Shown: positions 1 through 64,000 of the stretch, piece by piece | Layout: each line of letters begins with the position of its first letter | How positions within the stretch are numbered: position 1 is the stretch's first letter | Assembly (NCBI GenBank): GCA_022495995.1 | Contig: JAFEMH010007496.1 | Span: 23,524 to 87,523, forward strand | DNA: 64,000 bases | Source of the DNA: Adenophora triphylla var. japonica | Lineage: Eukaryota > Streptophyta > Magnoliopsida > Asterales > Campanulaceae | Direction of reading: 5' to 3' | Notes under the pieces: model-generated | What the model saw: only the letters and a program-made list of their open reading frames with translations | Database searches by the model: none | Told to the model about the DNA's origin: nothing | Program-made: the position numbers and the translations under genes

Positions 1-294
1 CCTCCGTCCCACCTCACTTGACACTCTTGAGGCGGGCACGAGAACTAAGAAAAAGAATAAAAATAAAAAGAAATGTGTGGTAGAAAATGAAGAGAGAGAA
101 TGAGTGGGGTAAATAATAAGTGTTGGTTGAATAAATTGAATAGTGGAAAATGAAGAGAGAGAATTAAGCGTGCGGGTAGAGCAATATAAACTTATAAAAG
201 CTAGGCTATTTCTTGGGAAGTGTCAAGTGAGCCGAGATGGCATTTTCGCCAAAATGGAAATAAAGGCTGCTGAAGTGAGGGTGGACAAGGGAGT
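1..294. mobile_element. Stowaway-like MITE, left end cut by window
   Basis: The window opens inside a CTCCGTCCC terminus followed by ACCTCACTTGACACT. A degenerate inverted match (AAGTGTCAAGTGAG near 218-232, then AAGTGAGGGTGGACAAGGGAG at 273-293) closes the element. The interior is AT-rich with GAGAGAGAATGAGTGG blocks shared with the MITEs at 3526 and 4055. No coding capacity. Confidence 0.6.
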
Positions 295-318
295 GTGTAT
301 ATATATATATATATATAT

Positions 319-351
<33 letters not shown>
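295..351. repeat. (AT)n microsatellite
   Basis: A nearly pure run of TA dinucleotides, interrupted once by TAG, sits directly against the right end of the first MITE. The short reading frame across it encodes only Tyr-Ile repeats and is not a gene. Confidence 0.95.
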
Positions 352-356
<5 letters not shown>

Positions 357-429
357 CTAACTAATAAAAGAATCCCTCTAAATAGTTATAAATTTTGAGA
401 CATGTAAATTAAAATAAAGTTTCCTCGCG

Positions 430-1010
430 TTTTTGTCCTCATGTATTTATTTTGTCACTTTACTTATCGAGTAGGTCTGTGAGAAACGCGTTTCTCCATA
501 AATATGGAGAAACGTGTTTTTAATAGCCGAAGCTATGCGTTTGATAATCGAAAAAAAATTACGGATATCGAGTCTCGAAAGGGTTCTCGGATATCCGAGA
601 AGCTTTGGAAACGGATACCGAAGCCTTTGGGGACGGATATCGGAAAAATAGATTTGAAGCCAAATCCAGGCCAAGACCAGAAATTGCTTATTGAAGGTTT
701 TACGGATATCGAGAAACCTTCAAATGTATATCCAGAAACCATCGAATGAATATCCCGAAAGCATTTTGAAAGTTTACGGATATTCATTGAAAACTTACGG
801 ATATCGAGAAATCTTCAAATGTATATCCAGAAACCATCAAATGAATATCCAGAAACATTTTGAAAGTTTCTGGATATTCATTTTGAAGGTTTCTGGATAT
901 CACTTTCATAAACTTCTGGATATCCAGAAGCCTTGGCCTGCATTGTCGCGCGACAAGTCGAGCCCCGTTTCTCCATAAATTACGAAAAAACGCATTTCTT
1001 CCCGGATTTT
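430..1010. repeat. Palindrome-rich repeat block, unidentified element
   Basis: Several perfect dyads are packed here: GAGAAACGCGTTTCTC (481-496), GTTTCTCC/GGAGAAAC arms around ATAAATAT (490-513), TCTCGGATATCCGAGA (585-600), TTCTGGATATCCAGAA (914-929) and TTGTCGCGCGACAA (943-956). Between them an approximately 100-bp unit with ATATCCAGAAACCATC is duplicated (about 690-790 and 795-890). The CGTTTCTCCATAAAT motif recurs at 967-981. No conserved protein is visible. It may be an LTR or subterminal region of an unidentified mobile element. Confidence 0.6.
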
Positions 1011-1620
1011 GTGTTAAAAGTTTGATGGAGATGTTATCTGATTTCAAACTGACGGGAAGATAATTGTCGGTGAGTGGAGAGTTGTGGGATTTGTTTATAA
1101 TTATATTACACTAGTTTTCATTTTCAATCCCAAACCACACCATTGAAAAAAAGTAGAAGAAAAACAGCCTTAGAAAAAAGAAAGCAAACAATAGGGAAAA
1201 AGTCAACAGTAAAATTTTCTTAAAGTAGCGTTTTGAATCAAATGAAAATTTAGAAAATCTCAATAACGTCATTTTCCATTGACAACCACTACTGCTACTA
1301 AATCATTACGAGATTAATATGTCAATGCTCAAGTTGAAATTCACCATCGCTTTCTTCTCATTCTTTTTTCATAATCTGTATATAAAGTATTTCATTCATT
1401 CTTACTCTCTATGTTCTACGTGAGTATAGACTAAAATTTTGTACGCATTAACTAAGAAATAATAGTATAATAAAAAAAGAAAGCGAGTGAGAGATGTTGT
1501 GATTATGAAAATAAAAATAGAAAAGAGAATGAATGAATGAATGAATGAATGAAAGAGAGAAATAGTGACGCAACAGAATACAACAATGAAAAAGAGAAAT
1601 CCACCCGAAGGGAAGTCTCG
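1011..1620. other. No recognisable gene; (GAAT)n tract
   Basis: AT-rich sequence with a short (GAAT)n microsatellite at about 1523-1552. Open frames here are low complexity. I see no protein motif or RNA gene. Confidence 0.5.
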
Positions 1621-2130
1621 ATGAAGAAATCTACGGAAGATATTCTTCAAAACAATACAACAATGGCTTCGAGGATTTCAACCCGAAAGGATGTAAGAAT
1701 ACAATCTCTATTAAAATAATATTCAACTTACTTTATGAAAACCCTAAAAATTATTTATACCGTACCAAAGTGATTTTAAAAAATACCCAAAACACCCCTA
1801 ATTAAAAGTCAAAACAAATAAGGTAAATACTTTTAAAACGAAACTTCAAAACTCTTTCCGGCGGCGGCACGATTGTGCCCTTACTATGGCACGGTCGTGT
1901 TCGAGCCCTACAAAATCCTCCTTCTGTGCCACAGTCGAGCATTCTTCCCAACAAAGTCGTTTCACCGTGCAAGGACGTGCTCCTCATTCCGCACGGTCGT
2001 GTCTTGGCATGTTCCTGTTGAAAATAAACGATTACAAAACAATCGGAAAATACAGAAAACAAATTAAAACAGAAATACAAAAGAAAAAGTAAACGGATTT
2101 GTCGAAGTTGTCCGAGTCGTGTGAGATCAC
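1621..2130 (-). repeat. Probable LTR promoter fragment with repeated imperfect palindromes
   Basis: Read on the minus strand, a GGTATAAATA box (1752-1761) follows about five related GC-rich imperfect palindromes: GGCACGATTGTGCC at 1866-1879, then GGCACGGTCGTG-like copies near 1889, 1927, 1968 and 1998. Downstream of the TATA comes a leader-like stretch with no ORF. The layout resembles U3-TATA-R of an LTR, but no partner LTR, PBS or TG..CA ends were found, so this is inference. Confidence 0.4.
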
Positions 2131-2928
2131 ACTTTTCTTAAGACAAATTTCGTTCCCTCACCAAGTTGTGCTTGAGATTGAACGGGACGTTTGCCTCCCA
2201 AGATGAAACGGATTGACCGGACGATTGCTGCACAATAGTACCTCCGGCGAACTGAAGTTATATGCTTGGACAGTATCACAACGGATGTAATGCAGGAGGC
2301 CAAAGGAAAGGATTCTCAATATGCTACGAAAATGGAGTGTGGAGAGATTCTTGAAAACTATGTGTTTTTTTCCTCTGTTGTGTTCTTCCCTTATAGCTGC
2401 CAAGGAAATCAACTGATCCGAAAATTAAACATATTTTTAATTTCGTAATGATTCATAGGCAGTTACAAGAACCTTTCATTGGCGCCAGTTACAGATGTGG
2501 TTATGCGCCGCCAGTTACAGATTGTAGGTCACGTTTGAAAATTTTTGCAAAAACTGGGCTAGCGTGAGTAGGCCAATTTGGATCCACATTCGTGTTCGCA
2601 GGACACGCATGCACATGAGTTCGGTAGCCCGAAGCCCATTTCGGTCCATGATTTTCACCCAGAGAGAGCCTCTATGTACCACAATCTTACTCCCTACTAA
2701 AGTGTAGGAGAATATAAACTAGTCTCCTTTTATATTTCTTTTCAATGTGGGATAACTACATTTCCCACTTCTAACCCACTTACTTTGAGCCTTAATATCT
2801 CATTCATCCCTCAACCATTTTAGACAAATGAATATATTATTTCAAAGTACTCATGGAGTAGAACACAACCCAACAATCAATTTGATCATTTAACAAACAA
2901 CCCATTTAGAAAATAATACTACCTCCGT
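2131..2928. other. Unassigned repetitive-looking sequence
   Basis: No protein motif is seen. The stretch at about 2560-2870, with a palindromic GGACACGCATGCACATG and a GGGATAACTACATTTCCCAC hairpin-like segment, looks like LTR or leader sequence of an unidentified element. I cannot assign a family. Confidence 0.3.
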
Positions 2929-3155
2929 ACCGGCCGAAGTGTCCCAAATGGTCAATTCAAGTTAAGTTCGACTTAAACATTAATGCAAATCTAATCATCC
3001 TATTGAAATTTTAAAAATTGTTACTGATAAATTATTTAATTATTTATCAATAACAATTTTTAAAATTTCAATAGAATGATTAGATTTGCATTAATGTTTA
3101 AGTCAAACTTTACTTGAATTGATCATTTGGGACACTTCGGCCGAAACGGAGGTAG
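2929..3155. mobile_element. Stowaway-like MITE, near-perfect foldback
   Basis: This 227-bp element is flanked by TA duplications (2927-2928 and 3156-3157). It begins CTACCTCCGT and ends ACGGAGGTAG. The two halves are inverted copies over almost their full length, meeting in an AT-rich loop near 3035-3045, so the transcript would fold into one long hairpin. Such foldback MITEs are non-autonomous and are mobilised by Tc1/mariner transposases supplied elsewhere. Confidence 0.9.
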
Positions 3156-3525
3156 TACATTATTTCCTTCAAACACACCTATTTTTCTAACAGTTCCACG
3201 CCAGTTTGCTCTTGGGCTTCGCTGCTCCATCATTACTTGCACAACCTGTTCTTGCTCCTCAACATCAATCCGTCCTACATCAAATCAAATAGTAACTGGA
3301 TTATTGTTGTTAGTATTGCAATTGGGTCACATTAAATATGAAATTATAAAAAAAAAATCATTTTGGGTAGTCTACACTCACGTGAGACGGACGAAAAAAG
3401 AAATAAGTCTACACTCGCGTGAAACGAACGGAGTATATACTTATATATACAATCCCGATTATTATTTTTTAAATATTTTATTTTAAAATGTTATTTAAAT
3501 GAAAATTTGATATTCATTTTGTGTA
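3156..3525. other. Inter-MITE spacer, nothing recognised
   Basis: No credible gene. A 119-codon open frame crosses the preceding MITE terminus and this AT-rich spacer and has no recognisable domain. Confidence 0.4.
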
Positions 3526-3768
3526 CCCCCTCCGTCCCACAAATCTATGCACTTTTTGTGCCGGCGCGGGAATTAAGGTAAAAGGTGATAAAGTAATGTG
3601 TAGTGAGTGTAAAAGTAAAATAGGAGAGAGAATGAGTGGAGAGAATAGTAAATTTAAAAAGTGTTGTGAGTAGAGAGAAGTGGGTCCCATTTCCATTTTG
3701 GAAAAGAGCATATTATTGTGGGACGTCCAAAAGGGAATTTTTTGCATATTATCGTGGGACGGAGGGGG
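3526..3768. mobile_element. Stowaway-like MITE
   Basis: A 243-bp element with TA target duplications (3524-3525 and 3769-3770). Termini are CCCCCTCCGTCCCAC and GTGGGACGGAGGGGG, an almost perfect terminal inverted repeat. The interior has GAGAGAATGAGTGGAGAG blocks and no coding potential. Confidence 0.9.
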
Positions 3769-4054
3769 TATATAGCACAACTAGAGAGGGGCTATGCCGA
3801 CCATGAGCAGGTCGAAATTCAGCAGTTTCTCGGCCAAGATGCGTGCACGGCAGTGCTTGGCCGGCCTGGGGTGCGTCCATGCAAAAATTGACGAGAGCAA
3901 CAACCTTTGCGACGTATTGTGCGCAACATTGCAACTTTACTAACACGCTCGTGCGTCAGCCAGAAGAAGAATTACGTTTGTTTTGTTTTTCTCATTTTTA
4001 GCTTTTAACTAGGTTATTTTCGTAATATGGACTAGAAATAGAATTAGGGTATTA
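3769..4054. other. Short spacer between MITEs
   Basis: Moderately GC-rich around 3790-3950, then AT-rich. A 65-codon minus-strand frame is present but shows no domain. Nothing is recognised. Confidence 0.4.
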
Positions 4055-4461
4055 CTCCCTCCATCCCAGACCATGGATATATGGGGTGAATTTCACGCTT
4101 TTTAAAAAAAAAATTTAAAAATGAATAAAAGTTAAATGTGAGATAGGAAATAGTAGTTAAATGTGTGGTAGGAAATAAGAGAGAGAATGTAAAAGTTAAA
4201 TATGTGGTAGGGAATAGGAGAGAGAATGTAAAAGTTAAAAATATTTAATAGGAGAGAGAATGAGTGGGAGGAATAGTAGTTAAATGTGTGGTAGAAAATA
4301 TGAGAGAGAATGTATAAGGGTATAATGAATGGTTTTTTTGTAAATATATGGAGTTGATAAGGGTATAAATATATTCAAAAATTTGCCATTTATGGATATG
4401 AACTCTTGGTCTGGGACAGACCAAAAGGGAAAGATGAACCCTTGGTCTGGGACGGAGGGAG
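4055..4461. mobile_element. Stowaway-like MITE with internal repeats
   Basis: A 407-bp element flanked by TA (4053-4054 and 4462-4463). It starts CTCCCTCCATCCCAGACCA and ends GGTCTGGGACGGAGGGAG. The middle contains repeated GTGGTAGGAAATA(A/G)GAGAGAGAATG units. The right end carries a second GGTCTGGGACAGACC copy, so the terminus itself looks duplicated. Confidence 0.85.
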
Positions 4462-4482
4462 TATTATTTTCAAGATGCTAGC

Positions 4483-5819
4483 TGAAATTACCCAGATTCA
4501 AGAGGCGCAGCAATTGCGCCCCGACATCTGGCATTTCGTTTTTTGCGTTGGTCGAGTGGAGGTGTCTCGCTGTATTTTTTGCTTTGTAGAGTCACCACGC
4601 CGTTTTGATTTAGCCCAAAACATTGAGAAAAGGCATCAGTTTAAAAACTGTTGTTGTGTGATGAGATTTTTGAGTTCGGAGGTCAGGTTACTCCTCGGGA
4701 AGAGAATATTAGAATATTAGAGCCCACCTGAGTCGTCTCGTAAAAACGAGTCTTTCGATACCCCTTCTTTCTTTAACTGTTGTGTGTGTGTGTATGCGCT
4801 TTTAAAAATGCATGATGTATCGGATGTCTACATTGTACACTACTTATTGAAATGTATTGAAATAGTATAGGAAGAAATCCTTACCAATGTTGGTTCGTGT
4901 CTGTCTTTCGCTGGAGAATAGTGTTTGAGGATGAAATAGTGTTTCGGGATAGACCGAAATTGCTTTGGGATGTGCCGGTAGTCTGCGGACAGAGCTTCGG
5001 CGTGCCTCGGGATTGTCAGGTGTGCACTCGGGCAGAGTTTCGACGTGCGTTGGGATCGCAGGGATCGTTGACTGGATTCGGGCAGAGGTTCGGCGTGCGT
5101 CGGGATCGTCGGTTGCGTTTGGGCAGAGTTTCGGCGTGCGTCGGGATCGTCGGTTGCGTTCGGACAGAGTTCCGGCGTGCGTCGGAATCGTCGGTTTGGC
5201 TCGAAAAGGGCCGGGACGCCTCGGGAGAGACCAGGCAAGGCTTCGGAGTACCACGAGGGGCCTCAAAATACCTCGAGAGTGCCTCGGGGCAGCACGGGAG
5301 CGTCTCGGGAGCGCTCGGTAGGGCTTCGGAGCACCGCAAGGGAGCTCGAAAGGCCCCGAAAGGAACTGAAAGGGACCGGGAGTGCCCCGAGGGATCTTAG
5401 AAGGACAGCCTGAAGGCTTAGGGAAAGAGGAGAAGAGGGAGGTGTAAAAAATGAGGGAGGGAGAGCCCTCTATTTATAGTAGAGGAAAAACTACAATAAG
5501 GTCCGTACGGACCTTCCATGAAATCCAGAAATTTGGTTTTTCCTGATTTGAGGGAATAATGTAGGCTTTAAGAGGATTTTGTAATAATTGTGTCTGGATG
5601 CAAAGAGGTCCGTACGGACCTTTTAGCATGCAAAGAGGTTCGTACGAACCTTCCATGCTTTTGTAATTGTGATGGCAAGCTAGTTCTCGTCGAGAGCTTT
5701 CCAACCATATATGGCACGTCTCAATCGGAGTTCGTATGATGGAGTTATGACCTCCGAAAGTTTGCCCTTGATTTTGTCGTATGCTTGGATGGAGAGCGGT
5801 CCAGATTGGGGTACTTACA
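4483..5819 (-). repeat. Element A 3' LTR
   Basis: This complete 1337-bp LTR starts TGTAAGTACCCC and ends TAATTTCA on the minus strand. It is highly similar throughout to 14522-15881. It holds the TATA box, three palindromes and a GC-rich minisatellite (about 5030-5200; 41-bp units with TTCGGCGTGCGTCGGGATC). Open frames of 100-170 codons on both strands result from that minisatellite. Confidence 0.9.
5471..5650 (-). promoter_or_regulatory. Element A 3' LTR promoter: TATA plus three palindromes
   Basis: The minus strand has TATAAATA at 5478-5471. GGTCCGTACGGACC lies upstream at 5500-5513, with further copies at 5607-5620 and (as GGTTCGTACGAACC) 5637-5650. The axis of the proximal palindrome is 28.5 bp from the first TATA base. 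The TATA is also enclosed by CCTCTA/TAGAGG arms. Promoter role is inferred from position in U3. Confidence 0.75.
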
Positions 5820-5836
5820 GAAGCCCCTCGGCGACG
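5820..5836 (-). other. Element A polypurine tract
   Basis: On the minus strand GCCGAGGGGCTTC abuts the TG of the 3' LTR. The same GCCGAGGGGCT core precedes the 3' LTR of element C, as expected for the plus-strand DNA primer. Confidence 0.65.
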
Positions 5837-5924
5837 TCACTTATGAAGGAAGTGGGGTCATCGATAAGATATGGGTCCTGATCTAGATCGCTTGCTGGGA
5901 GAGGATGTGATCGTGTAGTCTAGT

Positions 5925-7920
5925 TTGTGAGGACGTGGCAGTGTCCTTTTGTGTGACCGTTTAGGTCAGTTGGCTGGACCCTGTAATAAGATTCCTACAT
6001 ATCCCTAAGCGGAAATCAAGCCTGATCATAGTTCGTGTGAGTGCGTGGACGTGTCAGTGTCCTGTCGGTGATGTGACCGCTAAGGTCGACTGTGAGGACG
6101 TTGTGGTGTCCTAAGGTGACCGTTCATGTCAGTTTTGAGGACGTGGTGGTGTCCTGAGGTGATGTGACCGCTAAGGTCGACTGTGAGGACGTGGTGATGT
6201 CCTAAGGTGACCGTTCAGGTCGGTTGTGAGGACGTGGTGGCATCCTAAGGTGTGCGATCTTACTAGAAGATGGGTAATCTCCCGAAAAGGTGGGTAATCT
6301 CACGAAAAGATGGGTAATCTTACTAAAAGATGGATAATCTCACGAAAAGATGGGTAATCTCACGAAAAGATGGGTAATCTCACGAAAAAATGGATAATCT
6401 CACGAAAAGATGGATAATCTCACGAAAAAATGGGTAATCTCACTAAAAGATGAGTTGTGATGTAGGAGGACATGTTATGTCCTCTGGTTGTGTTGTTATG
6501 AGGACGATGCTTTGGAAATTTATATGGTCTTCCGGATCGGGTAATTTAAAGCCTTTCGGGCTACGGATAGTGATTTGGGAAAATTTATATGGTCTTCCCG
6601 ACCGGATAATAAAAGCCTTTCGAGCTACGGTTAATGATTTGTGTAATTTATGCGGTCTTCCGGATCGGGTAGTTTAAAGCCTTCCGGGCTATAGAGAATG
6701 CTGGTGATGGTGAAATTGTGAGTATGGAGGCGTTTGCGCCTTGAGATTCGTGTTTTGAAGGCGTTTGTGCCTTGGGGTTCGGGCTTATGATGACGACCGG
6801 TGCTGGGGGATATGTATTTCCGTACGGTCTTACATTGATGGCCATTTTGACTTTTATGTTTTGCGTTTTGAAGGCGTTTGGGCCTTGAGGTTTGTTTTGT
6901 CGTTTAGTGGGAGAGATCCGGACTTACGATGACGGCCGGGAAAGGCGAGGAGTATCTAATTTGAGTTTCTTTGAAGGTGTCTACACCCTAGGTGAGACTG
7001 TTCTAAGACATCTGGGCTTAAGTGAGACTGTTTGGGGGTGTCTACCCTAAGTTGAGACTATTCTAAGGCATCTGGACCTAAGTTGAGACTCTTTTATGGC
7101 GTCTGGACCTAAGTGAGATTTTTTGGGGATGTCTACCCTATGTGAGACTATTTGGGGGTGTCTACCCTAAATTGAGAGATGGCTAATCTTACGAAAAGAT
7201 AGCTAATCTTACTAAAAGATGGATAATCTTACTAAAAGATATCTACCCTATGTGAAGGATGATCAATCTTACCAAAAGATTGATAATCTTACTAAAAGAT
7301 ATGAGATATCTATCAGAGAGACAGGGGGACGTATCTCACTACGAGGTAACAGAGGAAATATTTAAAGACATAAGTATGATTTTTTCCATACCTTTGTTGT
7401 GTTTACATGCAAGAGGAAGGGCCTTTGTGAGGAGGAAGTTGAGGACGTGGTATGCCTCTAACGGAGATAATGAGGACGTGGGGCGCCTCTGGCTGAGATG
7501 ATGAGGACGTGGTGGCGCCTCTGGCTGAGATGATGAAGCGTTGAGGGCGAGGTGGCGCCTCTGTCTGAACTTGCGGTGAGGGCGAGGTGACGCCTCTGTC
7601 TGAACTTGCGGTGAGGGCGAGGTGGCGCCTCTGTCTGAACTTGGTGAGGGCAAGGTGGCGCCTCTGTTTGGACTTGCCGTGAGGGCGAGGTGGCGCCTCT
7701 GTCTGGACTTGCGGTGAGGGCGAGGTGGCTCCTCTGTCAGAACTTGGGGTGAGGGCGAGGTGGCGCCTCTGTCTGAACTTGTGGTGAGGGTGAGGTGGCA
7801 CCTCTGTCTGAAATTGTTGAAATGTTTGAGGCCGTGGGGCACCTCTGACCGAGTTGTTGAGGTGTTGAGGACGTGGTGCGGCCTCTTGCTGAGATGATGA
7901 GGGCGTGGGACGCCTCAGGT
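5925..7920. repeat. Element A hypervariable 3' region with six minisatellite families
   Basis: Adjacent, unrelated short tandem arrays fill the space between the antisense ORF relic and the 3' LTR. They are: about 45-bp GTGAGGACGTGGTGGTGTCC units (5925-6250); 20-bp CACGAAAAGATGGGTAATCT units, about nine (6255-6445); about 70-bp GGTCTTCCGGATCGGGTA units, three (6525-6690); GTGTCTACCCTAAGTTGAGAC units (6980-7165); AATCTTACTAAAAGAT units (7185-7300); and 35-bp GAGGGCGAGGTGGCGCCTCT units, about ten (7430-7915). Hypervariable 3' untranslated regions rich in tandem repeats are known for Tat/Ogre elements. Open frames here are artefacts of repetition. Confidence 0.85.
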
Positions 7921-8390
7921 GCTGGACAAGGAGAGGAGGGATGGCTCGTCTTCTTTTTCCTTCTTCGTTCTGACTTCTGCGGATGTCTTGGCGTATCCGG
8001 TCGAGGAAGGTGCTGAGTTCACTAAGAATGATGAGGTGGCTGGCGGAGGCGCCGTGATGTGGGAGTCTTTACCAGGCGGTGGTGTCGATGACTCAGAGTA
8101 GGACTCTTTTTTTTCTTTTCTGTGCATGTTAGAGAGGAGAGGCAACAAAATATTTGTATTTATTTACAATGTATTCACATGTAATGAACTCTTTTATTTT
8201 TGCTTTAGGGGTTGTTCCTACTCCCTTTTTTTATGTTCTGTGCATGTCGCACGAGCTTGAAATGTTTGTGGTTAGTGTATGGTGGCCGGAAATGGCTTTG
8301 GTAAGGCTTTTGAGCAGTTGGGGGCTGAAGCAGCTTTGACACTTTCTTGAGCGACGGCGGGAGTGATGTCTCCTGGGATGTGTTTGCTTT

Positions 8391-9450
8391 GTGAGTGATA
8401 GCCACTCTTTTCATGGTCAGCCCCCTCGGGATGTGTGTCGGCGCTTTGTCGAATGCGGTGGGCCACTACTGAGTGGGCGAGGACATCGTTCCTTTTGCTT
8501 TGGGGGAAACTTTCCATGGCATAGATCGCTCGGCGATGGGGGATCGGTTCATGCATGGGGGAAGCCCCTGCTTTTCTTGCATTATGGTGGAGAGAGAGAG
8601 AGATTTCAAGCTATGACAGTGCCTCTGACATCCTTCAGTCTGTGGACGTTTGCTCAGCGACCCCTTATCTTGCATATGGATCAGTCCGCTTGGGAAAGGT
8701 GGATGGTTTGACTTGGCACGCATCACCTCCGTTGGTGGGTTCCTCATTGGGGAATTGATACTAGGAGGGCCTGTCAGGAAGGTTCCTATGCTGTCAGAGT
8801 TCCGTGTTTGCCTTGGTCCTCTTTCTACGTTTCGTTGCTTGTTTCCTGGCAGTTCGGGATGAGGCAGGAGCCTTTGCTGGGCTGGGATGAGATTGCCAAT
8901 GTGGAGGTAGCTTCTTTCTGCATGACAGATCCAGATGCCTTTCTGTATTTTCTGAGGGTATGGAAGTATTCCGCTTTCTCTCCTGTGGTGCTCCTTAGAT
9001 GCCGAGAGAGTGTTGTCTTGACCACCGAGTACCTGGATTGGTATGAGTAGCAAATCGGGCAGACCCAAGTGGTTTTGGGGAGCAGGCGTGAAGCAATTCT
9101 GGGGCAAGATTGTTATCTCAGCTATAGCCTTAGGAGTGCAGAAGCCTGGTCTAACCCTCAGGATGTCATGGGAGACTCTTTGTTTGACTACGGGAATCGA
9201 GTTGACAGACTGGCGGGGAGAGGTCCCCTTTTGTAGACTCGGAGGGAGGAGATCCGAGCTGAGGCACAGGTAAACGATGCTGAGAGCGGCGGTTCGTTTG
9301 ACACGACTAGGAGGACTCACGATCTCGAATGAGGGAGACAGAACTTCGCTCATGTGGAATGAAAGAAGACTCATTGGGGACGAGGGAAGAAAGGAAAGAG
9401 TGACGAAGGGCCAAACGCGAGTAGCCTGGAATGACCTTCTGAAACACTGA
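8391..9450 (+). pseudogene. Element A antisense ORF relic (DUF7745/PMD-like C-terminal half)
   Basis: Plus-strand fragments run opposite to gag and match the antisense unit of element C at 27080-28060. GEDIVPFALGETFHGI (from about 8478) pairs with ARDVVPLILGETFHAL in C. The frame at about 8860-9050 (DEIANVEVASF, DPDAFLYFLRVWKYSAF, VLTTEYLDW) pairs with C's DDIATGVVAPV, DPSVFPFLSRAWRYDAF and VFTTTWYWIG. A lysine/arginine-rich tail follows at about 9300-9440. Stops and frameshifts break the frame, so it is not functional as it stands. Antisense ORFs between pol and the 3' LTR are a known Tat-lineage feature. The assignment to a DUF7745/PMD-like family is from memory of the motif pattern. Confidence 0.6.
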
Positions 9451-10985
9451 GTATACATTCATCGTCATTGCAGACACATTGATTGTTAAATGTTTTAAGT
9501 TGTCGTTTAGCATGTTGTGAGTTTGAGAGTAGACCGTGCTTGAACTCATCAAGAAGTGTTTTAACTATGATAATTTGTGATTTACTTTTAAAGTTTTGTC
9601 GAGACGCAAAATCTCTTGCTTGCTTCTGCCTGGGCCTTGGCGGCATCCAACTTTTGGAATTTTGTGTATTTCTTAGACCGAACCAATGAATGCTGCTTAC
9701 GTTCCCCTTGAGGGGCTCAGGTCTACTTAGTTCGACCCTCTTTTGTGGGAGAAATGACTCGTAGTGTACACTCGCAAGGGAGTATTTATTTTTGAAAAGG
9801 TGGAAACGGGTCCCCTTTTGTGTGAATGCCTTATTTGATGTAGGCACAAAAGAAATGCTTTTGGGTTTGACTCTTTTGAGAGAGTATGAGCACTGAAAAA
9901 CTTGTAAAAGTGTATGGAAGCCCTTGCTGATAGAAAATTAGTGTTTAGCTCTATTTTCCAATTTTGTAGAAAAAGAAGACTTGTCGAGACATCTGAAAAC
10001 TTGATTTGTTCACAATGATCACATGTTTGCTTAAAACCTTTTGTTGATGTTCAGATTATTCAACAATTAAACCTGATATGCTTTGATTAATCACGAGGAG
10101 AAAGTCAACCAGTATCAAGTATCGAGTTGGTCTGGTGTGAAAGAAGGTTTGTGTATAGGAGAGGTCATTGATGCGACCGAGTTTGTGGATTTGTATGTGT
10201 TTATGACCGGACCATTTCTGGTTGTCTACGTTCCCCTTGAGGGGCTCAGGTTGACGTAGTTCGGGGTTGAACTGTGTTTGGCTTTGGGGCCAGGGCATGA
10301 ATATTCGTGCGGCCTTTGGCAAAAATGCTCGGAAGGTTGAATGATGAGGCACGGGCCTTGAGGTGATTCCTTGACAAGTCGTATTTGACAGCAGTTTCAA
10401 TGAATCCATTGCTTCTTGATCGTTGGCTCTGGGTCTTTGACCTTATTTATTTTGTGAAGCTTCTGCTTGAGCTCTTTTTTTTTGTAGCTTCTGCTTGAGC
10501 TTTTTTTTTTGTGGCTCCTGCTTGAGCTCTTTTTTTTTTTCTGAAGCATATGAGGGCGAAGGCAAGCCCCTGCTTGAACTTTCTTGATGCTTAGGAGGGC
10601 GAAGGCTAGCCCCTAGGTTGTTGTCGACATGAGGTCAATCTTTTGATGTTGAGTGACATTTTGTTGTCCTTTGATGTTGCTTCCGTCGTTGACTTGATCA
10701 AGGTGATAGTGGGGACATGTTTTGGAAAGTGTATGGCTTAATGGAGGCCTTCTTGTGGGGTATGATAAGGTGTATGTGGAGCTATCGATTTACTTTCTTA
10801 TACCAATTAATCAAAGCATTAATCATTTGTGGAATTACTTGTTGAGCAATGAAAGTGATCACATAGAACAAAATCATTTCATTAAATGTAATGTGTGGTG
10901 CAAAATAATGTCTCAAGTCTAGTAAAAAAAGAATGAAGACTTATGTATGGAAGATTGAAGACTTAATTACCATGTCCAAGGAGGA
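9451..10985. other. Element A non-coding segment at the pol deletion
   Basis: No gag-pol motif is found. CTACGTTCCCCTTGAGGGGCTCAG occurs twice (from about 9698 and 10227), resembling sequence downstream of the antisense unit in C (about 28280). T-rich tracts at 10430-10540 repeat a CTTCTGCTTGAGCTC unit three times. The RT, RNase H and integrase expected here are absent. Confidence 0.5.
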
Positions 10986-11460
10986 CTTGATTGAATGAGA
11001 AAGGTACTAGAACCTACGAGGTTTGACTGTGTGATTCTTTGATTTGCGTCTCTTTGGGCTCTTCAGCAGTTCCCAAATTCATTTTGGTTAGAACCTTCTC
11101 GGCAGCTTGGGCCCGATTTTCCTCTCGTTTGACAACATGCTTAAAGATTTGTATAATGCATTGTTCATTAATGTGTCTGCGTCTTTATCAAGTGAATCAT
11201 TATTAACTGTTTTTTGATTAGTTAATTTATCATTCTTTAAAGTGGCAATGAGGGGATATTAAGAAAGGTCGAACTTTTATTCAAAGCATAAGGAAGCGCA
11301 GTTTTTGTTACAAACGCATAATCTTTAGGCGTAAGGCCGTCAGACGACTCGAGAGACTCAAACTTAAATACGACAGACTCGGGGTCATTTATTTTCGAAG
11401 CTAGACTCTGGGGTTAGACCAAGCTTCTCGATCATTATTTCTGGGGAACGGATTTCAGAG
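10986..11460 (-). pseudogene. Element A pol remnant: pre-RT linker
   Basis: This interval is collinear with C 31830-32230, the coding stretch just upstream of reverse transcriptase, including the complement of AACTTAGGAACTGC-type linker and the CTCGAGAGACTC block. It joins directly to gag on one side and to non-pol sequence on the other. It therefore marks two internal deletions: protease between gag and linker, and RT-to-integrase after the linker. Confidence 0.6.
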
Positions 11461-11501
11461 TGTATTGGGGCCGCGGGGGCGATTTAACTTTCCTTCTTCA
11501 A

Positions 11502-13199
11502 TCAATCCTTGAATTGCTTCCTCAAAACTGTGCAGTTGTTGGTTACATGATCGTGGTACTTGTGAAAAGCACAATGCTTGGTTACATCCCAGTTGTTATT
11601 GGGGAATTTGGGCTGGTAATTTTCCATAGGTTCGAGGAGACCTTGCTTCACTACACAATCGAATACCTTGCTCAAGGGTATCCCAAAATTATCATAGTGT
11701 TGTCGTTGTCTCGGGGGACCATTGTTTCTTTGTAGTGCTCCATTCTGAATATAATGGACTGCTCCGGCAACCTCCCTTCCTTTGCTTGGGGCAGATATTG
11801 GATTGGGTGGGGCTGGACTGACCACCATTTTTTGCATGCTCAGTGTTTTCTCAAACTTAGTCCCAGCGTTGACCATGGTGCGAAGATCAGGATAGAAGTG
11901 GTGACTGATCAGGGCCCTCAGGGATGGTTTGAGGCAGGAATGGAAGATGTCCATTTGCTCTTCTTTGGAAAGCGGATCCATTATCTCGCTTAATTTCCAG
12001 TTCCATCTCTTGTAGAATTCACCTACAGGTTCGTCATCCTTTTGTTCGGTGGCTTGCAGGTCATGGCGATTGGTTTCCCATTCAAGGTTGGCGCGGTACT
12101 TCTCCAAGAAGATTTCGCTGATTTGATCCCAGGTGGAGCGATTTTCCGCCTTCACGTTGAGGAACCACCTTAATGCCGTGGATTTGAGGGAATGCTGGAA
12201 GTGATCCGCCATTTGCTGTGGGGTTGCCCCTTTGGCTCTCATACCCAAGATGTAGGTGTCGATGTGGGTCTTTGGGCATTCGCTCCCATCAAACTTTTCC
12301 ATCTCTGGCATTCTGAATTTTGGAGGGAGTGGGACCACCTTGCTCGGATCCGTGGGCATGAGGGAGTCCTTCCGAGAGTTGGCCAGTTTGCCTTGCATGT
12401 CCTTCATTTGTTCGACCAACCAAGCTATGTGAGGGTCGACGGGCAGAGGCAAGCTGCCATTTTCGGGGATGAAAACCGAAGATGGAGGTGGATTGGCAGA
12501 TGGGATCACCATTCGGGAGTCTTGGGGAGGTAGTTGAGTGTATACCATCCGTACCACAGGTTGTTGAAATTGAGGCGTGATTACCCGGGCGCTAAGGGTT
12601 GTGTTTGGGAATTGGGGAAATGTTTCATTAGCCCCAGTGGCGGAACCCGGCGGGTGGTAGGTTTGAGATGTCGGGATATCAGCTCGGGATGCTCGTTCAG
12701 GGTAAACATTGGGATTTTTGTTATGGTTGCGAGGCTCGTATAGAGGCGAGAGGATTGAATCTGGGGATACCGAGATGCACCGGGATACGGGCGGAGCGCA
12801 CGTATGTGTCTTTGTTGATGCGAGCTTGGGGCGCAGGCCGGGAAATTGGCTTGTCTTGAGGCGGGCATATCGAAGGCTGCTTGGCCCGATGCAGTGAAGC
12901 TTTGAGCGAGAGGCTGCTGCGTTCTTTGGGATCTCGTAGCTTGGCGGAGGTGGGACCTGCTGATAGCTTTGAGGACCCGGGGGAGCTGATATTTCTTCGT
13001 CTTCTATGAGAACGAAGGTCCCATCAGTTTGGGGAACCGCCAAGGCTCCACGACAGTGCATGGTGTCTACGATCCAAGATTGCTGCTCTTCTTGGCGCTT
13101 CTTGAGTGTTTTGAAGGCTTGTAACACCTCATCCATTGTCTGGAGGTTTCTTAGTGGCGGGGTTCCGTTCCCCTCACTGTTATCTGTTGATCCTGCCAT
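11502..13199 (-). CDS. Tat-lineage gag polyprotein, element A
   Basis: A 565-codon uninterrupted frame. The first 60 residues form a charged helical segment (KTLKKRQEEQQSW), then comes a Pro/Gln-rich stretch (about 80-270). The retrotransposon gag core spans about 300-440 (EKFDGSECPKTHIDTY, ALRWFLNV, DEPVGEFYKRW). A CAFHKYHDHVTNNC knuckle-like motif lies near the C-terminus. Gag would form the virus-like particle that packages element RNA in the cytoplasm. The start is the first Met in frame; the homologous position in element E reads Val. The ORF ends shortly after the knuckle, without protease, because the element is deleted there. It is unusually intact compared with the other Tat genes in this window. 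Confidence 0.85.
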   Translation of the reverse strand: MAGSTDNSEGNGTPPLRNLQTMDEVLQAFKTLKKRQEEQQSWIVDTMHCRGALAVPQTDGTFVLIEDEEISAPPGPQSYQQVPPPPSYEIPKNAAASRSKLHCIGPSSLRYARLKTSQFPGLRPKLASTKTHTCAPPVSRCISVSPDSILSPLYEPRNHNKNPNVYPERASRADIPTSQTYHPPGSATGANETFPQFPNTTLSARVITPQFQQPVVRMVYTQLPPQDSRMVIPSANPPPSSVFIPENGSLPLPVDPHIAWLVEQMKDMQGKLANSRKDSLMPTDPSKVVPLPPKFRMPEMEKFDGSECPKTHIDTYILGMRAKGATPQQMADHFQHSLKSTALRWFLNVKAENRSTWDQISEIFLEKYRANLEWETNRHDLQATEQKDDEPVGEFYKRWNWKLSEIMDPLSKEEQMDIFHSCLKPSLRALISHHFYPDLRTMVNAGTKFEKTLSMQKMVVSPAPPNPISAPSKGREVAGAVHYIQNGALQRNNGPPRQRQHYDNFGIPLSKVFDCVVKQGLLEPMENYQPKFPNNNWDVTKHCAFHKYHDHVTNNCTVLRKQFKD

Positions 13200-14500
13200 G
13201 GGGGAATAGTGGACTGTTCAGACCGCTGAACCGGAAGGGCTGTCGGACCTTGTGACCTCGATACTGAAAAGGCGGCTCCCGGGTACTCTCAACCACTCTC
13301 GATTCGCTGGAGGGGGTGACGGGTAAGGTTTAGACATGGGAAGGCCTTTTGGATAAAAAAGGGGGAAAGCTCATGTGACATGCTGTTTCCGCTTTTTATT
13401 TATGATTTTTTTATTTGTTGTTTTAATTTATTTAAAACAGTGTTTTCTCAGAATCCTAGGTAGGTTGGAAAAGATTGCTCTTCTTTTTCGCAACTATGCT
13501 AGATCCTGGGTCAGTGGAGACCATCTGTGCGGCTATAAGCCCCTCGTTTTGCACCTGTATTTTGACATCCCGGGGTGGACAGCCCCGGGCGAGGGTCCTA
13601 TAGAGCAAGCGGTTTCCACCGGCCTAAAAGAAAATCGAACCTAAGGACCGAGCCTATCATGTTCGTTTTAATGCGTCGGTCATGTGAATAGTGAGCCGAG
13701 CCGGTACCTGAGTCAAGATTTGATCAAGAGTTCGACATGACCTCTCTTTACCTTGCTTGCGCAAGGGATCTGTGACGTTATGCATTTGCTGGGTCGTTTT
13801 TTCATGGCTGACGTATTAAAGGCTTGATGACATGGTTTCATGTTTGCATGGATGTATATTCGGGACGGAACATCGCCTGGTGTAGCTTCGAAAATCAAGA
13901 TCAGGTCAAGATTTTAGCATGACCTTTCATCGCTTTGCTTGCGCAAGGGATCTTGAGTTCCGAGCTTCGACTCAGAAGATGGCCGGCATGGGGTATGTAT
14001 CCAGGCTGTATGACACGGACTGGGTAAAAACCAACCGAGTCTGGACAGAGTGTGACTCAAGCATGCAGGGTTGACACTGGCTAGGATGGGATGTTTGGAA
14101 TGATCCCGTGCGCGTCCAAGAGGCTTAGGAAGACCAAACGGACTGCAACTGAGACCACCTCGGGTTGAGGGTTGTAGTGTGTAGTGTATCCGAGGCAGCA
14201 GTGCGCGTAGCGTGCGGTGTACCGAGGCAGCAATGCGAGTAGCGTGCGGTGTACCGAGGCAGTAGTGCGAGTAGTGTGCGGTCGCTAAAATTCTTTTTCT
14301 GAGTAAAACAGAAGTTTTTGAAGAATTTTAGATGTATGTACACAGATGTATATCGATGCATTTTTTTGTAAAATAAAAAGTAAAGCATATGCACACACAC
14401 ACACACAATAGTTATAGAAAGGGGTAAAATGAAAGTTTGACCCTTATCATTGTTTTAAAATTTTTTTATTTTTTGTTTAAAAGTTTTTTAAAACAATATA
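13200..14500 (-). other. Element A 5' leader
   Basis: About 1.3 kb of non-coding leader between PBS and gag. It contains a segment conserved in C and E (13533-13603), two CTTGCGCAAG dyads (13756-13765 and 13938-13947), a triplicated block with GTGTACCGAGGCAG (about 14185-14280) and a (CA)n run near 14395. Confidence 0.7.
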
Positions 14501-14519
14501 GTCCCCAGCGGAGTCGCCA
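14501..14519 (-). other. Element A primer-binding site
   Basis: Minus strand TGGCGACTCCGCTGGGGAC lies two bases inside the 5' LTR. The same motif occupies the equivalent place in C, D and E. It is the characteristic Tat/Ogre primer site; I did not verify the matching tRNA. Confidence 0.75.
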
Positions 14520-14521
14520 AC

Positions 14522-15881
14522 TGAAATTACCCGGATCCGAGAGGCACAGCGATTGCGTCCCGGCATCTGGCATTCCGTTTTTTGCGTTGGTCGAGTGGAT
14601 GTGTCTCGATGTGTTTTTTGCTTTGTAGAGTCTCCACGCCGTTTTGATTTAGCCCAAAACATTGAGAAAAGGCATCAGTTTAAAAACTGTTGTTGTGTGA
14701 TGAGATTTTTGAGTTCGGAGGTCAGGTTACTCCTCGGGAAGAGAATATTAGAATATTAGAGCTCACCCGAGTCGCCTCGTAAAAACGAGTCTTTCGGTAC
14801 CCCTTCTTTCTTTAACTGTTATGTGTGTGTGTATGCGCTTTTAAAAATGCATGCTGTATCGAATGTCTACATTGTACACTACGTATTGAAATGTATTGAA
14901 ATAGTATAGAAAGGAAGCCTTACCAATGTTGGTTCGTGTCTGTCTTCCGCTGGGGAATAGTGTTTGAGGATGGAATAGTATTCCGGGATAGACCGGAATT
15001 TCTTCAGGATGTGCCGGTGGTCTGCGGACAGAGCTTCGACGTGCCTCGGGATTGTCAGGTGTGCACTCGGGCAGAGTTTCGACGTGCGTTGGGATCGCAG
15101 GGATCGTTGACTGGATTCGGGCAGAGGTTTGGCGTGCGTTGGGATCGTCAGTTGCTTTCGGGCAGAGTTCTGGCGTGCGTCGGGATCGTCGATTGCGTTC
15201 GGGAAGAGTTCCGGCGTGCATCGGGATCATCGGTTGCGTTCGGGCAGAGTTTCGGCGTGCGTCGAAATCGTCGGTTTGGCTCGAAAAGGGCCGGGATGCC
15301 TCGGGATAGACCAGGCAAGGCTTCGAAGTACCACGAGGGGCCTCAGAATACCTCGAGAGTGCCTCGGGGCAGCGCGGGAGCATCTCGGGAGCGCTCGATA
15401 GGGCTTCGGAGCACCGCGAGGGAGCTCAGAAGGCCCCGGAAGAAACCGAAAGGGACCGGGAGTGCCCCGAGGGGTCTTAGAAGGGCAACCTGAAGGCTTA
15501 GGGAGAGAGAAAGGAGAAGAGGGAGGTGTGAAAAATGAGGGAGGGGGAGCCCTCTATTTATAGTAGAGGAAAAACTGCAAGAAGGTCCGTACGGACCTTC
15601 CATGAAATCCAAAAATTTGGTTTTTCCTGATTTGAGGGAATAATGTGGACTTTAAGAGGATTTTGTAATAATTGTGTCTGGATGCAAAGAGGTCCGTATG
15701 GACCTTTTAGCATGCAAAGAGGTCCGTACGGACCTTCCATACTTTTGTAATTGTGATGGCAAGCTAGTTCTCGTCGAGAGCTTTCCAACCATATATGGCA
15801 CGTCTTAATCGGAGTTCGTATGAAGGAGTTATGACCTCCGGAAGTTTGACCTTGATTTTGTCGTATGCTTGAATGGAGAGC
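14522..15881 (-). repeat. Element A 5' LTR, tip truncated by element B
   Basis: It matches 4483-5799 closely, then stops within GGAGAGC where element B's TGTCACGACC begins. The final U3 bases (GGTCCAGATT..TTACA in the other LTR) are missing. The GC-rich minisatellite is at about 15065-15275. Confidence 0.9.
15555..15734 (-). promoter_or_regulatory. Element A 5' LTR promoter: TATA plus three palindromes
   Basis: TATAAATA (15562-15555, minus) is preceded by GGTCCGTACGGACC at 15584-15597, a decayed GGTCCGTATGGACC at 15691-15704 and an intact copy at 15721-15734. The proximal axis-to-TATA distance is 28.5 bp, as in the other LTR. Confidence 0.75.
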
Positions 15882-17914
15882 TGTCACGACCCAAAATATA
15901 GGCATTATTTATGATGTGCATTTTATATTAATAGTTCCTTATTTAATTTATATGATATACTAGTCGTGTTAATAAATTATTTAGGAAAAGATAATTGAGA
16001 GAAAGTAAATTTTAATTCATTATGTGTAATGAGGTGCTTTGATGACAAAGTATGAAAACTAGGTGAATTTTTAAAATATGGTTTAACTTATTGAGGGGCA
16101 AAAATGTAAATAGGTGGTGTATATCATCTTTATGTGGGTGAAAGCCCCATATTATTTCTATTATCTTCTTCTCTGCAATTGAAGACTCCATTGTTGAACT
16201 AAGTCAAGTTTCCCTTTTTAAAATTCACCATAAATTATATCCTTACCCATTCTTCAAAGTAATTGCACCAAAATGATGAGTGGAGCTTGAGGATTTCATC
16301 TACCCAGCCAAGAACACTTTCCATTGTCATATTCATTTGAGGCAAGTTGTTATGTTTCCCTTCTATGCATGTTCATATAGATATGTTACAATTGATTGAA
16401 GTGTAATTGATATTTGTGAAATCTAGTCAAGTTAATTGTAGGGTTTGCTAATTTGGGTGTTTAGTAGAATTGGAAACTTTCATTGAATTGAAATGGGTAA
16501 ATGATTGTTTGGTGAAAATTGTAACATTCCTTTTGAAATTAAAGAGTTGGATTGTATTGGGTAAACTATAATGAAGAAATTAGGGAGTTTTGTAGTTTGG
16601 ATTGTAAACAATGGTGCCATCAAAGTGTTAGAACTTTTGGGTTTGAAGTCTGAATTTTTGGCTCACAATTCGTACCTGGAAACAGCATGCAGAGCGGCCG
16701 CGCTCCAGCTAAAGCGGTCGCGCTCATCAAAGGAAAATTGGCCAAAACTCTCTGCCACTGAGGGCGGCCGCGCTCCAGGCCACGGCGGTCGCGCTGGCCC
16801 CTGTTCCCAAACTTGTTTCCTAAACTATTCTTACTTAATTACTTAGACTATTTTAACCTCATAGCACACCTTAATTATAGTATAAGACAACAGTAACATT
16901 TTAATGCCGAAGATGCGTGGATTGAATCATGTATTGGTAGCCTTAGTGCTAAATATGGAGAATACTTTATTATGTTGCTATTTTATAAATGCTTTGGGTG
17001 GAGTATGTATCCCTACTTTGGATCATACATTATTTTGTTAAACAAATATGTTATTATTGTGTTTAACTAGTTAAAGTCCAGCTGGTACTTGGTTGTCAGG
17101 CAATGTTATGGAATTATAATGGCACCGAGCCAAGTTCATTATAATAAATACATTGGTAACCCAGATTTTACCCTCCATTGGCCATGGATGGGATTAGTGA
17201 ACTGGCATCTTCTTTATGGAGATGGTTATAGTTGCACTGGGGATACGACTGCGTGTCGGAGTCCCTATGATCTTGACTTGGTTATGGTTTCGGAATCGCT
17301 TCATCAACTGCTGTTGTTGCTCAGAGTTGGATGACCCTTGTATTTAAACCTTGGCTAGTATCCTTCTAAGTGTTAAATTAATGCACTTGGGTGATGTTAT
17401 AAGTTTATTATTCTTTGGTATTATAAAGTGTTAATTATATGAACTATGAATGCTTTATATGTAATGCATGTCATATTGTTGCATATATAATAGCTTGTTG
17501 AGATTTATCTCACTCCGTCCCTTTTAATATTTTAGACAGGAGCGAGCCAAGGGTATAGGTCCGGTTGAGACTCGAGGAGGACGCCAGTGTGGGTTGTTAT
17601 TTTGGGGTAAGAGTGCTAGTGGTTACATTATGTAAATGTAAACCGAGGGATAGTATACCCAATTAGGTTTGATTTGTAATCGTTAAGTTTTTGGTACCTT
17701 AAGTATTGTATATATTTGGGACTATGTTCCTAGTTTGTTATGGTTATAATTGTGCACTCTTTTATAAAACGTTCTAAACTTTTATTTAAGTTAAACAGGT
17801 TTTTATATTCATTATTTAGAAAGGATTCAAAGAAAAGATTTTTAATAAATTTGGCGTCTCCAGTTCGCGACTCGAATGTGTGGCCAAGTAGGTCCATGGA
17901 TCGGGGGCGTGACA
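15882..17914 (+). repeat. Element B 5' LTR
   Basis: It begins TGTCACGACCC and ends GGGGGCGTGACA, so the ends themselves form a short inverted repeat. At 16692-16795 four related GC-rich imperfect dyads occur: AGCGGCCGCGCT, AGCGGTCGCGCT, GGCGGCCGCGCT and GGCGGTCGCGCT. No TATA box lies at the spacing seen in the other LTRs. Confidence 0.85.
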
Positions 17915-17915
17915 G

Positions 17916-17929
17916 TTGGTATCAAAGCT
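17916..17929 (+). other. Element B primer-binding site
   Basis: TTGGTATCAAAGCT directly follows the LTR. TGGTATCARAGC is the standard site for initiator tRNA-Met in gypsy and copia elements. Confidence 0.85.
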
Positions 17930-18024
17930 TAGGTTATGGTTTGACTAGTGTGTCTACGTGATTTAGGAGGGTAGTTAAGTTTAAGTGAGTGACGATTCAC
18001 GATTATTGCAGGTATTAATACATC

Positions 18025-19232
18025 ATGGCAGAGGGTGGAGGTAATCAGATGGGACCGACTGGCCAAGGAAATACTAGAGAAGAAACTCAGGAGATGTTCC
18101 CTGGTATGCTAGAGGCAGCAATGAAAGTAATGCACGATCAAAGGCAAGGTGAGGGGCAAGCAGCTCCTAGGGTGGGACTTGAACAATTCTTGAAGATGAA
18201 ACCAATAGGATATGATGGAGAGCCGGATGTGACTAAAGCTGAAAGGTGGATAGAATCGATGGAGAAAATTTTTGATGTGTTAATTTGCACCGAAGAAGAA
18301 AAGGTTAGATTCGCGGCATATAAGTTTTCTGGGGCCGCGGAACATTGGTGGAGGACTATCAAAGCAAGTTGGGATGAAACCCATACCCCTTATACTTTGG
18401 AGAATTTCGTGAGGAAGTTCAAAGAGCATTTCATCCCTACCGTGGATCAAGACAAGAAAGAAATAGAGTTCCTTAACCTAGAGCAGAATTTTATGTCGGT
18501 GGCTCAATATGTGGCTAAGTTTACCGCATTGTCAAGGTAATGTCCTCATTTAGTAGCAACGGAAGAAAGAAAATCATCAAGGTTTGTTCGTGGATTGAAA
18601 ACAGCAATTCGAACTCAGTTAGTGGCCCACAAATTTCAGAATTTCGAGATGCGATAGATCGGGCATATTATGTAGAGCACGATATTGAGGAACATAAAAG
18701 GAAGACGAAAGGGACAAGTTTTGGCAATAGAGGAGGACAGATAAGACACCAACAAGGTAGGGATAATAGAAGAATTCCAAGTATGACTTCACAGTTTCAA
18801 GGACAGCCTCCGGGACAGTCTAATGTTATGCGACAAGGGTATACTCCGGGAAGGGTGAATAAGAAAGTTTGTGCCTATTGCAAGAAAGAGGGTCATTTAG
18901 AGGATGTGTGTTGGTTGAAACAAGGCAAATGTGTGAGTTGTGGACAACTTGGACACTATCAGAGGGATTGCCCAAGATCAAATAAACCACCATCCGGGGA
19001 TGCTGGGACTTCTCAGGGGCAGAAAAGGGATGCTTCGGGGAAGCCTAAAGTCCAAGTCCGAGTATTTGCGGTGAATCAAGGTCAAGCAACGGATTCTTCC
19101 AATGTTATCGGAGGTACTATTTTTATAGCTAGTATGAGAGCACACACACTTATAGACCCTGGCTCCTCGCATTCTTATGTGTCTATGCATTTTTCATCTC
19201 AATTACATGTTTCTACCGAGTCTATGCCTTAT
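18025..19232 (+). pseudogene. Element B gag-protease, broken and truncated
   Basis: The frame opens with MAEGGG and carries a gag core (about residues 50-170: ERWIESMEKIFDV, FSGAAEHWW, LENFVRKFKEHFIP). A TAA at 18538 stops it, and the homologous CPHLVATEERKSSRF continues in the same frame after it until a further frameshift near 18645. Beyond that, two zinc knuckles (CAYCKKEGHLEDVC and CVSCGQLGHYQRDC) and an aspartic protease site (LIDPGSSHSYVS, with Pro in place of the usual Ser/Thr after Asp) can be read in the frame from 18540. The reading ends at 19232 at the LTR of element C. Confidence 0.8.
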
Positions 19233-20991
19233 TGTAACGATGTGTTGCCTTTTTCGCGGGAAAAATTCGATTTTTGCGTTTCTTTGAAAAACCAAATAAA
19301 ACCGGAAAAAACGGAGTCGCCACGCCATTTTAATTTTGAAGGGCAAAACTTTGAAAAAAGCCCGAGATCAGAGATTTAGGTTCGGAGGTCATGTTACGCG
19401 TCGGGAAGGACGTTAGTGTGCACCCGACGCGCCTCGTAAAAACGAGTCTTCCAAGCTGAAAATCATTTGTATGTGTGTGTGTGTGTGTGTTTTGGCCAAA
19501 ATAAGTTGAAACTTGAAAAAGTAAAAATTGGGATGTCTTTTTAAGACTTTAAACTGATCCCATGATTTTTTGGAGAATTTTTGGTTTGAGATTTGGTACT
19601 CAAAAAACCTTTTGAAGTTGAGAAGTCACTTCTGCCAGAAGGAAATGGCAGCAGACACCTGATTTTGAAATGGATTCAAGGGTCCTAAAACTTCATAATC
19701 TGGATGAACTCAGAGAATGAAAGTTTTTCTAGACTCCTTGAATAAACTTTGTGTGAAAGAAATTTCCATTTTGGAGAAGATTTGAGGGGTCAAAACCTTC
19801 TGGAAACCTCAGATATGAGATCTGGATTCCCAGAAGCTGATGAACTAGCCTCTGAAAGAAAAATTGAAAAGAGGAGTTTTACTCACCCAAAAAATAAGAT
19901 AAAAATATGTCTGGAAAGCTCTGGATGTTGGCTACAAAAAGTGTTTTGTAGTCAACACCAAATTCCAAGTTCATCTGTGTCCAAAAATTAAGACCATGGA
20001 CTGAGGTCTGAGAAAATTGCTACTGGACAGCAACTTCTCAAGAAAGAAAATATGATTTTAAGGGGGGTTTTGCATCCATGCTTGTCCCCATTTCCCTAGG
20101 TTTTGGTTAGTGATCACTAGACATTTTAGTGGTGAATCAACTATACCAAACCATCCTTGGGGTACATTAGGACTAAGCATTTCATTTGCTTGGGGAGGGG
20201 GATTTTACCCTTTGAAATCAAGATTTAGTGCTTGAAAATGGTTTTCTAGGGTTTTGAAAGTGCATTTTTGCAAGTAAACAAGAAAAGCTTTGAAAATAAT
20301 GTTGATCTTTGTAGAAGATCATCCATGGAGATGGTCTTCCATGGTGATCTTCTTAGATCTAGAGAAAGAAGATGAAAGAACTACATTTTGTAGTTTGAAG
20401 ATGCATGCATGGATGAGATTTAGGGTTAGGAAGAGGAGGGTTTACCAATCTTCCTTGTGTTCTTGAGTGTTTGGCTTGAGTGTATGAGTGTTTAGGGCTT
20501 TAATATGAGAGTGAGTGGATGAGTATGAGTTGGGAAAGATTGGAAAGAAAAAGGTGACAATTCTTGAGAATTCTCACTGTTTTCTCTCTATATTTCGCCA
20601 GAACTTCGTTGCTATTGTGTTCTTCCTCCCTTATTTTTGTGACTGGAGGGCTCAATTTATAGCCCTCCTGAAAATGCAAAGGTATCCGCGCGGACAAGGT
20701 CAGTAGGCGTGCACTGTTCATTAATTACAGCTCCAGCCTTAGACAGGAAGAATAAAAATTCAAAAAAACCAAATTAACAGCCAGTTTTTGTGTTTCCAGC
20801 CTTTCTATTTATGGTTTTATTCTTTTGTTTTGCTTTTTAAGATGCTTTTCTTGGTTTAACTTCATTTGGCAATGCCCATTCTACCCTCCCTTTGTTAGAA
20901 ATGTTAGGATAGTTAGGAATTGTTAGAAATGTTATAACTTTCGTTAATTTTATAACGAAAATTCTAACAAGCTCAAATTGGAGCACTTACA
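19233..20991 (-). repeat. Element C 3' LTR
   Basis: 1759 bp, TGTAAGTGCTCC to ATCGTTACA on the minus strand. It is close to identical to 36130-37890 except for a diverged patch upstream of the TATA (about 20669-20870). It contains a (GT)n run at 19470-19490. Confidence 0.95.
20645..20694 (-). promoter_or_regulatory. Element C 3' LTR TATA hairpin and palindrome
   Basis: TATAAATT (minus, 20661-20654) lies inside perfect GGAGGGCT/AGCCCTCC arms (20645-20652 and 20661-20668). Upstream is TCCGCGCGGA at 20685-20694, with the axis 28.5 bp from the first TATA base. Confidence 0.75.
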
Positions 20992-21008
20992 GTAGCCCCT
21001 CGGCGACG
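20992..21008 (-). other. Element C polypurine tract
   Basis: Minus strand GTCGCCGAGGGGCTAC ends against the 3' LTR. It matches the equivalent tract of element A. Confidence 0.65.
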
Positions 21009-21239
21009 GCGCTTTCGAAGGAAGCGGGGTCGTCGATAAGAGTAAGGCTCCATATTTGGCAGGATGATCGAGTGATCGGGTGGCTGAACCTAGCGATAGG
21101 CTACCTACGTATCCCGAATGGGAATCAAGCCAGTCGTAGTTCGGGTCTTTGACCCTGAGATGATGGCGTTTTAGGTGCCTCGAACCTGATGAGCGAGTTC
21201 TACAGTCGGTTACTGGAAAGAAACTCTGCTGGGGATAAG

Positions 21240-21610
21240 AGATGACCATTTTTGGTCTGATGGCTATCCGCTCTGCTGGGGATAGGAATGACCATTTTCG
21301 GTCTGACGGGTATCCGCCCTGCTGGGGATAGGAATGACCATTTTCGGTCTCTGCTGGGGATGATTGCGATTTATCGCTTTCTAGTGATAGCGTCTTAGGT
21401 GCCTCAAACCTTGGAGATGGCGCTTTAGGTGCCTCGGACCTTGATGATGGCGTTTTTAGGTGCCTCGAACCTTGGAGATGGCGTTTTAGGTGCCTCGAAC
21501 CTTGATGATGATGGCTTTTTAGGCGCCTCGGACCTTAATGATGATGGCTTTTTAGGCGCCTCGGACCTTAATGATGATGGCTTTTTAGGCGCCTCGGACC
21601 TTAATTTGAA
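21240..21610. repeat. Element C minisatellites, proximal set
   Basis: Three CTGCTGGGGATAGGAATGACC units (21240-21370) are followed by about six 33-36-bp units containing GATGGCGTTTTAGGTGCCTCG or its GGCTTTTTAGGCGCCTCGG variant (21390-21605). There are no credible genes. Confidence 0.8.
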
Positions 21611-21849
21611 ATGGCCTTTCGGTGGACTTCGTCTGGCTAGAAGGAGAGGAGTGACCGTTTTGGTCGAGGGGCTGGACCTAATGATAGGCTACCTACGTAT
21701 CCCTAGTGGGAATCAAGCCCTTTCGTAGTTCGAGAACTACTCGAGATTCCGTTGGCTTTTGGGATTCCGTTAACTTTGCTGGGGATTTCGTTAGCCTTTG
21801 CTGGGGAAAATCAGACGTATTCGTCTGGGGAATTGGTCTCACGTTTGAC

Positions 21850-22910
21850 TGCCGTTGGATGATTTTGATGAAAGATACGGGATCTCGTTATCTTTCTCGG
21901 GGCACTCGGTCTTACGTTTGACTGCCGGGGAAGATTTTGATGAAAGATACGGGATCTCGTTATCTTTCTCGAGGAGATCGGTCTTACGTTTGACTGCCGT
22001 TGGATGATTTTGATGAAAGATACGGGATCTCGTTATCTTTCTCAGGGCACTCGGTCTTACGTTTGACTGCCGGGAATGATTTTGATGAAAGATACGGGAT
22101 CTCGTTATCTTTCTCGAGGAGATCGGTCTTACGTTTTACTGCCGGGGGTGATTTTGATGAAAGATACGGGATCTCGTTATCTTTCTCGGGGCACTCGGTC
22201 TTACGTTTTACTGCCGGGGGTGATTTTGATGAAAGATACGGGATCTCGTTATCTTTCTCGGGGGGTGATTTTGATGAAAGATACGGGATCTCGTTATCTT
22301 TCTCGGGCACTCGGCCTTACGTTTACTGCCGGGTGATTTTGATGAAAGATACGGGATCTCGTTATCTTTCTCGGGGCACTCGGTCTTACGTTTGACTGCC
22401 GGGGGTGATTTTGATGAAAGATACGGGATCTCGTTATCTTTCTCGGGGCACTCGGTCTTACGTTTTACTGCCGTTGGATGATTTTGATGAAAGATACGGG
22501 ATCTCGTTATCTTTCTCAGGGCACTTGGTCTTACGTTTTTCTTGCTTAGGGGTGATTTTGATGAAAGATACGGGATCTCGTTATCTTTCTCGGGGCACTC
22601 GGTCTTACGTTTCTGCCTGGGGTGATTTTGATGAAAGATACGGGATCTCGTTATCTTTCTCGGGGCACTCGGTCTTACGTTTCTTCTTTGCCGGGGGTAA
22701 TTTTGATGAAAGATACGGGATCTCGTTATCTTTCTCGGGGCACTCGGTCTTACGTTTCTTGCTTAGGGGTGATTTTGATGAAAGATACGGGATCTCGTTA
22801 TCTTTCTCGGGGCACTCGGTCTTACGTTTCACTATGGGGTGATTTTGATGAAAGATACGGGATCTCGTTATCTTTCTCGGGGCACTCGGTCTTACGTTTG
22901 ACTTGGGGAT
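21850..22910. repeat. Element C 72-bp minisatellite, 15 copies
   Basis: Fifteen units each contain GATTTTGATGAAAGATACGG followed by GATCTCGTTATCTTTCTCG and a GGGCACTCGGTCTTACGTTT tail. Spacing is mostly 70-75 bp, with one short copy at about 22263. The long frames on both strands (for example DFDERYGISLSFSGHSVLRF repeats) arise because units are near multiples of three. It sits in the 3' hypervariable region of the element. Confidence 0.9.
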
Positions 22911-23028
22911 GATCTTCTTGACAAGGGGCGACTTTGGTTAACTTTGGTTAACTTTGTCAAGTTGGGGATTGAATTGCGAGTCCTGAAATTTTAAGGGGCA
23001 AAAGGGTCATTTTGACCCTTGCAATCTC

Positions 23029-23067
23029 ATCCGCGCGGATAGGGATGGAAAGTCAGGGGTATTTAAT
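23029..23067 (+). promoter_or_regulatory. Putative promoter of the first antisense unit
   Basis: ATCCGCGCGGAT (23029-23040), the same palindrome as in C's LTR, is followed 19 bp later by TATTTAAT (23060-23067) on the plus strand. The next ATG-bearing unit starts at 23203. The arrangement mirrors the LTR promoter but in the opposite direction. Function is inferred. Confidence 0.5.
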
Positions 23068-23202
23068 GGGGCCAACGCCCTTCTTCTTCCTCAGTCCAAT
23101 TTTTTGCAGTTGCCGAGAGAGAGGGAGACAGAAACGAGGAGAACAGCCATTTTTGGCCCTAGAAGCTTCAAAATTCGTCCGTTTTTCTTGATTTTTCGAG
23201 CA

Positions 23203-26050
23203 ATGGAACACGGGGAAGGCGCTTTTCAAGGCCAAGGACGTGGTCCGGTAGCGGAGAGGCGATTGGAGCTCGTCCGGATGAGGAGGCATTACAATCTCTC
23301 GCAATCGGTTGCGGAGGAGCATTACCCCGATGCTTGGCAACATTGGGCCTCGGATCCGCATCTCCGAACGGTATATTTCGAATCCTTTTGATCCTCTTGT
23401 CGATTTCTTGCTTGAAGTTTTTGGGAAAATTTTTGAAATTTTTTTTTTTGAATGTTGAATATTGATATTGATGATATGCAATGTTGCAATGAATTTGTGA
23501 GTGTCCCAAAAATGTGCATTTTGCTTGGGAAAAGAATTGGCATTTTCGCCACATTTTTTTTTTAATTCGAAAATTTCATGTGAAAATTCGAAGAATTGTG
23601 ATTTTTTTTTTTTTGAAATTGAATATTGCATGTTCTTGATGATGATGATGATTTTTTTTGAATTTGAATTTCGATATTGATGAATGATGATGCAATGCAT
23701 GCATTTTGTTTGGAAAGAATGGGCATTTTGCCAATATGAGATGTATGTATGTTTAGGATTTTTTTTTTTTTTGAAAAGTGGGACGGATTTTTCCTTCCGT
23801 TGTATGTAAGATGGATGATATGCATGTATGCATTTTTTTTGAAAATGGGACGGAGTTTTTACTTCCGTAGGAATGCATCTTTTTTTTTGATGAATGCATT
23901 GGGACTTGCTTTGAAAATTGTTTTATTTCATGCGAGAAAAATGGGGCTATGCTCATTGTATCTTTGTTATCTTTGTCGAAATTTTTTTTTTTTTTTTTTA
24001 ATGTAAATGCAAATGCAATCTTTTTGACATTTTCTCTCTTTTTTTTTTTTTTACGGGCGGAAACCGTTTTGTGACGGAGCTTGGTGAACAAGATGAAGAC
24101 TCGAGGATCGGTGGAGTGCGTGATTGACTTGTGGGATCGGCTTCCGGATGCGGGCCGAGGAGCTTTGCCGAGTCCGAGACGGATCGTTGTCGAGACGGGG
24201 CTCACGGGAGTTCGTCGAGTGCTTGAGGGGGAGTCCAAGTTCCCTAAGTGCAAGGGCTTGATGTTTCGCTCTAGCGCGGCATTGGTGGGATGCGACCCAC
24301 ACCTTCCACTTCTTACGGGGCGAGGCGGCTACGCCTTCGACTATGCTTTGCGATCACGGGTGCGTCCTTCAATGGACGCGGCATTGAGTGGAGAAGATGG
24401 CTACGGCGATGCGATCTGCGAGGCTCTTCTTGGATTTTCCCTATTCCCAAAAGGGGATGGGGATGGAGTATGCCGTGGTCTTCGGCAAGATCGTGAGACC
24501 ATCGCGAGTTACGAGGTGGGGAGGATAGGTTTAGCGCCCAGCGGTGCTAGGTCCTTCCTGTGGTTTACCTTTTCGAGCACGCTCTTTGGTCATGCTTTGA
24601 GGACGGCGGTCTTTGCCTTCTTTGAGGTCCTTAGAGGACATGGAGACGGTTGGAGATATTTCACTGGGGGAGGCCGAGAATTTGGGCCGAGTTGTACTTC
24701 GCTCTTGATAGATACGGCAGGAAGGCTGTGAGCTCCTGTCTTGCTTCGAGTTTGCTCACGGAGGTATAAGCTCTCTTTTTGCTTTCCCTCTTTCCTTTTG
24801 AGCACACACTTTTATTTGCACTTTGGATTGATTGGATTTTTACCTTTCGCGGGTATGGGCGTTGGAGTTTTTCACGTCACGGTGTGGAGCGGCTGAGGCG
24901 TACGTCGGGCGTATCCGGCCATGCGGTCTTGGTCCAAACATGCCGGGAGAAGATAAGCTCCGGGGCGTACGACTCTCGTGTACGCGGATTGCCTTCCTTT
25001 GACGGAGGCCGAGACGGATGAGGGATGATATTCTTCCCACAGGATCGCTTTGAGGTAGCGCGGCGAAGGGGCGAGATGCGGAGCCCGGTGCGGCGGAGGA
25101 TTTTGAGGGCACGACTTGCGACGCCTACTATCTCGGGAGAGAGGGTGACGCGCCGGCATGGCGTGAACTCGCCTTTGAGGACACCGGTGGAGCCTCCCGC
25201 CGATATGATGCACTCCGAGCGATCGGTCGGTGACTGGGATGATTACCGAAGCGAGCCCGGCACTTCTCGGACTTCGTGGCGATCGAGCCGTATGCGACGT
25301 TCGTCTTGAGGAGGCCGAGGATGCCTCGGGTTTTAGAGAGGGAGGGGCTTGGGATCCCGCGGTACCCTCGGACGGATTTTTCCTACATCCCGGGATGGGG
25401 TCCGATTGAGGGTGCAGATCCCTCAGCCCGAGCGGCTTCCACGAGCTTTTCGGCCTCGTCCGGGGATGAAGGTATGGCTTCACCTTTTCCCCTTCTTTTC
25501 TTTCTTTTGTTTCATCATTTTTAGCATCACTTCTTTTTTTTTGACGCTTTTGCTTTTGTGCAGTTTTCGGAGGTGGTCGTCGAGACAGCGACGAAGCAAG
25601 TGATCGGGGCTAAGAGATTCATACGGAGGATGGTTGCTTGCGGGGCACCTCGAGGCTAGGGCGAGACCACGGCCGGCACTTGTCAGACGGGAGGCTTCTC
25701 CTATTCCCTCGGAGACTTCTTCCGAGACCCCTCTTTCTCCTCTCATTGATCACCGCGCGGCACGCCTTCGGATCACGTCATTCTTGGGGATCCGCACGGG
25801 CGGGGACACGTGCGGCGGCATGGTGGGTCGTCTCCGTATGTTCGGGAGTCGGACGCCTTCACCTTCGGGTACGACTTCTTCGGGGATGCAGGTTTTACCC
25901 TATCGGAGTGTGCCGGTTGGTCCCGACGAGCCTCTTTACGGAGATGAGGACGATTCGAGCCCGAGACTTTCGGGGCTCCTGACGAGGCGGGCAGTCGCAA
26001 GAGGAGCCGGGGAGACATCGGGTCTTTGGAGACTCCGATTGATCTTTTTT
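23203..26050 (+). pseudogene. Element C antisense unit 1, unrecognised and decayed
   Basis: Plus-strand coding-like segments lie opposite to pol. A 63-codon opening frame begins MEHGEGAFQGQGRG and ends at 23391, with a possible GT donor near 23370. T-rich intron-like sequence (23400-24060) follows, then GC-rich frames at 24081-24731 and 24872-26050 with Arg/Ser-rich C-terminal character. Frames shift repeatedly and I recognise no domain. It stands between palindromes at 23029 and 26380, so it may be a separate gene from unit 2. Confidence 0.35.
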
Positions 26051-26376
26051 TTTTTTTTTTTTGAGATTTAGATTTGTACGAGATCATGCACATTTTTTTT
26101 GATGTAATAATTTAGGATTTTATTTATGTTTGTTTGTTGTTTTTTTTTTGCACATTCTCTTTTTTTTTTGGAATGTAATAATTTAGGATTTTATTTTATG
26201 AATGCAATGCAATATGAATGCGGTGTTGCATGAGCCTTGGTTTTTTTTGCAAGGGTGTTTGGTATATGGGTGGTTTGGGGAGGTTTTTGCACAAGTTTCG
26301 AGCAACCGGGACGGAATATTCCTTTTTGGTGTAGCGGCTTGGAGTTTGCGAGAATTTTTTCGATGGGGAAAGCAAT

Positions 26377-26394
26377 CCCATCCGCGCGGATGGG
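26377..26394 (+). promoter_or_regulatory. 18-bp palindrome ahead of antisense unit 2
   Basis: CCCATCCGCGCGGATGGG is a perfect dyad containing the LTR core TCCGCGCGGA. It lies about 120 bp upstream of the ATG at 26517. No TATA box occurs at the LTR spacing here; the nearest AT-rich box is TTTAAAT at 26428. Confidence 0.45.
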
Positions 26395-26516
26395 GACTGA
26401 CATCGACCTTTGTCCTTTGATTTTTGCTTTAAATCTGGCTTTGCTTTATTTCAAATTCAAATATCTTCTTGACCTCCGGTCAAACGACCATTTTCGGGGA
26501 GGAAGAGAGAAAAACC

Positions 26517-28066
26517 ATGGAAAGCCTTAGAAAAGCTCCCTCAAAATTGTCCCAAGAGTCCCAAATGTCATTTTTCAACAAGTTCAAGGATTGGTCCCGG
26601 GAAATTATGCATGAGAGAAGGTCTTTCTTTGAAGAACGGTACAAGGTACGATGCTTGTGGTCTCTCAAAGAATTGATTCCGGATTATGACCTCTTAAGGG
26701 CTTCTTCTTCGTTTTGGGATACTAGAAGGCATGTCTTTTGCCTTTCCTTCAACGAGATTGTTCCGACTGTGGAAGAATTTCGGGCCTTGCTTGGAGGTCC
26801 GGAGGTGGAGGAGATAGCAATTCCTTTGTCCGGAGGAGCTTCTTTTGTTGACAAGTTGTGCAACCTTCTTCATCTTTCCCCGGAGGAAGCACGAGGCATG
26901 ATTCGCGGTCCCGACCATTTTGATATTTCCGGTCTTCCCGACAGATTTAGGGGCTTAGGCTTGGTGGATGACGCCTATTGGGATGCCTTTGCCCTTTGCA
27001 TGTTCGGCACTTTGTTCATGGTCTATTCCTTCGGGATTTGCCATCGATCTCTGTTGGATGTTGTTGTCGTCCATTGTCGCACAGAGCGAGAGATGTCGTT
27101 CCTTTGATTCTTGGGGAGACTTTTCATGCTCTCGGACAGTTAGCTACCGGACGGCGGTACATGCAGGGGCGGCCCGTTTCTCTTGACCACATGGGCGATG
27201 GAGCGTTTGGGGGTTCTTCGGGAAACCTCGATATGATCGGGCCTTGGACTTTTGCCGGGAGAGGTGTTGATGTAGATTTTGATGATCGGGGCTCGTGGGA
27301 GCGTTGGATGGCGGAGTCGCCGGCCAGAAGATATCGAGATGGTCGGTGCCTCATTGGCGGGTGGAGACTCGTAGAGTGCTTCGGGGACGGGTCCCGTGGT
27401 TATGCTTCGGGGCTTTCTCGATCCGGTTTTTATATTCCGGCTTTGGTCTGAGGCAGTTTGGCTTGGAGCGAGGTTCCTTTGGAGGGTTTTGATGATATAG
27501 CTACCGGGGTGGTGGCTCCTGTTTCCATGGATGATCCCTCGGTGTTTCCATTTCTTTCCCGAGCATGGAGGTATGATGCCTTTCCTCCTCGGGTCATTCT
27601 CGAGCGTCAGAGACCGGTGTTCACGACCACTTGGTACTGGATTGGTACGAGGGGCATGCAGGAGAGACTCGGGTGGCTATTTTGAGACGGCGTGAGGCCA
27701 TTATGGGTGCGGAGGACCGGCTGTTTACGAGAGGAGGAGGGCCGAGGCGAGGGCCAACCTCATGACGGGGAGCGGAGACGGCGCTGTGACCGATTATGAG
27801 GCTTACGTCAAGAGACGGGAGAGGAGGGCTCCTATGTTACCGGCTAGGTTACGGGAGATGAGGGATGACGCTAGGGCTACTAAGGCCCCGACAGAGGCCG
27901 GTTTGATAGACCTGTTCCTATACCCGAGCTTGGTAGGAGGAATACCGACATTTTTCCGGTTCAAAAGAGAAAGACTCGGAGGGGGAAGAAGAAGGGAGAG
28001 ACCGATGCAGTGGCTTGGAGTGACTCGAGGTTTCCAAGTATCCCTTTCTTGCCATGACAGAGACAC
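26517..28066 (+). pseudogene. Element C antisense unit 2: DUF7745/PMD-like protein
   Basis: The best frame starts with MESLRKAPSK and stays open to about 27083. It then continues in shifted frames at 27084-27449 and 27458-27685 and ends in a Lys/Arg-rich tail near 28050. Recognisable stretches are SSFWDTRRHVFCLSFNEIVP with TVEEFRALLGGP (about residues 60-95), DDAYWDAFALCMFGTLFMVY, DVVPLILGETFHALGQLATG, RSWERWM-like residues and AWRYDAFPPRV. The pattern (aromatic-WD, TxEE, then PxxLxxTxHxL) resembles the plant DUF7745/plant-mobile-domain group found as extra ORFs in Tat retrotransposons. Element A carries the same C-terminal half, so the protein was under selection in the family. Function is unknown. 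At least two frameshifts disable this copy. Confidence 0.65.
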
Positions 28067-28319
28067 ATTAGTTTGATTATGTATCTTAGTTTTCCTTTAG
28101 CAGGTTGCCGGTTGTAGGAATGAATCGGGCTTAGACTCATCAAAGAGCTTTTAACTTGTAATGAATATTTGAATTGCTTTAGAGTTTTTCGAGACGCTTT
28201 CATGGTCTGATCAATTGTATTGATGCCAAAGTATGGCTTTTATTTGTGCTTTAGACCGAACCGTTTCCCATTTGCCCTACGTTCCCTCATTTTGAGGAGC
28301 TCGGGTCTTCGTAGTTCAA

Positions 28320-28600
28320 ATGGTGAACTCTTTTTTGTTTTTTTTTGTTTGTTTTTTTTTGGTGCAACCTTTTTACCTAGGCCGCCCTTTTCGGGTTTCT
28401 AACCTAGTTGGGCATTACTCTTTTAGCACTCTTTTTTTTTTTTTTTTTTTTGTTTTTTGTTTCTTTTTTTGGTGCAACCACTGTTTTTTACCTAGTAGCT
28501 CTTTTCGGGTTTTCTTAACCTAGTTGGGTATTACTCTTTTAGCACTCTTTTTTTTGTTTTTTTTTGTTTTTTTTTTTTTTGTTTTTTTTTTTACGCGTAG
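28320..28600. repeat. Poly-T tracts with duplicated unit
   Basis: Two copies of a unit with GGTGCAACC, CTTTTCGGGTT and ACTCTTTTAGCACTC (about 28360-28440 and 28473-28553) are separated by long T runs. This lies at the junction where convergent pol (-) and antisense unit 2 (+) would both terminate. Confidence 0.7.
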
Positions 28601-28615
28601 TATCTGCGCGGCTTG

Positions 28616-29831
28616 TCACCATTCACTTTGGGTGTACAAAGGGATTCCCGTCGAGGTCCGCAAGTTGCATGGCGCCTCGGAGAAGATCTTACGGGACGAC
28701 ATATGGCCCGACCCATACAGGCTCCCATTTGCCGAGAGGGTTGATACGGACTGGGGCTTTTCTTTTAGAACGAGATCACCTTCTCGGATTTCCCGATGCT
28801 TTACTTTCTTGTCGAAGGCTCTAGCCATTCTTCCTTGGTAGGCTCGGATGTGTTCCATGGCCTTCGGTCGGCGTTCGTCCGGTAGGGCCAATTCGTCATG
28901 GCGACTGCGGAGCCATTCGACCTCGTTGATTTGGCTTTCCAACGGTATACGGAGCGAGGGGATTTCCGGCTCGATTGGGAGTACGGCTTCCATTCCGTAT
29001 GTGAGGGCAAACGGTGTTTCCCCGATTGCCGTTCGGCGATGTTACGTAGCCCCGAGTGCCAAGTGTAACTTCTCGGGCCAATCTCTACCTTGGGACGGCC
29101 ATTTTCCGGATGATATTTTCAGAGTCTTGTTTGCTTTGCTTCGACGGCTCCGTTGGTTTGGGGCTGTAGGGTGATGATTTGTGACGGGTTATTCGGAATT
29201 CTCGCCAAAGAACCTGTCACATTCCCCTTCGAAGTGGGATCCATTATACGAAATGATTTCGGGCCGGCAACCCGTATCGGCACATGATGTTTTCTTTGAT
29301 GAAGAGGGCAACTTTCTTTGAATTGAGGATTTTGTAGGACTTGGCTTCAACCCAGCTTGGTGAAATAATCCCACGGCTACCGGGACGAACTCGTGGCCGT
29401 TACATTGCTGATGGTGTGATTTTGCCTATGACATCAATTCCCCAAGTGACGAAAGGCCAAGGGGTTGTCATGCGGTATAACTCGTGAGGAGGCAAGTGAT
29501 TAAGATTTGAGTATCGGCGACATTTGTCGCGGCTTTTGACAAAGCTGGATGCGGTCGGCTTCCATGGTGATCCAAAAATACCCCATTCTCGGTATGATTT
29601 GCATCGAGCTCGAGCATTCATGTGAGGGCCGCGAGTACCACCATGTATTTCTTTCATGAGTTCGGTAGCCTCTTGTTTGCCGATACATCGCGGGAGGGGG
29701 CCTTGATAACGTTTTTGTATAACATGTTTCCCAAAAGGACATAATGGGAGGCGAGCCGCTTGGGTGAGAGACTTTTGCTTTGATTCCTTCTTTATATTCC
29801 CCATCTTCGTTTTTGAAAGAGGCCTCGCCAT
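28616..29831 (-). pseudogene. Element C integrase
   Basis: The N-terminal zinc-binding region can be read at 29640-29520 (EATELMKEIHGG, HMNARARC, SRDKCRRYSN). The catalytic start follows (PWPFVTWGIDVIGKI, near 29440). The C-terminal half lies at 28993-28660 (MEAVLPIEPEIPSLRIP, RAYQGRMARAFDKKVKHR, REGDLVLKE). Frameshifts separate the pieces, with an intervening fragment around 29190-29374. Integrase would insert the element cDNA into host chromosomes. This copy is dead. Confidence 0.8.
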
Positions 29832-30113
29832 TCTTCGTGTCTTGGTAAATCGAGTGTACCGGGGATCATTGATCGGTTCGGCTTCCGCTTCAATTTCGAA
29901 GCAATAGGCGGGGTTTTCTCTTCTCCGACTACGAATGGTTTAACGAGACTTTCCTTCGGGTATTTCGACAAGAGAGGCTAGTGTGGCGAGCATGCTGCGA
30001 ACTGTTTCGGTCTCTTGGCGAGTAATGAAAGCCGATTTCTTTGAACTGAGTTATTAACTCTTCCATGTAAGCATGATACTTACGCAAACTCCGGATCCAC
30101 GGTCTTCCATTTG

Positions 30114-30296
30114 TTAGAGACACGATTGATGATGAGGGCAGTAGTCACCGTACACCTCCAATTCCTTGATATTTCTTTCAAGGGCGGCTTCCAACTTGAC
30201 TATGCAAGCTTCATATTCGCGGCGTTGTTGGTGACTTCGAAGTTCGGCCTTACTGCTATGGGGGTGTGTTCGTCGGTAGGATCGACCGAGAAGCAT
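30114..30296 (-). pseudogene. Element C second (archaeal-type) RNase H
   Basis: The frame reads AELRSHQQRREYEACIVKLE and continues with an ALERNIKELEVYGD-like segment, the N-terminal half of the extra RNase H that Tat elements carry between their own RNase H and integrase. The catalytic Glu of the YEAC motif and the Asp of YGD are visible. The rest is out of frame. Confidence 0.7.
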
Positions 30297-30435
30297 TCCT
30301 ATCCCGTTCCCCTTTTGTTTGACGCCCGTCGAAGAAGAGTTGCCGGCGATTTTCTCCTTCTAGAGCGAAGATTCCATCATCGGGAAATTGAGGTTCGAGT
30401 CCTCGGGACTCATCACTTGGGAAATCGGCCGGATG

Positions 30436-31172
30436 TTACGCCATTATGCGTCCTTTTATGGATTTCCTTGAAACATAAGCGATGTCATATTCGGCCAAAA
30501 AGAACGACCATTTTGCCAATCTCATGGAGATGGAAAGGCTTGTCGAACAGAGATATTTGATGGGGTCTATCCTTGAAACAAGATGTATCGGGTGAGGCGC
30601 ATGTAGTGTTTCAATTTTCCCACTACCCGAGCACCAAACCTGCGCCAAGTCTTCTCGCAAGCGTAATAATTGAGTTCGCTTCCTTGGAGCTTTACGCTAC
30701 TGAAATAGATGGCGTTTTCGACTTTGGAATCTTTTTTCTCTTGAGCTAGCATAGCCCCAATTCTTTGTATCCGTGACAGTGAGATATAGCAAGAGTGGCT
30801 TTTGCCGATGTGGTGGGCGGAAGAATCGGGGATTCACAAGGTATGCCTTAACTGCTCAAAGGCAAGCCGACATTCCGGGGTCCATTCTGTGTAGGCATTC
30901 TTTTTCATCAACTTGAAGATTGGCTCGCAGATCGAGGTCACCGATTTACAAAGCGGCTTATGTATTGCGGTCTTCCCATGAAGGATTTCACTTACGTCGT
31001 GTCCGTGGTGGCTTCATTTCAACTATCGCCTTGATTTTACGGGGATCCACTTCGATTCCCCGTTACTGTCACCATATATCCTAGTACCTTGCCTCGTCTT
31101 ACACCGAAGGTGCACTTGGCCGGATTCAGCCTCATGTCATGGTCTCGGAGGCGGCCGAAGAATTTTCTCAAA
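30436..31172 (-). pseudogene. Element C connection domain and first RNase H
   Basis: Fragments such as SISMRLAKWSFFLAEYDIAY (about 30540-30480) and ELNYYACEKTWRRFGARVVG (about 30680) match the RNase H and connection region that follows gypsy RT. Several frameshifts are needed to join them. Confidence 0.65.
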
Positions 31173-31952
31173 TCAACAAAGTGCGGCCATCGATCCTCCG
31201 GAATGTATTATCATGTCGTCCACATAGACCTCAATTTCTTTGTGGATTATGTCATGGAACAGCCGTAGCCGCCTCCGGTACGTAGCCCCAAAGCATTCTT
31301 TAGTCCGAATGGCATGACCGTGTAGCGCATGTGCCCCAAGGGGTTGTGAAGGCTGTTTTGGCTTGGTCTTCTTCTCGCCATTTTGATTTGGTTGTAGCCG
31401 GCAAAACCATCGACGAAAGATTTGACTTCGTGGTTGGCCGTGGAATCTACCAAGATGTCGATGTTTGGCGGGGGAAATCGTCTTTTGACCGGCTTTGTTC
31501 AAGTCTCCGAAGTCTACGCGAGATCGGATTTTTCCGTTGGCCTTGGTTACCGTCACTATGTTGAATGACCATGTTGGGTATTCAATGACCCCGATGAACC
31601 ACCGCCCGAGCATCTTTTCTATTTCCTCTTTCACTTGTAAGGACCATTCGGGCTTAATTCTTCTTAGCTTCGCGACCGGGCTTGACTTAAGGTCGAGCGG
31701 TATTCGGTGCTCAACTATGGAAGGATCGAGGCCTGGCATATCTTTATAGGACCATGCGAACACATCCACGAATTCTTTTAGCAGCTCGATTAGGGCAACC
31801 CTTTCAGTCCCTTCAAAGAAACTACCAATCTGCCTCTCTTTAGGCTCTTCCGCAGTTCCCAAATTCACACTCGTCAAAATCTCTTCGGCGGCTGGGCTCG
31901 ATTTTCCTCTTCCTGACAACCCGCTTAAAGATTTCTTTGATATATTGTTCAT
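31173..31952 (-). pseudogene. Element C reverse transcriptase
   Basis: The frame opens with a linker (NLGTAEEPKERQIGSFF), then FVDVFAWSYKDMPGLDP and HRIPLDL. The RT fingers and palm follow: IKPEWSLQVKEEIEKML, GVIEYPTWSFNIVTVTKANG, RVDFGDLNKA. A frameshift near 31480 moves SFVDGFAGYNQIKMA and LGHMRYTVMPFGLKNA to another frame. The catalytic box EVYVDDMIIHS returns in the first frame near 31200. RT would copy element RNA into DNA in the particle. The copy is disrupted but unmistakable. Confidence 0.85.
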
Positions 31953-32712
31953 TTAATGTGTCTCGCCTCTTCATCTAGTGAATCGTTATTAACTGTTTTT
32001 AGGTTATTAGTTAATTCATCATTAGTTAAAGTGGCAATTAAGGGATACTCGTAAAGGTTCATCATTTCATTGAAGACGAAGGGGAATACAACGTTGGCTA
32101 CGGACTCGTAGTCTTCGGGCGTGAGGCCGTCGGACGACTCGAGAGACTCCGAACTCAACAATGAGGGACTCGGAGGACTTTACAAAGGTTGACACGAAAG
32201 GACGGGGACCAATCCAAGCTTGGTGATCATTTCCTCCTTGGTCGCGGACGGGCCCGAGAGAGTTTCCCAGTTCTTAGCGGCATCGCTGTTGGTGGCTTCA
32301 CAACTCGGGAAAGGCATGGTCTCTGTGCTTCCTCTTCGCCGTTGCTATCACCTCTTTGTCCGAACCATAACCCACTGTGTTTGGCATCCGAAAGCCGAGC
32401 ATGTGGATGTAGGGATCTTCCTCAGTGCAGGGACTTCCGTTTCGTCACAATCGGACCGCTCAATCCCGGATGTAAGGACGCATTGCGTCTCGGTGAGCCG
32501 CTAGAAAAATCTCATGTCCCATACTCGAGCGGAAAGGCTTGGTAGGTAGTTCAAGAAGGAGGACGTCCCACACGACGTTCATAGATTCGAGCCGAGTCCG
32601 TCGGTGTTTGCCGACTTTTATCATGAAAATCTCCTCGCCGGCGAGGCTAAAGAATGGGTTTGCGGAATACCGACAAATACGTGATTAAGGACCGGGGACT
32701 TGTGTGCCAGTA
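31953..32712. other. Element C spacer between protease and RT
   Basis: Frames are broken. On the minus strand the sequence is collinear with element A 11240-11460 at 31980-32230. No domain is seen. It belongs to the polyprotein linker. Confidence 0.5.
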
Positions 32713-33370
32713 TCACGGCGGTGTTCCCAAAGATTTCCTGCCGCGCACGCCTCCAAGTGTTGGAAATAGCAATTGAATTTGATGAATCGAACTTCTTCTG
32801 AGTCCGCTCGCTTGAGTGTGTCGACATAGTTGGCATTCTTTGGATTCCAAAGGATGCCGGCGAGACCCGCCTCTTGAAGGATGTAGCCCCGGTGTTTGAT
32901 CGTGGGCGTTCTTGGCTATTGTTTCGCCTTCGTTCCCTATGAGGAAAGCTGTCACCCTTATGACTTCGAGGTCTCCCTGCCGGTTGATGAATTTGACGCA
33001 TTGGTGGAGAGTGGAGGCTATGGCTTTCATGTGATGCAACCAAGGGCGCCCTAGTAGGGCTGTGAACTCGGAGGGGATATCCATTACATGGAACTTTGCG
33101 GGCACCATTTGGGTTTCGTACTGCAGTTCCAGTCACCGTCCCTGCATGGGACGAGACGATCCGTCGTAGGCTTTGACGGATCCGGGTAGATGGGATCACG
33201 CGCCTTTCATTTATGCGGAGGGCCCTCATCATGCCGAGGAAGGACATTTACCGATGATCCATTGTCCACTAATACCCCAGGGAGTGACACGGTGTTGAGC
33301 CGAATAGTGATGTACAAAGCTTCATTGTGTTGGGAGACATCTCTTGGCAAATCTTCATCGCAGAAGGTGA
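32713..33370 (-). pseudogene. Element C aspartic protease
   Basis: Active-site stretch NTVSLPGVLVDNGSSVNVLP (about 33310-33240) has D-N-G-S in place of the usual D-T/S-G. The flap-side continuation FHVMDIPSEFTALLGRPWLH and STLHQCVKFINRQGDLEVI is in a separate frame (33090-32950). The spacing and LLGRPW motif are typical of Tat proteases, which cut the gag-pol polyprotein. Confidence 0.75.
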
Positions 33371-34690
33371 TCATACTCCCATATAGGTGAGGATCATAGA
33401 TTTGGTCCTTGTCTCGGGATGGAGAGTCATCAAGCCGGTCACTTCGTGCCTTTTTCTTGCGAGGCGCAGTCTTTGCCGAAGCCCCCGGGTTATACCGATG
33501 CCTTTTGTGGCGGTTGCCATCTCCAGTCAACATGTTGATTGAGTGGGAGCACCAGATCGGGCGTCGGTTTTTCTTCATCGGTGGATACTCGGGAGCCGGA
33601 CAAGCCCGAGGCCTTGGTTGACCCCAGGGGGGTTGGACTTCCGTTACCGCACTGCATCCGAAGGTCTCAATTCCGTCGTTGGCAAGGTTCTCTCGCTCTT
33701 TTACCCCTTTTTGCTTTGGGGGAAGACCGATCGGAGTAGAGTACATAATAATCAAATCCCCTGCATGGCTCCCCGAGCGTTCCACCTTTGTTATCACTTA
33801 GGCCTCCCGAACCTCTCCTTCAATTTTTGTTTGGGAGGAAATTTTCTTTTCTTAGGAGGACGGTCCTCGTGTATCCAATCCCGATAGTCCCTTTCAAGGC
33901 AATCGGGACAGTCACAAATATCCCACCAAATGTGTTCTACTACTGGTGGCGGATTTGGGACCTCGTGTTGAGCGGTCTTTGGAATGACTTTGAGTGGAAC
34001 CGGTCCGAGGGATCTGGCTGGCAGGCTCGTCACAGTGTAGCGAGTGATTGGACTCCGCCGGATAATGAGAGATATTGAGGTCCCGGAATGGGCATATGTT
34101 TGCCCTTCAAGGTAGCCCCGCCGGTTGGGATATTGCTAAGGTCCCAAAGTGGCGTGTGGCCTCTTCAATCCAGCCCGCTGTCTGCATTCCGGCGTTCTTC
34201 CAGGGGCTTTGAGGGCTGACCATATTTCTTCGATTGTTCACGATTTTCATCACTCGAGCCGATATTTGTGGGATCATCACCTTGAGAGGGGACAACCGAC
34301 AAGATACCGAACTCTTTCGTCCCCGACCGCTTGTTTGAGGGGCCGCTGTTGCCACTGTAAGTCGGCGCGGGCGGTGAGTCCCATGCGGTGGAAACATAGG
34401 AATCTTGGGGTAGCATCTTGGTGTATCCGGATCATTAAGAAGAGGGGAGAACCCTTTTCTGTCTTTGCGGTAAAAGTGCCATCGGAATTGAGACCGATAG
34501 TCAAACCATGACTTGCGACTACCCCCGCAGGTCATCAATTTGAGCCTCATGCCGAAGTCTCATTTGCTCTACCAACTGGATCCACACGGGTCCTGTTCGA
34601 GGGATTCTGGAGGACGGAGCAACGTTATCCCCATCATTACCGGCCGATGCGTACATTACGAAACCCGAGTTGGAACAAACGGCGAAGCCG
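33371..34690 (-). pseudogene. Element C gag relic
   Basis: The N-terminus reads MYASAGNDGDNVAPSSRIPR followed by a charged segment with VEQMRLRHEAQIDDLRG (about 34660-34525). TIGLNSDGTFTAKTEKG (about 34500-34450) parallels the DGTFVLIEDE segment of element A gag. The typical gag core cannot be read in any single frame; the rest is scrambled or deleted. Confidence 0.55.
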
Positions 34691-36110
34691 ACGATGCGCT
34701 TGACTCTTCCCAACCTGATTAAACGGTGACCCGGTGCCCGAAACCAAGCTTTGTGCGGAGTCGCGGGGAAAGGACATGAAGGTTCGATGTCCGGGAATGG
34801 AAAGAGGGTAGGTGTTTGGGCTTTTGGCTCATGCAACATGCGATTATTTGTTCACGTTTACTTAAAACATGTTTTATTAACCTAATCGGTTGGAAAAGAT
34901 TGCTCTTCTTTTCGCAAACTACTCGATTCTGGATCGGTGGGCCCCGTCACTACGTCTATAAGCCCCTCGTATTCCACCCGTATTTCGACCTCCCGGGGTG
35001 GACCGGCCCCGGGCGAGGGTCCTATAGGGCAAGCGGGTCCCACCGACCGAAAGAAAAGTGATCCTAGAAGTCTCGGCGGGTAATCGAGTCTTAACGAGCA
35101 TTCGATGTAAATTGCGGACAAAGGCGCGTTAAAGTCAAGATCGTGTCCGAGGGCTCGACGAAAAGTCGGCATGATTTGACCGATAAATGTCCGCTATTGA
35201 TCTTGACTTATCGTCGGTTAAGCCGTAATTAGGCATGGAATAACCGTTAATCCTTGATGACTCGTGTCAATGCTGGGAGTCGGTTGTATAATTTGTGCCG
35301 CCGAGCCGAAGTCAAGGCGCCGGTCAATATCTTGGTCAAAGTCTCGCGGCGGAAAACCGCGTAACTTCGACCGATTAGCGACCGATTAGGGACCCGAGAG
35401 ATATTGAGCTCGGTATGCCGACAAAGGCTTGAAAGGAAAGGTCTATACACGGACAGGGGCATGACACGTAATGCACTAAAAACCAACCGGGTCTCGGACA
35501 AAGTGTGTCACGGACAAGTGCATGGTCGACACGAGGCTCCAAGGGATGTTTGGGTAGTCCTGTGCTCATCCGAGAGGCGTAATAAGACCAAACGGACCGC
35601 GACAAGGATTTCCCTGTTAAGGACGTAGTGTGCAGTGTACGGTCACGTGCGCGTAGTGTGCAAGCCTATATTCTTTTTCGAGTAAAATAGAGATTTTTTT
35701 TTATGTGTCTTAAAAATATGATGCATGATTTTTTTTTTTTTGGAAATTTTCTTTTTTTTTGAAAATCTTTTTTTTTTTGAATTTTTTTTTATGAGCACAT
35801 AAGCACGTAAGCATGAAAATTCCGACAGTTAGGGACATTATTCCGACAGTCAAAATTTTGACTTTCTCCGAGGCGGCCAAAACAACATGAAAACTGTGCA
35901 AAAAATCAACACACACACAAAAATGATTTTCGAAACCGGGACGGAAGCTTGACCCTCAAAAGCTTTTTTTTTTTTTCTTTGAAACGGTGATACCGGTACG
36001 TGGGATTGTTAGACCACAATTTATCCCCGACTCGTGTTAGGAGGCGATAACGGGAAATTTAATGGTTTCCACCAATATACCGAATACCATTTTTTTATTA
36101 AAAAGCTTAG
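34691..36110 (-). other. Element C 5' leader
   Basis: Non-coding leader comparable to A 13200-14500. It contains the conserved block 34956-35027 and T-rich tracts at 35690-35790 and 35960-35980. The other open frames are short and unconvincing. Confidence 0.65.
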
Positions 36111-36129
36111 TCCCCAGCGGAGTCGCCAC
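36110..36129 (-). other. Element C primer-binding site
   Basis: Minus strand TGGCGACTCCGCTGGGGACT starts one base inside the LTR, the same motif as in A and D. Confidence 0.8.
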
Positions 36130-37890
36130 TGTAACGATGTGTTGCCTTTTTCGCGGGAAAAATTCAATTTTTGCGTTTCTTTGAAAAACCAAATAAAACC
36201 GGAAAAAACGGAGTCGCCACGCCATTTTAATTTTGAAGGGCCAAAACTTTGAAAAAAGCCCGAGATCAGAGATTTAGGTTCGGAGGTCATGTTACGCGTC
36301 GGGAAGGACGTTAGTGTGCACTCCGACGCGCCTCGTAAAACGAGTCTTCCAAGCTGAAAATCATTTGTGTGTGTGTGTGTGTGTGTGTTTTGGCCAAAAT
36401 AAGTTGAAACTGGAAAAAGTAAAAATTGGGATGTCTTTTTAAGACTTTAAACTGATCCCATGATTTTTTGGAGAATTTTTGGTTTGAGATTTGGTACTCA
36501 AAAAACCTTTTGAAGTTGAGAAGTCACTTCTGCCAGAAGAAAATGGCAGCAGACACCTGATTTTGAAATAGATTCAAGGGTCCTAAAACTTCATAATCTG
36601 GATGAACTCAGAGAATGAAAGTTTCTCTAGACTCCTCGAATAAACTTTGTGTGAAATAAATTTCCATTTTGGAGAAGATTTGAGGGGTCAAAACCTTCTG
36701 GAAACCTCAGATATGAGATCTGGATTCCCAGAAGCTGATGAACTAGCCTCTGAAAGAAAAATTGAAAAGAGGAGTTTTACTCACCCAAAAAATAAGGTAA
36801 AAATATGTCTGGAAAGCTCTGGATGTTGGCTACAAAAAGTGTTTTGTAGTCAACACCAAATTCCAAGTTCATCTGTGTCCAAAAATTAAGACCATGGACT
36901 GAGGTCTGAGAAATTTGCTACTGGACAGCAACTTCTCAAGAAAGAAAATATGATTTTAAGGGGGTTTTGCATCCATGCTTGTCCCCATTTCCCTAGGTTT
37001 TGGTTAGTGATCACTAGACATTTTAGTGGTGAATCAACTATACCAAACCATCCTTGGGGTACATTAGGACTAAGCATTTCATTTGCTTGGGGAGGGGGAT
37101 TTTACCCTTTGAAATCAAGATTTAGTGCTTGAAAATGGTTTTTTAGGGTTTTTGAAAGTGCATTTTTGCAAGTAAACAAGAAAAGCTTTGAAAATAATGT
37201 TGATCTTTGTAGAAGATCATCCATGGAGATGGTCTTCCATGGTGATCTTCTTAGATCTAGAGAAAGAAGATGAAAGAACTACATTTTGTAGTTTGAAGAT
37301 GCATGCATGGATGAGATTTAGGATTAGGAAGAAGAGGGTTTACCAATCTTCCTTGTGTTCTTGAGTGTTTGGCTTGAGTGTATGAGTGTTTAGGGCTTTA
37401 ATATGAGAGTGAGTGGATGAGTATGAGTTGGGAAAGATTGGAAAGAAAAAGGTGACAATTCTTGAGAATTCTCACTGTTTTCTCTCTATATTTCGCCGTA
37501 ACTTCGTTGCTATTGTGTTCTTCCTCCTTATTTCGTGGATCGGAGGGCTCAATTTATAGCCCTCCCGAAAATACAAACATGTCCGCGCGGATGGATCCAA
37601 ATCGCGTGCACCTTTGTTCATTAATTCTTTGCTTCGGGCTTTGGACACAAGGAATAATCTTTTTCAAAATTCAAATTGACCAAAATTATGTTTCCAAAGA
37701 TTGCTATATTTGGTTTTCTTCATTTGTTTTTCTTTTTGAGATTCTTTTTAAGGTTTAACCTTAAATAACAATGCCCATTTTACCCTTACTTTGTTAGAAA
37801 TGTTAGGATAGTTAGGAATTGTTGGAAATGTTATAACTTTCGTTAATTTTCTAACGAAAATTCTAACAAGCTCAAATTGGAGCACTTACA
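36130..37890 (-). repeat. Element C 5' LTR
   Basis: 1761 bp with the same TGTAAGTGCTCC start and ATCGTTACA end as the 3' LTR. It is nearly identical to it outside 37566-37760, where the sequence is only loosely alignable. A (GT)n run is at 36367-36388. Confidence 0.95.
37542..37591 (-). promoter_or_regulatory. Element C 5' LTR TATA hairpin and palindrome
   Basis: TATAAATT (37558-37551, minus) within GGAGGGCT/AGCCCTCC arms, and TCCGCGCGGA at 37582-37591. The axis is 28.5 bp from the TATA, exactly as in the other LTR, even though the surrounding patch has diverged. Confidence 0.75.
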
Positions 37891-38231
37891 ATTGGGGAAA
37901 GAATCTTATCTCGTCTAACTTCATTCACCCCTTTCATTACATTTCCACTACCATAATCAATACTGCTGGCCTTGATGATTTCTTCATACGATCCATCTTC
38001 GTGGCGAATTACCGTAACCCCCCGGATGCGCATTGCTTCCACAAATCTAGCATGAGTCTCTTCCTCTCGGGCTTTGGCAATTTGGGCTAACAATTGAGCC
38101 TTACATTCACGAACCATGGCGGCCTCAAGAGCAGCTCGCAACTCTGCTACCGACAAATCATTCAATTCTAGCTGGCTCGAAGTAGGGAGAATTCCAGACT
38201 GAGCGGATGGCGAATCTTTAGCACCAGACAT
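37891..38231 (-). pseudogene. Element D gag, N-terminal fragment
   Basis: An open frame from MSGAKDSPSAQSG has a helical charged segment (LSVAELRAALEAAMVRECKA and AKAREEETHARFVEAM), then TVIRHEDGSYEEIIKA, analogous to the DGTF..EDEE segment of element A gag. It ends abruptly at the LTR of C. The first ATG after the leader is chosen; the frame is open further upstream but only through leader sequence. Confidence 0.7.
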
Positions 38232-39106
38232 CTCGGATAGCGGAACAGATAAAAGCTTTACCGGAAATGCTTTGAAGATAGGAACCCAAAGACCGCAGAA
38301 TACCAGAACACGCTCCCAACTTGTCACCGCTATAGAGGGTAGATATAGGTTTATAAGGAAATGAGGAAATACGAGAGAGGGAGAAGAAACGGAGAGAACA
38401 GACTCGTGCAAACAATTATTTATCTTCAAGTATAAATCAGTGATTTAAATCCTAAGAACGGTTGGGAAAGGCTAATCCTTTATTTACGCAAACTATACCT
38501 TGGTGAAGCCTAGGGACGCAACGTTCAAATTACACTAAATGTTTTGCATTTGAAATTAATAATAAGTGATGATACCTAATCAAAACCTAACACGACGTGG
38601 GACGGACGAGTAGCCCCAATTTCTAGGGACATTTGGGCAGCATAACGGGTATTCTCGGGGAATTTCCAAGAAAAATCCGGCATGACCTCTCGTCGGTGCA
38701 TGGTGACAATGTGGCATGATCTCTCGTTTAGGACACGCCACGGGAGTGACATGTCCTCACGTGAAACCAGAACCTGAAACCTGTGCAGTGACTACTCTTG
38801 TCGCGTGACACAGAACAGCATGGGACAAGGCTGTCGCACGACCAAGAGAGTCACTGAACCAGACCCTGCAAAACTGAGATTAGCCCCCGCCTCCCCTTGG
38901 CAAGGGACAAAACAAAACAGTAAAGCAACACATATAAACCACAAACAACACATAAAAGGCCTACAAGTTGTAAGATCTCATAAAATGCATGTATCACACA
39001 TGATTATCAAGGATGCACATAAAATGAATACATTGGATGTCTAAACGAACGAAAGCATGACCCTCTTAGTTTTTTGAAAAAAAACATAGGTTTTCAAAAA
39101 CACATG
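38232..39106 (-). other. Element D 5' leader
   Basis: No gene. It contains two more copies of the D palindrome family (TGTCGCGTGACA at 38799-38810 and TGTCGCACGACC at 38832-38843). Confidence 0.6.
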
Positions 39107-39125
39107 TCCCCAGCAGAGTCGCCAC
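39107..39125 (-). other. Element D primer-binding site
   Basis: Minus strand TGGCGACTCTGCTGGGGA, one substitution from the site in A and C, directly precedes the LTR border. Confidence 0.8.
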
Positions 39126-40715
39126 TGAATGTGCGCTCGCCCGAAAAAATTATAAAAAAGGGAGTCGCCACGCCATGCTTTGAGAGGTGCACTTTGAAAA
39201 ACCTTTTTGAAAGAGAAAGGGTTCGGGGGTCAGGTTACGTGTTGGGAAGAACCGAGAGTTCACCCAACACGCCTCGTCCGTAGACGAGTCTTTCTAATTT
39301 AGACATCCAAATAATTCAAAAAACAACGTGCAAACAATGATAATATGCAAGTGCGATAAACATGAATTTTATTGAATAGGCAAGATCATTACAACTTGTA
39401 GACCAATTGTCTGGGAGGCCACATCCCTTTACATCAATAAGAACAGACTACAAAAGAGATCAGGTCCTCTGCAAAGGATCATCTATGTCGCGTGACACAG
39501 GACTCCCTTGTCCAAATATGTCGCGTGACATCAATGGTCACCTTGCAGAGGCTCACAACTAACAAATCACACAACCTTCATATGAACACAAAACTACAAT
39601 TAAAACCAGATCTAGGCACTAACAACATAAACATATTACTGAATATGAAAATAGCCAACTAAAACGAATTACAACTGAAACAATGGTCCCTGCAGATGGT
39701 CATGACATGTCGCGTGACACAGGACTCCTCATGTCCAAATGTGTCGCGTGACATAAGGTTACCATCTGCAGGTACCTCAAAAACTGAGATGCAGATCCAA
39801 CAGATAAACAACAATTATATCAGAACCAATAAGAACAATATGAATTAGATACGAATTGATCAAAGGAGTGTGGATATGGGAGATCCACACTCCCTTGACA
39901 TCCAAATTGCCAATCTAAGTAGATCACATCATAAGCAAGCAATTGGACTCAAAGCACAAACGATTTAAACAGAGAGATTGCATTTGCCACTTGATAATCT
40001 GAGGCAGATGGAGCCTGATTATCAAGTGGAGAAGAAGAGAGAACAATTAAGCAAGTAGATAAGAGAGAGAGAGAGAGAGAGAGAAGGAGAGACTAGTTAC
40101 CCTTGTAGTCCTCAACTCTTACACCAAGTTAGGTGTAGGAGTCTTCAATTCAACTTCTGAATGGAGATCTGAGCACGAACTGAGGGCTGAATTGGAGGAT
40201 CTGAAGTGTATGGTGAAGAAGGAGAGGAAATGGGTTGAAGAGAGGTGAGAGGTGAGGGAATTAGTGAGGGAATTGGTGAGGAAGGAAGAGAGAGAGAGTT
40301 TCTGAATGAATTTTGGCAGAGTGACTTTGGGAGGTTCAAATTCGGATCCAAAACTGAGAGGGGTAGGGTCTTATTTATAGCTGCAGTCCATGGTAGCCTT
40401 GTGTCGCACGACGTAACGTAACCACTTTCCATGCCTCGACTTGTCGCGTGACACAAGGTGACCATAACCGTTTTTGGCGCCAAATCTGGTTCTGGAACCT
40501 TCTTGGATAATTTCTAAAAGGTCCAAAACAGATTTATTCCTTTTAGATCCCTTGGCCCGAGCAAAGTACAAAAAAGTACTTCCTTCACGTGAAACTTATG
40601 AAATGTTTCCGAAAGTCTCGGGATGGACCGAGAATTTACCAAAACGCCCCTAAATGCAATTTTATCATATTAAAATGCATCTGGAAAGGTCGCGAATTGG
40701 ATTGGCGTACTTACA
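39126..40715 (-). repeat. Element D 5' LTR
   Basis: 1590 bp, starting TGTAAGTACGCC and ending GCACATTCA on the minus strand. It contains six TGTCGCGTGACA-type motifs, two nested hairpins at 39466-39551 and 39689-39772, and a (GA)n run at 40065-40085. The second LTR is outside the window. Confidence 0.85.
40374..40453 (-). promoter_or_regulatory. Element D LTR TATA and palindromes
   Basis: TATAAATA (40381-40374, minus), with TGTCGCACGACG at 40404-40415 (axis 28.5 bp away) and TGTCGCGTGACA at 40442-40453. Both are one or two changes from the perfect dyad TGTCGCGCGACA, and most changes are C-to-T type. Confidence 0.7.
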
Positions 40716-41035
40716 TTTATATATGTCTCTGTTTGATCTTTATTTAGTTATCCATTATTGTGAAATAGTGTTTGGAGTTAACATTGTCAAAATCACACGT
40801 GTTTGTAAAACTGCCCTTACCAAAATCGCATAGTAAAACCGCTTTACAAACCGCCTCTATCAAAACCGCCTTATATCTTTATAATTCCGCTGTGCATTTT
40901 ACATCTTCACTTTCAGTTTATTATCAACTGCAAGAGGTTTTGTAAGCAAGAGGTTTAATTTTTAAAAGAGGACGAAAAATTTGTAACAGCTATTCACTCC
41001 CCCTCTAGCTGTATTTTCACCCTTGTTGCCACCTT
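40716..41035. repeat. Probable copia-type LTR fragment
   Basis: The stretch ending ATTCACTCCCCCTCTAGCTG (about 41005-41024) resembles the common 3' end of plant copia LTRs, and an AAAACCGCC motif is repeated just upstream. No PBS or ORF accompanies it. Confidence 0.35.
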
Positions 41036-41538
41036 TGGGACCAACAACCGCGAACCGGCGGTTTCGAACCGCCGAACCGTAAATCGTAACCGGAACCGTC
41101 AACTCGAACCGCCGAACCGTAAACCGGAACCGTCATAAATCGTGGTCAGAAACCGTTAGATTCGTCAGAGTATAGCCGTTATGCCCAATAGCTAACGGCT
41201 AGTTGACCAAAAATAGCTGTTTTTGACGTTTTTTTTAACCAGTTTCAGTCCTAATTTTTTTTTTTTTTGTAATCTTAACAAATTTTCTCAACTATAAATA
41301 CCATCCCCTCCCCCTCACATTTTTTCCACACAAACTCCATTAACTCTCTCTTGAAAGTTCTAACGAATTTCGTTAAATTCTTTCATTCTCAAGCTCAAAT
41401 CATAATCCAACTTTCTTATTTTCATCAAATATCCATATTTTCATCCAACATCTTTATTTCATCTTCATTCATATATTTCTTCCATCCAACATCTTTATTT
41501 TATCTTCATTTCATATATTTTCATATTTTATTTTACAT

Positions 41539-42522
41539 TATGAATATTCTTAAGAACCTCACAAGCAAGAAGGGTAGCAAGGGTAGGGGTAGAGGGCAAG
41601 GGGAGTCTTCTTCTTAAGCACCACCACCACAATTTGTTGAAAATGTAGGTGGTCAATTTTATGATGTGGGGCTTTCGGGGCAAAATGAAAATGAGGTGGA
41701 AGATTGGAAAGATGATAACGAAGTGGAAGAGATTCCAAATTTTGTGCCACCACAAAATGACACAAAATGTTGATAATCTAACGACAACTACTCAAGAAAG
41801 TGATGGCAATACTATGGAAACCATAATGGGAGGGTTTACGCCGCAAAAAAACAATTCCCCTTCCGTTCCAAGAACCAATAAACGTGAATCCAAAGTATTC
41901 ACGAATTTAAAAATGATGTTATTCTTAAAGATGCGATTTTCAAAATGCGAGATAAATGGAAAAAATATTTGCTTAACATTTTCGATATTTTTTTGGTTGT
42001 TAAGTTATTAGATCCTAGAGTTAGAGAGTATGGTTTAATTCAATTTTTAGAATATTATTATTCAAACTTTTATTTTGTGGGAGATCCCAATATGCCTAAC
42101 GTAGGTCAAAAAGTTGTTAGTGTTAGACAAGCTTTTTTAGAAATTTATCAGGAATACAAGTCAATATATGGTGATGCATATGCAACAACAAGTGAGCCTC
42201 TTCTTGGGTACTTCAACCTTCCTCGTCATCATTTGTGGCAAGTTTTTATGGAAGACAACAATCTCGTGGCGGTGTTAATGGCGAATTTGATAAATATTTG
42301 ACCACCGAATTTGAACAAGAAAATTCATTTGATATTTTGAGTTGGTGGTCAAGGAGAGCACACACTTTTTCTATCATTTCTAGAATTGCACGAGAAGTAC
42401 TTGCTTGTCCCGCATCAACGATTTTGGTGGAGCAAGCTTTTAGCATTGGTGAAAATATGGAGCATAATCGTCACAATTTATCATTCGATAGTTTTGAAGC
42501 TTGTAATTTGTTGAATGATTGA
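41539..42522 (+). pseudogene. hAT transposase, internally deleted
   Basis: The start reads MNILKNLTSKKGSKGRGRGQ and stops at 41616; the next segments (VPRTNKRESK near 41860, WKKYLLNIFDIF near 41960) are in other frames. A clear C-terminal dimerisation domain follows at about 42290-42522: FDILSWWSRRAHTFSIISRI, AREVLACPASTILVEQAFSI and NRHNLSFDSFEACNLLND. The BED zinc finger and most of the RNase H-like catalytic core are missing, so it is a dead copy. It ran on the plus strand as the only gene of the element. Confidence 0.8.
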
Positions 42523-42804
42523 ATTAGAGCGGAAAGAAAAAAGCAAGACGACAAGCCAACGGATCTTCTTGGTGGCGAAGGTGAGTACTTTGATGAAACT
42601 AAATCGGAAAGCGATTAAGGTAAGTACAAATCTAATTTATTTAATTGTTGCTATAGTTTTTTTATGAATTAGAATTTAGATAATTATTGAAATAAAAAAG
42701 AGGTAAAGGCTCCTAATATCCTCCCTTAATTATAAAAGGATAAGGTTTGGTTGTCCCCCTCATGTAATTTTTTCCAATGATTAATAAAATTTAAAGGGTA
42801 CCGT

Positions 42805-43975
42805 CCCTTTTTCCTTTTATTTACTTTCATTTGTTTAGTTTTTTTCTATCTTTTTTTATATACCTTTTTGTAAAAAAAATCACTAATAACACAAAGTCTA
42901 AAATATTATTTTCTAGTCAATAAAAAATTAAAATAAAATAAAAAATAAATAAACCTCACTCTAAAGTCTAAACCTCTAAACCTTACTCTAAACTCTAAAC
43001 CCAATATCATTTACCCTAAAACCCATATCATATACCCTAAACCCTATCTTTTTTATATAACTTTTTCTAAAAAATATCACTACTAACCAAAGTCTAAAAT
43101 ATTATTTTCTAGTCAATAAAAAATTAAAAGAAAATAAAAAATAAATATACCTCACTCTAAACCCTATATCATTTACCCTAAAACCCATATCATATATCCT
43201 AAACCCTATCTTTTTTTTATATAACTTTTTCTAAAACAAATCACTAATTAACAAAGTCTAAAATATTATTTTCTAGTCAATAAAATTTTTTATAAAAAAT
43301 TAAAAATAAATATAGGGTAATCCGTTCTTCTTTTGACTTTTCTTCTATATACTTTCTTTTGTTTAGTTTTTTTCTATTTTTTTATATACATTTTTTGTAA
43401 AAAAAATCATTAATTAACAAAGACTAAAATATTATTTTCTAGTCAATAAAAATTAAAAATAAATTAAAAATAAATATAGGATAGTCCGTCCATATTTTGA
43501 TTTTTCTTCTACATACTTTCATTTGTTTAGTTTTTTTTCTATCTTTTTTTATATACCTTTTTGTAAAAAAAATCACTAATTAACAAAGTCTAAAATATTA
43601 TTTTCTAATCAACAAAAAATAAAAAAATAAAAATAAATAAATATAGGGTAGTTCTCCCTCTTTTGACTTTTCTTCTATATACTTTTATTTGTTTAGTTTT
43701 TTTTTTCTCTTTTTTTATATAAAAAAATCACTAATTAACAAAGTCTAAGATATTATTTTATAGTCAATAAAAATTTAAAATAAAATAAAAAATAAAATAG
43801 GGTACTCCGTCCCTCTTTTCTTCTATAAACTTTCATTTGTTTAGTTTTTTTCTATCTTTTTATATATATATTTTTTGTAAAAAAAAAATCACTAATAAAA
43901 AAAGTCTAAAATATTATTTCCTAATCAATAAAAAATTAAAAGAAAATAAAAAATAAAATATAAATATAGGGGCCA
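42805..43975. repeat. 162-bp AT-rich tandem repeat, seven copies
   Basis: AACAAAGTCTAAAATATTAT and TTTCTAGTCAAT recur at about 42893, 43088, 43250, 43412, 43580, 43736 and 43898, giving a period near 162 bp (first interval longer). Units also contain GGGTACTCCGTCCCTC and TTCATTTGTTTAG. ACCCTAAACCCT-like degenerate telomere-type motifs interrupt the first copies (42960-43210). No coding potential. Confidence 0.85.
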
Positions 43976-44360
43976 AATTGAAATTATGAAAAATTGGAAA
44001 GTAAACTGATATTATAAAGTTCAGGGGCTAAAATGCAATACAATGGAAATCAAGAGTGGCCGGCAGATGCTGGGCCAAGAATAGAAGCTGGCCGGCCAAT
44101 GACAAGAGTGGCCGAGACAAACAAGGCCGCGGCCGAGAAAATAGGGCCAAAGGCCGAGCGACCCCGCGGCCAAGGCGAACGATCGTGCCCTTTGGGCAGA
44201 AGAAAGGGGCGACCGCGTGGTCAAAAGCGAGCGATCGCGCCTAAACTGTTGAACCCGGTTTGAAACCGGAACCGTGAACCGACGGTTCGGTTCCGGTTTC
44301 ACCTTTTTCGAAACCGGAACCACCGGTTTCGAACCGGAACCAGAACCAGATACGGATATG

Positions 44361-45118
44361 GCCATCCATACTGACAATCAATCTGTTGCAGGCATGGAGT
44401 AGATGCCTGTAACGAAGCCTACACAGGACCACGTTCACAAATAAGTTACTGCAGGTTCTCTAGAACTCAGTGGGTGGTTAACTTTGCTAACTGATCACCA
44501 GTGGCAGACTAATTTTTTTTTTTTTTTTAAAGGGGGCAGTGTACATCTTCACTAATTAAAAGGCCCAAAAAAAATATGTATTTACACAAACAGGGGTAAA
44601 ACTTCAATAAATTGCACTTAAAACCCTTGAAACTTAAAATATTTGCACTAGTGAAAAAGAAATTTTCCAATCAAATGTTGGCAATTGCCCCTGTTAGATA
44701 GAGCTTTAGTGGCTCTGCCACTGCTAACTATGGCCTGATTCATATTTCCAATCATAATGAATACTTCCATTTAGCGATGTTCTACTCCAATATATCAATC
44801 AATGTACTTTAGCTCAGGAAGTTAGATATCTTCGACCTACCTACATTGCGAGTTAGGGCAGGCATAGTTGAAGTTAATATGCTTAGCCACTTAGGCTCGC
44901 TTTCATGGAAGTAGTAATCAAATTATCTCTAGACTTTCTTTAAATTCTCTTTCACCTTGCTCGTATGCTAGGACTAGCAAGAAACACTCTGCACACTTTG
45001 GGCCTTAATTCCTTGTGTACTTTCTACATAATGATCATAGTACTAACAGTTTGTAAATGACTAGATGCAAGAGGCTCTTAGCGGCTGGCTCCCATATCCA
45101 AAATCCATTTTTCTTATA
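44361..45118. other. Unassigned sequence
   Basis: No gene, tRNA or repeat terminus recognised. The block at 44500-44720 includes a T-run and AAAGGGGGCAGTGTACATC, common near plant repeats, but no family can be named. Confidence 0.3.
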
Positions 45119-45286
45119 CTCCCTCCATCAGTTGTACTTTCCTTTTTGTATCATCTCAAATTTAATGTCGCGTTTCTAAATAAGCAAATAATCTTAGTAT
45201 AACTTGACCATGGTACAAACAAGTAAAACACATTTCTTAAAAACGTTGACAAGTTAAATGCGACATTCATTCCGGGACGGAGGGAG
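45119..45286. mobile_element. Stowaway-like MITE
   Basis: 168 bp between TA duplications (45117-45118 and 45287-45288). Ends are CTCCCTCCATCAGTTG and TCCGGGACGGAGGGAG, with AAGTTAAATGCGACAT near the right end mirroring TTTAATGTCGCG inside. Confidence 0.8.
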
Positions 45287-45654
45287 TAATTCTTTGACCT
45301 TACTCCCCAATCTGATTTTTTTTGCAGAAATCAAAACCTATACACCATTAAAAAGTACTCCCAAGTTCAATTTTCACAACCAAAAGAAGAGAGTCAACAC
45401 CAAGGAAGAGTTCATGCATGCATTTCAGCTGCTATCCACCTGCCATTTTTTCCTACTACTTACTAACATGCAATTCAATCCCATAATTGTAACTTGAATG
45501 TCATTGCCTCAATGCCTCTGCTACGACATACAGAGTAATTGTTGACATGAAAAGGTTAATTTTCACTCTCACAAGTCACAACAACCTTACATATTCACTC
45601 CCTTGAAGCGTTGAATTGCACCTGTAATGTTGCAATGAAAGTTATTCTTATCTA
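45287..45654. other. Spacer between two MITEs
   Basis: AT-rich, with a 79-codon plus-strand frame overlapping the MITE end. No domain seen. Confidence 0.4.
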
Positions 45655-45885
45655 CTCCCCCGTCCAACTTTTTTTACTAGACAAAAGCTATAGGATTAAG
45701 AATGCATAATAAATGTTTTTTTTTTTATCGATTGTGAATGTAAAAGGTTATGAATATTTAAATTAGGTAGGGATGTAATGGGAAAATGAATAATTAACTA
45801 ATGTGCATTGGGTTTTATATGTGACAAAAAAAAATTTGGGACGAACAAAAAAGGAAATGTGGTCAATATAATGGGACGACTGGAG
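45655..45885. mobile_element. Stowaway-like MITE, diverged ends
   Basis: 231 bp flanked by TA (45653-45654 and 45886-45887). It begins CTCCCCCGTCCAAC and ends ATGGGACGACTGGAG. The inverted repeat is imperfect, suggesting an older copy. Confidence 0.65.
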
Positions 45886-46201
45886 TAATATTTTCATGCA
45901 TGCATAAGAGGCCAGAGAGAGAAATAAGTTTCCATAAGATTTTGATTTTTTTTTTTTTTGGAAAAGGCATGTTAGGGATGTGACAAGGCCCAATGTTCAC
46001 CTCACATGACTCGATCTCAGTCACTTCAATAAGGATCACTTGAACACCAATGCTTCATGTTCCCGGGGGAAGCTTATTTCATTATATTTCAATTGTATTT
46101 GTGCAATCTAATTCTTTTTCATTACCTTAATGACATACAAAAAGAAACTCAAATTAGGTTTTAGATCGCCCCACTGTTGCAAAAAAAAAAAAAAAAAAAC
46201 A

Positions 46202-46285
46202 CTCATCTCAACCAATTAGCTTGTGTTTCCTGGCGTCACAGATAACACCAGGAAACACAAGCTAACTGGTTGAAATGAGTTCGGC
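46202..46285. other. Strong inverted repeat (hairpin)
   Basis: About 33-base arms (ACTCATCTCAACCAATTAGC continuing to TTTCCTGG, and CCAGGAAACACAAGC continuing to GAAATGAGT) pair with only two or three mismatches around a 14-base loop. A 20-base A run precedes it. It could be a small foldback element or a hairpin RNA locus. Confidence 0.6.
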
Positions 46286-46536
46286 CTAACAGTCTAAAGT
46301 AACTCCTATAAACCAAATGCCAGTGTTTCTTTACCAGTACCAAAAAGTAATACTCAGGACAATCTAGCAGGCCAAACAGTCTGAGAGTTTCCCATGTGCA
46401 AGCGACCAAGATTTGAGAGAGATCAATTACATAAAACAATACCAATAAAGTGTTTCCATTCACCAAAATGCAACATGACTAGCTACATAGAGTGTAAAAA
46501 CAAAACAAAGACAACAAATCTCAACACAAACATATA

Positions 46537-46908
46537 TCAACAGACATACTTACACAAACATAAGCTGTTAACATCTTCAGAGCTATCCTTAACAACTATA
46601 TCAATTTTTTCGTACCTGAAATGAGCAGGGCATGGAAAACCGGCAGCTTGAACCGTCGAGTTCAGCTTGAACCGTCGAGTTCCTATATCAGTAAACATTG
46701 CACACAGAAACACCACCACCAATGTGACTCGTGCTCCAAAAGTAACCGCAAAGGTGAGCCCAGAAAAAAAACAAACACACTTGGTTTTCTTCCCATCGCC
46801 AGTAAAATCCTGAGGGTTCACTGGCTGAGAATGCATCCATTTCGGAATACTTGCAATTTTACTCCTCCATGAATAAATGCCTAGTGGTCTGTTGAGAATT
46901 CCCGCTTG
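46537..46908 (-). pseudogene. L-type lectin gene relic, 3' part of lectin domain and membrane segment
   Basis: The frame carries LGIYSWRSKIASIPKWMHSQ followed by PVNPQDF, matching the end of an L-type lectin domain (the YSW strand and W-x-HSQPL/V-P-x hinge). A hydrophobic segment follows (GLTFAVTFGARVTLVVVFLC), the expected transmembrane helix of a lectin receptor-like protein. A 19-bp perfect tandem duplication occupies 46645-46682. No kinase domain is found downstream. It continues the exon at 53140-53600, from which it is separated by element G and a small inverted-repeat element. Confidence 0.7.
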
Positions 46909-47122
46909 ACAAAAGTAAGGGAAGGGAAGGGAGGGGGAGGAAATCATTAAACATTTCTTTCCTCCCATTTCCTCCCACACTTGGGAGGATTGAGTAGGAG
47001 GGAAATGAGGCTCCCATTTCCTTATCTTTCCTCCCTACAAAAAACTCGGGAGCACACCCTCGGGAGGGAGGAAATCATCCTCATTTCCTCCCTTTTCCTT
47101 CCCTTTCCCCCCAAAATAAAAC
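46909..47122. mobile_element. Purine/pyrimidine inverted-repeat element in the lectin gene
   Basis: GTAAGGGAAGGGAAGGGAGG at the left and CCTCCCTTTTCCTTCCCTTT at the right form imperfect terminal inverted repeats. Internal CTCCCATTTCC and GAGGAAATGAGG motifs repeat the theme. It interrupts the lectin homology, so it is an insertion. A target duplication was not identified. Confidence 0.5.
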
Positions 47123-47127
47123 TCTTA

Positions 47128-47567
47128 TGAACACAGACTTAAATCAATTTGGGATTAATCGATTTAAGTGAGAAAATAAAGAATTATAGTTCAGATTGAG
47201 GTGAGAAAAGAATTAGAAGAAAATACAGAGTATGGGATGAGAGAGAAACGAGAGATTTGGAGAGAGAGTTGGGAATCTTTGGTAAATTTCATTATGCCAT
47301 GAAAATGGCGTTAGACAGAGCAATAAGAGAGAGAAAGCACGTGAGACTCAACGGCCTAATCTCTCACTACAATACGACCCCGTTTTAAGTAACGGTAAAT
47401 CCTTCTAGACACAGACTTAAACGACAACGTTCTATTTAAAGATAAAACGCATACCCTAATGTCCGTTAACGGACTTATTGACACTTAGACTAAGGAACGA
47501 CGTCGCATCCCCCCACATTCAAACATAACGGTCATCCCTAATTGGAAAATAAGCCCTAAAACATTAC
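47128..47567 (-). repeat. Element G 3' LTR
   Basis: TGTAATGTTTTAGGGC to TCTGTGTTCA on the minus strand. Compared with the 5' LTR it lacks four bases of a GA run and has an extra two bases near 47489. GTCCGTTAACGGAC (47461-47474) is a perfect dyad lying 20 bp upstream of TTTAAATA (47440-47433, minus). Confidence 0.95.
47433..47474 (-). promoter_or_regulatory. Element G 3' LTR TATA-like box and palindrome
   Basis: TTTAAATA with GTCCGTTAACGGAC upstream; the axis-to-box distance is 27.5 bp. The 5' LTR copy has one substitution in the palindrome (GTCCGTTGACGGAC, 53034-53047) and the same spacing. Confidence 0.6.
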
Positions 47568-47586
47568 ATTCCCTTTCCCTTCGAAG
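47568..47586 (-). other. Element G polypurine tract
   Basis: Minus strand CTTCGAAGGGAAAGGGAA immediately precedes the 3' LTR, as expected for initiation of plus-strand DNA synthesis. Confidence 0.8.
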
Positions 47587-47596
47587 AATCCTTGTC

Positions 47597-49807
47597 TCAA
47601 GGATCAAAATGAGGGAAATTAGCTGCGATTGTTGTCCAATCCTCCCAGGTAGCATCTTCAGGGAAAGCATTCGACCATTGTACCAAGACTTGAGCTGCAG
47701 GGCTATTACCTTTCCTCACCAAACGTCTGTCTAAGATAGCTATGGGTTCCACCAAGAACGGACCATCTTCACCCACATAAGGCAATGAAGAATTTGGAAT
47801 TGTTGCATCTCCAATCCTGGCTTTGAGTAACGACACATGGAAGACAGGATGTATTTTGGATGTAGGTGGCAATTTGAGTTTGTAAGCAACAGTTCCAACC
47901 CTTGCTTCCACCTGAAATGGGCCAAAATACTTTGCTGACAGCTTGAAATTCTTTCTCAATGCCAGAGATGTTTGCCTATAAGGTTGCAGCTTCAGGTAAA
48001 CCCAATCCCCCACTTGAAAACTTCTTTCCTTCCTTTCCTTATCAGCATATTGTTTCATCTTGTTTTGAGCTTCCAACAGTACTTCCCTCATCACCTTGAT
48101 TTGTTTGTCTCTCTCCTTCATAAAATCCGTAACTGCATCCACCTTACTATACTGCTCATGACTGAAAGTGGCCTGTGGTGGAGGGTATCCATATAAAGCT
48201 TCAAAAGGAGTCATCTTAAGAGCTGTATGAAAATTTGAATTATACCACCATTCTGCCAAGGTTAGCCAACTTGACCACATTTTTGGTTTCGAACTAGTGG
48301 TAGCCCTCAAAAACTGTTCTACACATCTGTTCAATCTTTCTGTTTGGCCATCGGTTTGGGGGTGATAGGCTGTACTTAAGTTTAAGGTAGTGCCAAGTAG
48401 AGAAAAAAGTGATTGCCAAAACTGACTTAGGAATATCTTATCCCTATCTGAGGTAATGGTGACAGGTAAGCCATGCAATTTATAAATGTTTTCGAAAAAC
48501 TGCTTGGCCACAATATATGCTGTGTAAGGGTGTTTTAGGGGTATGAAATGGGCATATTTAGTGAGTCTATCTACCACCACCAAGATTGAATCCCAATTGT
48601 TAGATAGGGGCAGCCCCTCAATAAAGTCCATAGCTATGTCAGTCCATGGTTTTGTGGGAATGGCTAAAGGTTGTAACAGTCCAGCTGGGAGAGAGTTCTC
48701 AGTCTTCACCTGTTGACAAATCTCACAAGGGCTAATCAATTCATGAATGTATTTCTTCATACCTGACCAAAAGAACAATTGTGATACCCTTTTCTGAGTC
48801 CCTTGAATGCCTGAGTGTCCTCCCAATGGGGTATGATGTAACTCCTTCACTATCCTTTCCCTCAGCTCCCCTTTGCTTCCTATAACCAGTTTCCCTTGGA
48901 ATCTTAGCACCCCATTGTTCACTATGTATTCAGCATATTTGTCATTGTTGGTTATGACTCCTTCCAGTATTTCTTGCACTTTAGCATCACCTTCCCAGCT
49001 CCCTATTACTTCTTGAACCCACTGTGGCTGCACAACTGAAATAGCTTGACATTCCACCATATCAGTCCCTTCATACACTCTGGATAAGGCATCTGCCACC
49101 TTGTTATCAACCCCCTTCTTGTATGTGATGGTATAATCATATTCCAACAACCTTGATATCCATTTCTGTTGCAAACCCCCAGTTACCCTCTGTTCCATGA
49201 GATATTTTAAGCTTTGATGATCTGTCTTAATCTGAAACCTTTGCCCACACAAATAATATCTCCACTTCTCTACTGCCAACAAAATTGCTAAGAATTCTTT
49301 CTCATAGGTTGATAGCCCCAAATGCTTTGGTCCTAGAGCTTTACTAACAAACGCAATAGGCCTTCCTTCTTGCATCAATACTGCCCCCAAACCATTATAG
49401 CATGCATCAATCTCTACTACAAATGTCTTAGAGAAATCAGGCATTGTCAACACTGGAGCAGTTGTCATAGCTTTCTTCAATGCTTGAAAAGCTTCCTCAG
49501 CAACTGGATCCCAAACAAATGAATTCTTTTTCAACAACACTGTTAATGGCTTGCTAATGACACCATAATTTCTGATAAATCTTCTGTAATAACCTGTTAA
49601 ACCAAGAAATCCCCTCAGCCCCTTGATATTAGTAGGTGTAGGCCAATTCACCATACTCTCAATCTTAGCTGGGTCTGTCTCCACCCCATTCCCAGTCACA
49701 ATATGTCCCAAATATTCCACTTTCTCACTTCCAAATGAACACTTGCTTTTCTTCACATAAAGTTGATGTTCCCTGATCTTATCTAGTGTCAACCTGAGAT
49801 GTTCCAC
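47597..49807 (-). CDS. Element G pol, 3' portion (RT thumb, RNase H, integrase, chromodomain)
   Basis: 736 open codons that belong to the same polyprotein as the next entry but are separated from it by a frameshift. In order: end of RT (VEYLGHIV, GLTGYYRRFIRNYGVIS), RNase H (FVVEIDACYNGLGAVLMQEG, KTDHQSLKYLMEQR), and the integrase zinc region (HHTPLGGHSGIQGTQKRVSQ, CEICQQ). The integrase core has DFIEGLP, TSDRDKIFLSQFW and QTDGQTERLN, so all three acidic residues are visible. The C-terminal chromodomain-like end reads VLVQWSNAFPEDATWEDWTT. No internal stop occurs. The apparent Met start lies inside RT and is not a true initiation site. Confidence 0.85.
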   Translation of the reverse strand: MEHLRLTLDKIREHQLYVKKSKCSFGSEKVEYLGHIVTGNGVETDPAKIESMVNWPTPTNIKGLRGFLGLTGYYRRFIRNYGVISKPLTVLLKKNSFVWDPVAEEAFQALKKAMTTAPVLTMPDFSKTFVVEIDACYNGLGAVLMQEGRPIAFVSKALGPKHLGLSTYEKEFLAILLAVEKWRYYLCGQRFQIKTDHQSLKYLMEQRVTGGLQQKWISRLLEYDYTITYKKGVDNKVADALSRVYEGTDMVECQAISVVQPQWVQEVIGSWEGDAKVQEILEGVITNNDKYAEYIVNNGVLRFQGKLVIGSKGELRERIVKELHHTPLGGHSGIQGTQKRVSQLFFWSGMKKYIHELISPCEICQQVKTENSLPAGLLQPLAIPTKPWTDIAMDFIEGLPLSNNWDSILVVVDRLTKYAHFIPLKHPYTAYIVAKQFFENIYKLHGLPVTITSDRDKIFLSQFWQSLFSLLGTTLNLSTAYHPQTDGQTERLNRCVEQFLRATTSSKPKMWSSWLTLAEWWYNSNFHTALKMTPFEALYGYPPPQATFSHEQYSKVDAVTDFMKERDKQIKVMREVLLEAQNKMKQYADKERKERSFQVGDWVYLKLQPYRQTSLALRKNFKLSAKYFGPFQVEARVGTVAYKLKLPPTSKIHPVFHVSLLKARIGDATIPNSSLPYVGEDGPFLVEPIAILDRRLVRKGNSPAAQVLVQWSNAFPEDATWEDWTTIAANFPHFDP

Positions 49808-50201
49808 ATGTTTCTCTGTAGATGGACACTGGAGCAGTTGTCATAGCTTTCTTCAATGCTTGAAAAGCTTCCTCAGCAACTGGATCCCAAACAAATGAAT
49901 TCTTTTTCAACAACACTGTTAATGGCTTGCTAATGACACCATAATTTCTGATAAATCTTCGGTAATAACCTGTTAAACCAAGAAATCCCCTCAGCCCCTT
50001 GATATTAGTAGGTGTAGGCCAATTCACCATACTCTCAATCTTAGCTGGGTCTGTCTCCACCCCATTCTCAGTCACAATATGTCCCAAATATTCCACTTTC
50101 TCACTTCCAAATGAACACTTGCTTTTCTTCACATAAAGTTGATGTTCCCTGATCTTATCTAGTGTCAACCTGAGATGTTCCACATGTTTCTCTATAGATG
50201 G
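49450..50201 (-). repeat. 376-bp direct tandem duplication inside pol
   Basis: 49450-49825 and 49826-50201 are two head-to-tail copies of the RT thumb and connection region, differing at about three positions. Because 376 is not a multiple of three, entering the second copy shifts the frame, which separates the two long ORFs. Confidence 0.95.
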
Positions 50202-52658
50202 GCTATAGATCAAGATATCATCAAAGAAAACCAATATAAATTTCCTCAAAAACTCCTCAAACACTGAATTCATAAGTGCTTGGAATGTGGCTGGGGCATT
50301 TGTGAGTCCAAAGAGCATCACCTTGAATTCATAATGTCCATGGTGGGTCTTAAATGCAGTTTTACAAACATCTTCCTCTCTCATTCTGATTTGATGATAA
50401 CCAGACCTCAAATCCAACTTAGTAAAAATCTTGGAACCATGCAACTCATCCAAAAGCTCATCAATGATGGGAATAGGGAATTTATCCTTTATAGTCATTT
50501 GGTTTAAACCCCTATAGTCAATACACATCCTCCATGTGCCATCCTTCTTCTTGACTAAGATCACAGGGGATGCAAAAGGACTTGAGCTGTGTTGTATCAC
50601 CCCACTATCCAACAGTTCCTTGACAATCTTCTCAATTTCATTTTTCTGAAAATAAGGGCATCGATAGGGTCTATTGTTTATTGGTTGGCTACCAGATTTC
50701 AAGGGAATAGCATGATCAAACCTCCTTACAGGTGGCATATCCTTTGGCTCAGCAAACACATCTTCATAGTCCCTTAAAAGTGTCGAAATACTTGGGTCTA
50801 TCCCTCCTTCATTTGTTACTGAAGAGAGAGAATATAACTGCACCACTGCCCCACAAGGTAAATCATTCAACATCTTAGTGGCTGTGGTTGCTGTCATAAA
50901 CTTCAGCATTGCCACTTCCTGAGCACCTTGCAGTTTACACTGCCTTCCCCTCCATTTGAAACCCATAGTCATCTCACTGAAATCAAAAGTGATAGGACCT
51001 AGAGTCTTGAGCCATTGTATTCCCAACACTGCATCACAACCACCCAACTTAATGACTTTCATGTCTCCCTTAAACTCCACATCCTGCATATTCCAAATAA
51101 AACCCTTACATTCCCCTTGACTGAGAATCTTACTTCCATCTGCTACAGCTACAGGTACATCATTAGTGGGTATTACTACACAACCCAACCTCTCAGCAGT
51201 CTTGACATCCAAAAAATTGTGTGTACTGCCACTATCAATGAGAATTGAAAACTTCTTGTTGCCTACCTTGCCTGTGAGCTTAAGTGTCTGCAATGAGTTA
51301 CTTCCTGATAAAGCATGGGCTGAAATGCCTAATTCTCCCTCTGCAATTTCCTCCTTCTCCCCTTCAGCCACAGGTGTTTCTAAGGAATCATGCCATTCCT
51401 CTTCTTCTTCCCCATTTTCTATTCCCAGCATAAATAACTGCTTATTTTTGCATTTGTGTCCATACTTGTACACCTCATCACAGTTGTAGCATAGCCCTTT
51501 CTCTCTTCTAGCTTGCATTTCTGCCTGAGTGAGTTGCTTAATGGGAATACTACTTTTGGTAGGGCTAAAGGAATCATTTCTCTGGTTAATGGAAGGAGAT
51601 GAAAAAGTGGGGTATTTGGGATTGTTTGTGTTCATTTTGGTCGAATTTTGAGCCATGGAAGTGTTTGATTTTTGACTAGGTTGGTATGAAGTGTAAGAGG
51701 GATTGGTTTTGTAAGGTGTTGGTCTGAGTTTCTTGACTGCTACCTCCCAATGAGACTCTTCAATTCTGGCCAAATTTATTGCATGAACCAATGTAGGAGG
51801 GAACTGAGATTGTACCCTGAACTTAATCTCTTCCTTGAGGCCCTTAATAAAATTTTTGACATAAAATCTCTCACTCAGTCCAGCATTTTCCACCTTCATG
51901 ATTGCCCTTAGCTCCTCAAATTTGTCTTGGTATTCACCCACTGAGCTCACTTGTTGTAAGCTAGCAAATTCCCCTTCAATGTTCTGATATGCTTGTGTTC
52001 CAAATCTGATAGCTACCTTCTCAAAAAATTCATCCCATACACTCCCATCAATTTCTTCACAGAAATTTTGGTACCAATACTCTGCACTCCCTTCAAAGTG
52101 CATTGTAGCTAGCTCCATCCTATCACCTAAAGGGACCTCTCTATATTTGAAAAATTTGTGACACTTACGAATCCACCCACGATGGTCAATCCCAGAGAAC
52201 TTTGGAAACTCCAATTTAAGGTGTTTTTTATAGTTCTCATTCACTCCTCTTTCAGATCTAGCTATATGACCATACTCAGCACCTTTAATAGCATCAATTG
52301 AATCATCAATATGAATGGTTTCAATACCAAATTTACCTTGTTTGTTTTGCTCAGTGACTGGGATCTCCTTACTGCCACCAGGTGCTGCTCCTAGCACTGA
52401 CCCAGAACCACTAGAAGCCAACAATCCTCTTCCAGCCTCATCTATAGGGCCCTTGCCCAGATTAGCTTTAATCCCTTCTAGCAGCGTGCGTGTCATCTCC
52501 TCCATGCTCTTGCTTAGTGCTGAGATTTCCTCCTTCAGCTCACTCTTCAATTCATTGGTTTTCGTCTCCAATGCACCTTCGAGCCCAGTTAACCTCTCAT
52601 CAACAGCTCTGAGGTTTGCTTCCATTGCGTCCATACGATTATTCTGATGATTCACCAT
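49779..52658 (-). CDS. Element G gag-protease-RT, 5' portion
   Basis: Starts at MVNHQNNRMDAMEANL (52658); an upstream in-frame Met would translate the PBS, so it is not used. Domains follow in order. A coiled-coil N-terminus (about 1-75) leads into the gag core (LEFPKFSGIDHRGWIRKCHK, EGSAEYWYQNF). One CCHC-like knuckle reads CYNCDEVYKYGHKC. The protease motif is ILIDSGSTHNFLD. RT shows PYRCPYFQKNEIEKIVKELL, KDGTWRMCIDYRGLNQMTI, FTKLDLRSGYHQI and the catalytic box LVFFDDILIYS. The frame ends in 15 aberrant residues just past the duplication joint. Apart from that lesion the ORF is clean, implying recent activity. Confidence 0.9.
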   Translation of the reverse strand: MVNHQNNRMDAMEANLRAVDERLTGLEGALETKTNELKSELKEEISALSKSMEEMTRTLLEGIKANLGKGPIDEAGRGLLASSGSGSVLGAAPGGSKEIPVTEQNKQGKFGIETIHIDDSIDAIKGAEYGHIARSERGVNENYKKHLKLEFPKFSGIDHRGWIRKCHKFFKYREVPLGDRMELATMHFEGSAEYWYQNFCEEIDGSVWDEFFEKVAIRFGTQAYQNIEGEFASLQQVSSVGEYQDKFEELRAIMKVENAGLSERFYVKNFIKGLKEEIKFRVQSQFPPTLVHAINLARIEESHWEVAVKKLRPTPYKTNPSYTSYQPSQKSNTSMAQNSTKMNTNNPKYPTFSSPSINQRNDSFSPTKSSIPIKQLTQAEMQARREKGLCYNCDEVYKYGHKCKNKQLFMLGIENGEEEEEWHDSLETPVAEGEKEEIAEGELGISAHALSGSNSLQTLKLTGKVGNKKFSILIDSGSTHNFLDVKTAERLGCVVIPTNDVPVAVADGSKILSQGECKGFIWNMQDVEFKGDMKVIKLGGCDAVLGIQWLKTLGPITFDFSEMTMGFKWRGRQCKLQGAQEVAMLKFMTATTATKMLNDLPCGAVVQLYSLSSVTNEGGIDPSISTLLRDYEDVFAEPKDMPPVRRFDHAIPLKSGSQPINNRPYRCPYFQKNEIEKIVKELLDSGVIQHSSSPFASPVILVKKKDGTWRMCIDYRGLNQMTIKDKFPIPIIDELLDELHGSKIFTKLDLRSGYHQIRMREEDVCKTAFKTHHGHYEFKVMLFGLTNAPATFQALMNSVFEEFLRKFILVFFDDILIYSPSIEKHVEHLRLTLDKIREHQLYVKKSKCSFGSEKVEYLGHIVTENGVETDPAKIESMVNWPTPTNIKGLRGFLGLTGYYRRFIRNYGVISKPLTVLLKKNSFVWDPVAEEAFQALKKAMTTAPVSIYRETCGTSQVDTR

Positions 52659-52675
52659 GGTTTCCGTGAATCGAC

Positions 52676-52691
52676 AGCTTTGATACCACTT
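52676..52691 (-). other. Element G primer-binding site
   Basis: Minus strand TGGTATCAAAGCTGTCG lies six bases from the LTR end. It is the tRNA-Met type. Confidence 0.85.
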
Positions 52692-52696
52692 TGTTA

Positions 52697-53139
52697 TGAA
52701 CACAGACTTAAATCAATTTGGGATTAATCGATTTAAGTGAGAAAATAAAGAATTATAGTTCAGATTGAGGTGAGAAAAGAATTAGAAGAAAATACAGAGT
52801 ATGGGATGAGAGAGAAACGAGAGATTTGGAGAGAGAGAGAGTTGGGAATCTTTGGTAAATTTCATTATGCCATGAAAATGGCGTTAGACAGAGCAATAAG
52901 AGAGAGAAAGCACGTGAGACTCAACGGCCTAATCTCTCACTACAATACGACCCCGTTTTAAGTAACGGTAAATCCTTCTAGACACAGACTTAAACGACAA
53001 CGTTCTATTTAAAGATAAAACGCATACCCTAATGTCCGTTGACGGACTTATTGACACTTACTAAGGAACGACGTCGCATCCCCCCACATTCAAACATAAC
53101 GGTCATCCCTAATTGGAAAATAAGCCCTAAAACATTACA
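52697..53139 (-). repeat. Element G 5' LTR
   Basis: 443 bp, nearly identical to 47128-47567 (a 4-bp GA indel, a 2-bp indel and one substitution noted). This implies recent insertion. Promoter elements are TTTAAATA (53013-53006) and GTCCGTTGACGGAC (53034-53047). Confidence 0.95.
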
Positions 53140-53600
53140 CAGACCTAAGTCCCTAACACGACCTCTTCTTCCTACCACATTTCCCCCAAATCGATGGGAT
53201 AATTAAGCATAAGTATCACCTAATTTGGTTAACAGAACATCCAGCCTTTTCACAATAGCATGGTAATCAATTCAAGACAACAATTTCACGCCACTGTTCA
53301 ATACAACATCGATTTTTGAAACGTTGCTAACCCTAACCGACACAAGATTAGACACATCAAACCAACAAGATTCGCATTTTTAACAACCACATTTCCATCC
53401 AAGAAAGTATGAAACTCAGTACCCACAAATCGATTTTCCTTCGAAATCGCAAACGAGGTTTTTAGGGGGAACTTAGATGTGAAATTACCCGGAACAATTA
53501 CCAGTAGCAAGCCATCACGGTTCTGATGTGATATTGAAAATCTTAAGTGCAGGGAGAACGAGGCCACATATTGTGGGGTTGGAGGGGATGAATTTGAAGG
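53140..53600 (-). pseudogene. L-type lectin gene relic, main part of lectin domain
   Basis: The minus strand reads ASFSLHLRFSISHQNRDGLL, LVIVPGNF and RFVGTEFHTFLDGNV, the beta-strand pattern of legume-type lectin domains. After a frameshift it continues DVSNLVSVRVSNVSKIDVVL then NSGVKLLS, a stop, IDYHAIVKRLDVLLTKLGD, and NYPIDLGEMW before another stop. These match the order of strands in plant L-type lectin receptor proteins (SWIDY has become S-stop-IDY). The metal-binding Asp region is altered (EFHTFLD). Homology ends at element G and resumes at 46908, so one exon has been split. Confidence 0.7.
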
Positions 53601-53649
53601 GTTTGCTGTTAGGGGTTAGGGATTGACCAATTATGGTTTTTGTTTTTTA

Positions 53650-54370
53650 TTTAATAGAAAAAACTGTTGTTTTAGAATTTTTTTTTATTACTGAAAATAT
53701 TTGCAAAAAGTTATATAAAAAAAGATAAAAAAAAACATAAATAAATGAAATTATATAAAAGGAAAGAGGGACAGATTATCTTTTATTTATTATTTTTTTT
53801 TACAACTAAGAAATAATATTTTAAATTTTTTTTATTACTGATATATTTTACAAAAAGCTATATAAGAAAAGATTAAAAAAAACAAAACAAATGAAAGTAT
53901 ATAAAAGAAATAGGGAAGAAGTAAGCTTTATTTATTTTTTTAATTTTTTATTTAGTAGGAAAAAATATTTTAGACTTTTTTTATTACTGATTTTTTTTTA
54001 CAAAAAAGTTATATAAAAAAGATAAAAACAAAACAAAACAAATGAAAGTATATAAAAGAAAAGAGGGACGGACTACCCTTTATTTATTTTTTATTTATTT
54101 TTAATTTTTTATTGACTAGAAAATAATATTTTAAACTTTTTTATTAGTAATTTTTTTTACAAAAAGGTATATAAAAAATATAGAAAAAACTAAACAAATG
54201 AAAGTATATAAAAGAAAAGAGGGACGAACTACCCTTTATTTTTTAAATTTTTTATTGACTAGGGAATAATATTTTAGACTTTTTTATTACTGATTTTTTT
54301 TTTACAAAAAGGTATATAAAAATGTTATAAAATTTAAACAAATGAAAGTATATAAAAGAAAAACTAAATT
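53650..54370. repeat. 162-bp-type tandem repeat, inverted second locus, about five copies
   Basis: ATTGACTAGAAAATAATATT and TTACAAAAAGTTATATAAAA-type units recur at about 53660, 53806, 53952, 54111 and 54252. They are the reverse complement of the repeat at 42805-43975, with somewhat shorter spacing (140-160 bp). Confidence 0.8.
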
Positions 54371-54702
54371 ATAAATCTTATACATTAAACCTAAATCTCG
54401 TATATACCCAATACGATTAACCTTAAATCTAAATTATATAATTCATACTCCATATCCTAATTCATCTACCTATATCTTATGTATACCGTATAACTTGAAC
54501 ATTAAATCTAAATAATATATTTCATACCCTAAAACCTAATTCATCTACCATATCCATTTACCCTTAATCTTAAATCTAAGTCATATATTTCTTACCATAT
54601 ACCCAAATCTTAGAATTTTTTCCCAAATAATCCCGTTTTACTTTTTTATTTACGAAAATGACTTACTGTTCAAACTATTGCCCAGAATGTCCTCTTTTTT
54701 TA
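54371..54702. other. AT-rich degenerate CCTAAATC-type sequence
   Basis: Loose repeats of CCTAAATC and TAAATCTAA resemble decayed telomere-type or low-complexity repeats. No gene. Confidence 0.45.
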
Positions 54703-54901
54703 AACTCGCTACACCGTGTAGCGAGTTTGACTAGGGTTGGTCAAAACTCGCTACACCGTGTAGCGAGTTTAGGGTAATTAATTTAGGGCGTTGGAAAATT
54801 AATTAGGTCATTTAATTAAACTAAATTCGCTACACCGTGTAGCGAGTTTTGACCAGAATTAAGTCAAACTCGCTACACCGTGTAGCGAGTTCAATTTAAA
54901 A
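54703..54901 (+). promoter_or_regulatory. Cluster of four long palindromes upstream of the PMD gene
   Basis: Four copies of a dyad with 10-12-bp arms (core TCGCTACACCGTGTAGCGA) lie at 54703-54727, 54745-54769, 54824-54849 and 54867-54891. The last is followed by ATTTAAAA. TTGGTCAAAACTCG and TTTTGACCAG beside the copies add further symmetry. Related copies occur at 58987-59040. A terminal or promoter region of a PMD/MULE-type element is a likely context. Confidence 0.7.
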
Positions 54902-56153
54902 CCCTTACCCCTTCTCAGTTCACGCATTCAACCAAAGAAAACAAAAAAACTTAGTTTTTTTGGTTGATTTGTTGTTGAAATATTATTATTTCGAATTTAT
55001 GTGACAAATTTCTATATGCCAAGAATTTTTTTTTATTTTTTGTATGATTTTTTTTGGTTGATTTGTTGTTGAAATAGTGTTATTCCCATTTATGTGACTA
55101 ATTTTTTTGATTTTTTTATGACATTGCAATTTAGGATTTTATTTTTGGTTGAACTATTGTTAAATATATAGATGTAAATATTATTTCTGATGAATTAATT
55201 GTGCCCTATACATAGTTTAATTGTTGAGAATAATTAATTGATGTATTCAGATTTTAATTTATTTAATATAAAGATGAGAAAAAATTATTATTTCAAATAT
55301 TTTAATAATAAAACTAAAAAATCTTGTGCGGAAAACTAATCGAGGATAGATTAGACCGATTGTTATTCCCATTTATATGAACTGTCTATTTATTTTTTAT
55401 AAAAAAAAAAAAATAATAGCAAATTTAAAGTAAATTGGGTCATTCATTTTAGAAAATTTTAGAAGGGAGTATATAGCAAATTTGCTCATAATAGAAATAA
55501 ATAGCAAATTTGAAAAGATTTTTGAATATTTTTTTGGGACAGAGGGAGTACAAAGTTTAACTTGTGTGAGATTATAGCAAATTTGATTACCGAGATAGGA
55601 ACGTGAGCTTGTCCGAACAAGGTCCAAGTGGATTGTGCCCTAATGACTCTTATAAGTTATAGGTAATCAGAACGGAATCCTTAATTCGTGAAAGGGGTAC
55701 ATAAGGTGAGGCATGACGTCGAAGGAATTAATTAGGCGTCATATATACCATATTGTAAACCCTAAACCCTAATTTCTCGTCACGAAACCCTAAATCCTTA
55801 AAATATGATTTAGTGATAGAAAAATAGAATAGAAATTAATATACATATAACAACATCCTAAATCTCATATACTTATATTCCAAACCCTAAACCCTTAAAA
55901 TATGATTTATTGTTCAAACATTTTATAAAAAAAAAAAAACTTCATCCTATTTTTCAAAACCGCATGAGGATTACTCTTGAAGTATTACTTAGTATATAGG
56001 CTGGAAACCAAGAACTTCCCCATGTGCACTTCTTGGAAGTGTGGGATAACTTTGGATTACAATGCCACGTACTAGTAATTATATTTTTTGTATTCTTTTA
56101 TTTATTTTCTTGCCTTATAGAACAATAACCAACCTTGATATTGAAATAAATAG
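54902..56153. other. AT-rich region with MITE scrap and telomere-type motifs
   Basis: No gene before the PMD start. TTTTTTGGTTGATTTGTTGTTGAAATA is duplicated (from about 54956 and 55047). A lone GGGACAGAGGGAGTA Stowaway-type end lies at 55536-55550 without a clear partner. AAACCCTAAACCCTAA-type motifs occur at 55750-55800 and 55880-55905. Confidence 0.45.
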
Positions 56154-58024
56154 ATGGAAGCGTTCATTGATCCCGGCCTATCGATACATCTGTTTCCGAC
56201 CCGCCTACGCAGCACCGTAGGAGCTAGGTATATTTGGTCCGGTGGCCGGTTTCTAGTCCCCTCGTTTTTCGTCATGGTGCCACCTTGCCGCCCGTATTAG
56301 CTCTGTCATATTATTGAGACCGCGAGTGTGGATTTAGTGGAGTGCACTACATAGGCCTGGATACGATTTATTTTGCATTCTTTGAAGGCCTTGATCGAGA
56401 GATGGCGTCCGGAGACCCATATGTTCCATCTCCTTGGTGAGATGACGATCACCCTACGGGATATCGGCATGATTTGCGGGTTGCCGATTGATGGGGATGT
56501 CACATCGATGATGGGTTTCCGGTACATATGGCGCGGCGGGCTGAGTGTCGGGAGTATTTAGGGGCCGTCCCCGGAGACGGAGATATAGATGGGAGCTTGA
56601 TCTGAAGCTCAGATGGATTACCGTACGTTTCCCACGCTTTAGTGACCTCGATGATGATATCTTGCTCCGAGAGATTGTGGATCGGCACGTACGGGCTTAT
56701 ATCTTGCTTGCCTTGGGTTCTACGATCATGCCCGATCGTACGAACAACAAGGTTAAGCTATGTTATCTCCCGCCGCTTAGGGATGTTTCTAGGGTCGTGG
56801 GAGTACAGTTGGGGAGTGCGGCGCTTGCTTTCCTGTATCGAGAGTTATGTAGTGCGGCGGACCCTCACACGACAGTGCGGAGGATTTCTCAACGTTCTAC
56901 AGGTATTTTATTTCATTTTAATGTTCATTATGTTTTTAAGTTTTATTTCAAATTTGCGGCATTATTACTTAGTTTTTGATATACATTTATTTCATATAGA
57001 TCTGGGCTTGGGAGAGGTTGACATGTGTGAGGCCGCAGATCCGTTATCGCCTCGGAGACCCGGGACTACGTCATCATGCCCCTGATGCATGTATGCATAT
57101 ATCATACTTTATTTTCTCGTCGTTAATGTTTTTATTTTTTGAACAAAATCTTATAATTATTTTGTTTATGAAATTTCAGGTGGGCCTTGAGCTTCGCTTG
57201 ATCTCGAGAGAGGTTACTGCACATAGCCTGCGAGGCTATCGGGATCACCGGCTCTACCGAACGAGGGTCACGTGGTGTGGCGGCCTTATGAGGGGAGACC
57301 CGCTCCGTCTACGCACCGAGGGGAGGAGATATGGTTGGCGAAGGTCCCTCTCATATGCTTTGAGAGGGTCGAGTGGCATCTCGCCCGATCGCGTGATGAG
57401 GCGGTTTGGCTCGAGACGCTTTGTCCCGCACCGTTCGACACCGGCCTCGGAGTTGCACCGTTCGATCGGCGGGGAAGGCCTACGGTGAGATGGGGTGAGC
57501 ACCATCGCCCACTTGTTACACTATGGGGACAGCACCACGAGAGGTTGGTTTCCGGGGTGTTCGGCTTCCACGATATGACCTACACCGACCCATATATGGT
57601 ATGGTATAGGGACATAACGTGTAGGTTTGTGCGGCAGCTCACTCACGTAGAGGTGGATGGATACCAGCTGTATGCCCGCCATGTAGAGTTTATGGTAAGT
57701 TTTTACATTTTTAAAGTTTTTTTTTTCTAATATTTTTTTAAGAAAACATCAATTATTAACTTATGTCTCTCGTTCTTATATATATTTTTGATATAAAAAC
57801 AGTGTAGACCCTTCGCCGCCGCATGTCGCCAATGAGAGGGATGAGCATCCCCACCAAGCCGAAATGCGGGAGATTGTGACACACGGGTTCGGGGAGTTAG
57901 GGAGCTCCACCGCCTTCGCCCGCCGCACCTCCCCCACCGGTAGATCGCGTACGGGGACAACCTCGACAACGTCGGCGACGTCGTGGACAAAGCGTAACCA
58001 CCACCCTGCATGGATTTGCACGAT

Positions 58025-58059
<35 letters not shown>

Positions 58060-58489
58060 TCGGCGCAGACCTGCACCGATACATCTTATGATCGGTTGTC
58101 ACGATCGCGGCCACTATGATTTTGAGCGTTGGAGCGGGGTTTCGGGGGGCCTGGGCCCAGGGGTGCGGAGGAGTGGGTGGGGGGGTGGGGCGATGGGAGG
58201 GTGGTGGGGGGTGGCAGGGGGTGGCGGGGGTGTGGCGTGGGGGTGGGCGGGGGTGGCGGTGGGAGTGCCCCGGGCGGACCCTTCCCCTGGACCATCCACT
58301 ATGGGCTTCGGCGCTTATACGAGTGAAAGTGGGTTGAGGACTCCTTTATCACATGCACGGTTCCATGGTTTCGTCGATCCGGCTCAGATGACCCCTGAAC
58401 AAGAGCTTCAGGAACAAATGCTTAGAAGAGGGTCTCGGCTCCGGAATCCGCCTAATCCCTACACCCCGTCTTTCTATGATAATAGGTAG
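56154..58489 (+). pseudogene. Plant mobile domain (PMD/MAIN-like) gene, decayed
   Basis: The opening MEAFIDPGLSIHLFPTRLRS ends in a stop at about 56300. After it come the PMD hallmarks: ALIERWRPETHMFHLLGEMT, ITLRDIGMICGLPIDG, DLDDDILLREIVDRHVRAYI, GSAALAFLYRELCSAADPHT, GGFLNVLQ then IWAWERL, PLICFERVEWHLARSRDEAV, PFDTG and VWYRDITCRF. GT-AG introns fit at about 56901-57000, 57089-57180 and 57693-57801. The tail has an (EP)n stretch at 58022-58060, a GC-rich low-complexity run and the ending LRNPPNPYTPSFYDNR. At least two frameshifts and a stop disable it. PMD proteins occur as host regulators of silencing and as passengers or transposase partners in Mutator-like and gypsy elements. The nearby MULE suggests the latter. 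Confidence 0.8.
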
Positions 58490-58986
58490 AGAGTTCACTT
58501 TTGTTTTTGTTATTATTACGTAATGAAACTTTGTTGTATTGGTTTAGTTTTTATTTGAATGTTTTTTATTTGTATTGAACTGTACTATTAGTTTACTTTT
58601 TATTTGAATGTTTTTTATTTGTATTGAAATTTTGTAACTTTTTCTTAGTAGTTTAGCTTTATATTTGATGTGAATGTAATTTTCCAATTCTTAAAAATGA
58701 TTTTAGTTATTTTAATGAATATTTAAAAAATTATAATTGATGATATTTATTAGATTAGGGAGTAATAAAAGAAAAGTTTATTTTCCATTTAAGTTTTAAG
58801 GTTCAATTTATGTTTAGCATAATTCCAAAAAAAAATGTTCAAATGTGCTAGTGTGTAATAGAATGTGGAGAAGTCAAAAAATTGTATTTATTGGGCCAAA
58901 ATTGGAGTGGCCGCCCTTGTTCTTCGGCCAGCTTTGGTGGGCGCCCAAGTTCTTTGAAATGCATCAGTGAGTTTCGATTTTCACTA
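58490..58986. other. AT-rich interval between PMD gene and MULE
   Basis: Contains a duplicated TTTTATTTGAATGTTTTTTATTTGTATTGAA unit (about 58549-58583 and 58597-58630, described by position). No coding motif. Confidence 0.5.
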
Positions 58987-59040
58987 AACTCGCTACACGG
59001 TGTAGCGAGTATAGTGAAAATCGCTTCACGGTGTAGCTGA
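58987..59040. promoter_or_regulatory. Further palindromes between PMD and MULE
   Basis: ACTCGCTACACGGTGTAGCG (58988-59007) keeps the dyad of the upstream cluster with a CGG centre. ATCGCTTCACGGTGTAGCTG (59020-59039) is a decayed copy. Confidence 0.65.
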
Positions 59041-59353
59041 TTATAAATGTACATTTCCATTCCTTGTATTCCAAAGATAAGTTTTCAGTAAAAGGAGCGC
59101 CCGCTCCCACGTGGCGAAGCGTCCGCTCCCAAGCCGCCCGTAATGTAATATGTACCTTTTTTTTGTAATTATGACAAACATAAATTAAAACTTAAAACTT
59201 AAAACTTAATTAAAATAAAACTGAAACTGAAAAATTACATTCAACTCAAATATAAATTACATTGGACTTTTCAAGTTTAATGAAAACGACATAAAATAAA
59301 ACCGAAACCGAATCCAATTCAAGCCAAACATAAATTACATTAAAAATATACTT
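59041..59353. other. Spacer 3' of the MULE transposase
   Basis: GC-rich GAGCGCCCGCTCCC and GCGTCCGCTCCC motifs repeat at 59097-59133, followed by an AT-rich tract with an AAACTTAAAACTTAAAACTT run. No gene. Confidence 0.4.
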
Positions 59354-60269
59354 CTACTCCCTGAGGTTCGGGCATCTACGATGATTGTGCCCTTCCCGAT
59401 GGCATGATGAACACATACTCTTCCGTTTATACGCTTGAAAGTCCATAGAATTACGAAAGCGTCTTGATCTAGGTCGTCCTGGACTTCGCGAACGTCGAAG
59501 TAGGGGATTAGGGAAGAAACTAGGCACCAAACCATCCACGCCCCAATAGTCCTCATGCTCGATTGGTTCGAATGTTCCCTTCCATGTCTTGTAGTATTCC
59601 CCAACGGTGTAATATTCGAGAAACGAAATCTCGACCATCAATATTTTGTGCGTAACAACAAGCAAGGAGATGGGAACAAGGCATGCGATAGGCAACCCAT
59701 TTACCACATGTGCAGGTGCGCTCATTAAGTCGGACAATCTGTATATTTCCTCCGTGATCACCCTGACGTGCTGTTGTCACTTGATACACCCCCATTTCGT
59801 GATTGTTGAACCTCCCGGCGTGATGTGTTGCCGCTTTTACGGTGTTCTTCAAGTAGTGATAAGCGACTTTCGTCTTGAATTGGTGTCGGGGATTGATGTT
59901 AGGGTTATCGGGATTACCTCCTAAGGCATTGATTGAAAATCCATGCCTTACTTGAAAGTACTCCACGCAACGATAGAAGGCGGTTTCAACAATTCTTTGT
60001 GATTGGCATCCCACGAGCTCCCTTCATCACACCATTGAAAACCTCAGACATGTTGGTAGTCATGATGCCATACCTGTAACCACCATCGTGTGCCAATGTC
60101 CATTTTCTAGCATCCAAATGTTGAAACCATGCAATTGCCTCGGGCTTAATTCCACGGATACTCTCTAAGATAGATTTCAATTTTCTATCTTGAGTTGCTC
60201 TACCCGCTCTCCAGAACAGATACTTCAACCCTTCCCCTCTATACTTTTCCAAGAAATTTGCTCGCATAT
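59354..60269 (-). pseudogene. Mutator-like (MULE) transposase, C-terminal half
   Basis: From 60269 the minus strand reads MRANFLEKYRGEGLKYLFWR, RKWTLAHDGGYRYGIMTTNM and SEVFNGVMKGARGMPI, the end of a MULE transposase core. Then come IVETAFYRCVEYF and a SWIM zinc finger CTCGKWVAYRMPCSH. After a frameshift, SFLEYYTVGEYYKTWKGTFE and a terminal CCHC knuckle CSSCHREGHNHRRC precede the stop. The N-terminal half with the first catalytic acids is displaced because element E inserted at 60270. At least two frameshifts are present. It lies convergent to the PMD pseudogene. Confidence 0.85.
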
Positions 60270-61667
60270 TGTAAGTACCCCAATCTGGATCACACCCTTT
60301 CCAACACACGGGAAGCACCGCAGACTCATCAACGCAGTCTCGACGACCCCTCTCACTCAAAACCCTCTCTAAACCCCCAGCCAAACCAAGGGAGGAGCCT
60401 TTCTGGGATAAAAAGGGATAAAAGGACCTTTCGGGAATTTTCAGGAAAGTGGGAAAACAATATTGGTCCGTACGGACCTCTTTGTTGTCATAATTACTGA
60501 ATCTCCTTAAAGTCCACAATATTCCCTCAAATCCAGGGAAAATGATTACTCCCTGCAGAGTTGGTCCGTACGGACCTCTTTGCATGCAAGATGGTCCGTA
60601 CGGACCTTATTGCTCAGGGGACACCATAATTGCAAATATTCCTCCATCATCACAGATTCCCTCAAATCGAGGAAAACCAAAATACTGGATTACCAAGGAG
60701 GTCCGTACGGACCTCTTTGCACCTAATCTGGCACTATAAATAGAGGGCTCCCCCTCCTCATTTTACACACCTCCCACTTCTCTCTTCCTCCCTAAGCCTT
60801 CGGCTTCCCCTCTAAGTCCTTTCGAGGCATTCCCGGCCCCTTTCGGATCCTTCCGAGGCCTTAGAGCCCCTCGTGGTGCTCAAAGCCTCCCGAGCGCTCC
60901 CGAGACGCTCCGCGGCGCCCGAGGCACTCTCGAGGTACTCGAGGCCCCTCGTGGTACTCAGGAGGCCTTGCACAGTCTTTCCACGGTGTCCGGCTCTTTC
61001 CAGGAGTCAAGCCGGCGATCCCAGGCCACGCCGAAACTGCCGAGTGACTCCCTGCCACCACAACGCACGCCGAACCTGCGCGAGTGATCCACGATCCCCA
61101 CGCACGCCGAACCTGCGCGAGCGCGGCCTACAACCTCAACTCACGCCAGAAACTGCGTCGCGGAACCAATAGGTCCCTCCCAGAAGCAATCCCGATCCAT
61201 GCTGGAGCGCTACTCCGGACCTCAAACACTATTCCCCGGCGGAAGACAGACACGAACCAACATTGGTAAGGCTTCCTTCCTACACTATTTCAATACATTT
61301 CCATACATAAGCATACAATGTGAGACATCCAAATCTGACATGCATTTTTAAAAGCACACACACACACACACAACATTTAAAGGATATTAGGGGTATCAGA
61401 AAGACTCGTTTTACGAGGCTACTCGGGTGAGCTCTAATATTCGATATTCTCTTCCGAGGAGTCATCGACCTCAGAACTCAAAATCTCATCACACAAAAAA
61501 CGAGTTTAAAATTATCTTTAAAGCGGTGCCCTTTTTCAATGTTTTGGGCTTAATAAAAACGGCGTGGCGACTCTACAAATGCGAAAACAAAGCGGCGAGA
61601 CTAAACCGCTCCAGCGAAAGATGCCCGGATGCAGGATGCGAAGCCTTCTCGGATCCGGGTAATTTCG
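60270..61667 (+). repeat. Element E 5' LTR
   Basis: About 1398 bp, from TGTAAGTACCCCAATC to GGGTAATTTCG. The final dinucleotide is CG rather than the CA seen in A. It is more diverged from A's LTRs than these are from each other. It contains a (CA)n run at 61355-61372. Confidence 0.85.
60465..60742 (+). promoter_or_regulatory. Element E LTR promoter: four palindromes and TATA
   Basis: GGTCCGTACGGACC is perfect at 60465-60478, 60563-60576, 60593-60606 and 60700-60713. TATAAATA starts at 60735, 28.5 bp from the last axis. All four copies are intact although the LTR as a whole has diverged from A. Confidence 0.8.
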
Positions 61668-61668
61668 G

Positions 61669-61688
61669 TTAGGCGACTCCGTGGGGAG
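61669..61688 (+). other. Element E primer-binding site
   Basis: TTAGGCGACTCCGTGGGGAG follows the LTR and matches the Tat site of A and C with an inserted A and one missing base. Confidence 0.65.
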
Positions 61689-62990
61689 AATTTTGTTTTA
61701 AAAACTTTTAAACAAAACAAAAGATTTTTAAAACGATGATGAGGGTCAAACTTTCATTTTACCCCTTCCTTTAAGCTGTTGTGTGTGTGTGCACGTGCTT
61801 CGTTTTTATTTTACAAAAAAAAATAAAAATACAAAAAAATGCATCAATATACATACGTGCATACATTTTAAAATTCTTCAAAAAACTTCCATTTTACTCG
61901 AGAAAAAGAATTTTAGAGACCGCACACTACGCGCCTTCTTGCCTCGGTTACACCGCACTCTACTGTGCTTCTTTGCCTCGGTTACACCGCACGCTACGCA
62001 CTGCCTCGGATACACTTTGCACACTGCAACCCTCAACCGGAGTGGTCTCGGTTGCGATCCGTTAGGTCTTCCTAGGCCTCTTGGACGCGCGCGGGATCAT
62101 TCCAAACATCCCATCCTAGCCGGCGTCAACCACACGTTTGAGTCTTGAGTCACACTCACATGTCCGGACTCGGTTGGTTTTACCCGGTCCAGGTGTCATA
62201 CGGCTGGATACATATACCATGCGGCCATTTTTACGAGTCAAGGCTCGGAACTCGAATCCACTTGCGCAAGCAAAGCGATGAAAGGTCATGCTAAAATCTT
62301 GACACGATCTTGATTTCGAAGCTACACCCGAACGATGTTCCGTCCGGATATACATCCATGCTCCACACATGACACCATGTCATCACGCCTTTGATACGTC
62401 GGCCATGACAATATGACCCGGCCAACGCCCTAACGTCACGAGATCCCTTGCGCAAGCAAGCAAGAGAAGGTCATGCGGAACTCTTGACACGATCTTGACT
62501 CGGTGGCGGCTTGGTTCACTATTCACATGGCTAACGCATCAAAACGAACATGACAAGCTCGGTCCTTAGGTTCGATTTTTCTTTTAGGCCGGTGGAAACC
62601 GCTTGCACTATAGGACCCTCTCACAGGTGTCCACCTGGGATGTCGAAATACGGGTGCAAAACGAGGGGCTTATAGCCGCGCGAGATGGTCTCCGGCGACC
62701 CGGGATCTAGCATAGTTGCGAAAAGAAGAGCAATCTTTTCCAACCTACCTAGGATTACGAGAAAACATGTTTTAAGTAAATTAAAACAACAAAAAAAAAT
62801 CATAAAAGAAACGGAAACCGCATGCCACGTGAGCTTTCCCCCTTTTATCCTGTTAGGCCATTCACGTGTCTAAACCTTGCGTCACCCCCTCCGGCTAACG
62901 AGAGAGTGGTCGAGAGTACCAGGAACTGTCTCCCGGTGTCAAAACAACAAGGTCCTACCTCCTTCCCGGCTCTGTCACGGGACGGTCAGT
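61689..62990 (+). other. Element E 5' leader
   Basis: Collinear with the leader of A on the other strand. It includes the CACGCTACGC/CACTGCCTCGG repeats (61925-62010), two CTTGCGCAAG dyads (62261-62270 and 62447-62456) and the conserved block 62608-62675. Confidence 0.65.
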
Positions 62991-64000
62991 CAAATCCCGT
63001 GGCCGAGTCGGTGGATAACAACGATGAGAACGGGACCTTACCCCCAAGAAATTTCCCAACATTGGAAGAAGTTTGGCGGGTCCTCATGGCTATTGAGAAA
63101 CGTCAAGGTGAGCAACAAGCACTGGATCGAAGGTGCCATGCGCCACTTCGGAACCTTAGCCACCCAACTACACAGGGCTTCCCGAGCCATGGCTGCTCCT
63201 GACCTCTAACGTCTCTCATTGTCTCCCGAAGTCAACTGTTACCCTCGTACGAGCCATGCGGTTATGACGTAAGGCCACAAGACCTTCCGGAGGAAAGCTT
63301 TCCCATCCGGCCTCACGAGGTCCGGTACCACCGCCGAACAACGAACACATCGGGTGGGGCGTGCTGCGATTGCGGTGCTTGTCGGGAAATGGAATTCCGA
63401 GGATGCAATGAACGAGGGCCGTCCTCGACGAAAGAAGAAGCTATCTTCTCGACAAAAGCGAAAAAGAGGTATGAATCCCTGGTGATCCCACGGTCGGAAC
63501 CCTTGGAGAACCCTCGGGAAAGTTTGACTACTACGTCATCTACTCAGCCAAGCCTAGCTCTTGCACAAGGCCATGGCAATGTACGCTCCATGATCAGTGG
63601 GACGAGCTTCGCACCGCCAGCGAAGGCCCGAAGGTCCGGATAATCCAACCCTGTCTTGGGAAGATCTCAAAGCCACTATTGATGCTTCGGTAAAGGCTAT
63701 GACGGTGAACGAATTGAAATGCGCGATGCGGCCTTACGCCAATCGGGCTCCTCCCACTACGAAATAGGAGAGACAAGCAAAACCGTAAGTCCGAGAGGTG
63801 AATGTTACGACACGTTCGGTCAAATCCCGGTGAATCCTCCACGGACGAGACAAAAGGCCAGCCATGCACGAGCCACGAAGGCGAAAAGGGACCTACGCCG
63901 AAAAGAAGTGAAACCTTGGACCCGAGGCTGAAGATCTGTCTTGACACGGCTCAGCGCACTCGAGGCTAACATCTCGCTCTGGTCCTTACTCACTTCATCT
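62991..64000 (+). pseudogene. Element E gag, start lost, degenerate
   Basis: VAESVDNNDENGTLPPRNFP and TLEEVWRVLMAIEKRQGEQQ match the N-terminus of element A gag (MAGSTDNSEGNG, TMDEVLQAFKTLKKRQEEQQ). The initiator ATG has become GTG. After about 63130 the frame breaks up and only scattered short frames remain to the window end. Confidence 0.6.

Follow-up and report, generated by a model that had tools for sequence, protein, structure and literature searches.

Tat elements make up a large part of many large plant genomes, and we know of little on how their promoters are switched on. U3 exchange between subfamilies occurs in tobacco Tnt1A, Tnt1B and Tnt1C, and a 2016 study reportedly treated the palindromes of maize Sirevirus LTRs. 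The other systems closest to the case reported here are outlined from those passages of the respective papers that describe them. Sirevirus (Ty1/copia) LTRs carry repeated palindromic motifs (RM), whose clusters define CpG islands and which were called Sirevirus-specific (Bousios et al., 2010, PMC2829016), and the palindrome-rich U3 of maize Sireviruses is a highly variable hotspot of small RNA mapping (PMC5311732). Retand elements carry antisense ORFs (aORFs) between pol and the 3' LTR, for which DNA-binding regulatory roles have been proposed (Vicient, 2025, PMC11963269). The VANC proteins of VANDAL MULEs target short repeated family-specific motifs (PMC5735166).

We analyzed a 64,000-nucleotide stretch of Adenophora triphylla var. 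japonica DNA (the window), in which LTRs of the retrotransposons A, C, D, E and G carry a short dyad, here called the box, upstream of TATA (Table 1). Like RM in the passages of PMC2829016 that describe them, the box is a dyad-symmetric, element-specific, multi-copy U3 motif upstream of TATA, although the D-type boxes are so only imperfectly, and extra copies precede an extra gene, ENV in Sireviruses and an antisense ORF here. It differs from RM of the same passages in superfamily (copia there, Ty3/gypsy Tat here, with a PBS other than TATCAGAGC), in the order of the core (CGG..CCG there; CCG..CGG in A, C and E or TCG..CGA in D) and in copy number (at least eight per element there; three per LTR in A, four per LTR in E, one per LTR plus two internal ones in C), and it is set apart by a distance to TATA that is nearly fixed at 28.5 bp and, in the A, E and C types, by a partner TTG. 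Similar to Retand, element C has tandem repeats along with an antisense ORF in the region between pol and the 3' LTR; unlike in the Retand aORFs, TRP28 was not detected and a weak DUF7745 match was found instead, and the passages of PMC11963269 on aORFs do not tie a promoter palindrome to them. Like the VANC motifs, the box is short, family-specific and turns over with the element family, whereas VANC motifs form dense same-orientation arrays and the dyads here are positioned relative to TATA; palindromes go unmentioned in the VANC passages of PMC5735166. By these comparisons, the kind of box is already known from Sireviruses and its Tat-lineage form appears to be new.

Table 1. Box copies, LTRs and other features, with positions in the window; distances are from the dyad axis to TATA
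Feature	Position	Strand	Remarks
LTR A1, 3' LTR of element A	4482..5801	-	pair from self-BLAST, ends read
A1 TATA-proximal box GGTCCGTACGGACC, perfect dyad	5500..5513	-	28.5 bp, first T 5478
A1 distal box copy	5607..5620	-	135.5 bp
A1 distal box copy GGTTCGTACGAACC, two changes at dyad-symmetric positions	5637..5650	-	165.5 bp
LTR A2, 5' LTR of element A, then PBS TGGCGACTCCGCTGGGGAC	14521..15885	-	pair from self-BLAST, ends read
A2 TATA-proximal box, perfect dyad	15584..15597	-	28.5 bp, first T 15562
A2 distal box copy GGTCCGTATGGACC (read on + strand), one break	15691..15704	-
A2 distal box copy, perfect	15721..15734	-
LTR C1	19233..20991	-	self-BLAST
C1 box TCCGCGCGGA, perfect dyad	20685..20694	-	28.5 bp, first T 20661
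Internal family-C box copy	23029..23040	+
Internal family-C box, dyad over 18 bp (26377-26394), just upstream of antisense ORF	26380..26391	+
ORF antisense to element C, between pol and 3' LTR	26517..27107	+	weak DUF7745 match, below curated cut-off
LTR C2, then PBS TGGCGACTCCGCTGGGGAC	36130..37890	-	self-BLAST, ends read
C2 box TCCGCGCGGA, perfect dyad	37582..37591	-	28.5 bp, first T 37558
Family D LTR, TGTAAGT start, PBS TGGCGACTCTGCTGGGGAC behind	39126..40715	-	no partner LTR in window
D box CGTCGTGCGACA, 4/6 pairs	40402..40413	-	axis 40407.5, 28.5 bp, first T 40379
D-type repeat TGTCACGCGACA	40442..40453	-	five more identical copies: 39742, 39708, 39519, 39486, 38799
G1 chromovirus LTR palindrome GTCCGTTAACGGAC, perfect	47461..47474	-	27.5 bp from TTTAAATAG, first T 47440
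G2 chromovirus copy, single central break	53034..53047	-
E LTR distal box copy	60465..60478	+	263.5 bp, by arithmetic
E LTR distal box copy	60563..60576	+	165.5 bp
E LTR distal box copy	60593..60606	+	135.5 bp
E LTR TATA-proximal box, perfect dyad	60700..60713	+	28.5 bp, first T 60735

The TATA-proximal box and its spacing

The promoter-proximal module is real, and its TATA-proximal copy lies at a mostly fixed spacing. Distances were measured to the first T of CTATAAAT for the boxes of A, C and E and of TTTAAATAG for G1. The preliminary description had six LTR copies with a palindrome at 28.5 bp; five of them (two in A, one in E, two in C) are perfect at exactly this distance, whereas the D box has just four of six pairs and lies two bases away from the position first given for it (40404-40415). 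Its reading as a decayed TGTCGCGCGACA, which is present in perfect form at position 944 of the window, is open to doubt: the six further copies of D type between 38.8 and 40.5 kb share one orientation and all read TGTCACGCGACA. Both palindromes of the chromovirus G had been put at 27.5 bp, which holds for the perfect G1, whereas G2 is imperfect. The distal copies in the U3 of A and E and the internal copies in C had been overlooked. Within the window, the box of A and E is confined to LTRs.

The dyads upstream of TATA are more than expected by chance. Among the 18 CpG-containing perfect palindromes of at least 12 bp in the window, 11 lie in the U3 stretches, 2.4 kb in all, that precede eight TATA boxes, TTTAAATAG of G included; the 10-bp boxes of C fall under the length threshold. 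When A, C, D and G were stacked, the dyad score held up against shuffling with a tolerance of ±1 bp (0/1000 shuffles reached the observed value) and less well without it (29/2000); for A, D and G stacked without tolerance, 806/2000 shuffles reached it. An enrichment of palindromes about 28 bp upstream of TATA had been expected across families. There was no such peak over 24 non-redundant TATA sites of a coordinate-picked sample, where the score over six pairs was 0.319 at 28.5 bp against a mean of 0.266 (sd 0.041), and was higher at 21.5 bp. For this reason a general rule for TATA promoters was dropped; the fixed-distance observation largely holds in the window, but neither as a TATA-wide rule nor for unrelated elements (see below). 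One non-LTR TATA (52232) has five of six pairs at 29.5 bp.

Lineage of the elements and occurrence of the core

The elements had been described as unrelated, but A, C, D and E form one lineage by LTR start and PBS type, with the chromovirus G alone separate. At least one LTR copy of each of the four starts with TGTAAGT. The PBS TGGCGACTC[CT]GCTGGGGAC stands behind the LTRs of A, C and D, and a degenerate form occupies the same place in E; in the first three it was read as TGGCGACTCYGCTGGGGAC, which may correspond to tRNA-Arg (Tat elements are expected to use a tRNA other than Met). No tRNA genes, sought as a check on the PBS, were found in 250 kb of host sequence. An additional RNase H between RH and INT is a trait of the Tat lineage (Ogre/Retand), and three relatives of C (L104, L112 and L120, with 71-73% DNA identity to C pol) all carry RH followed by RVT_3, the extra RNase H; none was found in the window's own decayed ORFs. 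The order in these relatives is that of gypsy, RVT_1, RT_RNaseH, extra RNase H, then the integrase zinc domain, the last being found in L104 only, with a match below its cut-off. By these sequence features, A, C, D and E are Ty3/gypsy elements of the Tat type. Four or five independent origins of the box were considered and dropped, since the common lineage of A, C, D and E leaves G as the sole independent case; G has another core (CCG-4-CGG), another spacing and the same half-site GTCCG.

What generalizes within the Tat-type lineage, imperfect dyads included, is, judging from sequence, the core YCG-NN-CGR, set after the families had been looked at. Our sample consisted of 250 kb of coordinate-picked host sequence and the window, with a YCGNNCGR background of 138 per 250 kb. 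All nine strict TATA sites that have the 9-mer TGGCGACTC within 2.5 kb downstream have the core centered 28.5 or 29.5 bp upstream, compared to 2/33 other strict TATA sites, namely those of A1 and L102, which are copies from these same families, so that the core was restricted to this lineage in the sample. The looser string TATAAAT gave 20 sites followed by the 9-mer, of which just 10 had the core. Of the ten others, six sit in an LTR with a second TATA that does have the core, or just beside one; the four without any core are in L103 (three) and at 59251. The 9-mer itself need not be the PBS: of the nine strict sites, four are followed by the full one. Often the 9-mer is a second copy within the LTR, and it was therefore dropped as a PBS and serves as a lineage marker only.

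Genome-wide, TCCGNNCGGA lies within 8-38 bp of CTATAAAT at 17,542 and 17,661 places (∼35,200), compared to 13 and 8 (21) for the reversed-pattern control; many copies share ancestry, and therefore these counts are not independent. The spacing is 28.5 bp, which puts the box some three helical turns away from the TATA center, in 71 of the first 100 genome matches listed; distances of 23.5-29.5 bp were seen, so that it is not strictly fixed. Outside the host, the 14-mer has matches in 27 stretches of viral contigs; in no case does TATAAA or TATATA stand near 28.5 bp. No encoded relatives of the A gag or the G gag-RT frame were found in viral contigs. A scan of genome contigs for the box-TATA pattern gave 62 prokaryote stretches, estimated at or below chance.

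Conservation and symmetry of the box

The box is better conserved than its surroundings. Between C1 and C2, it is identical in 10/10 positions, compared to 7/16 in the 8+8 flanking bases (p = 0.004); the boxes of A2 and E match in 41/42 positions and those of A1 and E in 40/42, compared to 86/137 in the flanks in both cases (p = 1e-6 and 1e-5, respectively). The C LTRs have a mosaic U3: as in Tnt1A/B/C, the regulatory block of U3 differs between C1 and C2, the LTRs being nearly identical elsewhere, but, unlike in Tnt1A/B/C, the dyad core is retained inside the divergent block.

The proposal that dyad symmetry is constrained while the letters turn over stands in part, as pair 5 and the centers are mostly complementary and the symmetry is imperfect. 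The center is self-complementary in 58 of the 67 distinct strings among the first 100 genome matches listed, with 30.7 expected from shuffles (0/20,000 reach the observed number). Pair 5, which is T-A or G-C, is complementary in all 21 promoters, eight of which came from a pattern fixing this pair, and in all six collapsed clusters. For the center pair, the numbers are 15/21 promoters and 2/6 clusters, with breaks in D, L100 (two), L101, L102 and L114; pair 4 is broken in two promoters. After collapse to six clusters, pairs 1, 4 and 5 are jointly reached by 478/10,000 shuffles and pair 5 alone by 471, and covariation is only suggestive. GTAC is the SPL/copper site, and this candidate was dropped, as GTAC occurs only in TA-centered boxes.

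A partner TTG stands 18 bp before TATA in many A-, E- and C-type promoters. It is identical in 14/14 distinct promoters selected by the box (TTG itself was not a selection criterion), whose upstream columns average 41% pairwise identity; it is missing in D and L101, and present at -18 in just 37 of the 67 distinct strings among the first 100 genome matches listed. Some box copies have CG to TG or CA changes.

The antisense side of element C and possible explanations

The ORF antisense to C has a dN/dS of 0.16 relative to its counterpart in L099 (194 codons, one pair) and is, by this estimate, under purifying selection. A match of 31% to a portion of this antisense region lies on the antisense strand of element A. 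A 24-bp composite from the antisense side occurs 603 times in the genome and never in controls; among the places listed there are ten composite pairs ∼3.3-3.4 kb apart, the distance in the window being 3.35 kb. A TATA at 26428 was dropped as the antisense promoter TATA, as it is not conserved in L099. TRP28 (PF04195) was not found among the ORFs scanned in the window and the relatives, where decay or splicing could hide it, and a single-sequence structure model of the protein was uninformative (pLDDT 38.7).

From the earlier interpretation we retain a promoter module with partly kept symmetry, without its span across unrelated families. We give about an even chance to the box being a proximal-promoter site of the Tat-type lineage for a two-fold symmetric DNA-binding factor. 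The candidate factor is most likely supplied by the host, a transcription factor that would sit on YCG-NN-CGR as a dimer and help to place or activate the TATA complex. The additional U3 copies in A and E would add sites for it, and in family C, where the same box precedes the antisense genes, one factor could drive sense and antisense transcription together.

An unlikely alternative is that a protein encoded by the element, e.g. the antisense DUF7745-like one, targets the box in an autoregulatory or anti-silencing loop with VANC-like logic. The occurrence of the family-C box upstream of the antisense genes as well as in the LTR promoter, the selection on the antisense ORF and its partial match in A are consistent with this, as are the DNA-binding roles proposed for Retand antisense proteins in the aORF passages of PMC11963269 and the short repeated family-specific targets of VANC in those of PMC5735166. 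Still, the boxes of A and E are in LTRs only within the window, G shares the half-site and no extra-gene domain was found in its two frames, and the low model confidence, the sub-threshold DUF7745 match and the lack of detected TRP28 in the scanned ORFs all argue against it. We regard it as unlikely that Tat elements have a self-regulatory circuit, in which a dimeric antisense-gene protein would recognize a family-specific CpG dyad before the LTR TATA and its own genes, protein and dyad co-evolving; changes of the arms and the center would then run in parallel on both sides, leaving the YCG-NN-CGR frame and the TATA distance as they are.

The CpG dyad could also be a symmetric methylation switch or a U3 siRNA hotspot, kept since hypomethylated copies transpose. 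The two CpGs are in fixed register in 21/21 promoters, though by definition of that set, the CG to TG or CA changes fit, and maize Sirevirus U3 offers a parallel in the small RNA passages of PMC5311732. Methylation alone, however, needs neither T-A/G-C arm symmetry, nor TTG at -18, nor a near-fixed TATA distance, and we regard this reading as distinctly unlikely. Least probable is a functionless relic, shared within a single abundant lineage through descent, U3 exchange and gene conversion: common descent of A, C, D and E explains the common box-TATA distance and the C LTRs are mosaic, but TTG is kept in the 14 promoters despite their low upstream identity (the box being the selection criterion there), C1/C2 and A/E retain the box although their flanks have diverged, and the centers and pair 5 vary between families while mostly remaining complementary.

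For the reading as a site of a dimeric factor, the ∼35,000 box-TATA sites in one genome, with a few different symmetric variants, would be a natural mutational series for a factor search and for testing co-evolution. A self-regulatory circuit, if true, would mean that plant gypsy elements follow a logic like that of retroviral Tax/HBZ or of VANC, with sites numbering in the tens of thousands per genome. Moreover, palindromic U3 boxes, Sirevirus-specific according to the 2010 account, have a counterpart in the other superfamily, which may reflect a solution that recurs among plant LTR promoters or antisense genes.

Box and TATA in the window and in the genome

The preliminary description had claimed eight palindromes about 28 bp before the TATA in LTRs of unrelated retrotransposons (families A, C, D, E and the chromovirus G). 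On direct reading, six are perfect, the second G copy has one break, and the dyad of D, which lies two bases away from its described place, forms four of six pairs. The distance of 28.5 bp from the dyad axis to the first T of the TATA held for both copies of A and C, for E and for D, as did that of 27.5 for G, measured to TTTAAATAG. This string was adopted from the earlier finding, being missed by the fixed expression with which TATA sites in the window were chosen, blind to the boxes. The expression yielded eight sites; all six that are LTR promoters have the claimed dyad (imperfect in D), and the remaining two lack it, one having a 5/6 dyad at 29.5. CpG palindromes of at least 12 bp are concentrated in U3, with 11 of 18 found within 2.4 kb of the 64 kb. 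The outcome of the shuffle test for stacked dyads varies with positional tolerance: at ±1 bp, the observed score was reached in 0/1000 shuffles each for A+C+D+G, A+D+G, and C+D+G and in 11/1000 for D+G, while without tolerance it was reached in 29/2000 for A+C+D+G and 806/2000 for A+D+G.

In the host genome (G000, 2.48 Gb), TCCGNNCGGA-N22..26-CTATAAAT has 25,029 matches (controls, 0), and TCCGNNCGGA-N8..38-CTATAAAT has 35,203 (controls, 21). The first 100 listed matches, which are the earliest places on the first contigs and kin by descent, have distances of 28.5 (71), 27.5 (8), and 29.5 (5), and shorter ones of 24.5 (11), 25.5 (4), and 23.5 (1).

The divergent block of the C U3 covers ∼260 bp up to the TATA, with 57/92 to 83/99 identities; the C U3 is a mosaic, formed via gene conversion or recombination between elements. 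The paired copies in D form compound palindromes of ∼85 bp, one of which makes up the TATA-proximal region (by eye). Inverted repeats of at least 5 bp framing the TATA were absent from E, D, and G.

Internal copies of the C box and other features of the window and of the related locus L106
Feature	Position	Observation
Internal copy of C box	23029	In 25-bp element shared with the 26380 copy; antisense gene less clear
Internal copy of C box	26380	In the same shared 25-bp element; upstream of antisense ORF
C LTRs	19233-20991, 36130-37890	97-100% identical per 100 columns outside one U3 block; flanks without target-site duplication (CCAAT/ATAAG)
Inverted repeat framing C TATA	20630-20680, 37530-37580	GGAGGGC/GCCCTCC
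Inverted repeat framing A TATA	5455-5500	CCTCTA/TAGAGG
Paired TGTCACGCGACA copies, family D	39463-39760, 40380-40480	Within longer inverted repeats (by eye)
Clustered long perfect palindromes	470-960	GAGAAACGCGTTTCTC, TTCTCGGATATCCGAGAA, CTTCTGGATATCCAGAAG, TTGTCGCGCGACAA; TTGTCGCGCGACAA is followed by AAGTCGAG, as after a D-type copy
Plant mobile domain (PMD) fragments (+), SWIM zinc finger ORF (-)	56545-60606	Possible decayed MULE carrying a PMD gene
376-bp tandem duplication (99%)	49450-50201	G chromovirus pol region, at overlap of two long frames
G-patch match below cut-off	L106:1051-2424	Tat-type relative; same frame as aspartyl protease match
G-patch match above cut-off	L106:8123-9331	Tat-type relative

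Kinship of the families and distribution of the box

The families A, C, D, and E are not unrelated. The A-E alignment spans more than 1 kb; A and C share stretches at the LTR start and internally, close to the 5' LTR, as well as the PBS TGGCGACTCCGCTGGGGAC. The D LTR also starts with TGTAAGT and is followed by TGGCGACTCTGCTGGGGAC, and E carries a degenerate form, TAGGCGACTCCGTGGGGA, at the expected PBS place. Every one of the eight loci retrieved with the box-TATA pattern shows TGTAAGT on its upstream side and, on its downstream side, the 9-mer TGGCGACTC; the full PBS is present in five. Relatives of the C pol (L104, L112, L120) carry, after RNase H, another RNase H, of the RVT_3 type, with RT ahead of both in L120 and an integrase zinc domain (match below cut-off) after the pair in L104; an additional RNase H lying between RH and INT is given as a mark of Ogre/Retand in the Neumann survey (PMC6317226). 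G is a chromovirus, with a chromodomain found, and its core differs (CCG-4-CGG). In the Tat-type loci L091, L095-L097, and L112 and in the window C2 and D LTRs, the LTR itself contains a second TGGCGACTC, located 45-180 bp ahead of the PBS.

The predicted general enrichment of dyads about 28 bp upstream of TATA was absent from a sample picked by coordinate and comprising 25 10-kb stretches (20 evenly spaced on one contig, 5 on others): its 34 strict TATA sites, including 11 from one tandem array (L107), show none overall at 28.5. Among the 42 strict sites of window and sample, nine have TGGCGACTC at most 2.5 kb downstream; the core YCG-NN-CGR, defined after the families were known, so that this split is descriptive, lies at 28.5 or 29.5 in 9/9 of these and in 2/33 of the others, namely A1 (3' LTR) and L102, copies of the same families. 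The tandem array has it at 0/11 sites, and the background is 138 YCGNNCGR per 250 kb of sample. The full PBS follows the 9-mer in only 4/9 sites; in others, the 9-mer is an additional copy within the LTR, or a variant. For the looser string TATAAAT (124 sites), the core was found in 10/20 sites with the 9-mer and 3/104 without; most misses are surplus strings in an LTR where a nearby TATA does have the box, and L103 (three sites) and 59251 have no such TATA nearby.

The closest system is that of the copia Sireviruses (Bousios 2010, PMC2829016), termed Sirevirus-specific in that paper. The literature search (titles, abstract openings, and selected passages of non-subscription papers) found no such box in Tat elements. 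The Retand survey (PMC11963269) contains no 'TATA', and its two occurrences of 'palindrom' come from a single cited title that is printed double; the Neumann survey contains no 'palindrom'.

Constraint and symmetry

Purifying constraint on the box is clearer than turnover preserving the dyad. Comparison of the two C LTRs shows an unchanged 10-bp core, versus 7/16 identical flanking bases, and in the A2-E comparison the three copies of the box agree at 41/42 positions versus 86/137 elsewhere. Fourteen distinct A/E/C-type promoters agree in a TTG starting 18 bp before the TATA, with the columns beside it mostly at 0.2-0.5 identity; it is missing from D and L101 and occupies that place in only 37/67 distinct listed strings.

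Across 21 promoters, eight of which came from a pattern that fixes pairs 2-5, pair 5 is always complementary (T-A in 16, G-C in 5), pair 4 in 19, and the centre in 15; pair 6 is near chance (9/21; 2387/10,000 shuffles) and pair 7 weak (10/21; 284/10,000). When promoters were collapsed into six clusters, pair 5 was complementary in 6/6 (471/10,000 shuffles); the joint count for pairs 1, 4, and 5 was 13/18 (478/10,000). Given these counts, we consider dyad-preserving turnover of letters supported but not proven. The centre dinucleotides in the first 100 listed, related matches are CG (59), TA (24), TC (9), GC (6), and CA (2); 58 of their 67 distinct strings have self-complementary centres versus 30.7 expected, the observed 58 being reached in 0/20,000 shuffles re-dealing both centre bases.

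Antisense copies of the box and a candidate activator

Genome-wide, the antisense-side 24-bp composite has 603 matches (controls, 0); the places listed include ten pairs separated by 3.3-3.4 kb, a spacing like that in the window. The element L099 shares 88% identity with C across 6 kb; in it, the box copy upstream of the antisense ORF is kept at 12/12 positions versus 64/96 identities in the surrounding 100 columns; a supposed TATA beside it is lost there. Because dN/dS is 0.16 (194 codons, one pair, C versus L099), the ORF most likely represents a genuine antisense gene; the sole match to it is DUF7745, sub-threshold. The arrangement resembles that of Sireviruses, in which motif copies precede ENV, as the C copy here precedes the antisense ORF.

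The two-fold site and its nearly fixed distance from the TATA would fit a dimeric activator occupying the box in the proximal promoter; by arithmetic, ∼32 bp, or three turns, separate the box axis from the centre of the TATA. As to the source of such an activator, the main rival, suggested by the antisense copies in C, is a protein that would be encoded by the element itself. However, the GTCCG half-site is also present in chromovirus G, and therefore a host-encoded factor would be our preferred candidate for the activator.
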